Source of the DNA: Massilia sp. PDC64
Lineage (GTDB): Bacteria; Pseudomonadota; Gammaproteobacteria; Burkholderiales; Burkholderiaceae_D
DNA length: 64,000 nucleotides
Assembly (NCBI RefSeq): GCF_900101265.1
Contig: NZ_FMZS01000005.1
Span: 372,001 to 436,000 of the forward strand
Direction of reading: 5' to 3'
This document shows positions 1 through 64,000 of this stretch, one piece after another. The notes beneath the pieces were generated by a model. The model had not been told where the DNA came from and did not search any database. It worked only from the letters and a program-made list of their open reading frames with translations. The translations under genes were made by a program, and so were the position numbers. Every line of letters begins with the position of its first letter. The stretch's first letter is position 1.

Positions 1-126
1 TTCGTGCTCGAACATGCAGGCGACGCTGAAGTCGACGTCGGCGCGGGACGGGCCCCAGGCCACGACGTCGAAGACGACGCCGTCAAAGGTGCCGATGGGC
101 AGGCGGAGGGGAGAGGTATCGCTCAT
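1..126 (-). CDS. N-terminal fragment of an unidentified protein
   Basis: The minus strand opens with ATG at 126 and stays open for 42 codons to the window edge, reading MSDTSPLRLPIGTFDGVVFD and onward. No signal peptide or membrane segment is visible, and I do not recognise the family. It is divergent from the downstream transporter, with about 100 bases between the two starts. It is a real partial gene only if the frame continues beyond base 1, which cannot be seen here. Confidence 0.45.
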   Translation of the reverse strand, partial: MSDTSPLRLPIGTFDGVVFDVVAWGPSRADVDFSVACMFEHE

Positions 127-189
127 GGTGGCGCAATGCTACTCCTGATCGCGCCGAGCCGCACCGGCCGAAGGTCAGGGCGGCGGACA

Positions 190-195
190 TATAAT
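190..195 (+). promoter_or_regulatory. Candidate -10 box of the symporter gene
   Basis: A perfect TATAAT lies 32 bases upstream of the GTG at 227. The more upstream ATG of the same frame (194) overlaps this box, so it would lie outside the transcript. No convincing -35 is visible 17 bases upstream. Confidence 0.4.
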
Positions 196-226
196 GTCGG
201 ACCCATCAGACCAGGAGACCCACCGC

Positions 227-1156
227 GTGAACGTCATCGAAAAAGCCAGCGCCTTCGTCGGCAAGACCTTCTCGTTGTGGGTCCTCCTGTTTGCCGCCCT
301 CGGATTCTTCGCGCCGCAGGCGTTCGTCGGGTATAAAACGTGGATCGCGCCGCTGCTGGGCATCGTCATGTTCGGCATGGGGCTGACCCTGTCCACGGAA
401 GACTTCCGCGACGTGTTCCGGCGGCCGAAGGACGTGGCCATCGGCGTGGTCGGGCATTACCTCATCATGCCGGGGATCGCGTACGTGCTCGCCATCGCGC
501 TGCGCCTGCCGCCGGAGATCGCGGTCGGCGTGATCCTCGTCGGCTGCTGCCCCAGCGGCACCGCGTCCAACGTGATGACGTTCCTGTCGCGCGGCGACGT
601 GGCGCTCGGCGTGTCGATTGGGGCAGTGTCCACGCTGATCGCGCCGTTCGCCACGCCGGCGCTCGTGTCGCTGCTGGCGGGCGCGTGGATGCACATTAAT
701 ACGACGTCCCTGTTCATGGACATCGTGCAGGTCGTGATCCTGCCGATCGCGCTGGGCATCGTGGCGAAAACCCTGTTCCGGCGCCAGGCCGCGGCCAGCG
801 TGAAGGCGCTGCCGCTCGTGTCCACCGTGGCCATCGTGCTGATCATCGCGATCATCGTCGCGCTGAACCAGTCGAAACTGCTGACGAACGGCCTGCTGAT
901 GTTCGCCGCGGTCATCCTGCACAACCTGCTGGGCTTCGCGCTCGGCTACCTGTTCGCGCGCGTGTTCGGCATGGACCTCGCCAAGCGCAAGGCCGTGATG
1001 TTCGAGACGGGGATGCAGAATTCTGGTCTCGGCGCCGCGCTGGCGGCCGCGCATTTCAGCCCGCTGGCGGCCGTGCCGAGCGCGTTGTTCAGCGTGTGGC
1101 ACAACCTGTCCGGATCCGCGCTGGCAACGTGGTTTGCCCGCAAGGACGACAAGTAG
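227..1156 (+). CDS. Bile acid:sodium symporter family transporter
   Basis: A 309-residue inner-membrane protein with about nine to ten hydrophobic segments. It carries features typical of the BASS family (PanS/YocS-like): GVILVGCCPSGTASNVMTFL and ETGMQNSGLGAALA, which correspond to the crossover helices that hold sodium and substrate. Family members import organic anions such as ketopantoate or bile acids with sodium; the substrate here is unknown. I prefer the GTG at 227 to the ATG at 194, because GGAG lies at 213-217 at correct spacing and the ATG overlaps a TATAAT box. It appears to be monocistronic or loosely linked to the following glycosidase, with a 78-base gap. Confidence 0.88.
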   Translation: MNVIEKASAFVGKTFSLWVLLFAALGFFAPQAFVGYKTWIAPLLGIVMFGMGLTLSTEDFRDVFRRPKDVAIGVVGHYLIMPGIAYVLAIALRLPPEIAVGVILVGCCPSGTASNVMTFLSRGDVALGVSIGAVSTLIAPFATPALVSLLAGAWMHINTTSLFMDIVQVVILPIALGIVAKTLFRRQAAASVKALPLVSTVAIVLIIAIIVALNQSKLLTNGLLMFAAVILHNLLGFALGYLFARVFGMDLAKRKAVMFETGMQNSGLGAALAAAHFSPLAAVPSALFSVWHNLSGSALATWFARKDDK

Positions 1157-1234
1157 AGCCAGGGCAAGCGTGCACGGCCGGGTCGCGACTCCAGGATATA
1201 CTCGGCTCCGCCCGAGAATCGAAAGGAGAGCGGC

Positions 1235-2482
1235 GTGGCCAAGCGCCCCGGAATCTTTCCCACCTTTTTCCTGTCCGGTTTCGAATGCTCCACCTTCCTG
1301 TGGGGGAAGGAGCGCGTCCGCCGCAACCTGGTGGCGGAAACGGGACATGACCGCCATGCGGCCGAGGACTACGCGGGCCTGGCGCGCCTCGGCATCGCCG
1401 TCGCGCGCGAAGGCATTCCGTGGCCCCTGGTGGACAAGGGCGGCCGCTACGATTTTTCCGGCGTCGACCCGTACATCGCCGCGATGAACGCGGCCAAGGT
1501 CATCCCGATCTGGGACCTGTGCCACTACGGCTACCCGGACGATCTCGATCCGTTTTCCGATGCGTTCGTGGACCGGTTCGCCGCTTACTGCCGCGCGGCG
1601 GCCGAATACGTGGTGCCGAAGGTGCGCGGTCCGCACTTCTTCACGCCCATCAACGAGATCACCTTCTACTCGTTCTGCGGCGGCGAATGGGGCTGGGCGG
1701 CGCCGTACCGCTGCACGCGCGACGATCGGATGCGCCTGCGGCTGGCGCTGTGCCGCGCGGCGATCGCGGGCGTGAAGGCGATCCGGGAAGTCGACCCGGA
1801 TGCGCGCATGGTGCATGTCGATCCTCTGGTGCGCGTCGTCGCGCCGCGCGACCGTCCCGACCAGGTCGAGGCCGCGCGCCGCGAAACCGAAGTCGACACC
1901 TTCCTCGCCTGGGACATCCTGTATGGCCGCGAGCATCCGGAATTCGGCGGCGCGCCCGAGGTGCTGGACATCGTGGGCGCGAATTCGTATTCGTTCGGGC
2001 AGATGGAATACCGCGAGCACGGTCCGCATGCGCCGCTCGCGCCCGGCGACGACCGTATCGCGCCGCTGTGCGACATGCTGGAGACGGTCTGGCAACGCTA
2101 CCGGCGGCCGATGATCATCGGCGAGACGAGCGGCCTCGGTCACGGGCGCGCGAGCTGGCTGCACGACGTGATGTGCGAATCGCTGGCGGCCGTGCGGCGC
2201 GGCATGGACCTGCAGGGGATCTGCCTGTTCCCGGGTATCGACATGCCGGACTGGCATACCGGCGAGTGGGTGCACAACGGGATCCACGACCTGGTCGACA
2301 AGAACGGCGACCTGGAGCGGGTGCCCGACCAGGATTACATCGACGAGCTGCGGCGCTGGCAGAAGGAGTTGAACCGGGTCACCGCGCTGGACGAGGATCC
2401 GTTCAGCGACCCGGTGGAATTGCAGGACGTGATCGATGCGGCGCACCGGCTCGACATGAAACCCGACAAGAACTGGTGCTGA
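1235..2482 (+). CDS. GH1-like glycoside hydrolase (clan GH-A)
   Basis: A 415-residue cytoplasmic protein without a signal peptide. FFTPINEI holds the likely acid/base Glu141, and MIIGETSG near residue 297 holds the likely nucleophile Glu297, the arrangement of clan GH-A retaining beta-glycosidases. WDLCHYGYP and the Trp-rich EWGWAAPY segment also fit the GH1 fold. The protein is shorter than classical GH1 enzymes (about 450-480 residues), so it may belong to a divergent subgroup; its substrate cannot be assigned. It starts at GTG 1235 after AAAGGAGAG (1222-1230). The convergent aldo/keto reductase ends 7 bases beyond its stop. Confidence 0.72.
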   Translation: MAKRPGIFPTFFLSGFECSTFLWGKERVRRNLVAETGHDRHAAEDYAGLARLGIAVAREGIPWPLVDKGGRYDFSGVDPYIAAMNAAKVIPIWDLCHYGYPDDLDPFSDAFVDRFAAYCRAAAEYVVPKVRGPHFFTPINEITFYSFCGGEWGWAAPYRCTRDDRMRLRLALCRAAIAGVKAIREVDPDARMVHVDPLVRVVAPRDRPDQVEAARRETEVDTFLAWDILYGREHPEFGGAPEVLDIVGANSYSFGQMEYREHGPHAPLAPGDDRIAPLCDMLETVWQRYRRPMIIGETSGLGHGRASWLHDVMCESLAAVRRGMDLQGICLFPGIDMPDWHTGEWVHNGIHDLVDKNGDLERVPDQDYIDELRRWQKELNRVTALDEDPFSDPVELQDVIDAAHRLDMKPDKNWC

Positions 2483-2488
2483 ATACGC

Positions 2489-3487
2489 TTACTGCGATGC
2501 GAGGATCGCCTCGACCGCCGCGATCTCGTCCCCCGCCAGCGGCGCCATCTCCACGGCCCGCACGGCATCGATCACCTGCTGCGGCCTGCTCGCGCCGATC
2601 AGCACGGACGCGATGGCCGGCTGGCGCCGCACCCAGCCCAGCGCCAGCTGCGCGAGCGTGCGGCCGCCCGTCTGCGCGACCTCGTTCAGCGCCTCGATGA
2701 TGCGCAGACGTTCCGGCGTGATGTGCTCCGGCTTGAGGAAGCCGACCTTGCCCGCCGCACGCGAATCGGCCGGCAGCGCGCCGCCCAGGTAGCGGTCCGT
2801 CAGCAGGCCCTGCGCCAACGGAGAGAAGGCGATGCCGCCGATGCCTTCCCGTTCCAGCACGGGGAACAGGTCCGTCTCGGCCTGGCGCACGAGCATGCTG
2901 TAGCGCATCTGGTGGATGACGAACGGCGTGCCCAGGCGGCGCAGCTCCGCGGCCGCGGCGGCCGTGCGTTCGCCGTTGTAGTTCGAGATGCCCGCGTACA
3001 GCGCGCGGCCGCTGCGCACGATGTCATCCAGCGCCGCCATCGTCTCTTCCAGCGGCGTGTCGGGATCCGGGCGGTGGTGATAAAAGATGTCGACGTAGTC
3101 CAGGCCCATGCGCTTGAGGCTCTGGTCCAGGCTCGCGACGAGGTATTTGCGGCTGCCCCAGTCGCCGTACGGCCCCGGCCACATCGTGTAGCCTGCCTTC
3201 GTGCACACGACGATCTCGTCGCGGTAGGGTTTCAGGTCGCGCGCGAGCAGGCGGCCGAAGTTTTCCTCGGCCGACCCCGGCGGCGGACCGTAGTTGTTGG
3301 CCAGGTCGTAGCACGTGATGCCATTGTCGAACGCCGTGCGCACAATGTCGCGCTGGCGGTCGAAATCGTCATTGCCGCCGAAGTTGTGCCACAACCCCAG
3401 CGACACGGCGGACAGCCGCAGGCCGCTGCGGCCGCAGTGCGGATAAGGCATCGAACCATAGCGTCCGGCCGCCGCCTCGTACATCAT
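2489..3487 (-). CDS. yghZ: Aldo/keto reductase, L-glyceraldehyde 3-phosphate reductase type (YghZ/GprA-like)
   Basis: A 332-residue cytoplasmic (alpha/beta)8 NADPH-dependent reductase. The catalytic tetrad is visible as Asp61, Tyr66 (DLANNYGPP), Lys97 (CTKAGY) and His137 (IFYHHRPD). MPYPHCGRSGLRLSAVSLGLW and WPGPYGDWGSRKYL are characteristic of the YghZ subgroup, which reduces L-glyceraldehyde 3-phosphate and methylglyoxal. It is the last gene of a galT-galK operon: its ATG overlaps the galK stop as ATGA (3484-3487), so translation is probably coupled. In this context it may remove reactive aldehydes during galactose metabolism or reduce a sugar; that role is inference. Confidence 0.85.
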   Translation of the reverse strand: MMYEAAAGRYGSMPYPHCGRSGLRLSAVSLGLWHNFGGNDDFDRQRDIVRTAFDNGITCYDLANNYGPPPGSAEENFGRLLARDLKPYRDEIVVCTKAGYTMWPGPYGDWGSRKYLVASLDQSLKRMGLDYVDIFYHHRPDPDTPLEETMAALDDIVRSGRALYAGISNYNGERTAAAAAELRRLGTPFVIHQMRYSMLVRQAETDLFPVLEREGIGGIAFSPLAQGLLTDRYLGGALPADSRAAGKVGFLKPEHITPERLRIIEALNEVAQTGGRTLAQLALGWVRRQPAIASVLIGASRPQQVIDAVRAVEMAPLAGDEIAAVEAILASQ

Positions 3488-4647
3488 GGGTTGACCTTAC
3501 CCGCGCCGGCCGCCGGCTTGCAGACGTAGATCGTGGCCGGCTTGCCGTCCGGCGAGCGGTATTCGCGCTCGACGGCGGCCCTTGCCGCATCGACCAGCGC
3601 ATGCGGCACGACGGCCACCACGCAGCCGCCGAAGCCGCCGCCCGTCATGCGCACGCCGCCCTGCGTCCCGATCACGTTCTTGACGATGTCGACGAGGTTG
3701 TCGATGGCCGGCACGGTGATCTCGAAATCGTCGCGCATCGATGCGTGCGACGCGGCCATCAGTTCGCCCAGGCGTTCCAGGTCGCCGGATTCGAGCGCGG
3801 CGGCGGCGGCCAGCACGCGGTCGTCTTCCGTCACGACGTGGCGCGCACGGCGCAGCACGACCGGGTCCAGTTCGGCCGCACGGGCTTCCAGCGTGGCCAG
3901 GTCGAGGTCGCGCAGGGCCGGGATGCCGAAGTGGCGGGCGGCCGTCTCGCACTGTTCGCGGCGCACGTTGTACGCGCTGTCGACGAGGCCGCGCGTCACG
4001 TTCGAGTTGAAGATCATGATGGCGGCGTTGTCCGGCACCGGCACCGGCTTCACCTCCAGCGAGCGGCAGTCGATCATCAGCGCGTGGCCTTCGACGCCGC
4101 AGGCGGAGCTGATCTGGTCCATGTTGCCGCACTTGGTGCCGACGAAGTCGTTTTCCGACGCCTGCGCGATCAGCGCGATGTCGATCGGCGACAGCGTCTC
4201 GAAGCCGGGCAGGGTGGCGAACAGACGCCCCACGGCGACCGACAGCGATGCCGACGACGACAGGCCCGCACCCTGCGGCACGTCGCCCGCGATGGCCAGG
4301 TCCATGCCCTGCACGGGCAGGCCGCGCTTCACGAACTGCTCGACGACGCCGCGCACGTAGTTGGCCCACATCGGCTGGTCCACGCGGCCGATCGGCGCGT
4401 CGAGGTCGACTTCGTCGAGCGAGTCGCCGTAGTCGGCCGCCACGACGCGCACCTTGCGGTCGCTGCGCGGTTTCGCGGCGATGGCCGTGCGGTAGTCGAT
4501 GGCGCAGGGGAGCACGAGGCCGTCGTTGTAATCGGTGTGCTCGCCGATCAGGTTGACGCGGCCCGGGGCCTGGACGAACAGCGTGGGGGTGGCACCGAAC
4601 GCGGTTTCGAAGGCGGCGGCAGTGCGGGAGAGTCGGTTATCTTGCAT
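3484..4647 (-). CDS. galK: Galactokinase
   Basis: A 387-residue cytoplasmic GHMP kinase that phosphorylates alpha-D-galactose to galactose 1-phosphate in the Leloir pathway. GRVNLIGEHTDYNDG (29-43) is the galactokinase signature, GAGLSSSASL is the phosphate-binding loop, and MTGGGFGGCV is the third GHMP motif. Length matches the family. It follows galT with a 1-base gap and overlaps the next gene by 4 bases, so the three genes form one tight operon. Neither galE nor galM lies in the window. Confidence 0.96.
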   Translation of the reverse strand: MQDNRLSRTAAAFETAFGATPTLFVQAPGRVNLIGEHTDYNDGLVLPCAIDYRTAIAAKPRSDRKVRVVAADYGDSLDEVDLDAPIGRVDQPMWANYVRGVVEQFVKRGLPVQGMDLAIAGDVPQGAGLSSSASLSVAVGRLFATLPGFETLSPIDIALIAQASENDFVGTKCGNMDQISSACGVEGHALMIDCRSLEVKPVPVPDNAAIMIFNSNVTRGLVDSAYNVRREQCETAARHFGIPALRDLDLATLEARAAELDPVVLRRARHVVTEDDRVLAAAAALESGDLERLGELMAASHASMRDDFEITVPAIDNLVDIVKNVIGTQGGVRMTGGGFGGCVVAVVPHALVDAARAAVEREYRSPDGKPATIYVCKPAAGAGKVNP

Positions 4648-4648
4648 G

Positions 4649-5707
4649 TCAGGTCGTTTGATTGGATTCGGTGTCGAGGTAGTGCACTTCGGATTGCGCG
4701 CGCAGGCGTTCGGCCGCCTGTTCCGGGGTCAGGTCGCGCTGGGCTTCGGCCAGCATCTCGAAGCCGACCATGAACTTGCGCACCGACGCGGAACGGAGCA
4801 GCGGCGGGTAGAAGTGGGCGTGCAGCTGCCAGCCTTCCGCTTCTTCGTCGGGAATGCCGTACGGCGCGCCGTGCCAGCCCATCGAGTACGGGAACGACGT
4901 CTGGAACAGGTTGTCGTAGCGGGTCGTCAGGCGCTTCAGCAGGACGGCCAGGTCGGCGCGCTGGGCCGGCTGCAGCTCTTCCAGGCGGCGCACGGCGAAG
5001 CGGGGCAGGACCAGCGTTTCGAACGGCCACGCGGCCCAGTACGGGACGATGGCGACCCAGTGCTCCGTCTGGACGACGACGCGTTCCTGGGCGGCGATTT
5101 CGCGCTCGGCCACGTCCAGCAGCAGGCGGCGGCCCTGTTCCGCGTGGTAGGCCTTCTGCTGGCGGTCTTCCGCGGCAGGCAGGTTCGGCACGTAGCTCGT
5201 GGCCCAGATCTGGCCGTGCGGGTGCGGGTTCGAGCAGCCCATCACGGCGCCCTTGTTCTCGAACACCTGGACCCAGCGGTATTTGGCACCCAGCTCGGCG
5301 GCCTGCGCGCACCACGTGTCGATGACGCCTTCGAGGGCCGGCAGCGACAGCTGCGGCAGCGATTTCGCGTGGTCCGGCGAGAAGCAGATCACCCGGCTCG
5401 TGCCGCGCGCGCTCATCGTCTGGAACAGCGGGTCGGCGCCCGGCGCGGCTTCCGGGGTGTCCGGCATCAGCGCGGCGAAGTCGTTCTCGAACACATAGGT
5501 GCCCGTGTAGTCGGGGTTCTTTTCGCCGTTGACGCGGGTATTGCCCGGGCACAGGTAGCAGGTCGGGTCGTGCGACGGCTTGGCCGAGCGGTCGACGGCT
5601 TCCTGCTGCCCCTGCCACGGCCGCTTGGCGCGGTGCGGCGACACGAGGACCCAGTCGCCCATGAGGGGGTTGTAACGGCGGTGCGGATGGTCGGATGGAT
5701 TGAACAT
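4649..5707 (-). CDS. galT: Galactose-1-phosphate uridylyltransferase
   Basis: A 352-residue enzyme that exchanges UMP between UDP-glucose and galactose 1-phosphate (Leloir pathway, cytoplasm). Cys50 and Cys53 of CYLCPGN are the zinc-type pair, and NPHPHGQIW carries the HPH triad with His164 as the nucleophile that forms the uridylyl intermediate. The length fits the E. coli-type enzyme (348). It is the first gene of galT-galK-aldo/keto reductase. The Shine-Dalgarno is only a purine run (AGAAGAAGA). Confidence 0.96.
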
Positions 5708-5951
5708 GGTCTTCTTCTGCGATTCGGATGGACGGAATGCCGCGGCCGGGCGGCGCGGCGCGCGTACCGGTGGAAGCAGAGCCTGGCGCCGGTGTCTGGG
5801 GCCATTCTACCGTCGGTCGCGCCGCGCACGACTGCACAGGCGTGCGGGCTTTTCCTGAGGCAAGAAGCTTAACGGTCTGACAGAAAACGAGTTATACCCA
5901 ATGCAGGGGCAAATATCCTGTTTTTATATGGCAAAGGCTCAGCGCGGCCGT
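5708..5951. other. Intergenic region between zntB and galT, extending into the end of zntB
   Basis: Bases 5708-5938 are non-coding and must hold the galT promoter on the minus strand. ATTCTA at 5804-5809 reads as a TAGAAT -10 on that strand, but no good -35 matches it; a TATAAC box lies near 5891. CGGTCTGACAG at 5873-5883 resembles the TGGTCNGACCA operator seen elsewhere in the window, but with three mismatches, so I do not call it an operator. No hairpin terminator was seen after zntB. Confidence 0.3.
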
Positions 5952-6952
5952 TGCAATCTAAGCAACAACCATGCGATGGCGCCCGTCACGAGGGCGGTAA
6001 AACCCAGCACGAGCCAGAAGCCGTGCGGATGCTGGGACAGCGGCACGCCGCCCACGTTCATGCCCAGCAGGCCCGCGATCAGGTTGATCGGCAGGGCCAT
6101 CACGGTCACGATCGTCAGCAGGAACAGGCTGCGGTTGTTGTCCTCGTTGACCCGTGCCGCGATCTCTTCCTGCAGCAGCTTGATGCGTTCCTGCAGCGCG
6201 GCGAGGTCGGACAGCACGACCGTGAACTCTTCCGTCGACTGGCGCAGCTCCTGGCGGTCTTCCGGCGCCACCCAGGCCGGTGGACGCTGCAGCAGGCGGA
6301 AGAGGGCGGCCGGCTCCGGCGCCAGCAGCCGTTGCAGCCGGACGAGCACGCGCCGCAGCGCGCCCAGGTCTTCGCGCCGGCGCGTGAGGCGACCGGCCAG
6401 CAGCTGGTCCTCGGTGGCGTCGACCCGCGCCACGGCGTCGCGCACGATGTTGACCAGGACGTCCGCCTGGTCGCGCAGCAGGTGGACGAGCAGCTCGACG
6501 CTCGACCGCAGCGGCGCACCGTTCAGCACGTCTTGGCGCAGGCGCTCGATGGATTCCAGCGGCTTGCGCCGGGCGGTGATCACGCCGTGCGGCGTCACGT
6601 GGACCCACAGGGTGGAAATCTCGGCCGTGTCGACCGAAAAATTATGCAGGACGTCGTTGACGACGGCGATCAGGGCATCGTCCGCCATCTCGATGCGGGT
6701 GGAGCGCGAGCCCTGGTGCAGCGTCTCGTAGAATTCCTCCGGCAGGCCGGCGTGGGCGCGCAGCCAGCGCTCGCTGGCCGCGTTCGACAGGTTGAAGTGC
6801 AGCCAGACGAACTGCCCGGGCGCAGGGGCGCGCAACCAGGCTTCGGCGTGCCTGGCGTCGATGGATGTGGGCGGCGCGGCTTCCTGCAACAGGAAGCCCC
6901 AGACCAGTCCCGTCACGTCGGAGCCGTAGTTGAACGCCGGTGTCGCCATCAT
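5939..6952 (-). CDS. zntB: CorA-family zinc transporter, ZntB-like
   Basis: About 337 residues with a long cytoplasmic domain and two C-terminal membrane helices. The pore motif GMNVGGVP follows the first helix and replaces the CorA GMN-xxxMPE loop, as in ZntB zinc transporters. LHFNLSNAASERWLR and SVDTAEISTLWVHVTPHGVITARR are typical of ZntB. I place the start at the double ATG near 6952; an in-frame ATG at 6982 overlaps a TACAAT -10 box and would lie outside the transcript. The promoter appears to sit at the 3' end of the upstream pectinase gene. Confidence 0.85.
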   Translation of the reverse strand: MMATPAFNYGSDVTGLVWGFLLQEAAPPTSIDARHAEAWLRAPAPGQFVWLHFNLSNAASERWLRAHAGLPEEFYETLHQGSRSTRIEMADDALIAVVNDVLHNFSVDTAEISTLWVHVTPHGVITARRKPLESIERLRQDVLNGAPLRSSVELLVHLLRDQADVLVNIVRDAVARVDATEDQLLAGRLTRRREDLGALRRVLVRLQRLLAPEPAALFRLLQRPPAWVAPEDRQELRQSTEEFTVVLSDLAALQERIKLLQEEIAARVNEDNNRSLFLLTIVTVMALPINLIAGLLGMNVGGVPLSQHPHGFWLVLGFTALVTGAIAWLLLRLQRPR

Positions 6953-6980
6953 CCATCCCATGCAAGCCAGAGGTGACGGC

Positions 6981-6986
6981 ATTGTA
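6981..6986 (-). promoter_or_regulatory. Candidate -10 box for zntB
   Basis: On the minus strand this reads TACAAT, close to consensus and about 28 bases upstream of the chosen zntB start. The -35 at 17-base spacing (TGCATA) is poor. Confidence 0.3.
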
Positions 6987-7002
6987 GAGCATGCGTATGA
7001 CG

Positions 7003-8853
7003 TTATGCAGACAACGTGGTGTCGTACCGCTTTCCGCCAATGAGCACGTTCGCCAGCTTCAGCCCCCGCACGTTATACGTGTACCACGGCTGCGTCGCAT
7101 TGACGGGCGTGCCGAAGTCGCAGTCCGTGATGGTCACGTCGCGCACGGGCAGTACGGCCGGCGCCGGCGGCGGGCCGTTGTAGTCGGACGCCACCGGCCC
7201 GAGGACGACGAACGCCTGGAAGCACGACGCGAGCGACCCGTCCTTCGTCTTCACGTTCCCCACCTTGACCTTCGAGATGTGCACGTTGCGCACCTCGGGC
7301 GGACGCACGCGCACATTGTCCGCGCGCGGCGTGTAGTCGCAGTCGAACGTGACGACGGCACCGGCGGCCGTGGCGACCGTCCTCGATGCGATCGGCGACC
7401 CGGGCAGCGACGCATAGAATGACGGCGACGTCTGCACGCCGTTCGGAATGCTCACGTTGCGGACATAAAAATTGCGCAGGAAGCCGCCGCGGTTCAGGTT
7501 CGTCTTCAGGCGGATCGCCGTGTTCAGCGGGTTCGTCGCCCAGTTCATGTTCTCGAACACGAGGTCCTGCGCGTACACGTTCTGGATGCCGCCCGCCATC
7601 TCGCTGCCCAGGGTGACGGCGCCGTGGCCGCTCTGCATCGTGCACTTCCGGATGACGATGTTCTGCGACGGGCCGTACTGCGTGTCGAGGTTCTTGCCGG
7701 CCTTGATGGCGATGCAGTCGTCGCCCGTGTTGAACTGGCAGCCTTCCACGAGCACCGTGTCGCACGCTTCCGGATCGAAGCCGTCGCTGTTGGGCCCCAG
7801 GCTGTTCGCATGCACGTTGCGGATCGTGAGGTTGCGGCACGCGACCGGATGATGCTGCCAGAACGGCGTATGAACGACCTGGTAGCCTTCCAGCAGCACG
7901 TTCGTGCACCCGATCAGCTGGATCATCGGCGGACGCAGGTAGTGGCCCAGGCCGAACACGCGCTTCTCCAGCGGCACGCCCGCTTCCGACAGCGCGGGCA
8001 GGTAGGCGTCGTCCGCGCGCCATTTGTCGCCTTCGCCCTGGATCAGCAGGCGCTTCGCTTCCGCCAGATTCGGCGCAACCTCGGCCAGCGACTTCGGATT
8101 CAGCTCGTTGACCTGGTTCTGCGCCAGCTTGCCGGGCACGTAGTTCGGTGATTTGTCCTGGGCGACGGAGTTGATGGTCGCGTTCTTGCCCTTCCATGTC
8201 CACCAGCAGTCGGCGCGGCCCGGGAACGGCACGCCGCCCTGGCCGTCGAGGATCGCGGTCCAGTCGTCGCCGGTGAGGGCGATGTTGTCCTGGTTGTGCG
8301 CATAAATCATCGACGAGAAGTTCAGGCAGTCGTTGCTCTGCCAGCGCGAGACGACCAGCTTGCCGTTCTGGCCGCAATCGACGTCGCCGTATTTCGCGTA
8401 ATCGGCCGGATCGTTGCTGAAATAGACGTGGGCGCCGCTCGCGAGGTGCACGTTCACGTTCGACAGCAGCACGATCGGGCCGGCGCAATACCAGTCGCCT
8501 TTCGGGATCACGACGCGGCCGCCGCCCTCGGCGTGGCATTTTTCGATGGCCGCCCGGATCGCGGCGTAGCAGTCTTTCGCACCCGGCGCGGGCGTCGGCA
8601 GGTCCGCCTGGTCTTCGAACGACACCCACGCTTTCACGGGCACGAGCTTGCACGGCGCGGCGCCGAAGTCGGTGACCACGTAGTCCGCCTTGCGGAACTT
8701 GACGGGGTTGGCGAGGCGTTGCGCGATCTTGTCTGCTGCCTGCCACGGATCGGGAACGGCCGCCGCCAGCGCCCGTGCGGGGCCGGACAGCGCGAGGCCG
8801 GCGACCGTCGCGGTTTTCAGAAAGCCGCGGCGGGCGTCGAATGATTGCTTCAT
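7003..8853 (-). CDS. GH28 polygalacturonase-like hydrolase with twin-arginine signal
   Basis: A 616-residue exported protein. The N-terminus MKQSFDARRGFLKTATVAG carries a twin-arginine motif followed by a hydrophobic stretch and AxA-type cleavage. The right-handed beta-helix of GH28 pectinases is shown by NSDGFDPEACDT, NTGDDCIAIKAGK (catalytic Asp pair), SGHGAVTLGSE and AIRLKTN. It should hydrolyse galacturonide links in homogalacturonan or rhamnogalacturonan; exo or endo action cannot be told from sequence. I choose ATG 8853 because GGAGA stands 5 bases upstream. An ATG at 8871 in the same frame overlaps the stop of the previous gene as ATGA, so coupled initiation there is possible. It is the last gene of the pectin operon. 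Confidence 0.9.
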   Translation of the reverse strand: MKQSFDARRGFLKTATVAGLALSGPARALAAAVPDPWQAADKIAQRLANPVKFRKADYVVTDFGAAPCKLVPVKAWVSFEDQADLPTPAPGAKDCYAAIRAAIEKCHAEGGGRVVIPKGDWYCAGPIVLLSNVNVHLASGAHVYFSNDPADYAKYGDVDCGQNGKLVVSRWQSNDCLNFSSMIYAHNQDNIALTGDDWTAILDGQGGVPFPGRADCWWTWKGKNATINSVAQDKSPNYVPGKLAQNQVNELNPKSLAEVAPNLAEAKRLLIQGEGDKWRADDAYLPALSEAGVPLEKRVFGLGHYLRPPMIQLIGCTNVLLEGYQVVHTPFWQHHPVACRNLTIRNVHANSLGPNSDGFDPEACDTVLVEGCQFNTGDDCIAIKAGKNLDTQYGPSQNIVIRKCTMQSGHGAVTLGSEMAGGIQNVYAQDLVFENMNWATNPLNTAIRLKTNLNRGGFLRNFYVRNVSIPNGVQTSPSFYASLPGSPIASRTVATAAGAVVTFDCDYTPRADNVRVRPPEVRNVHISKVKVGNVKTKDGSLASCFQAFVVLGPVASDYNGPPPAPAVLPVRDVTITDCDFGTPVNATQPWYTYNVRGLKLANVLIGGKRYDTTLSA

Positions 8854-8867
8854 GGTATCTCCGTCAC

Positions 8868-11489
8868 TCATTGGTGCTCATTTGTGTTGGCGTATTCGCC
8901 GAGGTAGATGTCGGCCGGGGCCGGGCGGGGACCGTCGCCCAGCGCGCCGGCCGGGTCGAACGGGGTGCCGGCCAGGTTGTTCCAGTAATCGTCGGAACTG
9001 AATTGCGCGGGACGGTGCGCCAGCGTGCCGTTGCGGTTCCATTCCGACCACGGCGTCGTCTTCTCGAAATACGGACCGATGCGCGAGCGCAGGATCACGG
9101 CCTTGCCGACCGTCTCCAGCGTGCGCTTGCGGATCGTGCCGTTGGGCGCCTTGTACACATCCACGTCGCCCAGCCGGCACGTATAGCCGTCGACGGGAAT
9201 GAAGCCGTACGGCGTGCAGCGTTCGTTATGGAACCACTGGCGGGCGAAGTAAAACTGCGTGCGGGCCGCCCCCGGCGTGTCGCTCGTGAAGCGGCAGCCG
9301 TCGAACACGAAGCCATACTTTGCGCGGCGGTTCGTGTCCGGTGCCGCGACGTACGACGCCGAGCGGCCCCCGATGGCATGGATGTCGCAATCCTTGAACA
9401 CGGCGATGGTGTCGCCGAAGATGAAGTCGACGTCGCCCTCGATGTGCGTATCGTGGAAAAAGCTGCGCACGGTCGCCGTACCGTCCTGCGAACTGAGGAA
9501 CAGCGTGTCCTGCAGTCCGAGCAGGCGCACGCGCTCGAACTGCGCCTTGTCCGCGCCATCGACGCGCAGCGCGACGGCCTGATGGTGCACGCGACTGCCG
9601 CCCGTCGTGTCGGGGCAGTTGTCGCCGCTGCATTCCGGATGCGCCACCGACTTGTCCCGGTTGTACGCGTTCTCGATCGTCAGGTTGCGGGCCTGGAAAC
9701 CGTCCGCGCGCACCCACACGGTGGCGGAACCCGTCGTCTGCAAGGCGGGTAACTCCTTCAGCGCGTCGTACATGGCGCGCGCGGCGGGCGCCGCGTGCTC
9801 GAACTCCGCGGCGTAGCGGTTGCGGTAGGCGGCGCCCGTCGTCGACGCGTCCAGCGCGGCGCGGATGCGCACGGCCTGTGGATCGGCACCGCCGCCATCC
9901 AGCGTGATCGGGGGCGCGCCCGGCGGCACGTAGACGAGTTCCTCGTACGTGCCCGGCGCGATGCGGATGACGATGCGGCGCGTGCCGCCAGTCGCCACGG
10001 CGCGGCTGACCGCGGCCTGCACGGTGGCGAAGCGGGTGTTCCCGTCGGCCGGCGTGCGCGCATCGACCGTGAAGTCGGCCTGCAGCGCGGCCTTGCCCAC
10101 GAGCGGATCGGCCAGCGGATCCCAAGGCTCGATGCGTTCGTTGCCGACGGGGCCCACGTACTTGAGTACCTCGCGGTAGTCGTAGGCGCGGGCCTGCGCG
10201 GCCGTCAGCTGGGGGCGCGGATTGCGGTCGGCCTGCTCGGGAAACGACACGAAGCGTCCGGCGCAGTCGGGTGCCGCACCGAACGTACCCTGTACGCGCG
10301 CATGTTCCTGCCTGACGTCCGACCCGGGCGCGATGGCCACGTCCTGCAAGGCCAGCGCGAGCGGATGCGCGTCGTCGTAGCCCTGCAGCAGGATGCGTCC
10401 CGGTGTCGTGCTGCGCACCCGTTCCATGCGGATGCCCGCGTAGTCGGGGATGAGTGTCCCCGGCTGCGCGGGTTGTTCGTAATGCGTCGTGATCTCGATG
10501 GGCGAGCGGATGCCGCGCAGGCAGACGTCGCGGTAGACCACGCCGTCCACCCGGCCTCCGCGCATGTCGTTGCTCTTGATGCGCAGGCCCGATGTGGTCC
10601 CGTCCATCGTGAGATCCTCGACGAGCACGTTGCGTACGCCGCCATTCGTCTCGCTGCCGATCGACATGCCGTGGCCGCTGTAGAAGCGGTTGTGCAGGAT
10701 CGAGACGTTCTCCGTCGGCCCGGCGCCGCCGGCCTTGATCGCGACGTTGTCGTCGCCCGTGCGGATGATGCTGTGCGCGATGGTGACGTTGCGCGACGAG
10801 ATCGGGTCGATGCCGTCCGTGTTGCGGGCGTCGTGCGGCGTGTCGATGACGACGCCCCACGCGGTGAAGCCGTCCACGTCGTTCAGCGTGACGTGGAAGT
10901 TCGGGGAATTCTTCAGCGTGATGCGGTACAGCGTGACGTCGCGCGCCTTGTCGGCCTGGATCAGGCGCGGCACGTTCTGCCGGGTCTTCTCCTTTTGCGC
11001 GCGGCGGGCGATCTGCCACCATGTCTCGTCCTTGCCGGCGATGCGCTGTCCGCCTTGGCCGTCGATGGTGCCGCCGCCCATGACGCCGGCGCCGCGCACG
11101 CCGTCGAGCGCGATGAACGGCCGGCAGCCGCGGCCCGACGCATCGTTCGTGCCGCAGGTGCCGGCGCCCCGGTCGAACAGGCGCGGGTCCGTGCTCGCGT
11201 ACAGTGTGGCGCCCTGGTCGACGAGCAGGGTCACGCCGTCGCGCAAGGCCAGCGGACCGGCCACGAAACTGCGCCTGTCGTTGCTGGCCGCGAGCACGAC
11301 TGCATGGCCGGGCGCGCATTTGTCGATGGCGGCCTGGATCCGTGCGGCGTCGTCGCGGCCCGTGTTCGTGGTGTCGCCGATCAGGACCGCGCAGGCGGGC
11401 GGCATGACGGGTTCGCGCACGTTACGCGTGTCCTGCGCTTGCACCTGCGCGCCGGCGAGCGCGCAGGCGAGCAACGCCAGACGTCTCAA
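8868..11489 (-). CDS. Two-domain pectinase: GH28 polygalacturonase fused to CE8 pectin methylesterase
   Basis: An 873-residue exported protein with Sec signal MRRLALLACALAGAQVQAQ. Residues of about 25-440 form a GH28 beta-helix with NTDGIDPISSRN, TGDDNVAIKAG, GHGMSIGSETNGG and GLRIKSN. Residues of about 490-850 form a CE8 pectinesterase with GLQDTLFL (catalytic Asp), EGDVDFIFGD (second Asp) and FYFARQWF (binding Arg). One protein would therefore demethylate and cut homogalacturonan. The start is a TTG whose last bases overlap the stop of the upstream esterase gene (TTGA), and no ATG upstream would keep the signal peptide, so initiation probably depends on coupling. Confidence 0.9.
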   Translation of the reverse strand: MRRLALLACALAGAQVQAQDTRNVREPVMPPACAVLIGDTTNTGRDDAARIQAAIDKCAPGHAVVLAASNDRRSFVAGPLALRDGVTLLVDQGATLYASTDPRLFDRGAGTCGTNDASGRGCRPFIALDGVRGAGVMGGGTIDGQGGQRIAGKDETWWQIARRAQKEKTRQNVPRLIQADKARDVTLYRITLKNSPNFHVTLNDVDGFTAWGVVIDTPHDARNTDGIDPISSRNVTIAHSIIRTGDDNVAIKAGGAGPTENVSILHNRFYSGHGMSIGSETNGGVRNVLVEDLTMDGTTSGLRIKSNDMRGGRVDGVVYRDVCLRGIRSPIEITTHYEQPAQPGTLIPDYAGIRMERVRSTTPGRILLQGYDDAHPLALALQDVAIAPGSDVRQEHARVQGTFGAAPDCAGRFVSFPEQADRNPRPQLTAAQARAYDYREVLKYVGPVGNERIEPWDPLADPLVGKAALQADFTVDARTPADGNTRFATVQAAVSRAVATGGTRRIVIRIAPGTYEELVYVPPGAPPITLDGGGADPQAVRIRAALDASTTGAAYRNRYAAEFEHAAPAARAMYDALKELPALQTTGSATVWVRADGFQARNLTIENAYNRDKSVAHPECSGDNCPDTTGGSRVHHQAVALRVDGADKAQFERVRLLGLQDTLFLSSQDGTATVRSFFHDTHIEGDVDFIFGDTIAVFKDCDIHAIGGRSASYVAAPDTNRRAKYGFVFDGCRFTSDTPGAARTQFYFARQWFHNERCTPYGFIPVDGYTCRLGDVDVYKAPNGTIRKRTLETVGKAVILRSRIGPYFEKTTPWSEWNRNGTLAHRPAQFSSDDYWNNLAGTPFDPAGALGDGPRPAPADIYLGEYANTNEHQ

Positions 11490-12261
11490 GGCTTGCCCCC
11501 GTCCTTGAAGTACGCGGCCGTCTCCGGCCGCGCCGCCACCAGCTCGCGCTCGACCATCCGTGCGAAGAATTCCGCCCCCTTTGTACCGAGATGCGTGCGG
11601 TCGAACGCCGTCTTCGCGGCGCCGGCCGGTTCCACCTTGTTCGGGTCCACAGGCAGGCCGTAGCCCGGCGGGCGGGGGACGACGGCCAGCGTATCCGCTT
11701 CATCCTGGCCCATGGCCTGGACGGCGGCCACGCTGTCCCTGTTCAGGTCCAGCAGCACGGCATGTTCCTGCGCGGCCGCGCGGCGGGTGGCCTCGGCCCA
11801 CGGCGCGAGGTCGTTGGCCAGGTACGCGCCCTTGAACGTGCGCCGCGCGAGCGGGGTGACGAGCACGGGACGCCGCCCAGGTCCCGCGTCTCCTGCGCAT
11901 AGCGCGCCATGTTGACGGGGAACTGGGTGACGAGGTCCGTCGAGCGGCCCGGCTTGCCCGGCTGGTCGTTGTGGCCGAACTGCACGAGCACGTACGTGGC
12001 CTTGAACGACGCGCCATCCTTCAGCATGCGCTGGACCTCGTCCCAGCGGCCCTCGGCGCGGAAGCTGCTCGTACTGCGGCCGCCCCGCGCGAGGTTGACG
12101 CAGGTGACGTCTGCCGTGAAGCGGGCGCAGAGGGCGTCGCCGTAGCCGCTCTTGCTCGCCATCGTCGAATCGCCGACGAGGATCACGCGGATCGGCGCCT
12201 CCGCGGCGCCGGCCTGGCCGGCGAGGACAAGCCCGGCCAGGACGAGAGATTGGAGCCGCAT
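11486..12261 (-). pseudogene. Rhamnogalacturonan acetylesterase-like SGNH hydrolase, frameshifted
   Basis: Read across one missing base, this is a 258-residue exported SGNH/GDSL hydrolase. It has signal MRLQSLVLAGLVLAGQAGA, GDST with Ser32, GGRSTSSF, GHNDQPG, and near the C-terminus DRTHLGTKG with the catalytic Asp-His. The N-terminal frame runs well to LGGVP, then loses the family pattern; the C-terminal half resumes one frame over at VLVTPLARRTFKG. The break lies at 11864-11871 (minus strand GTCCCGTG, where GTCCCCGTG or GTCCCGGTG would restore the frame). A sequencing error in a C/G run and a true mutation are both possible. It begins 5 bases after the TonB receptor and overlaps the next pectinase start. 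Confidence 0.82.
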
Positions 12262-12266
12262 CGCGA

Positions 12267-14981
12267 TCACTCGAAGTCGTAGCTGACGCGCAGGTTCCAC
12301 GAGCGGCCGGTCGGATTCGCCACGCTGCTCAGGTAACCGCTGCTGTAGATCGTGTTGTTGGTGATCGGCGGCGCCTTGTCGAACAGGTTCGTGACGCCGG
12401 CCGTGATGCGCACCTGCTTCTGCACGCGGACCGAGGCGGTCAGGTTCCACGTCGAGAACGACGGGATGTCGCGGTAGTACTGCGACGTGACGGCCGTGTT
12501 GGCGTCGCGGTACTTGCTGTTGAAGTTGTTCGTCAGCTGGGCCGCGTAGTCGCCGCTCTGCCACGACAGGCGCAGGTTGTGCTTCCACTTGAACGTGATG
12601 ATCGGGAAGCTGGACGTGGTGCCGTTGCTGGCCCAGCCGAACTGGCCGACGTTGGACATCCACGGACCGCCCGGCACCAGCTGGTTGTCGAAGCGGGTCA
12701 GGTAGGTGCCGTCGATGGCGGCGCCGAACGTACCGTAGCTGTTGCGCGCGATTTCCCAGTTGGCCGACACGTCGACGCCGCCGGCGATCTGGCCGCCCAG
12801 GTTCATCGTCGTGTTGTTGATGTAGGCGAGCGAGCCGTCGGCATTACGCACGAACAGGTTCTTGTAGTCGGCGTAGTTCGTGAAGTAGACGTTCTCCGGC
12901 AGGTTGGCCAGCATGTCCTTCATGTTGACCTGCCAGTAGTCGAACGATGCCGTGAAGTTGCGGGCCGGTTCGAACACGACGCCCAGCGTGCCGCCCTTCG
13001 AGCGTTCCGGCTGCAGCGTGTTGTTCGAGCCCGTCAGCTTGTTCAGCTTCGCGTTGCAGACGTCCGCCGCGTTGGCGCCGGGGACGGCCGTGCCGGTGCC
13101 GGGGATGGCCGGCGTCGGCCCCGGGCACAGGACCGGATCGTCCCAGCGGCCGGCCGTCGTCGTGTTGGCGACGGTCGTGCGGTAGCCGTAGCGGTCGAAC
13201 AGGGTCGGCGCACGGAAGCCCGTGTTGGCGGAGCCGCGGAACATGACGGATTTCATCGGCTGCCAGCGGAAGCTGATCTTCGGCGTGACGGTCGAGCCGA
13301 CGTCGCTGTACTTGTCGACGCGCACGGCCGCGTTCAGGTCCAGCGTCTTGGTGACGGGCGCGTCGATCTCGGTGTAGATGCCGGCCACGTTGCGCGCGCT
13401 TTCGCCGTGCGCGGGCACGCTCTTGGCGTACGTGATGTCGGCGGCCTGCGCCAGCTTCGTGTCTTCGTTCGTGTCGCGGTGCAGGTCGGCGCCCAGCGCG
13501 AACGCGAGGTCGCCGCCGGGCAGCGCCATCAGCGAGCGGCTGATCGTGCCGTCGAAGCCGTAGTAGGCGCTCTTCGAGCTGCGGTTCTGCATACCGTCGG
13601 CCGCGATCGATTCGAGGTAGTCGCGGCCGGCCTGGTCCTGCAGGCCGAACGGGTTCAGGATGCCGTTCGCCAGGCCGTCCAGCAGGCCCGGTCCCGAGAA
13701 GTAGCCGGATTTATAGTAGCCCTTGCGCAGCGACAGGCCGTAGCTCATGCCGGCCTTGTAGTCCCAGTTGCCCAGGTGGCCGTCGGCGGACAGCAGCAGG
13801 CGCTGGTTGATCTGGTTGTCGCGCGTGACGGCCGGACCGAAGTCGGCCACCGCCCACGAGACGGTCAGCGGCTGGTTCGTGATGCCGGCGACGGCGGGCA
13901 CGCCGCCGCTCTTGCCCGGATACCACTTGCTGGTCGACGGCAGGATCGGGGTGCGCGAACCCACGGCCAGCGCCTGGGTCGGGTTCTTGTAGGCGAAGAT
14001 GGATTCGTCGCCGCGCGTGTATTCCACGGTGACCGTGTTGTCGGCGTCGATCTTCTTCGTCGCCTTGGCATACATCGTCAGCTGCTTGTTCGGGTGCAGC
14101 GCGGTGCCATAGTAAGAATCGTTCAGGATGCAGGTGTTCTTCCCGCCCTGGACCGAATACGGATTCAGGCAGCCGCTCGCGTAGTACGGATTCGCCGCAC
14201 TCTTGTTGGCGGAGCTCGTGAAGTTGGCTGGCGTGGCGTAGCCGCCGCTGCCGGTGGTCCGGGGCAGGCCGATGGCCGCCATCGCCGCGTCGTCCGGCAC
14301 GAAGCCGGCGCGGTCGGACAGCGCCAGGCGGCTGCGCTGGTGGAAGTCGACGGTGCCGTAGACGTTCCAGCCGTCGCGTTCCAGGTTGCCCCGGCCGAAC
14401 GTGGCCTGGATGCGCTGCTCGTCGCCGCCGCCGTGGCGCTGCGGCTGCACGAGCTGCACGGTGACATTGCCGCCATCGACTTCGCGCTTGGTGATGAAGT
14501 TGACGACGCCGCCGATGGCGTCCGAACCGTAGATCGACGACGCGCCGTCGCGCAGGATCTCGACGCGGGCCAGGGCGCTGATCGGGATCACGTCGAGGTT
14601 GGCGTAGCCGTCGGCGATGGCCTCGTTGGCGAGGCGGCGGCCGTTCAGCAGCACGAGGGTGCGGTTCACGCCCAGGCCGCGCAGGTTGATGTTGGTACCG
14701 GAGCCGGCATTCGACGGCTGCAGCGACGCCGACTGCGGCAGCGCCATCATCACGTCGGCCAGCGTGGTCATGCCCTGCTTGACCAGTTCATCGGCCTTGA
14801 TGGTCGTGACGGGCAGGGCTTCCTCGGCGGCCAGGCGCTTGATGCTGGAGCCGGTGACTTCCACGCGCTGGATCGGCGCGTCGGCCTGCTGCGCCTGCGC
14901 CTGCTGGGCGAGGGAGAGGACCGCGAGCGCGATCGAGGACATGACGAAATGGCGGGGCGGGGTGCTGCGGGGGTATTTCAT
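12267..14981 (-). CDS. TonB-dependent receptor of the pectin locus
   Basis: A 904-residue outer-membrane receptor. A signal peptide ends in AQQAQAQ, followed by a TonB-box-like IQRVEVTGSSI. The plug holds LVLLNGRRLANEA and VEILRDGASSIYGSDAIGGVVNFIT, and the remainder is a 22-strand barrel ending in WNLRVSYDFE with a terminal aromatic residue. It likely imports oligogalacturonides or acetylated rhamnogalacturonan fragments made by the neighbouring enzymes. ATG 14981 is preceded by GGAGACAG. It heads an operon with the acetylesterase and the two pectinases, driven by the operator-laden promoter at 15111-15152. Confidence 0.93.
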   Translation of the reverse strand: MKYPRSTPPRHFVMSSIALAVLSLAQQAQAQQADAPIQRVEVTGSSIKRLAAEEALPVTTIKADELVKQGMTTLADVMMALPQSASLQPSNAGSGTNINLRGLGVNRTLVLLNGRRLANEAIADGYANLDVIPISALARVEILRDGASSIYGSDAIGGVVNFITKREVDGGNVTVQLVQPQRHGGGDEQRIQATFGRGNLERDGWNVYGTVDFHQRSRLALSDRAGFVPDDAAMAAIGLPRTTGSGGYATPANFTSSANKSAANPYYASGCLNPYSVQGGKNTCILNDSYYGTALHPNKQLTMYAKATKKIDADNTVTVEYTRGDESIFAYKNPTQALAVGSRTPILPSTSKWYPGKSGGVPAVAGITNQPLTVSWAVADFGPAVTRDNQINQRLLLSADGHLGNWDYKAGMSYGLSLRKGYYKSGYFSGPGLLDGLANGILNPFGLQDQAGRDYLESIAADGMQNRSSKSAYYGFDGTISRSLMALPGGDLAFALGADLHRDTNEDTKLAQAADITYAKSVPAHGESARNVAGIYTEIDAPVTKTLDLNAAVRVDKYSDVGSTVTPKISFRWQPMKSVMFRGSANTGFRAPTLFDRYGYRTTVANTTTAGRWDDPVLCPGPTPAIPGTGTAVPGANAADVCNAKLNKLTGSNNTLQPERSKGGTLGVVFEPARNFTASFDYWQVNMKDMLANLPENVYFTNYADYKNLFVRNADGSLAYINNTTMNLGGQIAGGVDVSANWEIARNSYGTFGAAIDGTYLTRFDNQLVPGGPWMSNVGQFGWASNGTTSSFPIITFKWKHNLRLSWQSGDYAAQLTNNFNSKYRDANTAVTSQYYRDIPSFSTWNLTASVRVQKQVRITAGVTNLFDKAPPITNNTIYSSGYLSSVANPTGRSWNLRVSYDFE

Positions 14982-15110
14982 GAAGCTGTCTCCTGTTTTT
15001 ATGTCGATGACGTGTCGGCGTCCGCGGGGGGAAGCGGCGCCGATGATTGCTTCTTACAAAACCAGCCTGGCGAGGTCGAACCCTTGTGCATGGGGCTCTG
15101 TGATGGAATC

Positions 15111-15152
15111 ATTCTAGATTGGTCTGACCGCAATATCAATGTGGTCAGACCA
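15111..15152 (-). promoter_or_regulatory. Promoter with two GntR-type operators ahead of the pectin TonB operon
   Basis: On the minus strand a near-consensus promoter reads TTGATA (15134-15139), 17 bases, TAGAAT (15111-15116). TGGTCAGACCA at 15142-15152 is a perfect copy of TGGTCNGACCA just upstream of the -35. TGGTCTGACCG at 15120-15130 has one mismatch and lies in the spacer. The centres are 22 bases apart, about two helical turns, so both faces align. This is classic repressor geometry and matches the sites at 17.9 and 30.4 kb. Confidence 0.82.
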
Positions 15153-15200
15153 GATTATGATGAGTATGTGCTGCAAAAGCAACACATATGATGACTGATC

Positions 15201-16433
15201 TCAGTTTGCGCCCGTCTTGAGGGCGATACGTACGGGGTGCGCGGCACGTTGCGCCTCCGCCGCCACGTACGCCTGCCACGCCGCTTTGGACGTGATGCGC
15301 CCGGCACGGTCCCACGCGGCGCCGACCCAGTAGCGCAGCGGCTTACCCGATTCCACGCGGGCCAGCACGAGGTCGTTGAGCGCATCTTCCGCGAAGCCGG
15401 TGGATGCGGGCAGCACGATGGCCGTGCCGAACGCGCCGTTCGACGCCTGCTCGACCCATTGCAGCAGCGCGTGGTTCGCGTCGTCCTTCACGAGCGCGAT
15501 GCGCGGATCCTGCTTCTTGTCGGACGGCGTCTTGTTCAGGCCCACGGCCACTGTCAGCGCGGCCGGTCCGGCAAAGGTGAACGTGCTGTCGATCTGGTCC
15601 AGCTGGCGGCCCGCGTCGACGGTGAAGCGCTTGGTTTCCGTGACTTTCGTGCCGGCCGCGTCCCACGCGGCGTACGTCAGTTCGAACACGGCGCGGATCG
15701 GGCCATTGGCCAGCACCTTCCAGCCGGCCCAGTTGCTGCTCGTGTACAGCCGCCCGCCGTCCCACACGCCCGTACCGCCGGCCCCGCGCGAGCGGCCGAC
15801 GTTGTACATGTCCATGCCTTCGCCCTCGTCCTTGTGGTAGTGGTCGTGGCCCTTGTTGTACCAGCGGTCGACGATCGGGTAGTCCACCCGCTTGAACCAG
15901 ATATCGAGGCCGCTCGTCTCCAGCACTTCCTTGCCGCTGCCCGGCGGCGCGGGCGCGGCGAGGGCGGGGCCGTAGGTGCGGTGGCCGATCACGTCGTTCT
16001 CCCACGCGAAGTCGTCCAGGCGTTCCGGCACGTAGCGGGCGAACGCCTTCGGCGCGAACGGCGGCGTCAGCGCGTCGCTCTTCTCGACGACGAACGTCGC
16101 CGTCTTCTCGCCGGGCCTGAAGTCGTGCTGGAACAGCAGTTCACCGTAGGCGGCGCCGACGCCTTGCGGGTCCTTTGCCAGTGGCGCCACGTTCGTCACC
16201 TGGTAGGGCAGCACGCGGCCGGCCGCATCCTTCACGACGAGGTGCTGGATCAACGCGCCGGGCAGCGCGGCGTTCACGTCCCGCCAGGGGATGACGATCG
16301 TCTCGGACGGGCGGGCCGCATCGAGGTCGTGGGTCACGGTGACGGTAAGTCGGTCCGCTGCAACGGCGTGCGCGCACAGCACGAGGCCTGCGGCGCAAAA
16401 CATCGTTTTCGCTTGCATGGTCGGGGCTTTCAT
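15201..16433 (-). CDS. Secreted DUF4861 domain protein
   Basis: A 410-residue protein with a Sec signal ending CAHAVAA. It fits the DUF4861 family, which is common in pectin and rhamnogalacturonan utilisation loci; its reaction is not established as far as I know. Conserved-looking features include NDVIGHRTYGPAL, VDYPIVDRWYNKGHDHYHKD, GEGMDMYNVGRSRGAGGTG and the Trp-rich NWAGWKVLANGPIRA, a pattern rich in His, Asp and Tyr that could form an active site. It lies 10 bases downstream of the GH105 gene and is surely co-transcribed with it. A role in debranching or lyase-type action on pectin side chains is inference from context. Confidence 0.8.
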   Translation of the reverse strand: MKAPTMQAKTMFCAAGLVLCAHAVAADRLTVTVTHDLDAARPSETIVIPWRDVNAALPGALIQHLVVKDAAGRVLPYQVTNVAPLAKDPQGVGAAYGELLFQHDFRPGEKTATFVVEKSDALTPPFAPKAFARYVPERLDDFAWENDVIGHRTYGPALAAPAPPGSGKEVLETSGLDIWFKRVDYPIVDRWYNKGHDHYHKDEGEGMDMYNVGRSRGAGGTGVWDGGRLYTSSNWAGWKVLANGPIRAVFELTYAAWDAAGTKVTETKRFTVDAGRQLDQIDSTFTFAGPAALTVAVGLNKTPSDKKQDPRIALVKDDANHALLQWVEQASNGAFGTAIVLPASTGFAEDALNDLVLARVESGKPLRYWVGAAWDRAGRITSKAAWQAYVAAEAQRAAHPVRIALKTGAN

Positions 16434-16443
16434 CGTGGTGGTG

Positions 16444-17847
16444 TCAGGGATGTTCGCGGTAGCTGGTCTGTCCGCCGTCCTTCGGCACGTAGTGATACGT
16501 GCGGACGCGGAACTGGATGTCGACCGCCGGGTTGTTCAGCAGCCGGATCATCTCGGCGCCGGCCAGCAGCATCGGCCCGTAGCCGTGCATCGCCGTCGTG
16601 CTGGTGGGGCGGTTGTAGTAATAGACCTGGTCGCTCGCGAACGTCGTCTGCACGCACGTCCCTTCCACACGGCCCTGCGCGTCGATGCGCGTGGACAGCG
16701 CATTCCAGCCGGCCTGCGCGATCGAGCCGTACGTCGTCGGACTGATCCAGCCCTCGTTGACGGCGTGCGCCAGCACGTAGACGAACATGGCGCTGGCCGA
16801 CGTCTCGAGGTAGGAATCGTCGCGGTCGACCATCTGATGCCACAGGCCCGCGCCGGACTGGCGCTCGGCGACGCCACGCAGCGTCTTCCTCAGCTGCGCC
16901 ATGACTTTCGGATAGCCCGGGTGGTCCTTCGGCAGCACGTCCAGGACGTCGGACATCGCCAGCACGGCCCAGCCGTTCGCGCGCGCCCAGTAGAAGCGCG
17001 GGGCGTCAGGATTGTTGGCGTTCCAGCCGTGCGTGTACAGGTTCCGCTGCGGGTCGAACAGGTAGTCCGTCATCTGCAGGATGTTCTTGACGGCGTCGTC
17101 GAAGTAGGCACGGTCGCCGGTCATGCGGCCCAGTTCCGCCAGCGCGGGGATGCCCATGTACATGTCGTCGGCCCACAGCGACACGGCCTGCGGGCGCTGG
17201 CGCGCGAGGGTGCCGTCCGGGAGGCGGAACTGGCGCTTCGCCACCCAGTCGCCGCACACGCGGATCTGCGCGGACAGGTCGGGGCCGATCCCGGCCTGGC
17301 GCGCGCGCATCATCGCGGCGCACATCGAGCCCGCGTCGTCGAGCGCGCGCGGGTCGAGGAAGTGGGCGAAGCTGTTGGCGCGCTCCAGGTGGAAGCGCTG
17401 TTCCTGCGCGCGGAAGTAGGGGAGCCGGTCGGCGAAGAATTGCAGGTGGCGCTGCGTAAGCGCGGTATAGCTCTTGTCGCCCGTGGCGGCCGTGGCCTTC
17501 AGCAGGCCGGCGTGGACGACGCCCATCTCGTAGGCCTGCAGCCCGAAGTCGGCGTCGCCCGTTGCGACCACCGCGTCGGCGACCGGGGTGCGGAAATCCG
17601 TGACGGGCGCGCCGCTGCCCTTGTGGACGATGCGCGTGGGGGTCTGGCTGTCCACATAGCCGCGGATGCGCTGCAGCGCTGCCGCGATCTCGGCGACGAC
17701 CGGCTTCTTGTACGGTACGGGATACGTGCCTTCGGCCGTGTCGTTGGGGTTCTTGTTGTCGGGGTTGCGATAAGGGCCCTCGGCGTGCGCAGGGGCGGCA
17801 AGGCACGCGAAAGCGGCCAGGATGGCGAGCAATCTGGTTGGCGGCAC
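16444..17847 (-). CDS. GH105 unsaturated rhamnogalacturonyl hydrolase
   Basis: A 467-residue exported protein with signal MPPTRLLAILAAFACLAAPAHA. The GH105 (alpha/alpha)6 barrel is shown by SLWADDMYMGIPAL, where Asp227 or Asp228 matches the catalytic Asp of YteR, and by FYWARANGWAVLAM and LWHQMVDRDDSYLETSASAM. The enzyme removes the unsaturated galacturonyl residue left by rhamnogalacturonan or pectate lyases, by hydration of the double bond. The start is GTG 17847 after CGGAGAC. It is the first gene of a two-gene operon with DUF4861, under an operator-bearing promoter at 17908-17946. Confidence 0.9.
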   Translation of the reverse strand: MPPTRLLAILAAFACLAAPAHAEGPYRNPDNKNPNDTAEGTYPVPYKKPVVAEIAAALQRIRGYVDSQTPTRIVHKGSGAPVTDFRTPVADAVVATGDADFGLQAYEMGVVHAGLLKATAATGDKSYTALTQRHLQFFADRLPYFRAQEQRFHLERANSFAHFLDPRALDDAGSMCAAMMRARQAGIGPDLSAQIRVCGDWVAKRQFRLPDGTLARQRPQAVSLWADDMYMGIPALAELGRMTGDRAYFDDAVKNILQMTDYLFDPQRNLYTHGWNANNPDAPRFYWARANGWAVLAMSDVLDVLPKDHPGYPKVMAQLRKTLRGVAERQSGAGLWHQMVDRDDSYLETSASAMFVYVLAHAVNEGWISPTTYGSIAQAGWNALSTRIDAQGRVEGTCVQTTFASDQVYYYNRPTSTTAMHGYGPMLLAGAEMIRLLNNPAVDIQFRVRTYHYVPKDGGQTSYREHP

Positions 17848-17907
17848 CGTGTAGTCTCCGGTCGTTTTTATATGATGGACGGCTGATTGAATGGCCTGTC
17901 CTTTATT

Positions 17908-17946
17908 TGGCCAGACCATTCTAGGTTGGTCTGGCCACTTTTGCAA
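17908..17946 (-). promoter_or_regulatory. Promoter with two GntR-type operators ahead of GH105
   Basis: On the minus strand the promoter is TTGCAA (17941-17946), 17 bases, TAGAAT (17918-17923). TGGTCTGGCCA at 17927-17937 lies in the spacer and TGGCCAGACCA at 17908-17918 lies over the start region; each differs from TGGTCNGACCA at one position, and the two are inverted copies of each other. Their centres are 19 bases apart. The match to the 15.1- and 30.4-kb promoters suggests control by the same GntR repressor. A divergent promoter for the esterase at 18012 could also be affected. Confidence 0.78.
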
Positions 17947-18011
17947 GGTGGACTAGCCGGGATGTGTTTTTCGGTGGCATACTGGCTGTCCACGATGAAG
18001 CGGAGGCGGGG

Positions 18012-19007
18012 ATGCGCGTTGCGATGTGTTGGATGGTGCTGCTGGCCGGATGCGCGGCGCCGGCGTTGAAAGCGCCCGCGCCGGAAAGCTACACGGCGGA
18101 GACGACGTACGCGAAGCTGGCGCCGGCCTATCCGTTCATCCGGATCGCGAGCCGCGCCGTGCCCCCGACCGTGCGGGCTGTTACCGACGTCACGTACGTG
18201 CGCCGGGCCGCACACGACCTGAAACTGGACCTGTACCTGCCGGCGGGAGACGCCGGGACGCCGCGCCCGGCGATCGTGTTCGTGCACGGCGGCGGCTGGC
18301 GCGCGGGCGTGCGCGCGAACTTCGCGCCGATGGCGATCCGCATGGCGGAACGGGGCTATGTCGCCGCGACGATCACCTATCGCCTGTCGCCGGAAGCGCC
18401 TTATCCGGCCGCCATCCACGACGCCAAGGCGGCCGTGCGCTGGGTGCGCGCGCATGCGGGCGAGTATGGCATCGACCCGGCCCGCATCGCCATCGGGGGC
18501 GGCTCGGCCGGCGGCCAGATCGCGGCGCTGACCGGGGTAACGAACGGAGACCCTCGCTTCGATCCGGACGGCGGTGCCGTGCCGAGCGACGTGCAGGCGA
18601 TCGTGAACATCGACGGCCTGTCGGATTTCACGTCCGAGGAAGCACGCAAGTACGAGGACGACCCCGCGAAGCAGCCGTCATCCGCCGGCGCGTGGTTCGG
18701 CGGCCGCTATGCGGAGAAGACGGCGCTGTGGCGCGACGCCTCGCCGCTGGTCCACGTGAAGCCAACGACGCCGCCCATGCTGTTCATCGTCAGCGCGCAG
18801 CGGCGTTTCAGCCTGGGACGGGAACAGATGGTGGAAAAACTGCGGGGGTTGGGCGTGCCGAACCGGGTCGTGCCCGTGCCCGACACGCCCCACAGCTTTT
18901 GGCTGTTCGATCCGTGGCTGGCGCCGACGGTGGAGGCGACGGATGCGTTCCTGCGCGAGGTCATCCCGCCGCGAACGGGTTCTCCAGGCTCGCCGCCGGC
19001 TGCGTGA
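18012..19007 (+). CDS. Lipoprotein alpha/beta-hydrolase esterase
   Basis: A 331-residue protein with a lipoprotein signal MRVAMCWMVLLAGC (lipobox LLAGC, Cys14), so it is probably anchored to a membrane facing the periplasm. HGGGWRAG is the oxyanion motif and IGGGSAGGQ the nucleophile elbow with Ser; an acid and PHSFW with His complete the triad, as in BD-FAE and Est/lipase-type esterases. It may remove acetyl or feruloyl groups from pectin fragments; that is inference from its divergent position next to the GH105 operon. ATG 18012 follows CGGAGG at 18001-18006. Its last 47 bases overlap the end of the convergent peptidase gene. Confidence 0.83.
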   Translation: MRVAMCWMVLLAGCAAPALKAPAPESYTAETTYAKLAPAYPFIRIASRAVPPTVRAVTDVTYVRRAAHDLKLDLYLPAGDAGTPRPAIVFVHGGGWRAGVRANFAPMAIRMAERGYVAATITYRLSPEAPYPAAIHDAKAAVRWVRAHAGEYGIDPARIAIGGGSAGGQIAALTGVTNGDPRFDPDGGAVPSDVQAIVNIDGLSDFTSEEARKYEDDPAKQPSSAGAWFGGRYAEKTALWRDASPLVHVKPTTPPMLFIVSAQRRFSLGREQMVEKLRGLGVPNRVVPVPDTPHSFWLFDPWLAPTVEATDAFLREVIPPRTGSPGSPPAA

Positions 19008-20169
19008 ACCACTTCGGCCCGGTGGCCGTCATGTAGAAATGGTCTTCGAGGCGGACGCCGAATTCGCCCGGCACGCAGATCATCGGCTCGTTCGAGAAGC
19101 ACATGCCCGGCTCCAGCACGCGGCGTTCGCCGCCGACGAGGTAGGGACCTTCGTGGATGTCCAGGCCGATGCCGTGGCCCGTGCGGTGCGGCAGGCCGGG
19201 GAGCTTGTAGCCGGGACCGAAGCCGTTCGCTTCCAGCGAGCGGCGCGCGGCCTTGTCCACCTCTTCGCACGGCACGCCGGGTTGTGCGGCGTCGAACGCG
19301 GCCTGCTGCGCCGCCTTTTCCGCATTCCACACGAAGCGCTGGCGCTCGGACGGTTCGCCGAACACGTACGTGCGCGTGATGTCGGAGATGTAGTTGTGGA
19401 CCTTGCATCCCGTGTCGATCAGCACCGTGTCGCCGCGCTTGAGCGTCTGCACGTAGCTGACGCCGTGCGGGTATGCCGTCGCTTCGCCGAACAGCACGAT
19501 GCAGAAGTACGAGCCGCTGGCACCCACCTTGCGGTGCGCGAGGTGGATGAATTCCTCGACCTCCTTCGTCGTGATGCCTTCGTGGAGGATCGAGGCCGCC
19601 GCCACGTGGACGGCCAGGGTCATGTCCATCGCGCGCTGGATCAGGGCGATCTCCGAGTCCGACTTGCGGCTGCGGCAGTGCGATGTCACCGGATGCGCGT
19701 TCTGCAAGGCGTAGCCGTCCGTCGCGGCGCGGATGGCGTCGAACAGGAACAGCGGCGTGCTGTCGTCGATGGCGAGCACGCTGCCCGGCGCGATGCCGCG
19801 CTGCTCCAGCACGGCGCGCAGCCGCACGGCCGGCGCCTCGTGCTCGTCCCACACGGCGATGTCCCCTTCGACGACCATGAAGTCGCGGATCGTGCTTTCC
19901 TCGAACGCGGGCGCGATGTACACCAGGTCGCCGTGCGCCGGCAGGATGGCGCCCACCATACGCTCGCTCGGATTCCACTTCGTGCCCGTGAAATAGGTCA
20001 GGTTGCTGCCGGCGTTGAGGTAGACGGCCGCGATGCCCTGCGCGGCCATGACCTCCTGGGCGCGTGCGATGCGCGCCCGGTGCTCGGCCGGTGCGATCGG
20101 CACGGCGCCCGCCGTCATGTCGGTCAATGCGTCGAGTGCCGCCTGTTTGTCGGTACCGCCAATGTTCAT
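18961..20169 (-). CDS. M24 family Xaa-Pro peptidase
   Basis: A 402-residue cytoplasmic metallopeptidase of the pita-bread fold. The five metal ligands are seen in LIDTGCKVHNYISDITRTY (two Asp), TGHGIGLDIHEGP (His), NEPMICVPGEFG (Glu) and RLEDHFY (Glu). It cleaves at an imide bond next to Pro or hydroxyproline. Being the last gene of the hydroxyproline operon (ATGA overlap at 20166-20169), it likely frees hydroxyproline from dipeptides taken up from collagen- or extensin-like proteins. ATG 20169 is preceded by AAGGAGAAGC. Confidence 0.9.
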   Translation of the reverse strand: MNIGGTDKQAALDALTDMTAGAVPIAPAEHRARIARAQEVMAAQGIAAVYLNAGSNLTYFTGTKWNPSERMVGAILPAHGDLVYIAPAFEESTIRDFMVVEGDIAVWDEHEAPAVRLRAVLEQRGIAPGSVLAIDDSTPLFLFDAIRAATDGYALQNAHPVTSHCRSRKSDSEIALIQRAMDMTLAVHVAAASILHEGITTKEVEEFIHLAHRKVGASGSYFCIVLFGEATAYPHGVSYVQTLKRGDTVLIDTGCKVHNYISDITRTYVFGEPSERQRFVWNAEKAAQQAAFDAAQPGVPCEEVDKAARRSLEANGFGPGYKLPGLPHRTGHGIGLDIHEGPYLVGGERRVLEPGMCFSNEPMICVPGEFGVRLEDHFYMTATGPKWFTQPAASLENPFAAG

Positions 20170-21428
20170 GCTTCTCCTTCGTTTGCAATGTCGGACAACG
20201 CCCGCGCGGTCGCGGGCATGAGGGGTGTCCGGGCATCCTCGTGGGACCACCCGAACAGGAAGGCGCACGCGGCGCCGCAGGTCTTGCCCTGGCAGGGGCC
20301 CATGCCGACGCGTGTCGCCAGTTTCGCTTCGCGCCAGTCGCGGTGCGGCAGCAGGCGGGCCCTGGTCACGTCCTCGCAGCGGCACACGATCGTCTCCGGC
20401 CCACACATCGCCCGCAGCGACGGGGCTGGCGCGAACGTGCGCGCCAGCAGTGCGGCGAACGCGTGCGATGCACGCCGCAGCGGCAGGTCGCGCCCGGACG
20501 GGGCGAGGCCCAGCGCATCGAGTGCCGCGATGCGGCCTTCGGCGACTGCCTTGTCGACGCCGCCGATGCCGGTGCATTCGCCGGCGGCCCAGATGTCCGC
20601 GCGGCTCGTCCGCTGCGCGTCGTCGACCCGGATCGCGCCGTCGACGACTTCGCATTGGAGTGCCCGCGCGAGGTCCGTGTTCGGGACCAGGCCGAAGCCC
20701 GCCGCGAGGAAGTCGCACGCATACCGGATGTCTTTGCCTCCGGCCCGGACGACGACGCCGCGCAGCACGTCGTCACCCTGCGCTTCGACGAGCTGCGCGC
20801 CCGTCACGTACGGGATGCCGCGCAGCTCGGCGAACAGCGACGCCGCCTGCAGGAACTTCTTTCCGTGCCGCGACAGCAGCCCGAAGCCGAACGCGGACAG
20901 GCGCGACCACGACTGGTGCTCGACGATGGCGGCCACCTGCGCACCCGCCCGCAGCGCCGTGGACGCCGTCGCGAGGAGCAGCGGGCCCGTGCCCGCGATC
21001 ACGACGTGGCGTCCGCACACGGGCATGCCGCCCTTGATCAGCGCCTGCAGTCCGCCGGCGCCCGTGACGCCGGGCAGCGTCCAGCCGGGGAACGGCAGCG
21101 TCAATTCGCGGCTGCCAGCACAGAGCACGAGACGCTCGAACGGGACGGCAACGCCGCGTCCGCCCGTTTCCACGAGCAGCGTGCTCCCATCCACGCAGCC
21201 GATGACCTGGGCGTCCTGCATCACGGTGCAGCCGGGGTGGCCGCGCAGCGTATTCCACGCGTCCCGCGCGCGGGCGTCGGTCCAGCGCGCCGGTCCGCCG
21301 CGCCAGATCTGGCCGCCCGGGGCATGATTATCGTCGATCAGGCAGATTCTTGCGCCGGCATCGAGGGCCGTCCGCGCCGCGGACAACCCCGCCGGGCCGC
21401 TGCCGACGATGTGCAATACCTTGTTCAC
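20166..21428 (-). CDS. D-hydroxyproline dehydrogenase, FAD/NAD-type subunit with BFD-like [2Fe-2S] domain
   Basis: A 420-residue flavoprotein. HIVGSGPAGLSAARTALDAG is the N-terminal dinucleotide fold and VIAGTGPLLLATAS the second. The C-terminus VCRCEDVT ... GMGPCQGKTCGAAC gives four cysteines of a BFD-like iron-sulfur domain. This matches the alpha subunit of heteromeric hydrogen-cyanide-synthase-type dehydrogenases used for D-hydroxyproline (and for opines). With the two genes upstream it should oxidise cis-4-hydroxy-D-proline to pyrroline-4-hydroxy-2-carboxylate and pass electrons to the respiratory chain. It starts at GTG 21428, overlapping the previous stop as GTGA. Confidence 0.85.
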   Translation of the reverse strand: MNKVLHIVGSGPAGLSAARTALDAGARICLIDDNHAPGGQIWRGGPARWTDARARDAWNTLRGHPGCTVMQDAQVIGCVDGSTLLVETGGRGVAVPFERLVLCAGSRELTLPFPGWTLPGVTGAGGLQALIKGGMPVCGRHVVIAGTGPLLLATASTALRAGAQVAAIVEHQSWSRLSAFGFGLLSRHGKKFLQAASLFAELRGIPYVTGAQLVEAQGDDVLRGVVVRAGGKDIRYACDFLAAGFGLVPNTDLARALQCEVVDGAIRVDDAQRTSRADIWAAGECTGIGGVDKAVAEGRIAALDALGLAPSGRDLPLRRASHAFAALLARTFAPAPSLRAMCGPETIVCRCEDVTRARLLPHRDWREAKLATRVGMGPCQGKTCGAACAFLFGWSHEDARTPLMPATARALSDIANEGEA

Positions 21429-21688
21429 CAGTCGCCTCCTGTCTCGATGGCCATGCCGTCCGCGCAGATCGTCCGGCACGCCAGCTGGTTCATGGCACCG
21501 TCGACGGTGACCCGGCATTCCTGGCATTGGCCGATGCCGCAGAACGCGAACCGGCGCTGGCCCGTGACGGATCGGCGCGTGCACAGTGCATTAGCGGCGA
21601 CGAGCGCCGCGACGACGGTGACGCCGCGAGGGACGGCGACCGCGACGCCGTCGACCAGCAGGCGGACCGGGGAATCATGCGGGGACAT
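21425..21688 (-). CDS. D-hydroxyproline dehydrogenase, small [2Fe-2S] subunit
   Basis: An 87-residue ferredoxin-like protein with CGIGQCQECRVTVDG and a fourth cysteine in LACRT, the ligand pattern of the HcnA-like small subunit. It lies between the two flavoprotein genes, overlapping the upstream one by 14 bases and the downstream one by 4, which indicates equal-ratio production of a three-part complex. Cytoplasmic or membrane-peripheral. Confidence 0.85.
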   Translation of the reverse strand: MSPHDSPVRLLVDGVAVAVPRGVTVVAALVAANALCTRRSVTGQRRFAFCGIGQCQECRVTVDGAMNQLACRTICADGMAIETGGDW

Positions 21689-22793
21689 GGGCGAACCTCA
21701 TGGGCGAATAGGGGGCGGGATCGATGGACGGCCGTCGGTCCAGCATCAGGTCGGCCAGCAGCTGCGCGGTGCCGAACGCCGTCGTCACGCCCAGGCCCTC
21801 GTGGCCGGCCGCGACCCATATCCTGGCGAGCGTCGGATGCTGACCGATGACGGGGCGCCCGTCGTACGTCGCGGGCCGCATGCCGGTCCAGCTGCGGATG
21901 ATCTTCATGTCGGCCAGGCAGGGCAGCAGCGCGATGGCCGCGCGCAGCACCCGGGCGAGCACGCGCGGATCGACGTCCGCATGGGGGATCCCATCCTGGC
22001 GGCACGACCCGATCAGCCATTGGCCCGTGATGCGGGGCTGGACGTTCGCCGCGACGGCGAGGGCGTCGCTGCCGGCTTCCGTTTGTCCATATGCCATGCT
22101 GACCACCTGGTGCGACAGGCGGTTCGGGTAGCGGGCCGTGATGGCGAGGTGACCCTTGCGCGGGAAGACGGGAATGTCGGGCAGCAGCCGCGTCACGGCG
22201 GGACCCGCCGCGACGACGACGTCGCCGGCGTCGATGCGTTCCCCGGAGGCGAGCGTGATCGCGCCGTCGTCGACGCGGGCGACGGCCGTGCCGAACCGCG
22301 TCCGCCCGCCCAGCGCGACGAGCGTGCCGGCCAGGTCGCGCGCGACGGCGGGCGGATACACGACACCGTCGCGCGCCACGCGGACGGCGCCCGCGAGGCC
22401 GGCGCGCAGCGCGGGTTCCATGCGCGCGAGTTCGTCGCCGGAGACGCCGGCGGCATCCCACCCGCGCCGTGCCAGGCGTTCGGCACGGGCGCGCGCATGG
22501 GCCAGCTGCGCTTCGTCTTCCGCCACCCACAGCGTGCCGCAGCGGACGTGTTCCGCGATGTCCGCGCGGGTGGACAGGTAGTCGTCCCAGCGCGCCAGCG
22601 ACAGCAGGCACAGGTCGAGTTCATCGTCCGTCTCGTCGAGGACGACGAGGTGGCCCATGCCGGCCGCCGTCACGCCGCCGCCGGGGGTATTCCTGTCGAT
22701 GAGCAGCACGTCGCGCCCCAACGCCTGCAGCTCCGCCGCGCAGGCGGCGCCGACGATGCCGGCGCCAACGACGATCACGTCCGGCCGTTTCAC
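21675..22793 (-). CDS. D-hydroxyproline dehydrogenase, DAO-type FAD subunit
   Basis: A 372-residue amino-acid oxidase-fold protein with VIVVGAGIVGAACAAEL at the N-terminus, GGVTAAGMGHLVVLDE, and a C-terminal WTGMRPATYDGRPVIG ... GHEGLGVTTAFGTA typical of DadA/DAO proteins. It is the HcnC-like catalytic subunit that would dehydrogenate D-hydroxyproline. It follows the deaminase gene with an ATGA overlap (22790-22793). An alternative substrate such as D-proline or an opine cannot be excluded, but the epimerase and the deaminase nearby favour hydroxyproline. Confidence 0.87.
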   Translation of the reverse strand: MKRPDVIVVGAGIVGAACAAELQALGRDVLLIDRNTPGGGVTAAGMGHLVVLDETDDELDLCLLSLARWDDYLSTRADIAEHVRCGTLWVAEDEAQLAHARARAERLARRGWDAAGVSGDELARMEPALRAGLAGAVRVARDGVVYPPAVARDLAGTLVALGGRTRFGTAVARVDDGAITLASGERIDAGDVVVAAGPAVTRLLPDIPVFPRKGHLAITARYPNRLSHQVVSMAYGQTEAGSDALAVAANVQPRITGQWLIGSCRQDGIPHADVDPRVLARVLRAAIALLPCLADMKIIRSWTGMRPATYDGRPVIGQHPTLARIWVAAGHEGLGVTTAFGTAQLLADLMLDRRPSIDPAPYSPMRFAHVPA

Positions 22794-23686
22794 GCCAGCG
22801 CGGGGAGGGTGGGGCGGTTGGCCATGGCGATGCGGACCGTGCGCTCCACCTGCGCGCGGCGCTCGCCGGCGAGCGGCAGGCGCGGTGCGCGCACGCGTTC
22901 GTTCGAGCCGATCGCGATCGCTTCCGCGAGCTTGATGTTCTGGACGAGGTAGGTCGAGACGTCCAGGTCCAGCAGGGGGCGGAACCAGCGGTAGATGCGC
23001 AGCGCCTCGTCGTAGCGCCTGGCCTGCACGAGGCGCCAGATCGCCACCGTTTCCTCCGGGAAGGCGAGGCCCACGCCGGCCACCCAGCCCTGGGCGCCCA
23101 CCGTGAGGGCTTCGAACGCGAGGTTGTCGACGCCTGTCAGCAGGTCGAAGCGGTCGCCGAACCGGTTGATGATGTCCGTGCTGCGGCGGATGTCGTCCGA
23201 CGATTCCTTGACGGCGACGAAGCGGGGATCGTCCGCCAGCTCTTCCATGATCCCGACCGTCACGTCCACGCGGTAGGCAAGGCGGTTCGAATAGATCATG
23301 ATCGGCAGGTCGCCCGCCTGCGCGATGGCGCGCAGGGTCGCCACCGTCTCGCGCGGGTCCGTGTGGTAGATCGTGCTGGGGACGACCATCAGGCCGTCCG
23401 CGCCCGCTTTCGCCGCCTTCTGCGCCAGCGCGCAGGCATCCTTCGTGGCCGCTTCGGCGACGGTCAGCAGCGCGGGCTTGCTGCCGGCCGCTTCCTTGCA
23501 GAGCTTGAGGACCTGGATGCGCTCGTCGTGCGACAGCATCGGACCCTCGCCGAGCGAACCGCAGGCGATGAGGCCATCCACGCCGGCGTCCACCTGGATG
23601 CCGAAGCAGCGCAGCATTTCGTCATGGTCGAGCGAACCGTCCTCGTTGAACTTGGTCGTGACGGCGGGAAGAACACCTTTCCACAT
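22790..23686 (-). CDS. lhpC: 1-pyrroline-4-hydroxy-2-carboxylate deaminase, dihydrodipicolinate-synthase family
   Basis: A 298-residue class I aldolase-fold protein with the Schiff-base Lys160 in FVAVKESSDD, Tyr132 in MIYSN and GSLGEGPML as the pyruvate-type loop. Among DHDPS/NAL proteins, membership in an operon with D-hydroxyproline dehydrogenase points to LhpC, which turns the pyrroline into alpha-ketoglutarate semialdehyde and ammonia. The semialdehyde dehydrogenase needed next is not in this window. ATG 23686 is preceded by AAGGAGAC. It is the first gene of a five-gene operon read leftwards. Confidence 0.86.
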   Translation of the reverse strand: MWKGVLPAVTTKFNEDGSLDHDEMLRCFGIQVDAGVDGLIACGSLGEGPMLSHDERIQVLKLCKEAAGSKPALLTVAEAATKDACALAQKAAKAGADGLMVVPSTIYHTDPRETVATLRAIAQAGDLPIMIYSNRLAYRVDVTVGIMEELADDPRFVAVKESSDDIRRSTDIINRFGDRFDLLTGVDNLAFEALTVGAQGWVAGVGLAFPEETVAIWRLVQARRYDEALRIYRWFRPLLDLDVSTYLVQNIKLAEAIAIGSNERVRAPRLPLAGERRAQVERTVRIAMANRPTLPALA

Positions 23687-23769
23687 GGGTTTGTCTCCTT
23701 TCGAAAGCATCCATGCTAGGCCTGTTTGCGGGCGGGGTCTTGCGTGAAGGGCGCACCCGGGAGGCCGAA

Positions 23770-23781
23770 ATCGGCACAATG
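23770..23781 (-). promoter_or_regulatory. Candidate regulator site upstream of the lhpC operon
   Basis: On the minus strand this reads CATTGTGCCGAT; CATTGTGACAAT, with two differences, occurs upstream of the epimerase gene at 25607-25618. Both lie within 100 bases of a hydroxyproline gene start, so they may be contacts for the AraC regulator between them. The motif is short and only two copies are seen. Confidence 0.25.
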
Positions 23782-23793
23782 TCCGACGGCCGT

Positions 23794-23822
23794 TTGCCAT
23801 GCAAGGGCAACGCGCCTATAGT
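23794..23822 (+). promoter_or_regulatory. Sigma-70 promoter of the araC-type regulator
   Basis: TTGCCA (23794-23799), 17 bases, TATAGT (23817-23822). Transcription would begin near 23829, just ahead of GGAGG and the ATG at 23841. This rules out the in-frame ATG at 23799, which overlaps the -35. Confidence 0.6.
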
Positions 23823-23840
23823 CACGTCCTGGAGGACACC

Positions 23841-24584
23841 ATGATCGACGACACCACCATCCAGGCCATCGACACTATCGGCATGCAGGCCGTCGAAGCG
23901 ATTTTCGACGCGCTCGGCGACGTCGCCTTCTTCGTCAAGGACCGCGAGGGGCGTTATCTCAGCATTAACGGCACGATGGTGCGCCGCTGCGGAGTTCGGC
24001 ACAAGAAGGATGTGCTCGGCAAGACGGCGCTGGAACTGTTCCCGCGCGCGCTGGCCGAGACGTACCTGGCACAGGACCGGCAGGTCATCGCCAGCGGCAC
24101 GGCGATCGACAAGCAGCTCGAACTGCACATCTATCCGGGCCGCAGCCGCGGGTGGTGCATCACGAAGAAGATCCCGCTGTTCGGCAAGGATGGCGAAGTC
24201 GTCGGCCTGATCGGCACGTCGCAGGACCTCGGCCTGCTCGACGACCTGCATCCGGCGTACCGGCAGATCGCCCGGATCGCGCAGCACATCAGCGACAACT
24301 ATCAGGAAAACATCTCGCTGAAGGCGCTGGCGGAAGAGGCCGGACTGTCGCTGTCGCGGGTGGAGCGGCTGTTCCAGAAGGTGTTCCAGCACTCGCCCCG
24401 GCAGCTGCTCGTGCAGTGCCGGCTGACGGCCGCGCGCACCCTGATCGAACAGAATCCGGGCGCGAAGATCGCGGAGATCGCGTACGAATGCGGCTACACG
24501 GACCACAGCGCGTTCAGCCGCCAGTTCAAATCGTACGTGGGAATGAGCCCGAGCGCTTATGCGCTGCAGATAAAGATGACCTAG
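23841..24584 (+). CDS. AraC-family regulator with N-terminal PAS domain, hydroxyproline pathway
   Basis: A 247-residue regulator. Residues of about 15-130 form a PAS-like domain ([21 protein letters not shown] ... [13 protein letters not shown]). Residues of about 150-245 form the double helix-turn-helix of AraC ([21 protein letters not shown] and [20 protein letters not shown]). It sits between the divergent dehydrogenase operon and the convergent epimerase gene, so it probably activates both on sensing a pathway compound. ATG 23841 follows GGAGG at 23831-23835. Its stop codon and that of the epimerase overlap within CCTAGG. Confidence 0.85.
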
Positions 24585-25513
24585 GTCGGAATGCCCCAGG
24601 CGAACGGATCGCCGTCGTCGAACAGCAGCGTGGACTCGGCGCTGACCCAGGCCCTGCCGCGGATCGTCGGCGCGACGGCGTCCCCGGCGCGGCGCCAGCT
24701 CCCTTCGAACACGCTGCCGATGATGCTCTCCTGGCGCCACACGGCGCCTTCCTCCAGCTTGCCGTCCGCCGCCAGGCAGGCCAGTTTCGCACTGGTTCCC
24801 GTGCCGCAGGGCGAGCGGTCGTAGGCCTTGCCGGGGCAAAGGACGAAGTTGCGGCTGTCCGCCGTGTCCGACGGGGCGAACAGTTCGACGTGGTCGATGG
24901 GCGCACCGCCGTCGCCTGTGATCCCTTGCGCCGCCAGCGCCGCCATGACGGCCTGCGCGAACGCCGTCAGCGCCGGGATGTTGGCGGGGACGACGTCGAA
25001 CCCGTGACGCTCGACGAGGAAGAACCAGTTGCCGCCCCAGGCCACGTCGCCCCGCACGGTGCCGTAGCCGTCGACGTCGACCTGGACGTCCTTCCGTGCC
25101 CGGTACGACGGCACGTTCCCGATGCTGACGGAACCGTCCCCGTGCAGCTCGGCCGTCACGACGCCGACGGGCGTATCGATGCGGTGCGTTCCGGCCCCGA
25201 TGCGCCCGAGGTGGGCCAGCGACACGACGAGGCCGATGGTACCGTGCCCGCACATGCTCAGGTAGCCGACGTTGTTGAAAAAGATGACGCCCGCCGCGCA
25301 GTCCGGCGCATGGGGCTCGCACAGCAACGCGCCCACGAGGACGTCCGAGCCGCGCGGTTCGCACACGGTGCCCGTGCGGATGTGGTCGTGTTCGTCGCGC
25401 ATGCGCGCGAGCCGCTCGGACAGGGGGCCGTTGCCCAGGTCGGGGCCGCCGTCCACGATGAGCCGGGTGGGCTCGCCACCCGTGTGGGAATCGATGATCG
25501 AGATTGTCTTCAT
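24581..25513 (-). CDS. lhpA: 4-hydroxyproline 2-epimerase
   Basis: A 310-residue proline-racemase-family enzyme that interconverts trans-4-hydroxy-L-proline and cis-4-hydroxy-D-proline. Both catalytic cysteines are present: Cys88 in MCGHGTIG and Cys236 in [10 protein letters not shown]. The presence of both marks a racemase/epimerase and not the Cys-to-Thr dehydratase. [10 protein letters not shown] is the family N-terminus. I chose ATG 25513, which gives the conserved [15 protein letters not shown]; longer frames add non-conserved sequence. It feeds the dehydrogenase operon on the other side of the regulator. Confidence 0.92.
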
Positions 25514-25606
25514 GTCTGCAAGGCTAAAACCGGCGCGCCGGCGCGTCTTGTTGTTTTTGCGCGTATTGATGAGGGAAAGCGGCATACATTCGGAACAAGG
25601 CCGGTG

Positions 25607-25618
25607 CATTGTGACAAT
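25607..25618 (+). promoter_or_regulatory. Palindromic CATTGTGACAAT upstream of the epimerase gene
   Basis: ATTGT-G-ACAAT is a perfect small palindrome about 95 bases upstream of the lhpA start, with a near copy in front of lhpC. It may be an AraC-family contact, or unrelated. Confidence 0.25.
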
Positions 25619-25720
25619 TGGTGAGGATTCGCTGACTATTTCTCAATATCATCGATCGTTACCACGCAAATAGACGTGGAAAATCAATGTGTTACGGATA
25701 GATAACCAGGAAAGTCACAA

Positions 25721-27070
25721 ATGCATCCGACCTCATCCGGCCCTGCCGCCAACCATGCCAACAACGCCGACAAACTGTTCCTTGCCGTTCTGTGGGCGCT
25801 CCTCGCCACGTCGCTGGCGCTGGGCGCCGTGTACGACACGCTGATGCTGGCGCTCGCGGCCGGCCTGCCGCTCGCGCTCGTGCCGACCGCGCTGATCGTG
25901 GCCGCCCCGGGCAGCCTCGCCGCGCGGCTGTCCGTGGCCGTCGCGCTGATGCTGTTCTGCGCGCTGAACATCCACCAGGCGCACGGCATGACGGAACTGC
26001 ATTTCGGGATCTTCGTGCTGCTCGCCTTCCTCGTCTGCTATCAGGACTGGCGTGTCATCGTCGCGGCCGCCGCTACGGCCGCCGTCCACCACCTCACGTT
26101 CAACTACCTGCAGGCGTGGGGTTACCCGACGCTGTGTTTCACGCACCCGGGCATCGGCATCGTGCTGCTGCACGCCGTGTACGTCGTCGTCGAGGCGGCG
26201 GTGTTGTCCTACCTGGCCGTCCGCCTGCAGCGCGAGACGACGGCCGTCGCGGCGAGCGCCGGCACCCTGCGCGACACGTTGCGCGCGATGCGCAGCAGCG
26301 CGGACCAGGTGGCGCGCGACATGGACCTGATCACGCAGACGTCCGGCGCGGTGGCGGCGGGCAGCGCCGACCTGTCCGCGCGGGCCGCGGCGCAGGCCAC
26401 GCGGCTGGAGCAGGCGGCCGTCGCGGTGGACCACCTGACGGCCACCGTCAAGCGCAACGTCGATCACGCGGCGCTGGCCGACGAGCTGGTCGCATCGGCG
26501 TCCGCGCTGGCCGTGAAGGGCGGCGACGTGGTCGCGGACGTCGTGCAGACGATGGAGTCGATCCGTTCCAGTTCGCGCGAAGTGCAGGACATCGTCAACG
26601 TCATCGACGGCATCGCCTTCCAGACGAACATCCTCGCGCTCAACGCGGCCGTCGAGGCGGCGCGCGCGGGCGAGCAGGGACGCGGCTTCGCCGTCGTGGC
26701 CGGCGAAGTGCGGAGTCTTGCCCAGCGCAGCGCGCAGGCGGCCAAGGAAGTGCGGCACCTGATCGGCGACTCCGTCGTGCGCGTGGAGGCGGGCGGCCGG
26801 CTGGTGGACGAAGCCGGACAGGCGATGCATCAGATCGTCGACTCCGTGCGGCGCGTGGCCGACATCATGACCGCGATCTCGGGCGCGAGCCAGGAACAGC
26901 GCGACGGCATCGAGCAGGTGCGCGATTCGATCCGCGAGATCGAGCAGACGACGCGGCAGACTGCCGAACTGGTCGAGCAGAGCGCGGATGCGGCCGGGAC
27001 GATGTGCGCGCACGCGTCGTCGGTCGCGCAGGCAGTGGGCACGCTGCGGCGACCGGAACTCGCCGCGTAG
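25721..27070 (+). CDS. Methyl-accepting chemotaxis protein with a membrane-embedded N-terminus
   Basis: A 449-residue chemoreceptor. Residues of about 18-180 hold five to six hydrophobic helices without a large periplasmic loop, so ligand sensing is likely within or at the membrane. The signalling hairpin tip is clear in DGIAFQTNILALNAAVEAAR with AGEQGRGFAVVAGEVRSLAQ. No clear HAMP domain is visible and the cytoplasmic region is short. It starts at ATG 25721 after CCAGGAAAG. It stands alone, next to the hydroxyproline genes; a link to their substrate is possible but not shown. Confidence 0.9.
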   Translation: MHPTSSGPAANHANNADKLFLAVLWALLATSLALGAVYDTLMLALAAGLPLALVPTALIVAAPGSLAARLSVAVALMLFCALNIHQAHGMTELHFGIFVLLAFLVCYQDWRVIVAAAATAAVHHLTFNYLQAWGYPTLCFTHPGIGIVLLHAVYVVVEAAVLSYLAVRLQRETTAVAASAGTLRDTLRAMRSSADQVARDMDLITQTSGAVAAGSADLSARAAAQATRLEQAAVAVDHLTATVKRNVDHAALADELVASASALAVKGGDVVADVVQTMESIRSSSREVQDIVNVIDGIAFQTNILALNAAVEAARAGEQGRGFAVVAGEVRSLAQRSAQAAKEVRHLIGDSVVRVEAGGRLVDEAGQAMHQIVDSVRRVADIMTAISGASQEQRDGIEQVRDSIREIEQTTRQTAELVEQSADAAGTMCAHASSVAQAVGTLRRPELAA

Positions 27071-27139
27071 TGGTAAAGCGCGCATTTTCGCGGCGCCCGC
27101 GCTGCTAGACTCGTCGGGTCAGCATACGAGGGGGCCGCG

Positions 27140-27871
27140 ATGAGCGCATACCGAGCCAGCAACGTCGTGTCTTTGCACGGCGATCCGATCTATCACCACA
27201 CGGAGAGCACGCCGTGGGCGCCGCCGCAGGGCGAGATCTGCCTGCAGCAGATTTCGGACCACATCGACCGGCACCTCGGGCCCGTCGATTGCGTGTTCCA
27301 CGAACTGGTGTCCGACACAGTCCACATCGACGTGCACATCGTGAAGCCGACGGACGCGTACCCGTTCGTCCGGCTGGTCACGTCCGGCATGAGCGACCTG
27401 CCGATGGCGACGCCGCCGGACGCCGACGTCCCGCGCCATGCGGAGTTGATGATCACCCTGCCGCCGGACTGGAAGCTCGACAAGGAATCGTTCGAGGACG
27501 AGCGCTGGTACTGGCCCGTCCGGCTGATCAAGACGCTGGCGCGGCTGCCGCACAAGTACGACACGTGGCTGGGCTGGGGACATACGGTGCCGAACGGTGA
27601 CCCGGCACAGCCGTATGCGGCGGACGTCCGGTTCGACGGCTGCATCCTGCTGCCGTCCATCAGCGTGCCGGACGAATTCCACCGGCTGCGCATCGACGCC
27701 GGCAAGGAAATCGCGTTCTTCGCGGTCGTGCCGCTCTACCCGGAGGAACTGGCCCTCAAATTACGCGCCGGGGCCGAGAAACTGCTGGAACGCTTCGACA
27801 GGAAGCGCATCGGCGACATGATCGATGCGCGCCGCCCGAACGCGGGCAAGAAGCTGTTCGGCTTCCTGTGA
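27140..27871 (+). CDS. Suppressor-of-fused (SUFU) domain protein
   Basis: A 243-residue soluble protein. HTESTPWAPPQGEICLQQIS, HIDVHIVKPTDAYPFVRLVTSGMSDLPM and HAELMITLPPDW are the recognisable SUFU-family signature. In bacteria such proteins are often linked to toxin immunity or unknown roles; no toxin gene lies next to it. Its stop abuts that of the convergent nitrilase-family gene with no gap. Confidence 0.85.
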   Translation: MSAYRASNVVSLHGDPIYHHTESTPWAPPQGEICLQQISDHIDRHLGPVDCVFHELVSDTVHIDVHIVKPTDAYPFVRLVTSGMSDLPMATPPDADVPRHAELMITLPPDWKLDKESFEDERWYWPVRLIKTLARLPHKYDTWLGWGHTVPNGDPAQPYAADVRFDGCILLPSISVPDEFHRLRIDAGKEIAFFAVVPLYPEELALKLRAGAEKLLERFDRKRIGDMIDARRPNAGKKLFGFL

Positions 27872-28606
27872 TCAGGCGGTCCACCCGTCGGCGCCCGCCC
27901 TGACGACGAGCAGGCCGTCGCCCGGCCCGGGCAGCGCCGCGACCAACCGTCCCTGTTCGTCCCAGAACGCGCTGCGCCCGGCCGACGTCCAGCCGCCGGT
28001 CGGCCCGCCATGGTTCGCGAGCAGGACCGCCATGCCGTGGCGCTGCGCATGGCCTTGCAACAGCGCGCTGTCGGCCGGATAGCCGGATTCCCCGACCAGG
28101 GCGCTCGCCGCGTAGAGGCGCGCGCCCGCGGACGCGGCCGCGGCCGCGTGTGCGGGTTGGCCGAAATCCGCGCAGATCGCCAGCGCCAGCGGCATGCCGC
28201 CGGCGTCCAGCAGCGATCCGCCCGTGCCTGCGCTGAAATACCGTTCCTCGCCAGCGTGCAGGTGCTGCTTCGTCTGCACCGCCAGGCTGCCGTCCGGATG
28301 CAGGATGAACGCGGCGATGAACGCCTTGTCCGCCACGCTCGAGCGCAGCGGCAGGCCGACGATGGCCGTCATCCCCGTTTCGCGGGCCCGTGCGCGCAGG
28401 GGCGCGACACAGTCCGTGTCCGCGGCCTGCGCGAGGCCGGCCGCGAGGGTCGGCTCATAGCCCGTCAGCGACAGTTCCGGGAACACGAGGACGTCGACGC
28501 CTTGCCCGTGCGCGGCGTCCATGAAGTCCAGGTGCCGGCGCACGTTGGCGGCGATGGCGCCGGCAACGACGCTGCATTGCGCGGCGGCGAACACGGTGCC
28601 CGTCAT
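27872..28606 (-). CDS. Carbon-nitrogen hydrolase (nitrilase superfamily)
   Basis: A 244-residue cytoplasmic protein with the Glu-Lys-Cys triad: Glu44 in FPELSLTGYE, Lys113 in KQHLHAGEERYF and Cys145 in ICADFGQP. It hydrolyses an amide or related C-N bond; the substrate is unknown. It follows a RidA-family gene with a 3-base gap, so the two act together, perhaps on enamine or amide products of amino-acid breakdown (inference). Confidence 0.85.
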   Translation of the reverse strand: MTGTVFAAAQCSVVAGAIAANVRRHLDFMDAAHGQGVDVLVFPELSLTGYEPTLAAGLAQAADTDCVAPLRARARETGMTAIVGLPLRSSVADKAFIAAFILHPDGSLAVQTKQHLHAGEERYFSAGTGGSLLDAGGMPLALAICADFGQPAHAAAAASAGARLYAASALVGESGYPADSALLQGHAQRHGMAVLLANHGGPTGGWTSAGRSAFWDEQGRLVAALPGPGDGLLVVRAGADGWTA

Positions 28607-28609
28607 GAT

Positions 28610-28999
28610 TTACGCGGCCCCGGCGACGGCCGCAACGGCTTCGATCTCGATGAGCGCGGCCGGATCGTACAAGCCTTTCACTTCCACGACCGATTCGGCC
28701 GGGTAGGGCGCCGTGAAGTAGCGCCGGCGCAGTTCGACGAGTTCGTCCAGGTGGCGCATGTCGGTCAGGAAGATGGTGGTCTTGATGACGTGGGCGAGGC
28801 TGGAACCGCCCGCTTCGAGCGCGCGGCGCAGGTTCGCGAATGCCTGTTCGCTCTGGGCCTGGAAGCCGCCGGGGACGATGGCGCCGTCGGCACCGGCGCC
28901 GGCCTGGCCGGACATGAAGAGAAGGTTGCCGAACCGGATGCCCTGCGACAGCAGGAAGGGTTCGTAATGGTCCGGGTTCGTGATGACGCGTTCGCGCAT
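28610..28999 (-). CDS. RidA family protein (YjgF/YER057c/UK114)
   Basis: A 129-residue protein with GNLLFMSGQAG, ALEAGGSSLAHVIKTTIFLTD and IEIEAVAAV typical of the family. The usual Arg of the RidA catalytic site is not obvious in the C-terminal part (YPAESVVEVKGLYDPAALIEIE), so it may belong to a non-archetypal subgroup and not be a true enamine deaminase. ATG 28999 follows CAGGAGCCAG. It is first in a two-gene operon with the nitrilase-family gene. Confidence 0.87.
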   Translation of the reverse strand: MRERVITNPDHYEPFLLSQGIRFGNLLFMSGQAGAGADGAIVPGGFQAQSEQAFANLRRALEAGGSSLAHVIKTTIFLTDMRHLDELVELRRRYFTAPYPAESVVEVKGLYDPAALIEIEAVAAVAGAA

Positions 29000-29171
29000 G
29001 GTCTGGCTCCTGTTAAGTGGGTGACGCGCGCCCGCCGCATGCCCGGACGGCGGCGCGCACGAACCCGACGTGCCGTCCTGTCTTGTGTGTTCGTGTAGGA
29101 TCGCAGGATGGGCGCGACGGGCGACCGGGATGGTAGCACCGCCGCCCGATGCGTGCAGGAGGCGACCGGAT

Positions 29172-29633
29172 TTACGCGGGGCCGGACCGCGCGCGCTTCG
29201 CCAGTTCACGATCCAGCGCGTTCGCGAACCGCTGCCGGTCCGCCTGGCTGAACGCGGCGGGCCCGCCCGTGTCGACGCCGCTGCCGCGCAACTCGTCCAT
29301 GAACGCGCGCATCGTGAGCTGCTGCGCGATGGTGTCCTTCGTGTACCACTCGCCGCGCGGGTTCAGGGGCATGCCGCCCTTGTCCAGCACGAGGGCGGCG
29401 AGGGGGATGTCGCCCGTCACGACGATGTCGCCGGGCTGCACGCGCGCGACGATTTCGGCATCGGCCGCGTCCGCGCCCGCGGGCACTTGCAGCGCCCGGA
29501 TGAACCGCGAGCCGGGCACGCGGATCAACTGGTTGGCCACCAGCGTGACGTTGAGCTGCATGCGGTCGGCCACGCGGAACAGGATGTCCTTGATGACGGC
29601 CGGGCAGGCATCGGCGTCGACCCAGATGTCCAT
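29172..29633 (-). CDS. yaiI: YaiI/YqxD family protein (UPF0178, DUF188)
   Basis: A 153-residue protein with the family start [18 protein letters not shown] and [27 protein letters not shown] and [11 protein letters not shown]. The fold resembles PIN-type nucleases with conserved Asp residues, but the function is not established. It lies 13 bases after the gntR gene, so it may be co-transcribed and thereby under the same operators. Confidence 0.92.
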
Positions 29634-29646
29634 GATGCTGTCGAGG

Positions 29647-30345
29647 CTAGCCGCGCGAGAACGTGCGCGTCACGCGGTCCAGGTGCGCGCGCATCGCCTG
29701 GCGGGCGCCGGCCACGTCGTGCGACGCGATGGCGGCGAGGATGGCGCGGTGGTCGAGGAGGGTCAGCTGGCGCAGTTCCTCGGTCTGGAAGTGTTCCGTC
29801 AGCTTGTGCCACAGGCTGCCGCGCTGGGCCCACAGGTATTCGATCACGCCGACGAGGGCGCTGTTGCCGGCCGCGCGCGCGATCGCGAGGTGGAAGTTGC
29901 GGTCGGCCGATTCGTTCTCGCCCAGGTTGTCCTGGTTCTGTTCCATCTGTTCGACGGCGACGAGGATCGCGTCGACGGCTGCCGGGGTCGCGTTCTTCGC
30001 AGCCAGCGCCGCGACCTCGACCTCGATCATGCGGCGCGCGGCGAGCACTTCGAACGGACCGGGTCCGGCCGCCGGCCGCGCCGCCTTCGGCGCCGCCTGT
30101 TCGCTGACGTACACGCCCGAGCCGCCGCGCACTTCGACGACGCCGCCCAGTTCCAGCGCGATCAGCGCTTCGCGCAGCGACGTGCGCGAGACACCCAGCT
30201 TGGTGGCCAGGTCGCGCTCGGCGGGCAGGCGTTCGCCCGGCTTGATGTTCTCTTCCCGGATCAGCGCTTCGATCCGGCTCGACACCACGCGATACAGTCG
30301 CGGCTCGGTCGCAATCGCATCGGGAGGCGCGGGCATTTTTCTCAT
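29647..30345 (-). CDS. GntR-family transcriptional regulator, FCD (FadR) subfamily
   Basis: About 232 residues. The N-terminal winged helix is [49 protein letters not shown], and the C-terminal all-helical FCD effector domain includes [16 protein letters not shown] and [26 protein letters not shown] domains often bind organic acids through a metal. Its own promoter (30388-30416) carries TGGTCNGACCA operators identical in layout to those of the pectin operons, so I infer that it is an autoregulated repressor of pectin use, released by a uronate-derived acid. An ATG at 30381 would coincide with the predicted transcription start, so I use 30345. Confidence 0.85.
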
Positions 30346-30387
30346 TGTGTCAGTCCAGGAAAAAGTGGAGGCGATTGCCAAGATCGC

Positions 30388-30428
30388 ATCTTAGTTTGGT
30401 CGGGATAATGTTGCAAGTGGTCGGACCA
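30388..30428 (-). promoter_or_regulatory. gntR promoter with perfect TGGTCNGACCA operator
   Basis: On the minus strand: TTGCAA (30411-30416), 17 bases, TAAGAT (30388-30393). TGGTCGGACCA at 30418-30428 is a perfect operator right upstream of the -35; a half site (TGGTCGGGATA, 30397-30407) lies in the spacer 21 bases away. This repeats the layout seen at 15.1 kb and points to autoregulation. Confidence 0.8.
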
Positions 30429-30565
30429 AAGTGGTCATTTGGGCTGACTGCGTTGGCGGTTTCGACCTGTGCTGAACTTTATTCGGCCAAGGTTGGGGTC
30501 GACGCCGTTCCAGCGCTGTGCATACGCATGTACAATGAGAAATATTGCCGAGCCGATCACCGACC

Positions 30566-31882
30566 ATGACCACCGCTTACCCGAGCCTGAGCCACGCCCA
30601 GCGCATTCCGCTGGCCGCCGAAATCCATTCGCGTCCCTTCCTCCGGCTGGAAGCGCCCGAAGCCATCACCCACCTCGCCGTATACCGCGCCAGCGAGTCC
30701 GGATCGCGCAGCGAGCACGGTCCGAACCAGCATGCGCTGCTGGCAGCGCTGTGCGGGCATTTCGGTGTCGCGGCGCCGAACGTGACGGCCAATCACTTCT
30801 ATCACGACTTCGGCCGCTTCCGCCTCAAGTGGGAACGCCACACGGAGTTCGCCACGTACACGTTCACGGAAAAGATCGCCCCAGGGCTGCCGATCGCGGA
30901 GGCGTTCGCGCGCATGCCGCTTGCACACCTGCCGCAGTCGTGGATCCTGGGGCTGCACGGCCGCCTGATGTCGGCGTCGCACGTGCTGCTGGAGCGCGGC
31001 GCGGCCGACCCGGCCACCCTGCAGGACGGCTTCGCCAGCAACAACCTGGTGGGCTCGCGCGTGATGCAGGGCGGTGAAGTGTGGACGGATTTCGCGATCC
31101 AGTCCGACGGCTTTTCGCGCTTCGTGCTGCGCGACGTCGAGATGCGCGCGCAGCAGGCCGGCCGCCTCGCGCAGCGCGTGCTGGAGATCGACACTTACCG
31201 CATGATGGCGCTCCTGGGCCTGCCGGCCGCGCGCACGGTGTCCGCGGCCCTGGACGACATCGAAGCGGAGCTGGCGACCCTCGCCGAGCGCATGGTGTCC
31301 GGCGAGGCCGTCGCGGGCGACCAGGATCTGCTGGCACAGATCACGAAGCTCGCGGCGCGCCTGGAAAAGCTCTCGCTCGACAACGGCTACCGCTTTTCCG
31401 CATCGAAGGCCTATTACCGCCTCGTGAAGGCCCGGATCGAGGAATTGCGCGAAGCCCGCATCGAAGGCGTGCCGACCGTGGAGGAATTCATGGACCGCCG
31501 CCTCACGCCCGCGATGAACACGTGCGAGTCGACGGCCGCGCGCCAGGAAGCGCTGGCGCGCCGCATCGCCAACGTCAACGACCTGCTGCGCACGCGCGTT
31601 TCGATCGTCCAGGAAAACCAGAACCGGCAAATCCTGCAATCGATGGACCGCCGCGCGGCCCAGCAACTGCGGTTGCAGCAGGCCGTCGAGGGCTTGTCGG
31701 TGGCGGCCATCTCGTACTACGTCGTCGGCCTGCTCGGTTATGCGGGCAAGGGACTCAAGAGCCTCGGCGCGCCCGTCAATCCGGACATGCTCACGGGCGC
31801 GCTGGTACCCGTCGTGGCGGGCCTCGTGTGGCTCGGCCTGCGGCGCATGCACAAGCAGATGCACAAACGGTCGCACGGCTGA
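30566..31882 (+). CDS. DUF3422 family membrane-anchored protein
   Basis: A 438-residue protein matching the DUF3422 family, found widely in proteobacteria and without a known function. HSRPFLRLEAPEAITHLA, NHFYHDFGRFRLKWERHTEFATYTF and YRFSASKAYYRLVKARIEELREARIEG are typical. The middle is alpha-helical with coiled-coil character, and the C-terminus has two hydrophobic segments (AAISYYVVGLLGYAGKGL and MLTGALVPVVAGLVWLGL). A TACAAT -10 lies at 30531-30536. The CPBP gene follows 2 bases after its stop, so the two are co-transcribed. Confidence 0.85.
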   Translation: MTTAYPSLSHAQRIPLAAEIHSRPFLRLEAPEAITHLAVYRASESGSRSEHGPNQHALLAALCGHFGVAAPNVTANHFYHDFGRFRLKWERHTEFATYTFTEKIAPGLPIAEAFARMPLAHLPQSWILGLHGRLMSASHVLLERGAADPATLQDGFASNNLVGSRVMQGGEVWTDFAIQSDGFSRFVLRDVEMRAQQAGRLAQRVLEIDTYRMMALLGLPAARTVSAALDDIEAELATLAERMVSGEAVAGDQDLLAQITKLAARLEKLSLDNGYRFSASKAYYRLVKARIEELREARIEGVPTVEEFMDRRLTPAMNTCESTAARQEALARRIANVNDLLRTRVSIVQENQNRQILQSMDRRAAQQLRLQQAVEGLSVAAISYYVVGLLGYAGKGLKSLGAPVNPDMLTGALVPVVAGLVWLGLRRMHKQMHKRSHG

Positions 31883-31884
31883 CC

Positions 31885-32766
31885 ATGCCGCTCGCTCCCG
31901 ACCTGTCGATCGCGTTCGGCGCGCTGGCGCTGGCCGTACTGGGTTTGTGGATTCCGGCGCCGGCCGTGCGCGGCAACCGCGACTGGCTCTGGTGCGTCAT
32001 GTTGCTGGTCGCCTGCGCGGCCGGCATGGCCGTCGGGGTGCTCGATGCGCGCGGCCTCGCTGCCACGTTCGTCTACCTCGCGCTGGCGTTCGGCGCACGC
32101 GCGAGTGGGCGGGCCCGGGTGCGCATCCCGCTGCTCGTGCTGACTGGCGCGGGCGCGTTGCTGCTGGCGCTGCACCGTCTGCCGGGTTTCCATAATCCGG
32201 TACTGCTCGACCATGTGCAGGTGTCGGCCGGCGCGCCGCCGTTCACGCTGTACGCGAACTTCGACAAGGCCATCGCCGGCATCGTGCTGATGGGCGTGTT
32301 CTGCGGGCCGATCCGCGCACGTGCCGACTGGTTGCCGATGCTGCGCCGCACGCTGCCTGTGCTGGCGGCGACGCTCGTAGTCGTCCTCGGCGCGGGCGTG
32401 CTGCTCGGCGTCGTGCGGCCCGACGTGAAATGGCTGCCGGCCACGCCCTGGTTCCTCGTGAACAACCTGTTGATCACGTGCGTGACGGAAGAGGCGTTCT
32501 TCCGCGGGTTCCTCCTCGCAGGACTGGCGCGCAGCATGGGCGGATGGCGTGCCGGCACGGCCGTCGCGGTGGTCGTGTCGACCGTGCTGTTCGGCCTCGC
32601 GCACGCGGCCGGGGGCCCGATGCTCGTGGTGTTCGCCACGCTGGCGGGGTTCGGCTATGCCGCCGCGTACCTGCGTTCCGGCCGCATCGAGGGCGCGATC
32701 CTCACGCACTTCGCGCTGAACGCCGTCCACTTCGTCGCGTTCACGTATCCGGCCCTCATGCGCTGA
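31885..32766 (+). CDS. CPBP-family intramembrane metalloprotease
   Basis: A 293-residue integral membrane protein with about eight helices. The three motifs of the CPBP (Abi/Rce1-like) family are visible: TEEAFFRGFL with Glu202-Glu203 and Arg207, FGLAHAAGG with His240, and LTHFALNAVHF with His and Asn. It should act as a glutamic-type protease inside the membrane on unknown proteins. It is translationally linked to DUF3422 (2-base gap). Confidence 0.88.
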   Translation: MPLAPDLSIAFGALALAVLGLWIPAPAVRGNRDWLWCVMLLVACAAGMAVGVLDARGLAATFVYLALAFGARASGRARVRIPLLVLTGAGALLLALHRLPGFHNPVLLDHVQVSAGAPPFTLYANFDKAIAGIVLMGVFCGPIRARADWLPMLRRTLPVLAATLVVVLGAGVLLGVVRPDVKWLPATPWFLVNNLLITCVTEEAFFRGFLLAGLARSMGGWRAGTAVAVVVSTVLFGLAHAAGGPMLVVFATLAGFGYAAAYLRSGRIEGAILTHFALNAVHFVAFTYPALMR

Positions 32767-32864
32767 ACCGGAATGCAACTTCTGTAACACGGTGTGACAG
32801 CGTACCGTGCGTGCGCTGCGGCGGGAATATGATCGGGCATCATCCTCACGTTGTATCGACGATC

Positions 32865-35273
32865 ATGAGCGCATCGAACATCCTCCGCCCGGCCATCGCC
32901 CTCGGGCTGGCGCTGGCCGCGGCCACCGCCTCCGCGCAGATGCAGGACCCACCCGCGCGCGTGGGCCGCATCGCGTATCTTGCCGGCCCCGTCAGCTTTT
33001 CGCCGGCCGGCGCCAATGATTGGGCGCAAGCGCCGCTGAACCGGCCCCTCGTCGCGGGCGACCGCCTGTGGACGGACGCCGGCGGCCGGGACGAAGCCCA
33101 GTTCGGGTCAGCCATCGCGCGCATGGATGCGGGCACCCTGCTGACCGTGCTCGCGGCCGACGAACGCACCACGCAGCTGCAGGTGTCGCAGGGCCGCATC
33201 GACCTGCACGTGCGCCGTCTCGCGCCGGGCGAGACGGTCGAGGTGGACACGCCGAATCTCGCCTTCGTCGCGCGCCAGCCCGGCGACTATCGCCTCGCCG
33301 TCGCACCGGACGGCAGCACGACGGACGTCACGGTGCTGAACGGCGCCGGCGACGTGTACGGCGACGGCACGTCGCTGTCGCTCGCCCCGGGGCAGGGCTA
33401 CCGCTTCGGCGGCCAGGACCTGAACAACTACGTGCTGCTCCCGCCCGCGCCGCCGGACGAATTCGACCGCTGGGCGCTGGCGCGCGACCAGCGCTACGAG
33501 CGCGCCATCGCGCGGCGCTACGTGCCGCAGGGCGTCGTCGGCGCGGAAGACCTCGACGATTACGGCAGCTGGCGCACGGTGCCCGAATACGGCACCGTGT
33601 GGGTGCCGGACCGTGCACCCCGCAACTGGGCACCGTATCACGCGGGCCACTGGGCCTGGATCGATCCGTGGGGCTGGACGTGGATCGACGACCAGCCTTA
33701 CGGTTACGCCGTGTCGCATTACGGCCGCTGGGTGCGCACGCCGGACACGTGGGCGTGGGTGCCGGCGCCGCCGCGCGCGCAGCCCGTGTACGCCCCTGCG
33801 CTGGTGGCGTTCGTCGGGACCGTGCTGGCGTTCGGAGGCCGCTCCGATCCGGGCGTCGCCTGGTTCCCGCTGGCGCCGTACGAACCCTACCGGCCGCCGT
33901 ACCACGCGAGCCCCACGTACATCACGAACGTCAACGTGACGAATACCGTGATCCGCCAGACGACCATCGTCAACAACATCACGAACATCACCTACCGGAA
34001 CCGGACCGTGCCCGGCGCGGTCGTGGCGATGCCCGCGCAGCAGTTCGCCCAGGCCGCGCCGACGGCGCGCGCGGGCCTGTTGCTGCCGCCCGGCGTGGCG
34101 CGCGCGGCACCCGTGCTGGCGGCACCGCAGGCGCGGCCGCTGCCGCAAAGCCGGATCGGCACGCCGCCGGCCGGGCGGTTGCCGCCGGCGCCCGTGCTGC
34201 AGCGCGTCGCCGTCGCGCGGGCGTTGCCGGCGCATGCATTCGTGCGCGCACCCGGGCCGGCGGCAGTCCGTCCGGATGCGCGCATCGCCGTCCACGGACC
34301 GGTGCCGCTGCGCGTGCTGCGGCCGGCCATCGGCAAGCCGGTGACGCCGCAGCCGGGGCGCGGCCCCGTGCCGGGCGTCGCGGCGGACGGACGTCCGATC
34401 GCGCAGGCGGGGCGGCCGGGGATGATGCCTGGGCAGCCTGGTCAACCCGTCCACGGGGCGCCGCCGCCCGTCGGCCGCCAGCCGGTCGCGCTGGCGCCGG
34501 GCGTGCGCGGTGCGCAGAACGGTCCGGAGTTCGCCGCGCGCGGCGGCACCGGCGCCGGTGTGACCGCCGTGGAGGCGGGCCGTCCGCAGCCGGTGCACGG
34601 GCCGCGGGGCGCCGCACATGGCCTGCTCGCACAACCGTCCGCGCCCGGTGCGATGCCGCCGGGCGCGCACGGCCCGCAGAATGCCCCGCAGCTGGCCGCG
34701 CGTGGCGGCACGGGCGCCGGTGCGACCGCCGCGGAGGCGGGCCCTCCGCAGCCGGCGCACCCCGGCCGGCGCGGGCCGGCGGACCAGCCGCGCGCCGCAC
34801 ACGGGATGATGGCGCAACCGCGCGTCCCTGCGCCTGGACCGGCGCCGCATCCTGTGGTGCACGAGGCGCCGCGTCCGCAGCCGCTGGTTCACGCCGTGTC
34901 GCAGCCTGCACCGCGTCCGCACCCGCAGGTGCACGCTGTGGCGCAGGCCGCACCGCGTCCGCAGCCGCCGGCCCACGCCACGCAGCAGCCTGCACCGCGT
35001 CCGCAGCCGCCGGCCCACGTCGCGCCGCAGCCTGCGCCGCGTCCGCAGCCACAAGTTCACGCTGCGCCGCAGCCCGCACCGCGTCCGCAGCCGCCGGCCC
35101 ATGTCGCGCCGCAGCCCGCACCGCGTCCACAGCCGCCTGCGCCGGCCCCGCATCCGCAACCGGCGCCGCATGCACCGGCGCAGCCGCAACCGCAACCGCA
35201 TCCGGCGTCGGCCCACGGCGGCGACAAGGGCGCCGACCACGGGCACAAGAACGGCGAGAAGGGCGGCCACTGA
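32865..35273 (+). CDS. Exported DUF6600/FecR-like protein with Pro/Ala/Gln-rich repeat tail
   Basis: An 802-residue protein with signal MSASNILRPAIALGLALAAATASAQ. Residues of about 35-150 resemble a FecR domain (GRIAYLAGPVSF ... VEVDTPNLAFVARQPGDYRL). Residues of about 220-330 form the Trp- and Tyr-rich DUF6600-like region (VPEYGTVWVP, HWAWIDPWGWTWIDDQPYGY, HYGRWVRTPDTWAWVP). Then comes an Asn/Thr-rich stretch, and about 420 residues of Pro, Ala, Gln and His with tandem repeats. An extracytoplasmic, perhaps wall-spanning role is plausible, but the function is unknown. The repeat region makes length variation between strains likely. Confidence 0.82.
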   Translation: MSASNILRPAIALGLALAAATASAQMQDPPARVGRIAYLAGPVSFSPAGANDWAQAPLNRPLVAGDRLWTDAGGRDEAQFGSAIARMDAGTLLTVLAADERTTQLQVSQGRIDLHVRRLAPGETVEVDTPNLAFVARQPGDYRLAVAPDGSTTDVTVLNGAGDVYGDGTSLSLAPGQGYRFGGQDLNNYVLLPPAPPDEFDRWALARDQRYERAIARRYVPQGVVGAEDLDDYGSWRTVPEYGTVWVPDRAPRNWAPYHAGHWAWIDPWGWTWIDDQPYGYAVSHYGRWVRTPDTWAWVPAPPRAQPVYAPALVAFVGTVLAFGGRSDPGVAWFPLAPYEPYRPPYHASPTYITNVNVTNTVIRQTTIVNNITNITYRNRTVPGAVVAMPAQQFAQAAPTARAGLLLPPGVARAAPVLAAPQARPLPQSRIGTPPAGRLPPAPVLQRVAVARALPAHAFVRAPGPAAVRPDARIAVHGPVPLRVLRPAIGKPVTPQPGRGPVPGVAADGRPIAQAGRPGMMPGQPGQPVHGAPPPVGRQPVALAPGVRGAQNGPEFAARGGTGAGVTAVEAGRPQPVHGPRGAAHGLLAQPSAPGAMPPGAHGPQNAPQLAARGGTGAGATAAEAGPPQPAHPGRRGPADQPRAAHGMMAQPRVPAPGPAPHPVVHEAPRPQPLVHAVSQPAPRPHPQVHAVAQAAPRPQPPAHATQQPAPRPQPPAHVAPQPAPRPQPQVHAAPQPAPRPQPPAHVAPQPAPRPQPPAPAPHPQPAPHAPAQPQPQPHPASAHGGDKGADHGHKNGEKGGH
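34500..34821 (+). repeat. Imperfect duplication of about 55 codons inside the DUF6600 gene
   Basis: The encoded stretch FAARGGTGAGVTAVEAGRPQ ... AAHGLLAQP recurs as LAARGGTGAGATAAEAGPPQ ... AAHGMMAQP, in the same reading frame and with closely similar DNA. It is an internal duplication of coding sequence. Confidence 0.7.
34857..35150 (+). repeat. Tandem 42-bp coding repeats (14 residues each)
   Basis: About seven units encode variants of HVAPQPAPRPQPPA. The core DNA word gcaccgcgtccgcagccgcc recurs with few changes, always in frame, so the array encodes a Pro-rich linker and is prone to expansion or loss by slippage. Confidence 0.85.
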
Positions 35274-35371
35274 CCGCCGGCGGTGTAAGATGAGCCTCCC
35301 CGAGTTCATCTTCACGCCATGCCGACACCACGCCCAGCCATCGCCCTCGAACGTCAATACGGAGCGGCAGC

Positions 35372-36115
35372 ATGATGCTGCTGCTCGTCTTCCTGGCCGG
35401 CCTGTGGGCCGGCGTGCAGAACGCGCTCGCGGGCGGCGGCTCGTTCGTCACCCTGCCTGCGCTGATCGTGTCCGGCATGTCGCCGCTGGCCGCCAACATC
35501 ACCTCGACGGTCGCGCTGTTCCCCGCGCAGATCACGTCCGGGTTCGCCGGCCGCAAGCTGGTGAGCGGCGCGGGCGGCCTGCCGTTCTGGGCGCTGTTCG
35601 TATTGAGTATCGCCGGCGGCGCGGCGGGCGGGCTGCTGTTGCTGCACACTTCGCCCGCCGTGTTCGCGCGGCTCGTGCCGTGGCTCGTGCTGTTCGCGAC
35701 GGCCGTGTTCACGTGGGGGAGCTTCTTCCGCAAGCCCGGCGCGGCGGGCGCCGTGCACCTGGGGCCCGTAGCGACGGCCGTGGCCCAGTTCCTGATCGCC
35801 GTCTACGGCGGCTATTTCGGCGGCGGCATCGGCATCCTGATGCTGGCCGCGTTGACGATGGCGGGCCTCGCCGCGCGCAATGCCGGCGCCACCAAGAACG
35901 TGCTCGCCGGCGTGATGAATGCGTCGGCCGTCGTCCTGTTCCTGACGTCGCCCGAGCTGCACTGGCTGCAGTGCGGCGTGCTGGCGACGGGCGCCATCAT
36001 CGGCGGGCTGTTGGGTGCGTGGGCGTTGCACCGCGTGAACGAGAAGGCGCTGCGGGTCGCCATCGTCTGCATCGGCATCGCGCTCACCGTCGGGTTATTC
36101 CTGAAGCCCATCTGA
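35372..36115 (+). CDS. TauE/SafE family (DUF81) membrane permease
   Basis: A 247-residue inner-membrane protein with about eight helices. GVQNALAGGGSFVTLPALIVSGMSPLAANITSTVALFPAQ and its second-half counterpart YGGYFGGGIGILMLAALTMAGL show the two-fold repeat of the family, which exports sulfite, sulfoacetate or related anions. No substrate evidence is at hand, though an arylsulfatase operon lies downstream. It starts at the first of two ATGs; the second is equally possible. Confidence 0.9.
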   Translation: MMLLLVFLAGLWAGVQNALAGGGSFVTLPALIVSGMSPLAANITSTVALFPAQITSGFAGRKLVSGAGGLPFWALFVLSIAGGAAGGLLLLHTSPAVFARLVPWLVLFATAVFTWGSFFRKPGAAGAVHLGPVATAVAQFLIAVYGGYFGGGIGILMLAALTMAGLAARNAGATKNVLAGVMNASAVVLFLTSPELHWLQCGVLATGAIIGGLLGAWALHRVNEKALRVAIVCIGIALTVGLFLKPI

Positions 36116-36212
36116 AGCGCGCTGAAGCGCACTAGACATGCCCGCGGGCTTGGTCTACATTGGAATCATGCGGTATTGCCATGAATGATTCCGCCGGGAA
36201 GGCAGGTGCGCC

Positions 36213-36392
36213 ATGCTGGATTTACTTTACGGCCTCGAACCGGATCTCGCGTTGCACGCGGTCGTGCTGGCGGGTGGCTGCGCGACGTTTTTCCTGATCC
36301 TGCTGTGGCGGCGCTGCCCCAGGTGCACGTGGCAGGAGTGGACCAGCGAGTTGTTGGGCCGCGACGACAAGGACGACGCGACCCAGGATTAA
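36213..36392 (+). CDS. Small single-pass membrane protein of unknown function
   Basis: A 59-residue frame: MLDLLYGLEPDLALHAVV, one hydrophobic segment (ALHAVVLAGGCATFFLILLW), then a basic, cysteine-containing stretch RRCPRCTWQEW and an acidic tail. ATG 36213 is preceded by GGCAGG. The CPRC pair and the topology (helix then charged tail) look like a real protein, but no family is recognised. It converges on the sulfatase gene, 17 bases away. Confidence 0.5.
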   Translation: MLDLLYGLEPDLALHAVVLAGGCATFFLILLWRRCPRCTWQEWTSELLGRDDKDDATQD

Positions 36393-36409
36393 GTCCGGTC
36401 GCCGCGCGA

Positions 36410-37819
36410 TCAGTCCGTGCCCTCCGCGTGGTAGCGGTCGGCCTGCACCTTCCCGTTCACGCCGTGCGTGCGCACGTCCGCCGTGATCGGCAGCATGCTC
36501 GCGCTCCAGCTCTCCCATTCTCCCTTCAGCTTCTCGAACACGTCCGGATGGCGCTGCGCCAGGTTGGCGCGTTCGCGCTGGTCATTCGCCACGTCGAACA
36601 GGAACTCGTTGCCGTTGATGCGCAGGTATTTCCAGTTGCCGGAGCGGACGGCCCGCTGGGCGTTCGCCTTGTAGCGCCAGAACAGCGTGCGCTCGCCGGG
36701 TGCGCGCTGGCCCGTCAGCACGGGCAGCAGGTTCTGGCCGTCGGGCGGGTAGGCCGGGTCGGGCGCGCCGCCGGCCGCAGCGACCAGGGTCGGCAGCCAG
36801 TCCATGCTGATCGCGACCTGGTCCGTGGTCCTGCCGGCGCCGAGGCGGCGGGGCCAGCGCACGATCGCGGGCACGCGGATGCCGCCTTCCAGCAGCTCCG
36901 TCTTCTGGCCGCTGAACGGCCACGTCTTCGAGAAGCGCTCGCCGCCGTTGTCGCTCGTGAAGATGACGATCGTGTCGTCGGCGAGGCCCTTGCGCTGCAG
37001 CGCGTCGAGCACGCGGCCGATGGCGGTGTCCAGGCCCGTCACCATCTTGCCGTACGTGGCCAGGTTGCCGCCGTCGTAATGGAAGATGTTGCCGATGTCG
37101 CGCGACACGGCTTCGTCGCCCGGACCTTCCCACGGCCAGTGCGGCGCCGTGAAGTGCAGCGACAGGAAGAACGGCTGTTTCCCGTCCTGCTGGCCGATGT
37201 ATTCCGTGGCACGGTCCGCCAGCAGGTCGGTGTAGTAGCCGACCTTGTGCACGGGGACTTCGCCTTCGTACAGGTCTTCCGGCACCTCCGGGCCCACGCC
37301 CGGCTTGTGCGTGAAGTAGTCGATGGCGCCGCCGTAGTTGCCGAAGAAGACGTCGTAGCCGCTCTTGAGGGGACCGAACACGGGCAGGTAGCCCAGGTGC
37401 CACTTGCCGAACAGGGCGGTGCGGTAGCCCGCCTTCTTCAGCAGCGACGGCAGGGTCGGGTGCTGCGGCGGCAGGCCGATGGTCTTCGATGCCCCGGCGA
37501 TCGGCTCTTCCAGCCCGCCGCGCAGGCGGTACTGGTAGCGGCCCGTGATCAGGCCGAAGCGCGTGGCCGAGCACACGGCGGAATTCGCATACGCCTGCGT
37601 GAAGCGCACGCCCTGCGCGGCGAGGCGGTCGAGGTTCGGCGTGGCGAAATCCGTGTTGCCGTAGACGCTCAGGTCGGCGTAGCCAAGGTCGTCCGCGAGG
37701 ATGAAGACGATGTTCGGCTGCTGGTCCTTGCGGTCGGCCGCGAGCAGGGCCTGCGGAGCGAGGGCGAGGGCGGGCAGGCCCTTGATGACGGCGCGGCGTT
37801 TCTGGTCGGTTTTGCTCAT
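36410..37819 (-). CDS. Arylsulfatase-type sulfatase (formylglycine-dependent, S1 family)
   Basis: A 469-residue exported protein with a basic N-terminus (MSKTDQKRRAVIKGLPALAL) that could be a Tat or Sec signal. VCSATRFGLITGR carries Cys83 in C-x-A-x-R, the site converted to formylglycine. LADDLGYADL and TSDNGGE hold metal ligands and GKWHLGY the usual Lys/His. It hydrolyses sulfate esters in the periplasm. No maturation enzyme (FGE or anSME) is in the window. It is the third gene of an operon with a TonB receptor and an arylsulfotransferase, 13 bases after the receptor. Confidence 0.92.
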   Translation of the reverse strand: MSKTDQKRRAVIKGLPALALAPQALLAADRKDQQPNIVFILADDLGYADLSVYGNTDFATPNLDRLAAQGVRFTQAYANSAVCSATRFGLITGRYQYRLRGGLEEPIAGASKTIGLPPQHPTLPSLLKKAGYRTALFGKWHLGYLPVFGPLKSGYDVFFGNYGGAIDYFTHKPGVGPEVPEDLYEGEVPVHKVGYYTDLLADRATEYIGQQDGKQPFFLSLHFTAPHWPWEGPGDEAVSRDIGNIFHYDGGNLATYGKMVTGLDTAIGRVLDALQRKGLADDTIVIFTSDNGGERFSKTWPFSGQKTELLEGGIRVPAIVRWPRRLGAGRTTDQVAISMDWLPTLVAAAGGAPDPAYPPDGQNLLPVLTGQRAPGERTLFWRYKANAQRAVRSGNWKYLRINGNEFLFDVANDQRERANLAQRHPDVFEKLKGEWESWSASMLPITADVRTHGVNGKVQADRYHAEGTD

Positions 37820-37832
37820 GATGGTTCCTTGC

Positions 37833-40202
37833 TTAGAAATCGAGACGGGCGGTCGCGCCGATCGTGCGCGGCGTGCCGATGACGGCGTTGTACGAGCCGA
37901 ACGTGCCGTTCCACATGCTCGTGTAGTACTGGCGGTCGAACAGGTTGCGGGCCCAGACCTGCACGTCCCACGCGTGCTCGCCGTTCGAGCGCACGCCGGC
38001 GGACAGGTTTGCGAGGCCGTACGCCGGGATGCGGGAGTATTTCGATGCGTCCAGCGTGCCGTACGTCGACGAGCGGTACGAGACGTTGCCGTTCACGTAG
38101 GCGCGCCACGTGTCGTCCAGCGGATGCTCCCAGCGGGCGCCGACGTTCGCCGTGCGGCGCGGCGCGTTGACGAGGGCGTCGCGGCCGGACAGGTCGCACG
38201 ACACGGCATTCACTTCCGGCGGGCACGGCGCGTTCTTGTACGTCAGGTAGCGCGGGTCGTTGAAGGACACGTTGGCCTGGATGTGCAGCGTACGCACCGG
38301 AATCGCGAGGGCTTCCAGCTCGATGCCGCGCGTACGTACGTCGCCGGCGTTCGTCAGGTAGGACGTGCGCGTCGTCGGGTCGTAGGCATTGCTCTGGTAG
38401 CCGTGGACGACGGTCGCGAACAGGTTCGCGTTCAGCTGCAGGCGGCGGTTCAGCAAGGTGCTTTTCACGCCCAGTTCCGCCGCGTTGGCGCGCTCCGCGC
38501 CCACCAGCAGAGACGCCGCGCCGGCGGCGCCGGGCACCTGCAGGTTGATGCCGCCGGATTTCTCGCCGTGCGACAGGCTGGCGTACAGCAGGACGTCCTC
38601 CCAGGCCTTGTAGCCGGCGGACAGCAGCGCGCTGGGGCTGGACTGGTGCAGCGCGAGCGGGCCGGAATCGTAGGCGCCGTAGCGGGCGTTGCGCACGGTG
38701 AGGGCAGGGCCCGTGACGGCCGGGCCCACCGGCGCGTAACGGATCACGCGCACGCGCTTGTCCTCGTACGTGCCGCGCAGGCCGGCCGTCAGGTCCCAGC
38801 GGTCCGAAGCATGCCAGGTGGCCTGGCCGAACAGGGCGTAGCTGTTGACGCGCAGGGTGCCCGGCGAATTGCTCGTGACATCGTTCCACGCGCCGATCGG
38901 GTTGCCGTTGAAGCGGTCGGCGAGGGGGCCGTTGACGGTGAACGCGTTGTTCTCCAGCTCCTGGTAGTAATAGTAGGCGCCGGCCACCGTGTCGACCGCA
39001 CCGGGGGCGCTGGCCCAGCGCAGCTCCTGCGTGAACTGGCGGTGCTTCGCGGACTGGCCCACGTTCAGGGTCACCGGCACGTCGAGGCCGTCGTCATTGT
39101 GCGGCACGAAGTTCCAGTAGCGCCACGCGCTGATGGACGTGACGCGGCTGGCGTTGGCGAGATTCCAGTTGGCTTCCGCCGACACGCCGCCCTGGTGCAC
39201 GTTCACGTGCGAGCCGTTGTCGAGGTTCACGGCGCGGTCTTCCGGATTCGTCACCGGATGCCCGCCGACGAGTGCCGCCTGCGCCAGGTACTTGCCCGTC
39301 GCGCCCGCGTTATAGAAAATCAACGTGCCGTTGTTCGAGTCTTCCTCGTTGTAGTCGGCGATCACGCGCAGGCTGAAGTCCTTGTTCGGCTCATACAGGG
39401 CCTGGGCGCGCAGGCCCTGGCGCAGGCCGCCCTGCACGCGGCTGCCGTTGTAGCGGTTGCGGATATAGCCGTCGTCCTGCGTGCGGTACACGGACAGGCG
39501 CGCGGCCAGGTCGTCCGTCACGGGACGGTTCAGCACCAGCTTGCCCTGCACGTAGCCATAGCTGCCGGCCGAGATTTCCGCCTGCGATTCCGCCGTGTGC
39601 GTCGGTTTGCGCGACGAGATGTTGACGACGCCGGCGGTCGTGTTCTTGCCGAACAGCGTGCCCTGCGGACCGCGCAGCAGTTCCAGCTGTTCGATGTCGA
39701 GCGCGTCGAACGCGGCCATGCCGGGGCGGGCGAGGTAGACGTTGTCGAGGTACAGGCCCACGCTGCCTTCCAGGCCGTCGCTGGCCGGGTTGTTGCCGAG
39801 ACCGCGCACGGCAAAACTCATCTGGCGGGCGTGGACGTAGTTGATCGTCGTGCTGGGCAGTAGCTGCTGCAGGTCCTGCGCGCGGTAGACGCGGTTCGCT
39901 TCCAGCTCGTCGCCGTTCAGCACCGTCATCGGCGTCGGCACGCTTTGCGAGCTTTCCACGCGACGGCGGGTGGACACGAGCACCGTCTGGATCGTCTCGG
40001 ACAGCGGTTGCGTGGCGGCCGGATCGGGGCTGACATCGGCGGCAGCGATCAGCACGGGTGCAGTCGCGGCATTCGGACCGTTCTCCTGCGCCCACACGCA
40101 TCCGGCGCACATCATCATGGCCGCCGCCGCGATGGTGGTGCGTGAAACGGCCGGCGCGCCGTGGCGCCTGGTCCCGAGTTGTGCTGCGGATGCGTAAAAC
40201 AC
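37833..40202 (-). CDS. TonB-dependent receptor of the aryl-sulfate operon
   Basis: A 789-residue outer-membrane receptor with signal and AQEN cleavage region. The TonB-box-like segment is IQTVLVSTRRR, the plug holds AVRGLGNNPASDG and ELLRGPQGTLFGKNTTAGVVNI, and the barrel ends RTIGATARLDF. Size and motifs fit the FecA-like group that takes up small organic compounds. Lying between a sulfatase and an arylsulfotransferase, it probably brings in sulfated aromatics or their parent compounds. The start is GTG 40202 with AAGGAG 9 bases upstream. Confidence 0.92.
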   Translation of the reverse strand: MFYASAAQLGTRRHGAPAVSRTTIAAAAMMMCAGCVWAQENGPNAATAPVLIAAADVSPDPAATQPLSETIQTVLVSTRRRVESSQSVPTPMTVLNGDELEANRVYRAQDLQQLLPSTTINYVHARQMSFAVRGLGNNPASDGLEGSVGLYLDNVYLARPGMAAFDALDIEQLELLRGPQGTLFGKNTTAGVVNISSRKPTHTAESQAEISAGSYGYVQGKLVLNRPVTDDLAARLSVYRTQDDGYIRNRYNGSRVQGGLRQGLRAQALYEPNKDFSLRVIADYNEEDSNNGTLIFYNAGATGKYLAQAALVGGHPVTNPEDRAVNLDNGSHVNVHQGGVSAEANWNLANASRVTSISAWRYWNFVPHNDDGLDVPVTLNVGQSAKHRQFTQELRWASAPGAVDTVAGAYYYYQELENNAFTVNGPLADRFNGNPIGAWNDVTSNSPGTLRVNSYALFGQATWHASDRWDLTAGLRGTYEDKRVRVIRYAPVGPAVTGPALTVRNARYGAYDSGPLALHQSSPSALLSAGYKAWEDVLLYASLSHGEKSGGINLQVPGAAGAASLLVGAERANAAELGVKSTLLNRRLQLNANLFATVVHGYQSNAYDPTTRTSYLTNAGDVRTRGIELEALAIPVRTLHIQANVSFNDPRYLTYKNAPCPPEVNAVSCDLSGRDALVNAPRRTANVGARWEHPLDDTWRAYVNGNVSYRSSTYGTLDASKYSRIPAYGLANLSAGVRSNGEHAWDVQVWARNLFDRQYYTSMWNGTFGSYNAVIGTPRTIGATARLDF

Positions 40203-40246
40203 GAAGTTCTCCTTGAACGTTATAAAAATGAGGATGAGCGTTACCG

Positions 40247-40273
40247 CTGCGGCGCGCGGGTCACGCGCCGCAG
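40247..40273 (-). other. Strong hairpin between the arylsulfotransferase and TonB receptor genes
   Basis: Perfect 10-base arms (CTGCGGCGCG / CGCGCCGCAG) enclose a 7-base loop. A T-run follows only about 15 bases later (CATTTTTATAA on the minus strand), so it is not a standard terminator. It may trim or stabilise the mRNA, or weaken read-through into the receptor gene, which has its own TATAAC box at 40219-40224. Confidence 0.55.
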
Positions 40274-40299
40274 GTCATACTGAAAAGGGTGGACAGGGA

Positions 40300-41727
40300 T
40301 CAGCGCGTGCTGGCGACCGTGTCGAGCGGACGCTCGCTGCGCGGGGTATTGGCCGGGACCCAGTCGTACGGCACGGGCTGCGCGCGATAGACCCAGTTCG
40401 TGCGCACCGTGCGGCCGCTGCCGCCCACAAGCGAGTCGCCGTAGAACGGGCTGACGTATTCCCACACGATCTCGCCCTGCGGCGTGACCTGGAAGATCCG
40501 GCCGTTCATGCCTTCGTCGATGAGGGTGTTCCCGTTGGGCAGGCGGCGCGCGCTGCTGATGAAGGCGCTGTAGAAGCTCCATTGCGTCTGGCGCGAGTCC
40601 ACGGCCGTGTATTCCCACACGATCTCTTTCTTCACCGGGTCGATCTCCAGCACGCGCGAGTGCGGGAAGATGCCGGGGCTGACGATCGGGTAGCCGGCCT
40701 CGCCCTGGTTGTCGAACACGATCAGGTTGCCGGCGCCGGGCAGGCCGGGCGCGATCAGGTGCGGGTCGTGCTGGCCGATCAGCTGGTCGACGGAGCGCGG
40801 CAGCTTGCCGCCCGCCGGCGCGAAATCGGGGCCGAGGCGCCACACGACCTTGCCCGTCTTCTTGTCGATGATGGCGACGATGTTCGCCTGGCGCGAACTG
40901 ATGATCACGTTGTCCGGCGCGAAGCGCGCGTCGCCGCCGTCGAACCATTTGTTGGGGCCCAGCGCCCGGGCGCTGTTCGTGTGCAGGTAGTCGACGGCCT
41001 TGGCGCCTTCGCGCGGCGGGGCATTGCGCAACTGGTCCAGCGCGGCCTTCGAAAAGCCGAATTCCTCGAGGTGGTCGGACGCCGTCCAGCGCCACACGAT
41101 CCTGCCTTGCGGGTCGACTTCGTACAGCACGTCGTCCAGCACCTGCGCCGCCTGGAAGCCTTTCACCTCATGCACGAGGTTCGCCAGCACGAGCGTGTTG
41201 CCGTTGGCGAGGCGTTCCCAGTCGTGGTGCTGCTTCGCGGCGCCGCCGGGTGCGGCGTTGGTGTTCGTGTCCGATCCGCCGTACGCGGTCTGCGCGGACG
41301 CGCCCCAGCGCCAGACGACCTTGCCGTCCCAATCCAGCTCGCCGATGGCGGTATTGCCGAGGCCATTGCCGGCCGTCTGCACGCCCGGCAGCTGCGCCAG
41401 TTGCAGCAGCACGCGGCCGCGCGCGCCGCCCACCTTGGCGGGGTCCACCAGCACGGGCGGGAAGCCTTCCTGCGCCCACTGGTGCACCTCGTTGCCGTTC
41501 ATGTCGATCAGATGCGTCTTCTTGTCCTGGCCCGAGAACAGCACGTAGCCGTTCCACGCCTTTTGCGGTTCGTAGCGGGTGACGCCCGTCGGGAACACGC
41601 TGGGCGCGGCGAACGCGGCCGCCACCGGCAGCATGCACAGGGCCAGCAGGGCGGCCGTTTGCAGGCGGCGGGCCTGTTGCTGGCGTTGGAGGAGGCGGGC
41701 CTGGCGGCGCGTCGAGGTGGCGGTCAT
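40300..41727 (-). CDS. Arylsulfotransferase (ASST) family protein
   Basis: A 475-residue exported protein with a long basic N-region followed by TAALLALCMLPVAAAFAAP. The beta-propeller ASST family is recognised by KQHHDWERLANGNTL, YLHTNSAR, QHDPHLIAP, SPGIFPHSRVLEIDP and RLPNGNTLIDEGMNGR; the histidines are candidates for the sulfated catalytic residue. The enzyme moves sulfate between aryl donors and phenols in the periplasm. ATG 41727 is preceded by AAAGGGA. It is the first gene of the operon with TonB receptor and sulfatase, together handling sulfated aromatics. Confidence 0.85.
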   Translation of the reverse strand: MTATSTRRQARLLQRQQQARRLQTAALLALCMLPVAAAFAAPSVFPTGVTRYEPQKAWNGYVLFSGQDKKTHLIDMNGNEVHQWAQEGFPPVLVDPAKVGGARGRVLLQLAQLPGVQTAGNGLGNTAIGELDWDGKVVWRWGASAQTAYGGSDTNTNAAPGGAAKQHHDWERLANGNTLVLANLVHEVKGFQAAQVLDDVLYEVDPQGRIVWRWTASDHLEEFGFSKAALDQLRNAPPREGAKAVDYLHTNSARALGPNKWFDGGDARFAPDNVIISSRQANIVAIIDKKTGKVVWRLGPDFAPAGGKLPRSVDQLIGQHDPHLIAPGLPGAGNLIVFDNQGEAGYPIVSPGIFPHSRVLEIDPVKKEIVWEYTAVDSRQTQWSFYSAFISSARRLPNGNTLIDEGMNGRIFQVTPQGEIVWEYVSPFYGDSLVGGSGRTVRTNWVYRAQPVPYDWVPANTPRSERPLDTVASTR

Positions 41728-41790
41728 GGCGTCCCTTTCGTTATGGATGAGTCGGGGCATCTTACGAAGGGAAGGGCCGATGCAGAACGA

Positions 41791-41804
41791 ATATGTTGAC
41801 ATAT
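41791..41804. repeat. Short inverted repeat upstream of the arylsulfotransferase gene
   Basis: ATATG-TTGA-CATAT, 5-base perfect arms, about 65 bases upstream of the ATG at 41727. It may be an operator for that operon; a TAAGAT -10 candidate (minus strand, 41759-41764) lies downstream of it. No second copy was noticed. Confidence 0.25.
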
Positions 41805-41889
41805 CCATATCCGGGCGGGGGTTCTAACGATATGCGGTTTTTGCAACACTCCGCTGCTGCGAAGCCAACAACTTGGTGAATAAAAGAGA

Positions 41890-41939
41890 TTGACGGCCGA
41901 AATATCTGCAACTACCATAATCATAATTACGATTATGAT
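41890..41939 (+). promoter_or_regulatory. Promoter and AT-rich palindromic operator of the glycoside locus, unit 1
   Basis: TTGACG (41890-41895), 17 bases, TACCAT (41913-41918) form a good sigma-70 promoter. Right over the predicted start lies ATCATAAT-TACG-ATTATGAT (41920-41939), an inverted repeat with 8-base arms. Related sites stand at 46063-46080, 49212-49229 and 56685-56700, around a tetR gene at 48520, so I read it as a TetR operator. Confidence 0.75.
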
Positions 41940-41970
41940 TTATCCTCGACACCACCCAGAAGGGACTTGT

Positions 41971-43065
41971 ATGCGCTTTTCCGTCTTCCTCAACGCCCGC
42001 ACCATGACGCCGGACGCCGACCGCCAGCTGATCGTCGACCTGGAGCGGCACGCCCTGCTGGCGGGCGAGCTCGGCTTCAACGCCATCTTCCTGCCGGACC
42101 ACCACTTCAACGGCTACATGCCGGTCGCCAGCGACAGCTACATGTTCGCGTCCTACCTCGCGGCCAAGCTGCCGGATATGCACTTCGGCTTCTCCGTCAC
42201 GACCGTGCCGCTGCACCACCCGGTCCGCTTCGTCGAGCGCATCAACATCCTCGACCATCTCACGAAGGGCAAGCTGCTGGTGGGCGTGGGTTCCGGCACG
42301 ACGCCGGAAGAGATGATTGGCTTTGGGGTGAACTACAAGGACGCCGGCCGCATCGCCGAGGAAAACCTCGCGGCCGCGGAAGCGCTGTGGAACAAGCGCG
42401 TGGAAGACGACGCGATCGAACTGGATGGCTTCCACAAGGGCCGCGTGCTGCAGCGCATCGCCCCGAGCCCGTACGGCCAGAAGCACGCGCGCCTGATGCC
42501 GGTGGCGATGAAGGATGCGAGCATCGCGCGCGCCGCGGTGAATGGCTGGCCCGCGTTCATTCCCGCGTTCACGCCGCCGCAGATCGGCGGCCTGGAACCG
42601 CTCACGCACGTGAAAAAATACTTCGGCAAATACCACGAGCAGCTGCTGGCGGCCGGCCATGACGAGAAGACGGTCGCCGACGCGCTGTCGTGGACGACGC
42701 ACAGCTACCAGTGCGTCCACCTGGCCGAGACGGACGAGCAGGCGCACGAGGAAGTGATGGAGATCCTGACGTCGTACCAGGAAGCGATCGAGCGCGAAGC
42801 CGCGTTCAACGCGAAGGCCGAAGCCGACGAGGCGAACAGGAAGACCGACCGCACCGGCAGCGCGTTGACGGAAGAATGGATGGCCACGTGGTGCCTGTAC
42901 GGCAGCCCGGCCACCGTCATCGACAAGCTGCGCGCGTACCAGCAGGTCGGCATCGGCAACATCCTGTGCGGCACCGTCACCGGTCCGCTGACGGAAAAGC
43001 GCCTGGCCTACGCGGACCAGACCCTGCGCCTGCTGGCCCAACACGTCATCCCGGCATTCCAATGA
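41971..43065 (+). CDS. LLM-class flavin-dependent monooxygenase (luciferase-like)
   Basis: A 364-residue TIM-barrel flavoprotein of the bacterial luciferase type. MRFSVFLNARTMTPDADRQL, AGELGFNAIFLPDHHFNG, GFSVTTVPLHHPVRFVERINILDHLTKGKLLVGVGSG and the C-terminal YGSPATVIDKLRAYQQVGIGNILCG are typical. It uses FMNH2 and oxygen to oxidise an organic substrate. An FMN reductase gene lies two genes on and could supply FMNH2. ATG 41971 follows AAGGGAC. It is first in an operon with GH3 (overlapping by 4 bases), under the palindromic operator at 41920. Confidence 0.85.
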   Translation: MRFSVFLNARTMTPDADRQLIVDLERHALLAGELGFNAIFLPDHHFNGYMPVASDSYMFASYLAAKLPDMHFGFSVTTVPLHHPVRFVERINILDHLTKGKLLVGVGSGTTPEEMIGFGVNYKDAGRIAEENLAAAEALWNKRVEDDAIELDGFHKGRVLQRIAPSPYGQKHARLMPVAMKDASIARAAVNGWPAFIPAFTPPQIGGLEPLTHVKKYFGKYHEQLLAAGHDEKTVADALSWTTHSYQCVHLAETDEQAHEEVMEILTSYQEAIEREAAFNAKAEADEANRKTDRTGSALTEEWMATWCLYGSPATVIDKLRAYQQVGIGNILCGTVTGPLTEKRLAYADQTLRLLAQHVIPAFQ

Positions 43066-45446
43066 AAGATACGACCTTGACCATCGACGAGATGGCGCTG
43101 CTCACGGCGGGCGCGTCGATGTGGTCCACGGCGGCCATCCCGCACGCGGGCATCCCGTCGCTGGCGATGGCGGACGGCCCGATGGGCGTCGCCGGCCCGC
43201 GTGTGGACGAGCGCGACGTGTCGCTGCTGACGCCGGCCCCCGTCGCGCTGGGCGCCAGCTGGGACAGGGACCTCGTGCAGCGGGTGGGCCGCCTCGTCGG
43301 CGGCGAGGCGATCCGCCGCAACGTGGACCTGATGCTCGCGCCGAACCTGAACCTCGCCCGCAGCCCGCTGGCCGGGCGCGCGTTCGAATATTTTTCCGAA
43401 GACCCGCTGCTGTGCGGACGGCTCGGCGCCGCGTGGATCCAGGGCTGCCAGTCCGTCGGCACGGGCGCCGTGGCGAAACACCTCGTGTGCAACGACAGCG
43501 AGACGGCGCGCGATTCCATGAATGCCGTCGTCGACGAGCGCACCCTGCGCGAAGTCTACCTCGCGCCGTTCGAAATGGCGGCGCAAGCCGGCTGCGCGGG
43601 CATGCTCACCGCGTACAACAAGGTGAACGGCGCCTGGTGCGCGGAGGCCGGCAAGGTCGTGCGCGACGTCGCGAAGGGCGAGTGGAAGTTCGACGGCGTG
43701 TTCATGAGCGACTGGTTCGGCACGCATTCGACCGCGCCGTCGCTGAACGGTGGCCTCGACCTCGAGATGCCGGGGCCCGCGCGCTTCCTCGGTGCGAAGA
43801 GCGCGGGCGCGGTGGCGGAGGGGCAGGTCGCTGTCGAACGCCTGCGCGACGCGGCCGAACGCGTGGCACGCACGGCGCGCCGCTTCGGCAGGGGCAAGGG
43901 CACGCCGCTGCCGGCCGGGGACGCCGGCACGTTGCTGGTGGAGGCGGCCGCCGCCGGCTTCACGCTCGTAAAGAACGAGGATGCGATCCTGCCGCTGGAC
44001 CCCGCGCGCTACCCACGCATCGCCGTGCTGGGCCCGAACGCGAGCGCGCCGTGCTTCCAGGGCGGCACGTTCGCCAAGATCGCCGTGCGGCCGGACGCGC
44101 TGCTGCCGCTGGACGCGCTCCGTGCCCGCTTCGGCGCCGCCATCGTTGCGTACGAACCCGGTGTCGACCCGCAGCCGAAGCTGCCGCGCATGCCCGCGCG
44201 CCCGATGCGCGACGTGGACGGCTGCACGCGCGGCATGACGCTCGACTACTTCGACAACCCCGACTGCGCGGGCAGCCCGCTGCTGAGCGAGACGCGCGAC
44301 ACGAACTCGCTGACGTGGTTCCACGGCGTGCACGCGGCCGGCGCGCTGCAGCAGGCCGCGGCCACGCGGGCGAGCGGCGTCGTGACGGCCACCGCCGACG
44401 GTCCGCACCGGTTCTACATCGGCGGCACGGGCGCGCTGCGCCTCGTCGTCGACGGCGTGGAGGTGTTCCGCCGCGACGAACAACTGGCGCCCGGCGACGT
44501 GATGGGTCGGCTGAAGAGCGGCGACGCGGACAGCGTCACGGTCGACTTGCGCGCCGGCCAGCCAGTCGATGTCGTCGCGGAGCTGCGCTACACGCCCGCA
44601 CGCTGCCAGGGCCTGTGGTACGGCGTGCGCGGCCCGGACAGCAACGAGGCCATGCTGGCCCGCGCCGTCGACGCGGCGCGCGCGGCGGATGCCGTCGTGC
44701 TGGTCGTCGGCGAGACGTCGGACGCCAGCGTCGAGAGTAAGGACCGCGCCGACACCCGCCTGCCGGCCGAACAGGTCGACCTGATCGAGCGGGTGTGCGC
44801 GGCGAACCCGAACACCATCGTCGTCACGAACGTGGGACACGCGTTCGACACGTGCTGGGAAGCGCAGGCGAAGGCCGTGCTGCATTGCTGGTATCCGGGC
44901 GAGGAATTCGGCCGTGCATTGGCGCAAGTGCTGGCGGGCGACCGCGAGCCCGGCGGCCGCATGCCCGTGACCATCGCCCGCGACGACAGCGACTACCCGG
45001 CGCTGTCGCTGCAGCCGGATGCGAATGGCGACCTGCGCTACGACGAGGGCACGCGCGTCGGCTACCGCGGCCTGGCCGCGCGCGGCATCGCACCGCGCCA
45101 GGCGTTCGGCGCCGGCTTCGGCTACACGACGTTCGCATTGCACAACGCCGCGGCCGCAACGGACGGAGAAGATGGCTGGGTCGTGACGGTCGACGTGCGC
45201 AATACCGGCACCCGCGCCGGCGCCGAAGTCGTGCAGGTCTACCGCACCGTGCCCGAACTGACGCTCGTCGGCTTCGACAAGGTCCACGTCGAACCGGGCG
45301 ACACCCGCACGGTGCGCATCCCCATCGACCGCCGCCGGCTGCAGACGTGGCAGGGCGGCTGGACCGACCTGCCGGGCCCCGTCGATCTGCTCGTCGGCCG
45401 TTCCAGCGCCGACCTGCCGTTCGCCGTACAAGTCAACACCGATTAA
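43062..45446 (+). CDS. GH3 beta-glycosidase with PA14-like insert, cytoplasmic
   Basis: A 794-residue enzyme with no signal peptide. The N-terminal barrel has GRAFEYFSEDPLLCG, AVAKHLVCNDSE and FMSDWFGTH with the nucleophile Asp217. Residues of about 380-530 look like a PA14 insert (MTLDYFDNPDCAGSPLLSE ... PHRFYIGGTGALRLVVDG). The second domain has VVGETSDASVESKDRADTRLP with a likely acid/base Glu, and a fibronectin-III-like tail follows. It should cut beta-glucosides or similar small glycosides inside the cell. Its ATG overlaps the monooxygenase stop (43062-43065). Confidence 0.93.
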   Translation: MKDTTLTIDEMALLTAGASMWSTAAIPHAGIPSLAMADGPMGVAGPRVDERDVSLLTPAPVALGASWDRDLVQRVGRLVGGEAIRRNVDLMLAPNLNLARSPLAGRAFEYFSEDPLLCGRLGAAWIQGCQSVGTGAVAKHLVCNDSETARDSMNAVVDERTLREVYLAPFEMAAQAGCAGMLTAYNKVNGAWCAEAGKVVRDVAKGEWKFDGVFMSDWFGTHSTAPSLNGGLDLEMPGPARFLGAKSAGAVAEGQVAVERLRDAAERVARTARRFGRGKGTPLPAGDAGTLLVEAAAAGFTLVKNEDAILPLDPARYPRIAVLGPNASAPCFQGGTFAKIAVRPDALLPLDALRARFGAAIVAYEPGVDPQPKLPRMPARPMRDVDGCTRGMTLDYFDNPDCAGSPLLSETRDTNSLTWFHGVHAAGALQQAAATRASGVVTATADGPHRFYIGGTGALRLVVDGVEVFRRDEQLAPGDVMGRLKSGDADSVTVDLRAGQPVDVVAELRYTPARCQGLWYGVRGPDSNEAMLARAVDAARAADAVVLVVGETSDASVESKDRADTRLPAEQVDLIERVCAANPNTIVVTNVGHAFDTCWEAQAKAVLHCWYPGEEFGRALAQVLAGDREPGGRMPVTIARDDSDYPALSLQPDANGDLRYDEGTRVGYRGLAARGIAPRQAFGAGFGYTTFALHNAAAATDGEDGWVVTVDVRNTGTRAGAEVVQVYRTVPELTLVGFDKVHVEPGDTRTVRIPIDRRRLQTWQGGWTDLPGPVDLLVGRSSADLPFAVQVNTD

Positions 45447-45459
45447 ACAGGAGATCACC

Positions 45460-46080
45460 ATGAATGCCATCGATACAAATTTCGCCGACCGTCCCTTCAT
45501 CGTCGGCATCGGCGGCACGACCCGCCCCGGCTCCAGCACGGAGAGCGCGCTGCGCACGGCGCTGCAGTACGCGGAAGAACTGGGCGCGGAAACGCAGCTG
45601 TTCGGCGGCGAAGCCCTCAGCACGCTGGACGTGTTCTCGCCCGAAGTGCGCGAACGCAGCCCGGCGCAGCGCGCCATCGTCGACGCCGTGCGCCGCGCGG
45701 ACGCCGTCATCTTCGCGTCGCCGGGCTACCACGGCGGTGTCTCCGGCCTCGTCAAGAACGCCATCGACCTGCTGGAAGACCTGCGCGCGGACGAGCGCGT
45801 GTACCTGGACGGCATGCCGGTCGGCTGCATCGTCACGGCGGCCGGCTGGCAGGGCTGCAACACGACCCTGGGCGCGATGCGCTCGATCGTGCACGCGCTG
45901 CGCGGCTGGCCCACGCCGCTGGGCGTGACGCTCAATACTGCCGGCGTCAAGCTGTTCGACGCGCAGGGCCAGTGCCTGGACGCGCAAGTGGCGGCCAGCC
46001 TGAAGCTGCTGGCGGAGCAGGTCGTCAACCCGGCTGGCGTGTTTGCACGAGGGAATAAAAAATCAGAATTATTATTATAA
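45460..46080 (+). CDS. NAD(P)H-dependent FMN reductase
   Basis: A 206-residue flavodoxin-fold protein. GIGGTTRPGSSTESALR is the FMN phosphate loop, and SPGYHGGVSGLVKNAIDLLEDL is the second FMN motif. It would reduce FMN for the LLM monooxygenase at the start of this operon; the two-component pairing is inferred from the family and context. Its final codons and stop lie within the operator-like AT-rich site at 46063-46080. ATG 45460 follows ACAGGAGATCACC. Confidence 0.88.
   Translation: MNAIDTNFADRPFIVGIGGTTRPGSSTESALRTALQYAEELGAETQLFGGEALSTLDVFSPEVRERSPAQRAIVDAVRRADAVIFASPGYHGGVSGLVKNAIDLLEDLRADERVYLDGMPVGCIVTAAGWQGCNTTLGAMRSIVHALRGWPTPLGVTLNTAGVKLFDAQGQCLDAQVAASLKLLAEQVVNPAGVFARGNKKSELLL
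46063..46080 (+). promoter_or_regulatory. AT-rich operator-like site, unit 2
   Basis: TCAGAATTATTATTATAA matches the 49212-49229 site at 15 of 18 positions. It overlaps the end of the FMN reductase gene and precedes the Tat-signal subunit gene at 46130. It suggests an internal, separately controlled promoter, although the -10/-35 here is unclear. Confidence 0.55.
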
Positions 46081-46129
46081 AACCTGTGCTATCCTGACCA
46101 AAAAGAACGACACACGCGGAGACAGAAGC

Positions 46130-46756
46130 ATGAAGATCCATACGATAGGGACCGGGCCCGCGAGCCCGTCCCGCCGGGCGGCGCTGGGCGCGCTGCTGGC
46201 CGGCGTCGGCACGGCGGGCGCCTGGACCAGCGCCTCGGCCGCGGCGGCCCTGCAAGCCGCCGGCGCAGGCGCGGCACGGTCCACCGGTCTCACCAAACCT
46301 GAACTGAAGATCCTGACGGTGGCGGCCGACACCATCATCCCCGTCACCGACACGCCGGGCGCCGTCGCGGCGGGCGTACCGCACTTCATCGACGCGTTGG
46401 CGAAGCACTGGATGAACGCGGACGAGCTGGCGCAATTCCGCGCCGGTCTCGCGGACCTCGACAAGCGCGCGCAGCAGCGCTACCGGCACGGGTTCGCCGC
46501 TTGCTCGCCGGCGCAGGCCACTACGATCCTGCAAGACCTGCGCGCATCGAGCCCGTACGAAGGCCGCACGTTCGAACTGGCGGCCCGCATCGAAGATCCG
46601 AAGGCGCCGTTCTACCTGCGCCTGCGCGACCTCGTCGTCTACGGCTATTTCACGTCCGAGATCGGCAGCACGAAGGAGCTGCGCTACGTCGCGGTACCGG
46701 GGCGCTTCGACGGCGACGTCGACGTCAAGACGTGGCCGTACCAGAACGTCATCTGA
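46130..46756 (+). CDS. Gluconate 2-dehydrogenase subunit 3-like protein with Tat signal
   Basis: A 208-residue protein of the gluconate_2-dh3 family. SPSRRAALGALLAGVGTAG is a twin-arginine-type signal. ELKILTVAADTIIPVTDTPGAVAAGVPHFIDAL is the family core. In known dehydrogenases of this kind the small subunit carries the export signal for a partner GMC flavoprotein that lacks one, and the next gene is exactly such a protein (19-base gap). The pair should therefore act in the periplasm. ATG 46130 follows CGGAGACAGAAGC. Confidence 0.87.
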   Translation: MKIHTIGTGPASPSRRAALGALLAGVGTAGAWTSASAAAALQAAGAGAARSTGLTKPELKILTVAADTIIPVTDTPGAVAAGVPHFIDALAKHWMNADELAQFRAGLADLDKRAQQRYRHGFAACSPAQATTILQDLRASSPYEGRTFELAARIEDPKAPFYLRLRDLVVYGYFTSEIGSTKELRYVAVPGRFDGDVDVKTWPYQNVI

Positions 46757-46775
46757 ATCGCGCGAAAGGACAACC

Positions 46776-48470
46776 ATGAATCAAACGACCGAATTCGACG
46801 CGATCGTGATCGGCTCCGGCATCACCGGCGGCTGGGCCGCGAAGGAACTCACGGAGAAGGGCCTGAAGGTCCTGGTGCTGGAGCGGGGCAAGCCGCTCGA
46901 GCACCAGAAGGGCTATGTCAACGAATTCACGCCGCCGTGGCAGGCACCCGAGCGGGGCTTGCCGGACCGCGTGCTGGACGCGCGCGAATACGAAATCCAG
47001 AGCAAGATCGAGCGGGGCGCGTTCAGCTGGGCCAACCGCCAGTACTGGATCAACGACCGCCAGAACCCCTACGAACAGGTGAAACCGTTCCGCTGGCACC
47101 GCACCGACGTGCTGGGCGGCCGCTCGCTCACGTGGGGCCGCCAGTCGTACCGCTGGGGCTCGGACGACTTCCTGCAAAATAAACGCGACGGGCACGGCAA
47201 CGACTGGCCGATCCGCTACGCCGACCTGGAACCGTGGTACACGCACGTGGAAAAATTCATCGGCGTGAGCGGTACGCCGGAAGGACTGGCGAACTTCCCC
47301 GACGGGCACTACCTGCCGCCGTTCGAGATGACGGCGCTGGAAAAACACCTCAAGCGCACTGTCGAGGCAAAGTGGCAGGACCGCCGTGTGACGATCGGCC
47401 GCGTGGCCAACCTGACGGAAGCGCTGGACGGCCGCGGCCCATGCCAGCGGCGCAACATCTGCAACCGCGGCTGCTCGTTCGGCGCGTATTTCAGCTCGCT
47501 GAGCTCCACGTTGCCGGCCGCGCAGAAGACGGGCCTCCTCACGATCCGCACGGACAGCGTCGTGGAAGCGATCGACGTCGACCCGCAGACGAAGAAGGCC
47601 ACTGGCGTGCGCGTCATCGATGCGAAGTCGGGCGAGCGCCTGCGTTTCGGCGCGAAGGTGATCTTCCTGAACGCGTCGACGTACGGCACCCTGCAGATCC
47701 TGCTGCAGTCGAAGAGCGCGCTGCACCCGAACGGCATCGGCAACCACAGCGACGTGCTGGGGCGCTACCTCGTCGACCATGCGGGCGTGGGCGTGTTCGC
47801 GGAGATCCCCGGCTTCGAGGACCGCAACTACAGCGGCCGCCGTCCCACGGGCATCCTCGTGCCGCGCTTCCGCAACATCGGCGGCCAGGACGCGGACGCC
47901 GACTTCACGCGCGGCTACGGCTACCAGGGCGGTGCCATGCGCGACGACTGGACGAATACGGCCGCGCAGACGGACGGGTTCGGCGCCGAGACGAAGCACC
48001 AGATCGCGCGGCCCGGCAAGTGGATCGCGTTCCTCGGCGCGTTCTGCGAACAGCTGCCGCAGAAGGACAACCGCGTCACGCTGAACGAGAACAAGCGGGG
48101 CGGCTTCGGCCTGCCGCAACTGAGCTTCGACGTGGCGTACGGCGAGAACGAACGGCGCATGAAGCTCGACGCGGCCAAACAGGCGGAGCAGATGCTCGTC
48201 GCGGCCGGCGCGAAGCACGTCGTGACGATTCCCGTGCGGGCGATTCCCGGCGTCTCCATCCACGAGATGGGCGGCGCGCGCATGGGCCACGACCCGGCGG
48301 AATCCGTGCTGAACGCCCACAATCAGGTGCATGGCGTACCGAACCTGTTCGTCACGGACGGTGCCGCGATGGCATCGTCCGGCACGGTGAACCCGTCGCT
48401 GACGTACATGGCGCTGACGGCGCGCGCGGCCGACTACGCCGTCGCGCAGCTGAAGGCGGGCGCGCTGTGA
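46776..48470 (+). CDS. GMC oxidoreductase, probable glucoside 3-dehydrogenase-type catalytic subunit
   Basis: A 564-residue FAD protein. VIGSGITGGWAAKEL (about residues 11-25) binds FAD, and WHRTDVLGGRSLTWGRQSYRW follows. The active-site pair is His496 (SIHEMGGARMG) and Asn539 (SGTVNPSLTYMAL). Cys223, Cys229 and Cys233 in PCQRRNICNRGC could hold an iron-sulfur cluster, as in FAD-dependent sugar dehydrogenases of this group. It has no signal peptide and likely rides out with the Tat-signal subunit. I infer 3-oxidation of glycosides because of the TIM-barrel proteins nearby; gluconate- or sorbitol-type oxidation is the alternative. No cytochrome c subunit gene is seen in the window. Confidence 0.87.
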   Translation: MNQTTEFDAIVIGSGITGGWAAKELTEKGLKVLVLERGKPLEHQKGYVNEFTPPWQAPERGLPDRVLDAREYEIQSKIERGAFSWANRQYWINDRQNPYEQVKPFRWHRTDVLGGRSLTWGRQSYRWGSDDFLQNKRDGHGNDWPIRYADLEPWYTHVEKFIGVSGTPEGLANFPDGHYLPPFEMTALEKHLKRTVEAKWQDRRVTIGRVANLTEALDGRGPCQRRNICNRGCSFGAYFSSLSSTLPAAQKTGLLTIRTDSVVEAIDVDPQTKKATGVRVIDAKSGERLRFGAKVIFLNASTYGTLQILLQSKSALHPNGIGNHSDVLGRYLVDHAGVGVFAEIPGFEDRNYSGRRPTGILVPRFRNIGGQDADADFTRGYGYQGGAMRDDWTNTAAQTDGFGAETKHQIARPGKWIAFLGAFCEQLPQKDNRVTLNENKRGGFGLPQLSFDVAYGENERRMKLDAAKQAEQMLVAAGAKHVVTIPVRAIPGVSIHEMGGARMGHDPAESVLNAHNQVHGVPNLFVTDGAAMASSGTVNPSLTYMALTARAADYAVAQLKAGAL

Positions 48471-48519
48471 TTTCGGCTAGAATCCGCCTTTACCATCATT
48501 GATAACGACGACGACATCC

Positions 48520-49167
48520 ATGGAGAGCGCAACCGCCCACGCCCGGGCGCCCAAGCAGGGCCGCAGCCGGCAATCGTTCGACCGCATCATCGAGGCGACC
48601 ATCGACCTGCTGCGCGAACGGTCTTACGACCAGATCACGCTGGCCGAGATCTGCCAGCTGGCCGGCGTTTCCACTGGCGCGCTTTACGGCCGCGTGACCG
48701 GCAAGGACGAGCTGCTGCGCGCCGTGCAGGTGCGCTTCTTCGAGCGCCTGGACCAGGCGTTCACGGATGAAGCGCAACGCATTGCGGCGCAGGCGCACGG
48801 CCTTGCCCAGGTCGTGCCGGCCGTCGTGGCGAGCCTCGGCAACCTGCTGAAGGAAAACGCCAGCGTGCTGCGCTCGTTCATGCTGCGCGGCGCCGTCGAC
48901 GAGGTCATCGGCGCGGCCGGCAAGAAATCCGCGTACGAGAACCACGCCAAGTTCAGCCGCCTCGTGGAAGCGTGTAGTGCCGAGATCCGGCATCCGAATC
49001 CGGCGCGCGCGATCGAGGCGAGCATGCTGCTGATCTATGCGACCCAGGCCCGCTTCCTCGGCCTGGACAGCTTCGGCGGCAAGGGAGAAGCGCGCGGCTG
49101 GGAGGAATTGCTGGAAGACCTGAGCGACATGATGCTCGCGTACCTGCTGTTCGTGCCGGAACGGTGA
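48520..49167 (+). CDS. TetR/AcrR-family transcriptional regulator
   Basis: A 215-residue repressor-type protein. SRQSFDRIIEATIDLLRERSYDQITLAEICQLAGVSTGALYGRVTGKDELLRAV is the TetR DNA-binding domain; the rest is an all-helical ligand domain. Position between the GMC genes and the isomerase genes, and four similar AT-rich operator sites around it, suggest that it controls the whole glycoside locus. ATG 48520 lacks a clear Shine-Dalgarno; a TTG at 48499 in frame is an alternative start. ATCATTGAT just upstream (48495-48503) is a weak hint of autoregulation. A clear terminator follows. Confidence 0.88.
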   Translation: MESATAHARAPKQGRSRQSFDRIIEATIDLLRERSYDQITLAEICQLAGVSTGALYGRVTGKDELLRAVQVRFFERLDQAFTDEAQRIAAQAHGLAQVVPAVVASLGNLLKENASVLRSFMLRGAVDEVIGAAGKKSAYENHAKFSRLVEACSAEIRHPNPARAIEASMLLIYATQARFLGLDSFGGKGEARGWEELLEDLSDMMLAYLLFVPER

Positions 49168-49172
49168 ACGAA

Positions 49173-49197
49173 GGCGGCTTCTTGCCGCCATCTTTTT
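49173..49197 (+). terminator. Rho-independent terminator after tetR
   Basis: GGCGGC (49173-49178), loop TTCTT, GCCGCC (49184-49189), then ATCTTTTT. It starts 5 bases past the tetR stop and separates that gene from the isomerase operon. Confidence 0.85.
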
Positions 49198-49203
49198 GAA
49201 TTT

Positions 49204-49229
49204 TAATATAACCAGAATTACGATTATAA
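49204..49229 (+). promoter_or_regulatory. -10 box and AT-rich operator of the isomerase/MFS operon, unit 3
   Basis: CCAGAATTACGATTATAA (49212-49229) shares AATTACGATTAT with the palindrome at 41920. It lies directly after a TAATAT -10 candidate (49204-49209; -35 TTGCCG at 49182-49187, 16-base spacer). The operator would cover the start of transcription. The ATG of the first gene is only 3 bases beyond the site. Confidence 0.65.
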
Positions 49230-49231
49230 AC

Positions 49232-50176
49232 ATGACGACCAACAAACTCCGCTGGGCCTACATGGACCACTGGCGCATCGACACGCCGCAGGGCCAGCTG
49301 TCGCAATACACGTCCGTGCAGCGCTTCGACGATTTCCTGAAGCAGGTCGCGGCCCTCGGCTTTGAGGCCATCGAGACGTTCGACTTCCACCTCGGCCCGC
49401 TGCGCGAACTGTTCGGCAGCCTGGAAAACGCGCGCGCCTTCATGCAGTCGCGCGGCATCGACAGGGTCCTCAGCCTGTTTCACGCCGTCATGTACGACGA
49501 GCGCCAGAGCGCGCCGCACGTGCGCTCCACGCACGACCACATCGTCAACTACGCGGAATACATCATGCGGTCCAGCCAGGGCCTGGGCGTGGAAAACTTC
49601 ATCGTGATGCCGGCGGGCCTGTACTACGACGTGGAGCCGGTCACGGACGACAAGATCCGCGCCTGCGCCGAGCTGTGGAACCGCGTGGGCGAGATGACGC
49701 AGAAGTATGGCGTCAAGACGTGCTGCCACCACGAGTTCTTTTGCGGGATCCGCACGGCGGAGCAGCTGCGCAAATTCTACGAGTGGACCGACCCGCGCTA
49801 CGTGTTCTTCTACTGCGACACGGCGCAGCACGTGATCGCCGGCGTCGACCCGGTCGACCTGTATTTGAAACTGGCGGACCGCTGCGGCGGCTTCCACATG
49901 AAGGACACGTTGCACGTCGACCTGACGGGCGACTACCGCCGCAAGCCGGACGCCGAAGTGATGGCGCCGACGACGCCGCGCTGGTTCCACGAGATGGGCG
50001 TGCCGGGCGGCCTCGTCGACTTCCCCGCCATGATGGCCGCGATGAAGGACTGCGGCTACGAGGGCTGGGTCGGCGTCGAGCACGACAAGGCCGACGTCGG
50101 CGGCGGCAACTACCCGGAAAGCACCGCGTTGTCCGCCTGGTACATCCAGCACGTCCTGAAAAAAATCTACGCCTGA
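49232..50176 (+). CDS. Sugar phosphate isomerase/epimerase-family TIM-barrel protein (1)
   Basis: A 314-residue AP-endonuclease-2-type TIM barrel. FEAIETFDFHLGP, MPAGLYYDV, CCHHEFFCGI (Glu/His), FFYCDTAQHVIAG (Asp and His), GGFHMKDTLHVD (His) and GWVGVEHDKA (Glu) give the E-D-H-E metal set of the family. Such proteins act as epimerases, isomerases or lyases on keto-sugars; here a role on 3-keto-glycosides is inferred from the GMC and deglycosidase genes. I use ATG 49232 (MTTNKLRWAYMDHWR); an earlier ATG at 49196 would lie within the promoter. No Shine-Dalgarno is visible. Confidence 0.85.
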   Translation: MTTNKLRWAYMDHWRIDTPQGQLSQYTSVQRFDDFLKQVAALGFEAIETFDFHLGPLRELFGSLENARAFMQSRGIDRVLSLFHAVMYDERQSAPHVRSTHDHIVNYAEYIMRSSQGLGVENFIVMPAGLYYDVEPVTDDKIRACAELWNRVGEMTQKYGVKTCCHHEFFCGIRTAEQLRKFYEWTDPRYVFFYCDTAQHVIAGVDPVDLYLKLADRCGGFHMKDTLHVDLTGDYRRKPDAEVMAPTTPRWFHEMGVPGGLVDFPAMMAAMKDCGYEGWVGVEHDKADVGGGNYPESTALSAWYIQHVLKKIYA

Positions 50177-50190
50177 ATCGAACGACCACC

Positions 50191-51159
50191 ATGCATAAAC
50201 AGATCAAATGGGGCTATGCCCTGAACCAGTGGAAGGCCGGCTTCACGAGCTTCGCGCGCCTGGAAGAAATCGAACGCGCCTTCAAGGTGACGGCCGCCTG
50301 CGGCTTCGACGCCGTGGAACTGAACGCGGGCAGCGGCCGCTGGGACCCGATCGGGCGCCCGGAGAACATCGCCATCAACTTCGGGTCCGCCGACCACTTC
50401 CGCCTGAAGCTGAAGGACTGGGGCATCCATCGCGTGGCCAGTACCTTCTTCGATCCGACCGTGATGAGTTTCGAGGAACTGCACTTCGGCTTGAATAGCA
50501 CCCAGCCGGCCGACCACGCGCGCATCCTCGCGCAGGCCAAGATCCATGCCGAATTCCTGGCCGAGCTGAAAGGCGAGTTCCTCGTCGTGCGGCCGTTCCC
50601 GTCGTGGTGGAAGGAGGGCGGCCTCACGCCCGAACGGATCGCTGCGGCGGCCGATTGCTGGAACGCCGTCGGCGCGATGACGGCCGCGCTGGGCCTGAAG
50701 ACCGTGCTGCACGTGGACGCGCTGTCCGCGCTGCGCACGGCCGAGGAACTGGAGCGGTTGCTGTCCCTGTGCGACGCGGACAACGTGGGCCTGTGCTTCG
50801 ACACGGCCGAGCTGACGATTGCGGGCCACGACGTCGTCGCGCTGTACCGCCGCTTCCACGAACGCGTGTGGCACTTCCAGTTCAAGGACGCGCTGGCGAC
50901 CGACACGCTGGACGAGTACAAGCTGCAGAACGCGGAGCGCGCGCTGATCGCGGCCGGCGGCGAGCGGGGCATCCAGCGCTGGTTCGGCGAGATGGGCACG
51001 GGCCTCGTCGACTTCCCGGCACTGCTGGCCGCCATGCGCGAGCTGGGCTACGCCGGCTGGATCATCGTCGAAAGCGACAAGGGGCCGGCGCCGATCGCGA
51101 CCGGCATGATGCTCAACAGCTGGTACAGGCAGCACGTACTGGACCGCATCGCCGCCTGA
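50191..51159 (+). CDS. Sugar phosphate isomerase/epimerase-family TIM-barrel protein (2)
   Basis: A 322-residue TIM barrel related to the previous one. CGFDAVELNAGSGRWDP, LKTVLHVDALSALR, VGLCFDTAELTIAGHDV (Asp, His), RVWHFQFKDAL (His) and GWIIVESDKG (Glu) supply metal-site candidates. It follows 14 bases after the first and was probably produced by an old duplication, though the two have diverged strongly. Inferred role: a second step on keto-sugars, such as epimerisation or hydration. The substrate is unknown. Confidence 0.85.
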   Translation: MHKQIKWGYALNQWKAGFTSFARLEEIERAFKVTAACGFDAVELNAGSGRWDPIGRPENIAINFGSADHFRLKLKDWGIHRVASTFFDPTVMSFEELHFGLNSTQPADHARILAQAKIHAEFLAELKGEFLVVRPFPSWWKEGGLTPERIAAAADCWNAVGAMTAALGLKTVLHVDALSALRTAEELERLLSLCDADNVGLCFDTAELTIAGHDVVALYRRFHERVWHFQFKDALATDTLDEYKLQNAERALIAAGGERGIQRWFGEMGTGLVDFPALLAAMRELGYAGWIIVESDKGPAPIATGMMLNSWYRQHVLDRIAA

Positions 51160-51178
51160 CACACGCGAAAGGATCGCC

Positions 51179-52387
51179 ATGCATCCCACCTCCATGTCGA
51201 CACCGGCAGTGACGCCGCTCGCCGCGACGCCACGCCGCCACGGCGGCCTCGCGCAGGGCATCGCGCTGATGGCCATCGTGAACATGCCGTCGCTGGCACT
51301 GTCCGCGCTCGTGCCCGGCCTGCCGCAGTTGTTCCAGCAGTTTTCGAACGTGCCGCATTTCCAGCTGCTCGTCCCGATGATCATCACGGTGCCGTCGCTG
51401 TGCGTGGCGCTGACGTCCGGCTTCACGGGCATGCTGGCGGACCGCTTCGGCCGCCGCAACCTGCTGCTCGCCGCGCTGTTCGCGTTCGCGCTGCTGGGCC
51501 TCGCGCCGCTGCTGTTCGACAGCCTGCTGCTGATCGTCGCCAGCCGCGTGATAGTGGGCGTGGCGGAAGCGGCGATCCTCACGGTGGGCAATGCGCTGAT
51601 GGGCGACTACTTCGAAGGCGCGCAGCGCGAGAAGTGGCTCGGCTACCAGAACATGCTGTCGCCGCTGATCGGCTCGTCGATCATCCTGGCGGGCGGCCTG
51701 CTGGCGGGCGTGCACTGGCGCTATCCGTTCCTGCTGTACCTCATCGGCTTCGCCGTGTTCGCGCTCGCGTGGTTCGTCTGCTGGGAGCCGGAGCGCGACC
51801 GCAGCGCTGCCGGCACCGAGGCCGTGGCAGGCTTCCCGTGGCGTTCGACCCTGTTCGTGTGCGGCGTCACCGTGCTGTTCTCGATGGTGTTCTTCGTGCA
51901 GGCCGTGCAGCACGGGCGCATCTTCGGCGACATGGGCGTCGCGTCGCCGGAGCGCATCAGCGTGCTCGTGACCATCGCGAGCCTCGGCACGATCCTGGGC
52001 GGCTATGTGTTCAAGCGCCTCGGCGGCGTGTCCGTCACCTTGCGCCTGGCGACCAGCATGGCGCTGTACGGCACCTGCTACGTCGGCGTGGCGTGGGCGC
52101 CGAATGCCACCGTCGGCCTGCCGCTGGACGCGCTGGGCCAGGTGGGCGGTGGCCTGCTGCTGCCGGCGCTGATCGCGTGGGCGCTCACGCATTACTGTTT
52201 CGAACACCGCGGCCGCGGCATGGGCCTGTGGGGCGGCTCGTTCTTCCTCGGGCAGTTCCTCAGCGCGCCGCTGCTCACGCTGATCCAAAGCGCGGCCGGC
52301 ACGTTCCTCGCCAGCGTCGCCGCCATCGGCATCGCCTGCCTGTGCGCGTCCGTCGCGCTGGCGGCCTACCATTTTACGAAAGATTGA
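51179..52387 (+). CDS. MFS transporter (glycoside locus, copy 1)
   Basis: A 402-residue protein with 12 predicted helices. The loop after helix 2 is GMLADRFGRRNLL, the MFS signature, and FEHRGRGMGLWGGSFFLGQFLSAPL marks the second half. It is similar throughout to the MFS protein at 56764-57972 (shared ADRFGRR, DYFE, WRYPFL/WQYPFL, FEHRGRGMG). It likely imports the (oxidised) glycoside for the isomerase-like enzymes; direction is inference. ATG 51179 follows GAAAGGATCGCC. Confidence 0.9.
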   Translation: MHPTSMSTPAVTPLAATPRRHGGLAQGIALMAIVNMPSLALSALVPGLPQLFQQFSNVPHFQLLVPMIITVPSLCVALTSGFTGMLADRFGRRNLLLAALFAFALLGLAPLLFDSLLLIVASRVIVGVAEAAILTVGNALMGDYFEGAQREKWLGYQNMLSPLIGSSIILAGGLLAGVHWRYPFLLYLIGFAVFALAWFVCWEPERDRSAAGTEAVAGFPWRSTLFVCGVTVLFSMVFFVQAVQHGRIFGDMGVASPERISVLVTIASLGTILGGYVFKRLGGVSVTLRLATSMALYGTCYVGVAWAPNATVGLPLDALGQVGGGLLLPALIAWALTHYCFEHRGRGMGLWGGSFFLGQFLSAPLLTLIQSAAGTFLASVAAIGIACLCASVALAAYHFTKD

Positions 52388-52388
52388 T

Positions 52389-53159
52389 ATGACATTTGCA
52401 GCCTGTATCGAATGGATGTTCACGAAGGGGAACGACGACCTCGCGTCGCGCGTCCGCGCCGCCCACGCGGCCGGCGTGCCGGGCGTGGAGTTCCACCTGT
52501 GGCGCGAAAAGGACCTGGACGCGATCGAACGCGCATTGAATGACACCGGCGTGCGCCTCGTGAGCTTTTGCGTGGAACCTCGCTGCAGCCTCGTCGACCC
52601 GGCGGATCACGACAAGGTGCTCGCCGCCGTCGCCGATGCAATCCCCGTCGCGCAGCGTTTCAAGGATGCCGGCATGGTCGTGGCGTCCGGTTTCACGCGT
52701 CCCGGCGTGCCGGAGCAGGAACAGGTCGACGCCGCCGTGTCCGTGTTGCGCCGCGCGGCGCAGATGGCGCACGAAGCGGGCACCGTGCTGTGGCTGGAAC
52801 CCGTCTACATGATCCTGAACGGCCAGCGCATGTTCGTTGACACGATCGGCCGCGGCCTGGACATCGTCGCGGCCGTGGACAGCCCGGGCCTGCGGCTGCT
52901 GGCGGACGTCTATCACTCGGCACAGACGAACGAGGACCTGGCCGGCGCCATCGGCGACCGCATGCGTTACGTCGGGCACGTGCAGGTGGCCGACACGCCG
53001 GGCCGCCACGAGCCGGGCACGGGCGCGATCGCGTGGCCGGCCGTGATGGACGTGCTGCGCGCCAAGGGCTACGACGGCCCCATCGGCCTGGAATACTTCC
53101 CCAGCGTGGACGATGCGGAATCGCTGGCCCTGACGCGCCGCGCGCTGGGCGTGGCGTAA
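52389..53159 (+). CDS. Hydroxypyruvate isomerase-like TIM-barrel protein
   Basis: A 256-residue protein that follows the transporter with a 1-base gap. FAACIEWMFTKGNDDLASR, GVPGVEFHLWREKDL, LWLEPVYMILNG, LLADVYHSAQTNEDL, HVQVADTPGRHEPGTG and GLEYFPS match the Hyi family, including the Glu-Asp-His-Glu metal site and the family word VADTPGRHEPGTG. Hyi-like enzymes interconvert hydroxypyruvate and tartronate semialdehyde or act on other keto-sugars; here the substrate is open. Confidence 0.88.
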   Translation: MTFAACIEWMFTKGNDDLASRVRAAHAAGVPGVEFHLWREKDLDAIERALNDTGVRLVSFCVEPRCSLVDPADHDKVLAAVADAIPVAQRFKDAGMVVASGFTRPGVPEQEQVDAAVSVLRRAAQMAHEAGTVLWLEPVYMILNGQRMFVDTIGRGLDIVAAVDSPGLRLLADVYHSAQTNEDLAGAIGDRMRYVGHVQVADTPGRHEPGTGAIAWPAVMDVLRAKGYDGPIGLEYFPSVDDAESLALTRRALGVA

Positions 53160-53178
53160 CGACGGCGGATGGTGCACG

Positions 53179-54090
53179 ATGCGATTCAATAAACTGGACC
53201 TGAACCTGCTGGTCGTGCTGAACGCGCTCCTCACCGAGTGCAACATCAGCCGCGCGGCGGAAAAGATCTACCTGAGCCAGTCGGCGACGAGCAGCGCGCT
53301 CGCGCGCCTGCGCGACTACTTCAACGACGAGCTGCTCGTCAGCGCCGGCCGCCAGCTCGTGCTGACGCCGCGCGCGAAGGAACTGGTCGAGCCGGTGCGC
53401 GAAGTCCTCATGCGCATCGACAGCACCATCGCCACGCAGCCCCAGTTCGACCCGGCCACGGAGACGCGCACGTTCACGATCCTCGTGTCCGACTACACGA
53501 TGGCCGTGCTCGTGCCGCCGCTGCTGGAAGCGCTGTACCGCCAGGCGCCGGGCGTGCGCGTGAGCCTGCGCCACCAGTACGACCGCCAGCCGGCCGACGT
53601 GCTTGAGCAGGGCGACGCCGACTTCCTCGTGATCCCGTCGCAATACCTCGCGAAGGAACATCCGTCCGCCGTGCTGTTCGAGGAAGACTACCTGTGCGTG
53701 ACGTGGGAAGGCCACAGCCGCATCCAGGACAGGCTCACGTTCGACGACTACCTGTCGTGCGGCCACGTGATCCCGACGTTTTCCAGTCCCAATCCGCTGC
53801 CGACGCTGGACGGCTGGTTCATCGAGAGCTACGACGTCAAGCGCCGCGTGGAAGTCACGGCGCCGACGATGACGGGGTTGCCGTCGCTCGTCGTCGGCAC
53901 TGACCGCATCGCCACCGTGCACCGCCGCATCGCGCTGCGCGCGCAGGAATCGCTGCCGATCAAGGTGTGGGAACCGCCGCCGCGCATCCCGCGCCTCGTG
54001 CAGTCGCTGCAATGGCACCGCCACCGCAACAACGACCCGGCCATCCGCTGGCTGCGCGACCTGTTCGTCGACGTCGCCCGCGGCGTCTAA
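53179..54090 (+). CDS. LysR-family regulator, NodD/NahR-like
   Basis: A 303-residue regulator. The N-terminus MRFNKLDLNLLVVLNALLTE, with SRAAEKIYLSQSATSSALARLRDYFNDELLV, closely follows the pattern of NodD/NahR/LinR proteins, whose inducers are flavonoids or small aromatics. A substrate-binding domain follows. It lies 19 bases after the Hyi-like gene and 19 bases before an MFS exporter gene. An aromatic or flavonoid inducer, for example the aglycone released by this locus, is a reasonable inference. Confidence 0.88.
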   Translation: MRFNKLDLNLLVVLNALLTECNISRAAEKIYLSQSATSSALARLRDYFNDELLVSAGRQLVLTPRAKELVEPVREVLMRIDSTIATQPQFDPATETRTFTILVSDYTMAVLVPPLLEALYRQAPGVRVSLRHQYDRQPADVLEQGDADFLVIPSQYLAKEHPSAVLFEEDYLCVTWEGHSRIQDRLTFDDYLSCGHVIPTFSSPNPLPTLDGWFIESYDVKRRVEVTAPTMTGLPSLVVGTDRIATVHRRIALRAQESLPIKVWEPPPRIPRLVQSLQWHRHRNNDPAIRWLRDLFVDVARGV

Positions 54091-54109
54091 TCCTTTTCAG
54101 AGTCTCACC

Positions 54110-55546
54110 ATGACCGAAGCCGTTTCCAGCGCGGAGGGCAGCGCGCACCATGCCGCCGCGTCCTATAGCCACCGCCGCCGCACCCTGGCGCTGATCGCCG
54201 TCGCCCTCGCGTTCGTGATCGACCTGCTCGACACGACCATCGTCAACGTCGCCGTCCCGTCCATCGGCGCGACCCTGCACGCGCCCAAGGCGGCGCTGGA
54301 GTGGATCGTCGCCGGCTATGCGACGGCGTTCGCGGTACTCCTCATCGTCGGCGGACGGCTCGGCGACAGCCACGGCTACCGCCGCATGTTCCTCACCGGG
54401 ATCGCCGCGTTCACGACGACGTCCGTCGCGTGCGGCCTCGCGCCCGACACCCTGAGCCTGCAGGTCGCCCGACTGCTGCAGGGGGCCAGCGCGGCGCTGA
54501 TGGTGCCGCAGGTGATGGCCCTCGTGCAGGTGATGTATCCGCCCGAGGAGCGCTACAAGGTCTATACCGTGTTCGGCTTCCTGGGCGGCTTCTCGGCCGC
54601 GCTGGGGCCCATCGTGGGCGGCCTGCTGATCGACGCGGACTGGCTGGGCCTCGGCTGGCGCCTCACGTTCCTCATCAACCTGCCGCTCGGCCTCGTCAGC
54701 CTCGTCGCCGGCGCGCTGTTGCTGCCGCCGGGCCGCGGCGTGCATCCAGTGGCCGTCGACCTGCGCGGGGCGTTGCTGTCCGTCGTCCTGCTGTTCGCCT
54801 TGCTGACGCCCCTGATCGAAGGCCCGTCGCGGGACTGGCCGCCGGCGCTCGTCCTGATGCTGCTGGCGGCCGTGCCGCTGGGCTGGATCACGTGGCGTCA
54901 CCTGCTGCGCCGCCAGGCCCGCCACGGCGACGCGCTCGTCGACCCCGCGCTGTTCCGCCTGCGCAAAGTGAACCTCGGCCTGCTGTGCACGCTGTGCGTG
55001 AACCCGATCATGCCGGGCTATTTGCTCGTGATGACGTTCGCGCTGCAGACGGGCAGGGGGCTGACGGCCTCGCAGATGGCGTACGCCTGCGCGCCGATCG
55101 CGTTCGGCGCGATGACCGGCATCACCCTGCTGGGACCCCGGCTGAACCGGCGCATCGGCGTGCGCACCCTGCTGGCGGGGATAGCCGTGTTCTTCGCGAG
55201 CCTGGCCCTGTGCGCGTTCGCGTTGGACGGCGACCTGTCCTGGCCGCTGCTGCTGGCGGCGCAATACGGGATGGGCATCGGCCTGGGCCTGTGCGGGCCG
55301 CAGCTGTCGTTCGCCACGCTGCGCGACGTGCCCGTCGCGTCGGCCGGCGTGGCGGCAGGGCTGCTCACGACCGTGCAGCAGGTGGCGGCCGCGTTCGGCG
55401 TGGCGCTGGCGGGGCTCGTGTTCTTCCATGGTCTGGATACGGCGGCGGCAGGGGCTTACCAGCGCGCCTATCTGCACGTGCTGCCGTTGCTGCTCGGCCT
55501 GCTGCTCGCGGGCGCCGCGGGTGCGGTCCGGCTGGCGCGAAGTTGA
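54110..55546 (+). CDS. DHA2-family MFS transporter (EmrB/QacA-like)
   Basis: A 478-residue protein with about 13-14 helices. IDLLDTTIVNVAVPSIGATL is the family motif D1-like start, GGRLGDSHGYRRMF is the MFS loop, and LGPIVGGLLID is motif C of antiporters. Such proteins export drugs or phenolics with proton exchange. Its place directly after a NodD-like regulator suggests efflux of a toxic aglycone. It ends the operon; the next gene is 118 bases away. Confidence 0.9.
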   Translation: MTEAVSSAEGSAHHAAASYSHRRRTLALIAVALAFVIDLLDTTIVNVAVPSIGATLHAPKAALEWIVAGYATAFAVLLIVGGRLGDSHGYRRMFLTGIAAFTTTSVACGLAPDTLSLQVARLLQGASAALMVPQVMALVQVMYPPEERYKVYTVFGFLGGFSAALGPIVGGLLIDADWLGLGWRLTFLINLPLGLVSLVAGALLLPPGRGVHPVAVDLRGALLSVVLLFALLTPLIEGPSRDWPPALVLMLLAAVPLGWITWRHLLRRQARHGDALVDPALFRLRKVNLGLLCTLCVNPIMPGYLLVMTFALQTGRGLTASQMAYACAPIAFGAMTGITLLGPRLNRRIGVRTLLAGIAVFFASLALCAFALDGDLSWPLLLAAQYGMGIGLGLCGPQLSFATLRDVPVASAGVAAGLLTTVQQVAAAFGVALAGLVFFHGLDTAAAGAYQRAYLHVLPLLLGLLLAGAAGAVRLARS

Positions 55547-55664
55547 TGTAAATCAATATCGTGTTGCAACCACGCCCAGGGGACGTCTTTATGATGACCG
55601 CATACCCGCTGCCGAGCTCGCTTGAGACCGGCCGGCGGCAGGGTCGTCAATATGGAAAGGAACC

Positions 55665-56582
55665 ATGGATACTGCACGCGATCGCAACACCCTCGGACTG
55701 GTCGAAGCCGAGGAACTCTGGAACATGACCACCGTGGACCGGGAGGGATACATCTGCCGGGGCTGCGCCCGCCAGGTCTTTCCCGCGTCCTACCTCAAGG
55801 ACGTCAACAAGAAGCGTCCGTACTTCAAGCTGGGGCCGGGCGCGGTGCATCTCGACGGCTGCGACGTCGACGGCGCGGAACTCGTGCTCAAGCGGGCGCG
55901 CAAGGAGGCCGTCGGCAACCCGGACGAGGGCTATCCGCTGCCGTTCCCGAACCGCCTCGTGCTGGCCGACGAGCGCATCGTCGAGCCGCGCGACGACGAA
56001 CCCGCAGGCATCGGCGGCCGGGCACGCACGCAGGGGCGGCGTGAAGGCGACGGCACGACGCCGCGCCGGCACCACGGGCACACGGTGACGACCATCCGCA
56101 CCATTTGCCGGACATTCATGGACCTGCCCTACGACCGGCCGACCATGCCGCTGCACATACCCGGCGTGGAGGGGACCACGTATGCCAGGGTGTTCAGGTA
56201 TGTGATCGGCAAGCCCCAGGCGCTGGGCGGCACCCGGCTGTTCTACGCGCCGATCCGCTGGAAGGCCGAGCCGGTCGTCACGGACGAGTATTGCCTGCTG
56301 ACGTTGTACGCGGGGGAGTGGGACGAGGCGATCCGCGATTTTCCCGATCCGTACCGGGTGCGTGTCCATTGGGCGAACTGGAGCAAGTCGCGGCGCGACA
56401 GCTTGATCGAGGACTACGAGACGACCCGGCAGGAGGCCCGCGAACAGGCGCGCAAGGACAAGGCCATCAAGGGATGGCTGTTCTTCGTCGGCAGGCTGGA
56501 GGCCGCCAACCCCAATGTATTCGCCGTCGACAATCACAGGCTGATCTGCAGTCTCTCCGGCGCCATCGACTGGCCGAAGTAA
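55665..56582 (+). CDS. Protein of unknown function with CoiA-like N-terminal zinc-ribbon pattern
   Basis: A 305-residue soluble protein. Near residue 30, YICRGCARQVFPASYL with HLDGC at about residue 62 gives C-x2-C ... H-x3-C, as in the zinc-ribbon-like N-terminus of CoiA-type proteins; the rest is unrecognised. A basic, low-complexity link (GRREGDGTTPRRHHGHT) separates it from a C-terminal half ending GWLFFVGRLEAANPNVFAVD. Codon use differs from neighbours, with repeated AGG for arginine. It interrupts the glycoside locus and may have been inserted by transfer. ATG 55665 follows GGAAAGGAACC. Confidence 0.65.
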   Translation: MDTARDRNTLGLVEAEELWNMTTVDREGYICRGCARQVFPASYLKDVNKKRPYFKLGPGAVHLDGCDVDGAELVLKRARKEAVGNPDEGYPLPFPNRLVLADERIVEPRDDEPAGIGGRARTQGRREGDGTTPRRHHGHTVTTIRTICRTFMDLPYDRPTMPLHIPGVEGTTYARVFRYVIGKPQALGGTRLFYAPIRWKAEPVVTDEYCLLTLYAGEWDEAIRDFPDPYRVRVHWANWSKSRRDSLIEDYETTRQEAREQARKDKAIKGWLFFVGRLEAANPNVFAVDNHRLICSLSGAIDWPK

Positions 56583-56603
56583 GCGGCTCCCCGTGCGCAG
56601 GCG

Positions 56604-56624
56604 GCTATCCACCGGGTGGATAGC
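56604..56624. promoter_or_regulatory. Palindromic element shared with the 61.7-kb promoter
   Basis: A perfect inverted repeat with 10-base arms (GCTATCCACC / GGTGGATAGC) around a single G, about 50 bases upstream of the -35 of the MFS operon. A degenerate copy, TATCCACCGCATCGATAGC, stands at 61716-61734. After both, ATCCAAA and, further on, TTGGG-AAA-GAC-GAA are conserved. Position upstream of the -35 suggests an activator site. Confidence 0.7.
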
Positions 56625-56663
56625 TGCTATCCAAACAATCGCCCGGCTCTCCGAATTTTTCGC

Positions 56664-56700
56664 TTGGGGAAATAGACAGAAGTCGATATCATAATTCTGG
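56664..56700 (+). promoter_or_regulatory. Promoter of the C-glycoside deglycosidase operon with AT-rich operator, unit 4
   Basis: TTGGGG (56664-56669), 17 bases, TATCAT (56687-56692). The minus strand from 56700 reads CCAGAATTATGATATC, sharing CCAGAATTA-GAT with the site at 49212. The operator covers the -10, as expected for a TetR repressor. Confidence 0.65.
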
Positions 56701-56763
56701 TTCTATTTCCTGCACAAGACAGGATGCGGTAACAATCCGCAGCCAACGACAAGGAGACACGCG

Positions 56764-57972
56764 ATGCGCAACACCCTTAACCAACCACGCCAGGCCGACT
56801 GGCGCCAGGGCTGGATCCTCGTGATCTCCGGCTTCCTGCCCGTGATGGCGATCATCGCCCTCGCACCCACGCTTCCCACCCTGCTGGGCCACTTCCGCGA
56901 CGTGCCGAACGCCGGGTTGATGGTCCCCTTGCTGATCACGGCGCCCAGCGCCTGCATCGCCCTGTTCGCTCCGGGCGCGGGCGCCATCGCCGACCGCTTC
57001 GGCCGCCGCAAACTGCTCCTGTGGTCGATGGCGTTCTACGGCGCCGGCGGCCTCGTGCCGTTCTTCATCGATAATTTCTGGGCCGTCGTCGCGGGCCGCT
57101 TCGTGATCGGCTTCGGCGAGGCGGGCGTGCTGACCGTCGTGAACACGCTGCTGGCCGATTACTTCGAAGAGAAGGCGCGCCACCGCTGGCTGATGATCCA
57201 GGGTGTCGTCGGCTCCGTGCTGGGCACCGTCACCATCGCCAGCTCCGGCTTCCTGGCCGCCCAGGGCTGGCAGTATCCGTTCCTCGTGTACGGCATCGCG
57301 ATCCCGATCCTGCTCGCGAGCCTCGCCTTCCTGTTCGAGCCGGAACCGCGCCGCAAGCAGGCGCACGCCGCGCAGGCCGCGACGTCGCCGTTCCCGTACG
57401 CCGTCGCGCTGATGGTCTGCGGCGTCACCGTGCTGCTGTCGACGATCTACTACGTCCAGGTCATCAACTTCTCCGTGCTGCTGAAGGACCTGGGCGTGGC
57501 CGACCCGAAATCGATCGGCCTGTCGATGGCGCTGCCGAGCATCGGCGTGCCGCTGGGCGCGATCCTGTTCAAGATGACGACGCGCTTCGGCGCCGGCACC
57601 CAGATCTTCCTCGTGTTCCTCGGCTATGCGATCGGCCTCGCCGGCATCGGCCTCGCGCCGGACTACAAGGTGGCGCTGGCGTTCGCCTTCGTCCAGCAGC
57701 TGGCCAATGGCCTCATCGTGCCGGCGCTGATCGCCTGGGCGCAAAGCAAATTCTCGTTCGAGCACCGCGGCCGCGGCATGGGCTGGTGGGCGAGCTCGTT
57801 CTTCGTCGCGCAGTTCCTGTCGCCGGCCGTCGTCAACGTGATGCGCGCCGCCGTCGGTAACCTGCAGGGCGCCTTCCTGGCGTTCGGCCTGATCGCGGCA
57901 GCGTGCGCCGCCGGGGCCTGCCTCCTGCATTACCGTGCGGCCCGCGCCGCCCGCCCGCAACCGGGCATGTAA
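56764..57972 (+). CDS. MFS transporter (glycoside locus, copy 2)
   Basis: A 402-residue, 12-helix carrier with AIADRFGRRKLLL, LADYFEEKARHRWLMIQG and FEHRGRGMGWWASSFFVAQFLSP. It is a paralogue of the 51179-52387 protein of the same length. It heads an operon with the C-glycoside deglycosidase-like genes and so is the likely importer of their substrate. ATG 56764 follows AAGGAGACACGCG. Confidence 0.9.
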   Translation: MRNTLNQPRQADWRQGWILVISGFLPVMAIIALAPTLPTLLGHFRDVPNAGLMVPLLITAPSACIALFAPGAGAIADRFGRRKLLLWSMAFYGAGGLVPFFIDNFWAVVAGRFVIGFGEAGVLTVVNTLLADYFEEKARHRWLMIQGVVGSVLGTVTIASSGFLAAQGWQYPFLVYGIAIPILLASLAFLFEPEPRRKQAHAAQAATSPFPYAVALMVCGVTVLLSTIYYVQVINFSVLLKDLGVADPKSIGLSMALPSIGVPLGAILFKMTTRFGAGTQIFLVFLGYAIGLAGIGLAPDYKVALAFAFVQQLANGLIVPALIAWAQSKFSFEHRGRGMGWWASSFFVAQFLSPAVVNVMRAAVGNLQGAFLAFGLIAAACAAGACLLHYRAARAARPQPGM

Positions 57973-58008
57973 GCACCCATCCTTTTTACGCCAGCAACCG
58001 AGGACCCC

Positions 58009-59001
58009 ATGACCACCCAGCATCGCATCAAGCGAGGCGTCTCGCTGTACAGCTACCAGTACGAGACCTTCCTGCGCACGATGACCCTCGACGACTGCAT
58101 CGCCCACGCCGCCGGCCTCGGCGCGCGCGGCATCGAAGTCGTCAGCGAACAATCCTTCACCGGCTTCCCGAACGTCCCGCAAGAGCAGATCGACAACTGG
58201 TTCGCGTCGCTCGACCGCCACGGCGCGTACGCACAGTGCCACGACATGTTCGTGGACATCAAGCTGTACAAGGACCGCCGCCTGAACTTCGACGAGATGG
58301 TCGCGTCGCTGGAGCGCGACCTGCACTTCGCCAAGCGCATCGGTTGCCCGACCGTGCGCATCATCGTGAACACGCCACCGGAAGTCGTCGTCGCCTGCAT
58401 CCCGCTGGCGGAAAAGCTCGACATCCGCATGGGCATCGAAGTCCACTCGCCGTTCCACTTCGACCATCCGTGGATCCTGCGCTACACGGAGATCACGCGC
58501 GCCACCGGTTCGAACCACGTCGGCTACGTGCCGGACATGGGCATGTACACGAAGAACTACCCGCCCGTCTTCCGCGACCGCTTCCTGCGCATGGGCGCGA
58601 CGCCGAAGATTGTCGAATTCATCCTGCAGGCGCACGAGGCGCGCGTGCTGGCCGACTATGTGATCATGGACGTGCGCAAGATGGGCGGCAACCCCGTCGA
58701 CCTGCAGATGGCCGAGACGATCCGTCACAACATCTGGAGCAACCCGCGCCGCATGCTCGAATTCATGCCGTGGATCTTCCACATCCACGCCAAGTTCTAC
58801 GAGATCGACGAGACGGGCAAGGAACCCGCGATCCCGTACGAGGAAATCATCCCCGTGCTGATCGAGGGCGGCTACGACGGCCACCTGTCCAGCGAATACG
58901 AGGGCCAACGTCACATCGAGGACGCGTTCGAGGTGGATGGGCGCGAGCAGGTGCGCCGCCAGCAAGAGATGTTCAAGCGCCTGTTGGGCGAAACGGTTTA
59001 A
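58009..59001 (+). CDS. C-glycoside deglycosidase alpha-subunit-like TIM-barrel protein
   Basis: A 330-residue AP-endonuclease-2-type barrel. Candidate metal ligands are Glu144 and His146 (MGIEVHSPFHFDHPW), Asp176 (VGYVPDMGMY), His260 (WIFHIHAKFYEI) and Glu296 (GHLSSEYEGQ). The start KRGVSLYSYQYETFLRTMTLDDC and the DMFVDIKLYKDR segment resemble DgpC/CarC proteins. These cleave the C-C bond of 3-keto C-glycosides by Mn-assisted beta-elimination, together with a small beta subunit. The gene immediately downstream (10 bases) encodes that type of beta subunit, which strengthens the assignment. Action on O-linked 3-keto-glycosides is the alternative. Confidence 0.8.
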   Translation: MTTQHRIKRGVSLYSYQYETFLRTMTLDDCIAHAAGLGARGIEVVSEQSFTGFPNVPQEQIDNWFASLDRHGAYAQCHDMFVDIKLYKDRRLNFDEMVASLERDLHFAKRIGCPTVRIIVNTPPEVVVACIPLAEKLDIRMGIEVHSPFHFDHPWILRYTEITRATGSNHVGYVPDMGMYTKNYPPVFRDRFLRMGATPKIVEFILQAHEARVLADYVIMDVRKMGGNPVDLQMAETIRHNIWSNPRRMLEFMPWIFHIHAKFYEIDETGKEPAIPYEEIIPVLIEGGYDGHLSSEYEGQRHIEDAFEVDGREQVRRQQEMFKRLLGETV

Positions 59002-59011
59002 GGAGCGCGGC

Positions 59012-59383
59012 ATGTACGACAAACACATCATCTATCCCGATTCGCTGCGCAACGACGGCGACGGCTGGCGCGTGGGCGTGCGCCTCCCTTACTACCGCGG
59101 CCAGGTGCTGTCCGCCGTGGAAGACATCGCGCTGACCGTCGACGGCGAGAAGGTGCCGCGTGAGGACGTGCGCTTCACCGTGCGCGGCAAGACGTGGACC
59201 CTGGACGAGCTGGAGACGACGTACGACGAGCGCTGGGAATTCGGCGAAGTGGCGGAGGTCTCCGTGCCCGGAGGCAGCCTCGCGCCCGGCAAGCACACCG
59301 TCACGGCCGCCGTGCAGCTGCGCATCTCGTACCTGCCCTGGAGCCCGGTGACGTCCTGCACGACCGAGCTGGCTGTCGCATAA
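59012..59383 (+). CDS. C-glycoside deglycosidase beta-subunit-like protein (DUF6379)
   Basis: A 123-residue beta-rich protein. GVRLPYYRGQVLSAVEDIAL, VPREDVRFTVRGKTWTLDEL, ERWEFGEVAEVSVPGG and QLRISYLPWSPV follow the pattern known from DgpB/CarB, the small subunit that caps the active site of the C-glycoside-cleaving lyase. ATG 59012 has AAGGAG 6-7 bases upstream. Having this domain right after an SPI-type gene is the strongest sign that the locus handles C-glycosides or 3-keto-glycosides. Confidence 0.85.
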   Translation: MYDKHIIYPDSLRNDGDGWRVGVRLPYYRGQVLSAVEDIALTVDGEKVPREDVRFTVRGKTWTLDELETTYDERWEFGEVAEVSVPGGSLAPGKHTVTAAVQLRISYLPWSPVTSCTTELAVA

Positions 59384-59392
59384 GGAGGCGCC

Positions 59393-60463
59393 ATGGCCAC
59401 GACGATCAAGGGACCCGCGATTTTCCTCGCGCAGTTCGCCGGCGACACGGCGCCGTTCGACGACTGGAAGGCGATCACGCGCTGGGCCGGCAGCCTCGGA
59501 TACAAGGGCGTGCAGGTGCCGTCCAACGACCGCCGCCTGTTCGATTTGGCCCGCGCGGCCGAAAGTAAAACGTATTGCGACGAGATCGCCGGCATCGCGG
59601 CGGAAAGCGGTGTCGCGATCACGGAACTGAGCACCCATTTGCAGGGCCAGCTCGTCGCCGTGCACCCCGCGTACGACGAGGCGTTCGACGGCTTCGCGCC
59701 GCCTGAGCTGCGCGGCAACCCGTCCGCCCGCCAGCGCTGGGCCGTGGAGCAGATGCTGCTGGCGGCAAAGGCGTCCGCCAACCTGGGCCTGACGGCGTCG
59801 ATCAGCTTTTCCGGCTCGCTCGCGTGGCCGTTCGTGTACCCGTGGCCGCAGCGTCCCGCGGGCCTGATCGAGACGGCGTTCGACGAACTGGCGCGCCGCT
59901 GGCGCCCGCTCCTCGACGCGTACGACGCCGCCGGCATCGACCTCGCGTTCGAACTGCATCCGGGCGAAGACCTGTTCGACGGCGCCACGTTCGAGATGCT
60001 GCTCGAACGCGTGGACCACCACCCGCGCCTGAGCATCGCCTATGACCCGTCGCACTTCCTGCTGCAGCAGCTGGATTACCTGGGCTTCATCGACCGCTAC
60101 CACGACCGCATCAAGGTCGTGCACGTGAAGGACGCCGAGTTCCGTCCCGACGCGCGCCAGGGCGTGTATTCCGGCTACCAGTCGTGGGCCGACCGCGCGG
60201 GCCGTTTCCGGTCCCTCGGCGACGGCCAGGTCGATTTCAAGGCCATCTTCAGCAAGCTGGCGCAGTACGATTTCCCCGGCTGGGCCGTGCTGGAATGGGA
60301 ATGCTGCCTGAAGCATCCGGAGCAGGGTGCCGAAGAGGGCGCACGCTTCATCCGCGACCACATCATCCGCGTCACCGACAAGGCGTTCGACGATTTCGCG
60401 GGCAGTGCCGGCGACCCCGAACGCAATGCGCGCCTGCTGGGCATCGCGGGAGGTGAGCAATGA
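59393..60463 (+). CDS. Sugar phosphate isomerase/epimerase-family TIM-barrel protein (3)
   Basis: A 356-residue barrel with GYKGVQVPSNDRRLFDL, ISFSGSLAWPFVYPWPQRPAG, IDLAFELHPGEDLFDG (Glu/His), LSIAYDPSHFLLQQLDY (Asp, His), IKVVHVKDAEF (His) and GWAVLEWECC (Glu). Proteins of this form are usually paired with Gfo/Idh/MocA dehydrogenases, as here, and are thought to isomerise or hydrate 3-keto-sugars. Its TGA overlaps the next ATG (60460-60463). Likely role: process the anhydro-enone or keto-sugar released by the deglycosidase (inference). Confidence 0.86.
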   Translation: MATTIKGPAIFLAQFAGDTAPFDDWKAITRWAGSLGYKGVQVPSNDRRLFDLARAAESKTYCDEIAGIAAESGVAITELSTHLQGQLVAVHPAYDEAFDGFAPPELRGNPSARQRWAVEQMLLAAKASANLGLTASISFSGSLAWPFVYPWPQRPAGLIETAFDELARRWRPLLDAYDAAGIDLAFELHPGEDLFDGATFEMLLERVDHHPRLSIAYDPSHFLLQQLDYLGFIDRYHDRIKVVHVKDAEFRPDARQGVYSGYQSWADRAGRFRSLGDGQVDFKAIFSKLAQYDFPGWAVLEWECCLKHPEQGAEEGARFIRDHIIRVTDKAFDDFAGSAGDPERNARLLGIAGGEQ

Positions 60464-61605
60464 ACGACCGCATCCGCCTCGGCATGGTGGGCGGCGGCGA
60501 GGGCGCGTTCATCGGTGCGGTGCACCGTCACGCGGCCGCGCTCGACCATCGGTATGCGCTCGTCGCGGGCGCGTTCTCGTCGAATGCCGACACGTCGCAG
60601 CGCTCCGGCGCGGCCCTGGGCCTCGACCCGGACCGCGTCTATGCCGACTATGCGCAGATGGCACGGGCCGAAGCCGCCCGCGACGATGGCATCGAGGTCG
60701 TCAGCATCGTCACCCCGAACCACATGCACGCGCCCGTGGCGCGGGCGTTCCTGGAAGCGGGCATTCACGTCATCTGCGACAAGCCGGTGACCACGAACAG
60801 CGACGACGCCCGCGCGCTGCAGGTACTGGCGCGAGACAAAGGCCTGATTTTCGCCGTCACGCACAATTATTCCGCGTACCCGATGGTGCGCCAGGCCCGT
60901 GCGATGGTGCGCGAGGGCCTGCTGGGCGACATCCGTGTCGTACAGGTGGAGTACGCCCAGGACTGGCTCGCGGAACCGCTGGAGCAGACGGGCCAGAAAC
61001 AGGCCGCGTGGCGCACGGATCCCGCGCGCGCGGGCGGCGGCGCCATCGGCGACATCGGCTCGCACGCGTGGCACCTGGCCGACACGATCGTCGGCCAGCC
61101 GGTGGAATCCCTGTGCGCGCAACTGAACACGTTCGTACCGGGCCGCGCGATCGACGACGACGTGCAGGTGCTGCTGCGCTATGCCGGCGGCGCGCGCGGC
61201 ATGCTGTGGGCCAGCCAGGTCGCACCCGGCCACGCGAACGACCTGCGCATCCGCGTGTTCGGCAGCCGCGGCGGCATCGAATGGCGCCAGCAGCAGCCCA
61301 ACGAGCTGCTGTACACGCCGCTGGGCGAGCCCACGCGCATCCTCGAACGGAACGGACCGGGCACGCATCCGGCCGCGCGCCGCATGGGCCGCGTGCCGGC
61401 CGGGCACACGGAAGGCTATATCGACGCGTTCGCGGCGCTGTACACGGAAGTCGCGCGGCATCTGCTGGCGCGCCGCGACGGATCGGATCCCGGCGAAGCG
61501 TGGTTCCCGACCATCGCCGACGGCCTGCGCGGCGTGCTGTTCATCGAAACGGTGCAGGCGTCGTCGTGCGAAGGCGGCGCCTGGGTGCCGTTGCAGGCGC
61601 ACTGA
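60460..61605 (+). CDS. Gfo/Idh/MocA-family NAD(P)-dependent oxidoreductase
   Basis: A 381-residue cytoplasmic dehydrogenase. MVGGGEGAFIGAVHR is the dinucleotide-binding start, HVICDKPVTT is the EKP-type motif with its catalytic Lys, and GAIGDIGSHAWHLAD the third family motif with His. Members oxidise or reduce sugar C3 or inositols; DgpA of the C-glycoside pathway is of this family. Here it may oxidise the glycoside at C3 before cleavage or reduce the released 3-keto-sugar. Last gene of the operon that begins at 56764. Confidence 0.9.
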   Translation: MNDRIRLGMVGGGEGAFIGAVHRHAAALDHRYALVAGAFSSNADTSQRSGAALGLDPDRVYADYAQMARAEAARDDGIEVVSIVTPNHMHAPVARAFLEAGIHVICDKPVTTNSDDARALQVLARDKGLIFAVTHNYSAYPMVRQARAMVREGLLGDIRVVQVEYAQDWLAEPLEQTGQKQAAWRTDPARAGGGAIGDIGSHAWHLADTIVGQPVESLCAQLNTFVPGRAIDDDVQVLLRYAGGARGMLWASQVAPGHANDLRIRVFGSRGGIEWRQQQPNELLYTPLGEPTRILERNGPGTHPAARRMGRVPAGHTEGYIDAFAALYTEVARHLLARRDGSDPGEAWFPTIADGLRGVLFIETVQASSCEGGAWVPLQAH

Positions 61606-61635
61606 TATTCACGTTGTAAAGCGGATCCGACCGGG

Positions 61636-61663
61636 CATGCTCGATGCGCCCGGCGGTTTCGCT
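61636..61663 (+). terminator. Weak hairpin after the Gfo/Idh gene
   Basis: CCGGGCAT pairs with ATGC-GCCCGG across a small bulge, followed by CGGTTTCG. The T-run is poor, so this is only a candidate terminator. Confidence 0.25.
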
Positions 61664-61713
61664 CGTCCCGACGGCGCGCGTCGCTTGCCGCGGCGTCGAT
61701 GCGGCGAGGGGCA

Positions 61714-61734
61714 AATATCCACCGCATCGATAGC
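61714..61734. promoter_or_regulatory. Second copy of the TATCCACCG element
   Basis: TATCCACCGCATCGATAGC (61716-61734) aligns with the 56604-56624 palindrome, keeping TATCCACCG and GATAGC. It ends 20 bases upstream of the -35 of the TonB receptor gene. Relative to the first copy it is 20 bases, about two helical turns, closer to the promoter. Confidence 0.65.
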
Positions 61735-61753
61735 TCGAATCCAAATTATCGGA

Positions 61754-61782
61754 TTGGGAAAACGGACCGAAACACATACCAT
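61754..61782 (+). promoter_or_regulatory. Sigma-70 promoter of the terminal TonB receptor
   Basis: TTGGGA (61754-61759), 17 bases, TACCAT (61777-61782). The spacer resembles that of the 56664 promoter (AAA-GAC-GAA). No CAGAATTA-type site is present here. Confidence 0.55.
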
Positions 61783-61845
61783 TTTTCGCATGACATCAGC
61801 CCACGGCAGCCACCAGAACTGCCGGACCCATAGGAGACATACAAA

Positions 61846-64000
61846 ATGAAGAGCCCCACGCTGTCCGTCCTCGCGCAATCCCTGTTCGCGGCAGGTTACC
61901 TGTCCGCCGCCGGCGCCGCCCTGGCGCAGACGGATGAAGTCAAAACGGATGCCGCGCCCGCAGTGAAGTCGAAAGGCATCACCGAAGTGATCATCACCGC
62001 CCAAAAGGTCGCGCAGCCGGCCAGCAAGACCCCGGTCGCGCTGTCCGTGATGTCCGGCGAAGACCTGAAGGACGCCGGCGTGACGGACGCCCGTTCGATG
62101 GCCGAGATGCTGCCGAACGTCGAGATCTCGAAGGAGAGCGGCATGCTGCAGGTGGCGATCCGCGGCGTGACGAGCCTGGACATGACGGAAAAGGGCGACC
62201 CGTCCGCCGCCTTCCACATCGACGGCGCTTACGTCCCGCGCTACGAGGCGCAGACGGCCGCGTTCTTCGACCTGGACCGCATCGAAGTGCTGCGCGGCCC
62301 GCAGGGCACGCTGTACGGCCGTAACGCGACGGCGGGCGCCATCAACCTGATCACCAACAAGCCATCGAACAAGCTGGAAGGCAGCGTGAGCGTCGACATC
62401 GGCAACTACAACACGCGCCGCCTCGACGGCATGATCAACGTGCCGATCAACGGCATGTGGGCCCTGCGCGCCGCCGTCGACCTGCAAAAGCACGACACCT
62501 TCCTGAACCCGGGCCCGAACAAGGTGCCGCTGGAGAGCCAGGACGACAAATCGGCCCGCGTTCACCTGCTCGGCAAGTTCAGCGCCGACACGAGCCTGCT
62601 GTTGACGGCGGAGTCGAGCAAGATCCAGGGCGGTCCGCCATCGCCGGTGCCGAACACGAACTTCTTCACGGGCACCATGGTCGAGAACCTGCCGTTCTCG
62701 CCGCCGGGCACCGGCAACAATATCCTGAATCCGGTCTACGTCGACCGCGGCTCGGACACGCAGCGCACGACGGCCGCGCTGTTCAAGCAGGATGCGAACG
62801 CCCACCGCGACAACCGCGCCGATTCCTTCCGCGGCGAATTCAAGACGCGCGTCGGCGCCGTCGACATGACGTACCAGCTGGCCAGCATGAACCTGTACCT
62901 GGACCAGGTGAACAACGGGATCTACTTCGGCTTCCCGTTCATCAACGCGCTGACGGGCAACAGCCATGCGATCTCGCACGAGCTGCGCTTCAATTCGACG
63001 GGCACGGGTCCGCTGCGCTGGGTCGCGGGCGTGTACTACTTCAACGAGACGATCGAGCGCGACTCGACCTACAACACGTACATCACGGCGCCGTTCGGCA
63101 GCTTCACCGTCACGCAGCCGTTCGACTCCGTCATCACGAACAAGTCCAACGCGGCGTTCGGCCAGCTGACGTACGACCTGCGTCCCGACACGCGCCTCAC
63201 CCTGGGCCTGCGCGGCACCCGCGACCGCAAGACGGGCGACGATCCGCTGGGCGGCGCCGCCGCCGCGCCGGGCAGCACGCGCAGCGACCAGGCCTACACG
63301 GCGGACGTGCGCTTCCGGAACACGAGCTGGAAGATCGGCCTCGATCATGACCTGATGCGCAACGTGATGGTCTACGCGAACGTCTCGACGGGCTACAAGG
63401 CGGGTGGCTTCAACAGCGCCAAGGCCGCCGGTTCGTACAAGCCGGAGACGCTGCGTGCCTACGAGGCCGGCGTGAAGGGCCGCTTCCTCGAGAACACGCT
63501 GCAGCTGTCCGCCAACGTCTTCCACTACGACTACAAGGACCAGCAGCTGACGACGACGTCGTGCCGCACGAACGACCCGAGCACGTGCGACTCGTACACG
63601 GTGAACGCGGCCAACTCCAAGGTGGATGGCGTCGAACTGGAAGGCAAGGTGCGCGTCGGCGACGACGGCGAACTGCGTGGCTCGCTGTCGCTGACGGATG
63701 CGCAATTCAAGAGCTACAAGCCGTCCGCGAACGTCGACTACTCCGGCCAGCACCTCGACCGCGCACCGATCTCGACCGCCAACCTGGCGTACACGCACCA
63801 CTTCGCGGTCGCCAACGGCGGCGACGTGGCGGCCACCATCGGCACGCACTTCATGGGCGCCTACCTGATCAGCGACCTCGCCGCGAACGTGCGCTACCGC
63901 CAGCCGGCCACGCACAAGTCGGATCTGTCGGTCGTCTGGACGGACGGCGGCGGCCACTGGACCGTGCAGGGCTACGTCCGCAACATCGAGGACACGATCA
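61846..64000 (+). CDS. TonB-dependent receptor, truncated by the window end
   Basis: At least 718 codons without a stop. Signal MKSPTLSVLAQSLFAAGYLS ... ALAQ is followed by a TonB-box-like ITEVIITAQK. The plug shows VAIRGVTSLDM, DLDRIEVLRGPQGTLYGRNA and TAGAINLITNKP. Barrel strands follow (VYANVSTGYKAGGFNSAKAA). It belongs to the FecA-like group that often imports phenolics and glycosides in Sphingomonas- and Massilia-type bacteria. ATG 61846 follows TAGGAGACATACAAA. The shared upstream element links it to the deglycosidase operon, so it may be the outer-membrane port for that substrate. A long open frame on the other strand across it is a shadow of GC-rich coding DNA. Confidence 0.92.
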   Translation, partial: MKSPTLSVLAQSLFAAGYLSAAGAALAQTDEVKTDAAPAVKSKGITEVIITAQKVAQPASKTPVALSVMSGEDLKDAGVTDARSMAEMLPNVEISKESGMLQVAIRGVTSLDMTEKGDPSAAFHIDGAYVPRYEAQTAAFFDLDRIEVLRGPQGTLYGRNATAGAINLITNKPSNKLEGSVSVDIGNYNTRRLDGMINVPINGMWALRAAVDLQKHDTFLNPGPNKVPLESQDDKSARVHLLGKFSADTSLLLTAESSKIQGGPPSPVPNTNFFTGTMVENLPFSPPGTGNNILNPVYVDRGSDTQRTTAALFKQDANAHRDNRADSFRGEFKTRVGAVDMTYQLASMNLYLDQVNNGIYFGFPFINALTGNSHAISHELRFNSTGTGPLRWVAGVYYFNETIERDSTYNTYITAPFGSFTVTQPFDSVITNKSNAAFGQLTYDLRPDTRLTLGLRGTRDRKTGDDPLGGAAAAPGSTRSDQAYTADVRFRNTSWKIGLDHDLMRNVMVYANVSTGYKAGGFNSAKAAGSYKPETLRAYEAGVKGRFLENTLQLSANVFHYDYKDQQLTTTSCRTNDPSTCDSYTVNAANSKVDGVELEGKVRVGDDGELRGSLSLTDAQFKSYKPSANVDYSGQHLDRAPISTANLAYTHHFAVANGGDVAATIGTHFMGAYLISDLAANVRYRQPATHKSDLSVVWTDGGGHWTVQGYVRNIEDTI

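What the first reader, a model, noticed from the sequence alone, without database searches (positions are those of the whole stretch)
41920..56700. Four related AT-rich operators define a TetR regulon across the glycoside locus
ATCATAAT-TACG-ATTATGAT (41920-41939), TCAGAATTATTATTATAA (46063-46080), CCAGAATTACGATTATAA (49212-49229) and minus-strand CCAGAATTATGATATC (56700-56685) share one core in DNA that is otherwise strongly GC-rich. Three of the four sit on the -10 or start of a good promoter. The only TetR gene in the window lies in the middle. So one repressor may hold four units, including the distant deglycosidase operon, in one switch.
Basis: seen in the sequence. Interest (0 to 1): 0.65.

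Follow-up and report, generated by a model that had tools for sequence, protein, structure and literature searches.

The report
Four-operator regulon for plant-glycoside breakdown
A soil bacterium related to Massilia carries four copies of one short mirror-image DNA switch in front of four neighbouring groups of sugar-conjugate (glycoside) breakdown genes, and comparison with relatives says that one TetR-type repressor probably controls them all, an ordinary kind of circuit with one interesting double-controlled promoter.

Summary
In the whole 7.5-Mb genome S1-S3 are the only matches within 3 mismatches, and S1-S4 are 4 of the 5 places matching the inner 14-mer within 1 mismatch.

The conserved operator is ATAAYCAKAATTMTGRTTAT, centred on AA|TT. 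An unseeded motif search on upstream regions of relatives finds it, and its four best positions in the window are the four sites. In the genus, 8 of 62 genomes carry the TetR gene; all 8 carry the motif (slightly wider pattern), against 1 of the other 54. Promoters beside the LysR-type gene, 19-24 kb from tetR in two relatives, lack it.

So a TetR regulon of four units is well supported, though binding is inferred. The link to the C-glycoside deglycosidase operon (S4) is the weakest and varies between relatives. That promoter also carries a separate conserved LysR-type box, and S4 overlies its -10 hexamer. Likely logic there: LysR-type activation plus TetR repression. New member of a known kind.

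The parts
41917..41936 (.). Operator S1, ATAATCATAATTACGATTAT; begins on the last two bases of the -10 and covers the probable start of the LLM-GH3-FMN reductase unit
41890..41918 (+). Promoter TTGACG-17-TACCAT for the LLM unit; TTGAC-N17 (N18 in L040)-TAnnAT abutting the operator in 13 of 13 LLM promoters
41971..43065 (+). Luciferase-like (LLM) flavin monooxygenase
   Evidence: PF00296, (ORF 41890-43065 scanned)
43062..45446 (+). Glycoside hydrolase family 3
   Evidence: PF00933, PF01915, (ORF 42690-45446 scanned); start
45460..46080 (+). NAD(P)H-dependent FMN reductase
   Evidence: PF03358
46059..46078 (.). Operator S2, AAAATCAGAATTATTATTAT; lies on the last codons of the FMN reductase gene and on the probable -35 region of the next unit
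46090..46095 (+). Probable -10 TATCCT of the G2D3-GMC-TetR unit (TATNCT downstream of the operator in 9 of 10 loci)
46130..46756 (+). Gluconate 2-dehydrogenase subunit 3-like protein (G2D3)
   Evidence: PF13618, (ORF 46043-46756 scanned)
46776..48470 (+). GMC oxidoreductase, nearest solved relative fructose dehydrogenase large subunit; probable glycoside dehydrogenase (inference)
   Evidence: PF05199
48499..49167 (+). TetR-family regulator, the inferred repressor; last gene of the S2 unit
   Evidence: PF00440; fold
49173..49199 (+). Intrinsic-terminator-like hairpin and T-rich tail after tetR
49208..49227 (.). Operator S3, ATAACCAGAATTACGATTAT; ends 4 bases before the ATG of ISO1
49232..50176 (+). 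ISO1, AP_endonuc_2 / IolE-like TIM barrel
   Evidence: PF01261; (below cut-off); ORF 49196-50176 scanned
50191..51159 (+). ISO2, IolE-like TIM barrel
51179..52387 (+). MFS transporter 1
52389..53159 (+). ISO3, AP_endonuc_2
53179..54090 (+). LysR-type regulator, inferred partner of the second box
   Evidence: PF00126, PF03466
54110..55546 (+). MFS transporter 2
56604..56633 (+). LysR-type box GCTATCCACCGGGTGGATAGC plus half-site CTATCCA, upstream of S4
56687..56692 (+). -10 TATCAT of the deglycosidase operon, inside S4
56685..56704 (.). Operator S4, GATATCATAATTCTGGTTCT; exact inner 14-mer, weak left arm
56764..57972 (+). MFS transporter 3, first gene of the deglycosidase operon
58009..59001 (+). 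C-glycoside deglycosidase alpha-like TIM barrel
   Evidence: PF01261; (8qvc E 1.7e-125, named only as a TIM-barrel protein; 9m3b 'DgpC1' E 1.3e-38)
58988..59383 (+). C-glycoside deglycosidase beta subunit; reading frame, start codon not determined (ORF scanned was 58937-59383)
   Evidence: PF19906
59393..60463 (+). ISO5, AP_endonuc_2
60460..61605 (+). Gfo/Idh/MocA oxidoreductase

Best explanation
S1-S4 are operators of the cluster's own TetR-family repressor (48499-49167). Shown by sequence: a 20-bp near-palindrome centred on AATT lies over promoter elements of four units, is nearly unique to this locus in the genome, and is conserved at the same genes in relatives. Inferred: a TetR dimer binds each site and blocks RNA polymerase at (1) LLM monooxygenase-GH3-FMN reductase, (2) G2D3-GMC-TetR (autoregulation), (3) ISO1-ISO2-MFS1-ISO3 and the genes behind them, and (4) MFS3-CGDA-CGDB-ISO5-Gfo. 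An inducer, probably the glycoside, its 3-keto form or the aglycone, releases it. At unit 4 the operator lies over the -10 of a promoter that also carries a LysR-type box, so that operon probably needs the LysR-type activator as well as release of TetR.
For: Genome-wide near-uniqueness of the sites. A matrix and an unseeded motif search from distant relatives both put the four sites first to fourth in the window; on 28 regions the unseeded search scored 300.0 against 37.3-62.3 in 20 simulated sets. TetR gene and motif co-occur: 8 of 8 carriers and 1 of 54 non-carriers in the genus, reversed-pattern control 0 of 62 (Fisher p 2.7e-9, not corrected for relatedness). In 13 of 13 LLM promoters the operator abuts the same TTGAC-N17/18-TAnnAT promoter. 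In L005, L036 and L037 the unit is LLM-GH3-FMN reductase-TetR-MFS3 with two operators and no other regulator gene inside it. LysR-side promoters of L047 and L038 have no operator. Operators lie directly upstream of tetR in L007 and L009. A second LLM-FMN reductase locus of G334 with a GH3-like gene, about 2.3 Mb from tetR, has three sites (29.7-37.8). The helix region GVSTG-LYGRV is kept in 12 of 14 aligned rows and the model folds as a TetR regulator.
Against: No binding or expression data. S4 has a poor left arm (score 28.3; one of 5,000 local simulations reached it), and in L006, L008 and L044 the orthologous promoter has no operator, with L043 intermediate at 19.0. The G334 locus L040, used above for action at a distance, has a 66% LysR relative about 2.5-4 kb from two of its sites, just outside the stretch taken, so it does not separate the two regulators. 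The LysR-side stretches without operator are only 19-24 kb from tetR, on the same contig. In the family draw 26 of 294 genomes match the wider pattern within 2 mismatches, though only 2 had the TetR gene at E 1e-20 (at most 10 candidates scored per genome); 54 of 294 match the reversed control (my count of the listing), and the only 1-mismatch matches are in the 2 carriers. Some non-carrier matches score high (L058 34.7, L059 35.4, G300's L045 27.2). TetR and sites lie in one cluster, so co-occurrence partly reflects linkage. L008's ISO1 site and L039's tetR site are weak (22.4, 17.3; simulated maximum 17.7).
Confidence: 0.84

Rival explanations
1. The sites belong to the LysR-type regulator of the same cluster (53179-54090).
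For: LysR relatives are found in 13 of 14 genomes searched at E 1e-50; the miss, G300, has no TetR gene. The second G334 locus (L040) has operators, a 66% LysR relative nearby and no TetR match in the stretch taken.
Against: G263 has operators but its best LysR relative is only 47% identical. The stretches around the 68% LysR genes of two genomes (L047, L038), 19-24 kb from tetR, lack the operator (best 1.4 and 11.6) and carry a different element of LysR-type shape (42.1 and 36.6; L047 is one of its training loci). Operators overlie promoters, as for a repressor.
Confidence: 0.06
2. S1-S3 are TetR operators, but S4 is a remnant or coincidence around a conserved -10 (TATCAT) and the deglycosidase operon is controlled by LysR alone.
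For: S4 has 4 mismatches over 20 bases. The TATCAT and the LysR-type box persist in L006, L008, L044 and L047, where the operator is absent.
Against: S4's inner 14-mer is the only exact one in the genome. Operators at this promoter in L036, L005, L037, L039 and L009 score 27.5-35.5. In L005, L036 and L037 this is the promoter directly behind tetR.
Confidence: 0.2
3. The AT-rich similarity is chance or a by-product of AT-rich -10 regions in a GC-rich genome.
For: The sites overlap promoter elements, which are AT-rich; AT-rich matches do occur in other genomes.
Against: Local simulations with the base-step frequencies of each 140-bp region, site included, gave 0, 0, 0 and 1 of 5,000 at or above the observed score. 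Genome-wide near-uniqueness. Conservation at matched genes.
Confidence: 0.01

Closest known systems
TetR-family local regulators with several operators for a catabolic cluster, e.g. KstR and BkaR of mycobacteria (KstR recalled; BkaR: start of abstract of PMC3920632 in the listing)
   Same: One TetR-type repressor, neighbouring catabolic genes; palindromic operators over promoters and autoregulation are the usual pattern (recalled)
   Different: Different gene content; similarity to known TetR models at E 0.001 is below every curated cut-off (11 of 11 listed). Operator sequences were not compared
C-glycoside deglycosidase clusters (dfg, dgp, car, PsG3Ox) of gut and soil bacteria (PMC8563793 and PMC10646112, passages seen)
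   Same: CGD alpha and beta genes side by side; oxidoreductases of the GMC and Gfo/Idh/MocA kinds that C3-oxidise glycosides there (abstracts in the listing)
   Different: Here in Oxalobacteraceae, beside an LLM monooxygenase, GH3, FMN reductase and IolE-like enzymes; the passages found with regulator terms in those two papers describe no regulator for the clusters
EthR-EthA (TetR repressor of a flavin monooxygenase; recalled)
   Same: A TetR-fold repressor of a flavin monooxygenase; EthR chains are among the best Foldseek hits
   Different: 13-16% identity in the EthR rows listed; EthA is a different class of monooxygenase (recalled)

Membership tests
TetR-family repressor | TetR_N HTH domain over the curated cut-off | tested here: met
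   39.5 bits against 24; 42 bits, one of 34 in the genome
TetR-family repressor | All-helical TetR fold with ligand-binding domain | tested here: met
   AlphaFold2 mean pLDDT 85.8, ten helices; the 50 Foldseek rows shown have TMt 0.52-0.79 and are nearly all named TetR-family or known TetR regulators
TetR-family repressor | Palindromic operator overlapping promoters of adjacent genes | tested here: met
   that this protein owns the palindrome is inferred
TetR-family repressor | Binding of the operator by the protein and release by a ligand | not testable with these tools
   needs EMSA, footprint or deletion
Named TetR regulators in NCBIfam (ScbR, BetI, AcrR and others) | Score over the curated cut-off | tested here: not met
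   best ScbR 45.4 bits against 150
LysR-type target promoter (56604-56633) | Dyad with T-N11-A upstream of the -35, in promoters linked to a lysR gene | tested here: inconclusive
   shape and company fit; the T-N11-A rule is recalled and binding by LysR is untested
C-glycoside deglycosidase operon | CGD alpha and beta subunits adjacent | tested here: met
   beta PF19906; alpha by similarity to 8qvc (E 1.7e-125) and 9m3b DgpC1 (E 1.3e-38); activity untested

The most novel reading that the evidence does not exclude
A two-input gate for plant C-glycoside use: the deglycosidase operon is activated by a LysR-type protein at a conserved box and is held in the TetR regulon only in some lineages, through an operator built onto its -10 hexamer. 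One inducer then opens the oxidation, hydrolysis and monooxygenase arms while the C-C cleavage arm needs two signals; Duganella-like relatives without S4 show the other state.
Probability: 0.4. Interest if true: 0.5.

Novelty: new member of a known kind. Interest (0 to 1): 0.4.

Why it matters
It gives a concrete, testable regulon and operator for a glycoside-degrading cluster with C-glycoside deglycosidase genes; in the few papers on such clusters searched here by term, no regulator was seen. It also ties a luciferase-like monooxygenase, a GH3 enzyme and IolE-like enzymes to the same pathway by shared control, which helps to assign their function, and offers a candidate natural inducible system for a plant-glycoside signal.

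Tried and rejected

A fifth operator at 61730-61749 (score 14.0) was rejected: it is below the simulated maximum of 17.7 and overlaps a LysR-type-like element (61714-61743).

The one other genome place with the 14-mer at 1 mismatch (C13:349652) scores only 8.8 over 20 bases, and no cluster gene matched in the 11-kb stretch taken.

Motif matches in non-carrier genomes (L058, L059, L060, L045) and outlying matches in carriers (L041, L042) have no cluster genes beside them, apart from one weak LysR match in L060. L058 and L059 score high (34.7, 35.4) and remain unexplained. Only these places of the genus, family and handle searches were looked at.

A class search (369 genomes, at most 8 candidates scored per genome) found the TetR profile at E 1e-30 only in the window's own genome; the family draw found 2 of 294 (at most 10 scored). 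Both draws are samples.

Limits of the motif tests. Training sites were picked with a pattern partly drawn from the window; of the places within 4 mismatches outside the close group, L005:5799, L040:1159, L040:1496, L041, L042 and L045 were not used. The 40 upstream regions were chosen by me; one search used 28 of them, all the LLM, ISO1, MFS3 and G2D3-side TonB promoters among them (the LysR, TetR, G2D3 and L047 regions were dropped).

Paper searches: (C-glycoside, deglycosidase, 3-keto, TetR: 26 papers, 20 listed; several 'tetr' counts are chemical words; TetR, operator, 3-ketoglucoside, regulon: 1,036 papers, 15 listed, none with 3-ketoglucoside; 0; 8 listed, none on this; operator letters: 0; 18 papers, 10 listed; 9 listed): enzyme or general papers. 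PMC10628242, PMC12724307, PMC8563793 and PMC10646112 were searched for terms; only the passages returned were seen, and PMC12724307 returned none. No regulator of such a cluster was seen. Papers outside this open library are not covered.
Full report
Setting. The window is positions 372001-436000 of contig C25 of a 7,513,523-base genome. The closest named loci holding the same TetR gene are Massilia sp. Root133 (97% identity) and Telluria antibiotica (96%), so the strain is Massilia-like (inference).

Gene order: TonB receptor and arylsulfotransferase-like gene on the minus strand; then on the plus strand LLM monooxygenase, GH3, FMN reductase; gluconate-2-dehydrogenase-subunit-3-like protein (G2D3), GMC oxidoreductase, TetR; ISO1, ISO2, MFS1, ISO3, LysR, MFS2, a gene without Pfam match; MFS3, CGD alpha, CGD beta, ISO5, Gfo/Idh/MocA. 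ISO and MFS numbers are mine. The deglycosidase operon is identified by PF19906 and by its alpha subunit's matches to 8qvc (1.7e-125, named only as a TIM-barrel protein) and 9m3b DgpC1 (1.3e-38).

Observation. The four strings are present. Relatives show the true register to be ATAAYCAKAATTMTGRTTAT, a palindrome centred on AA|TT. S1 41917-41936 has 1 mismatch, S2 46059-46078 has 2, S3 49208-49227 has 1 and S4 56685-56704 has 4. In the whole genome S1-S3 are the only places within 3 mismatches and the reversed pattern gives none. With the inner 14-mer at up to 1 mismatch there are five places: S4 (exact), S1, S2, S3 and one on C13.

Independent motif tests. A matrix built from 22 sites of ten loci outside the close group (L005-L010, L036, L037, L039, L040; window, L003, L004 and L035 left out) ranks S1, S3, S2, S4 first to fourth of the window (42.3, 41.5, 40.2, 28.3); 60 simulated windows reached 17.8 at most. 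Those training sites had been picked with a pattern partly drawn from the window, so I repeated the test without a seed: expectation maximisation with a palindrome constraint on 40 upstream regions of distant relatives. It returned ATAATCAGAATTCTGATTAT and the same four sites on top (36.4, 36.4, 34.6, 26.6; order S2, S1, S3, S4); 100 simulated windows reached 17.7. On 28 regions it scored 300.0 against 37.3-62.3 in 20 simulated sets.

Where the operator lies in relatives. LLM: 9 of 9 distant promoters (33.1-37.8) and 4 of 4 near ones (window, L003, L004, L035). ISO1: 5 of 5 distant (22.4-37.3, L008 weakest) and 4 of 4 near. TonB receptor gene in front of G2D3-GMC: 5 of 5 (25.9-32.6). G2D3 itself: 4 of 4 near and L039 (29.7), none at L007 (-10.3), where that TonB gene heads the unit. 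MFS3: 4 of 4 near; of 9 distant, five at 27.5-35.5, one at 19.0 (L043) and three without a usable site (L006, L008, L044). Directly upstream of tetR, in the three regions scored: L007 33.2, L009 26.9, L039 17.3. In the window tetR is the last gene behind S2, so autoregulation is expected. L040, about 2.3 Mb from tetR in G334, has an LLM-FMN reductase pair and a GH3-like gene (27%) with sites of 37.8, 33.1 and 29.7. That suggests action at a distance, but a 66% LysR relative lies just outside that stretch.

Which protein. In the 62 genus genomes, 8 have the TetR gene at E 1e-20 and 9 have the motif (pattern ATAAYYAKAATTMTRRTTAT, up to 2 mismatches): those 8 plus G300, whose match is AT-rich, has 4 mismatches to the stricter consensus and still scores 27.2. 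Reversed control: 0 of 62. Fisher p is 2.7e-9, uncorrected for relatedness, and linkage contributes. In the family draw 26 of 294 genomes match within 2 mismatches, fewer than the reversed control (54 of 294 by my count of the listing), and the only 1-mismatch matches are in the two carriers. The best separation from LysR comes from rearranged clusters. L005, L036 and L037 have LLM-GH3-FMN reductase-TetR-MFS3 with two operators each; the nearest LysR there is a 43% relative 1.5-3.5 kb beyond MFS3. In the genomes of L005 and L037 the 68% LysR lies 19-24 kb from tetR; the stretches around it (L047 with MFS2, an MFS3-like gene and the deglycosidase genes; L038 with MFS2) have no operator (best 1.4 and 11.6) but carry the LysR-type box (42.1 and 36.6). 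G263 has operators but only a 47% LysR relative.

Promoter anatomy. In 13 of 13 LLM promoters TTGAC-N17-TAnnAT (N18 in L040) abuts the operator, which starts on the last two bases of the -10. S2 covers the -35 region of a promoter whose TATNCT is found in 9 of 10 loci (not L039). S3 ends four bases before the ISO1 ATG. S4 contains the -10 TATCAT; this hexamer stays in L006, L008, L044 and L047, where the operator is absent. All four positions fit a repressor that blocks polymerase. By consensus alone the scan supports only the S1 promoter on the coding strand.

Second element. Upstream of MFS3, 56604-56633 is GCTATCCACCGGGTGGATAGC-TG-CTATCCA. A matrix from ten distant loci scores it 30.5, above the next window place (18.9) and the simulated maximum of 19.1 (40 windows). 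By eye the element is in all 14 MFS3 upstream regions printed, ten of which are the training loci; the 14 include those without the TetR operator. Its dyad shape and company make the cluster's LysR the likely owner (inference). The best model for unit 4 is therefore activation by LysR plus repression by TetR.

The protein. Only one TetR_N match lies in the window. The helix region GVSTG-LYGRV is kept in 12 of 14 aligned rows, the exceptions being L010 (one change) and the 28% paralogue L038. The model folds as a TetR regulator, and no NCBIfam model listed reaches its cut-off. The ligand is unknown; the gene content suggests a plant glycoside, its 3-keto form or an aromatic aglycone (inference).

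Verdict. The finding is right in substance, with the register corrected and unit 4 qualified. It is a well-supported but ordinary kind of circuit; the interest lies in the pathway it ties together and in the double-controlled deglycosidase promoter.

Noticed in passing
56604-56633: LysR-type box upstream of the deglycosidase operon, also present in relatives that lack the TetR operator; similar elements score 21-28 elsewhere in L005, L036, L037, L039, L009 and L043, in several cases near TonB receptor genes.
   Followed up: yes
61714-61743: Weaker copy of the LysR-type element (18.9, simulated maximum 19.1) upstream of a second TonB receptor gene whose ATG is probably at 61846.
   Followed up: partly
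49196-49240: ISO1 ATG at 49232 has no visible Shine-Dalgarno sequence and the operator ends 4 bases before it; with TTGAAT-17-TACGAT the transcript could be leaderless in the Massilia-like group, whereas L006-L010 have purine-rich stretches before their ATG (by eye).
   Followed up: partly
46059-46080: Operator S2 is embedded in the last codons and stop of the FMN reductase gene, so coding and regulatory sequence overlap here.
   Followed up: no
L009:4949-5587 and L009:10001-10678: Two TetR paralogues (61% and 71-74% to the window's) in one locus of Pseudoduganella umbonata, with operators at the end of the first and before the second.
   Followed up: partly
L040:1159-7791: Second LLM-FMN reductase locus with a GH3-like gene in Duganella sp. 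CF402 (G334), with three sites, no TetR match in the stretch taken and a 66% LysR relative just outside it.
   Followed up: partly
37833-41808: Divergent TonB receptor and arylsulfotransferase-like unit shares the intergenic region with S1 in the window, L003, L005 and L036; whether TetR also controls it is open.
   Followed up: no
L058:5830 and L059:5246: High-scoring palindromes of the same kind in family genomes without this TetR gene (at E 1e-20) and with no cluster genes nearby; another regulator or chance.
   Followed up: partly
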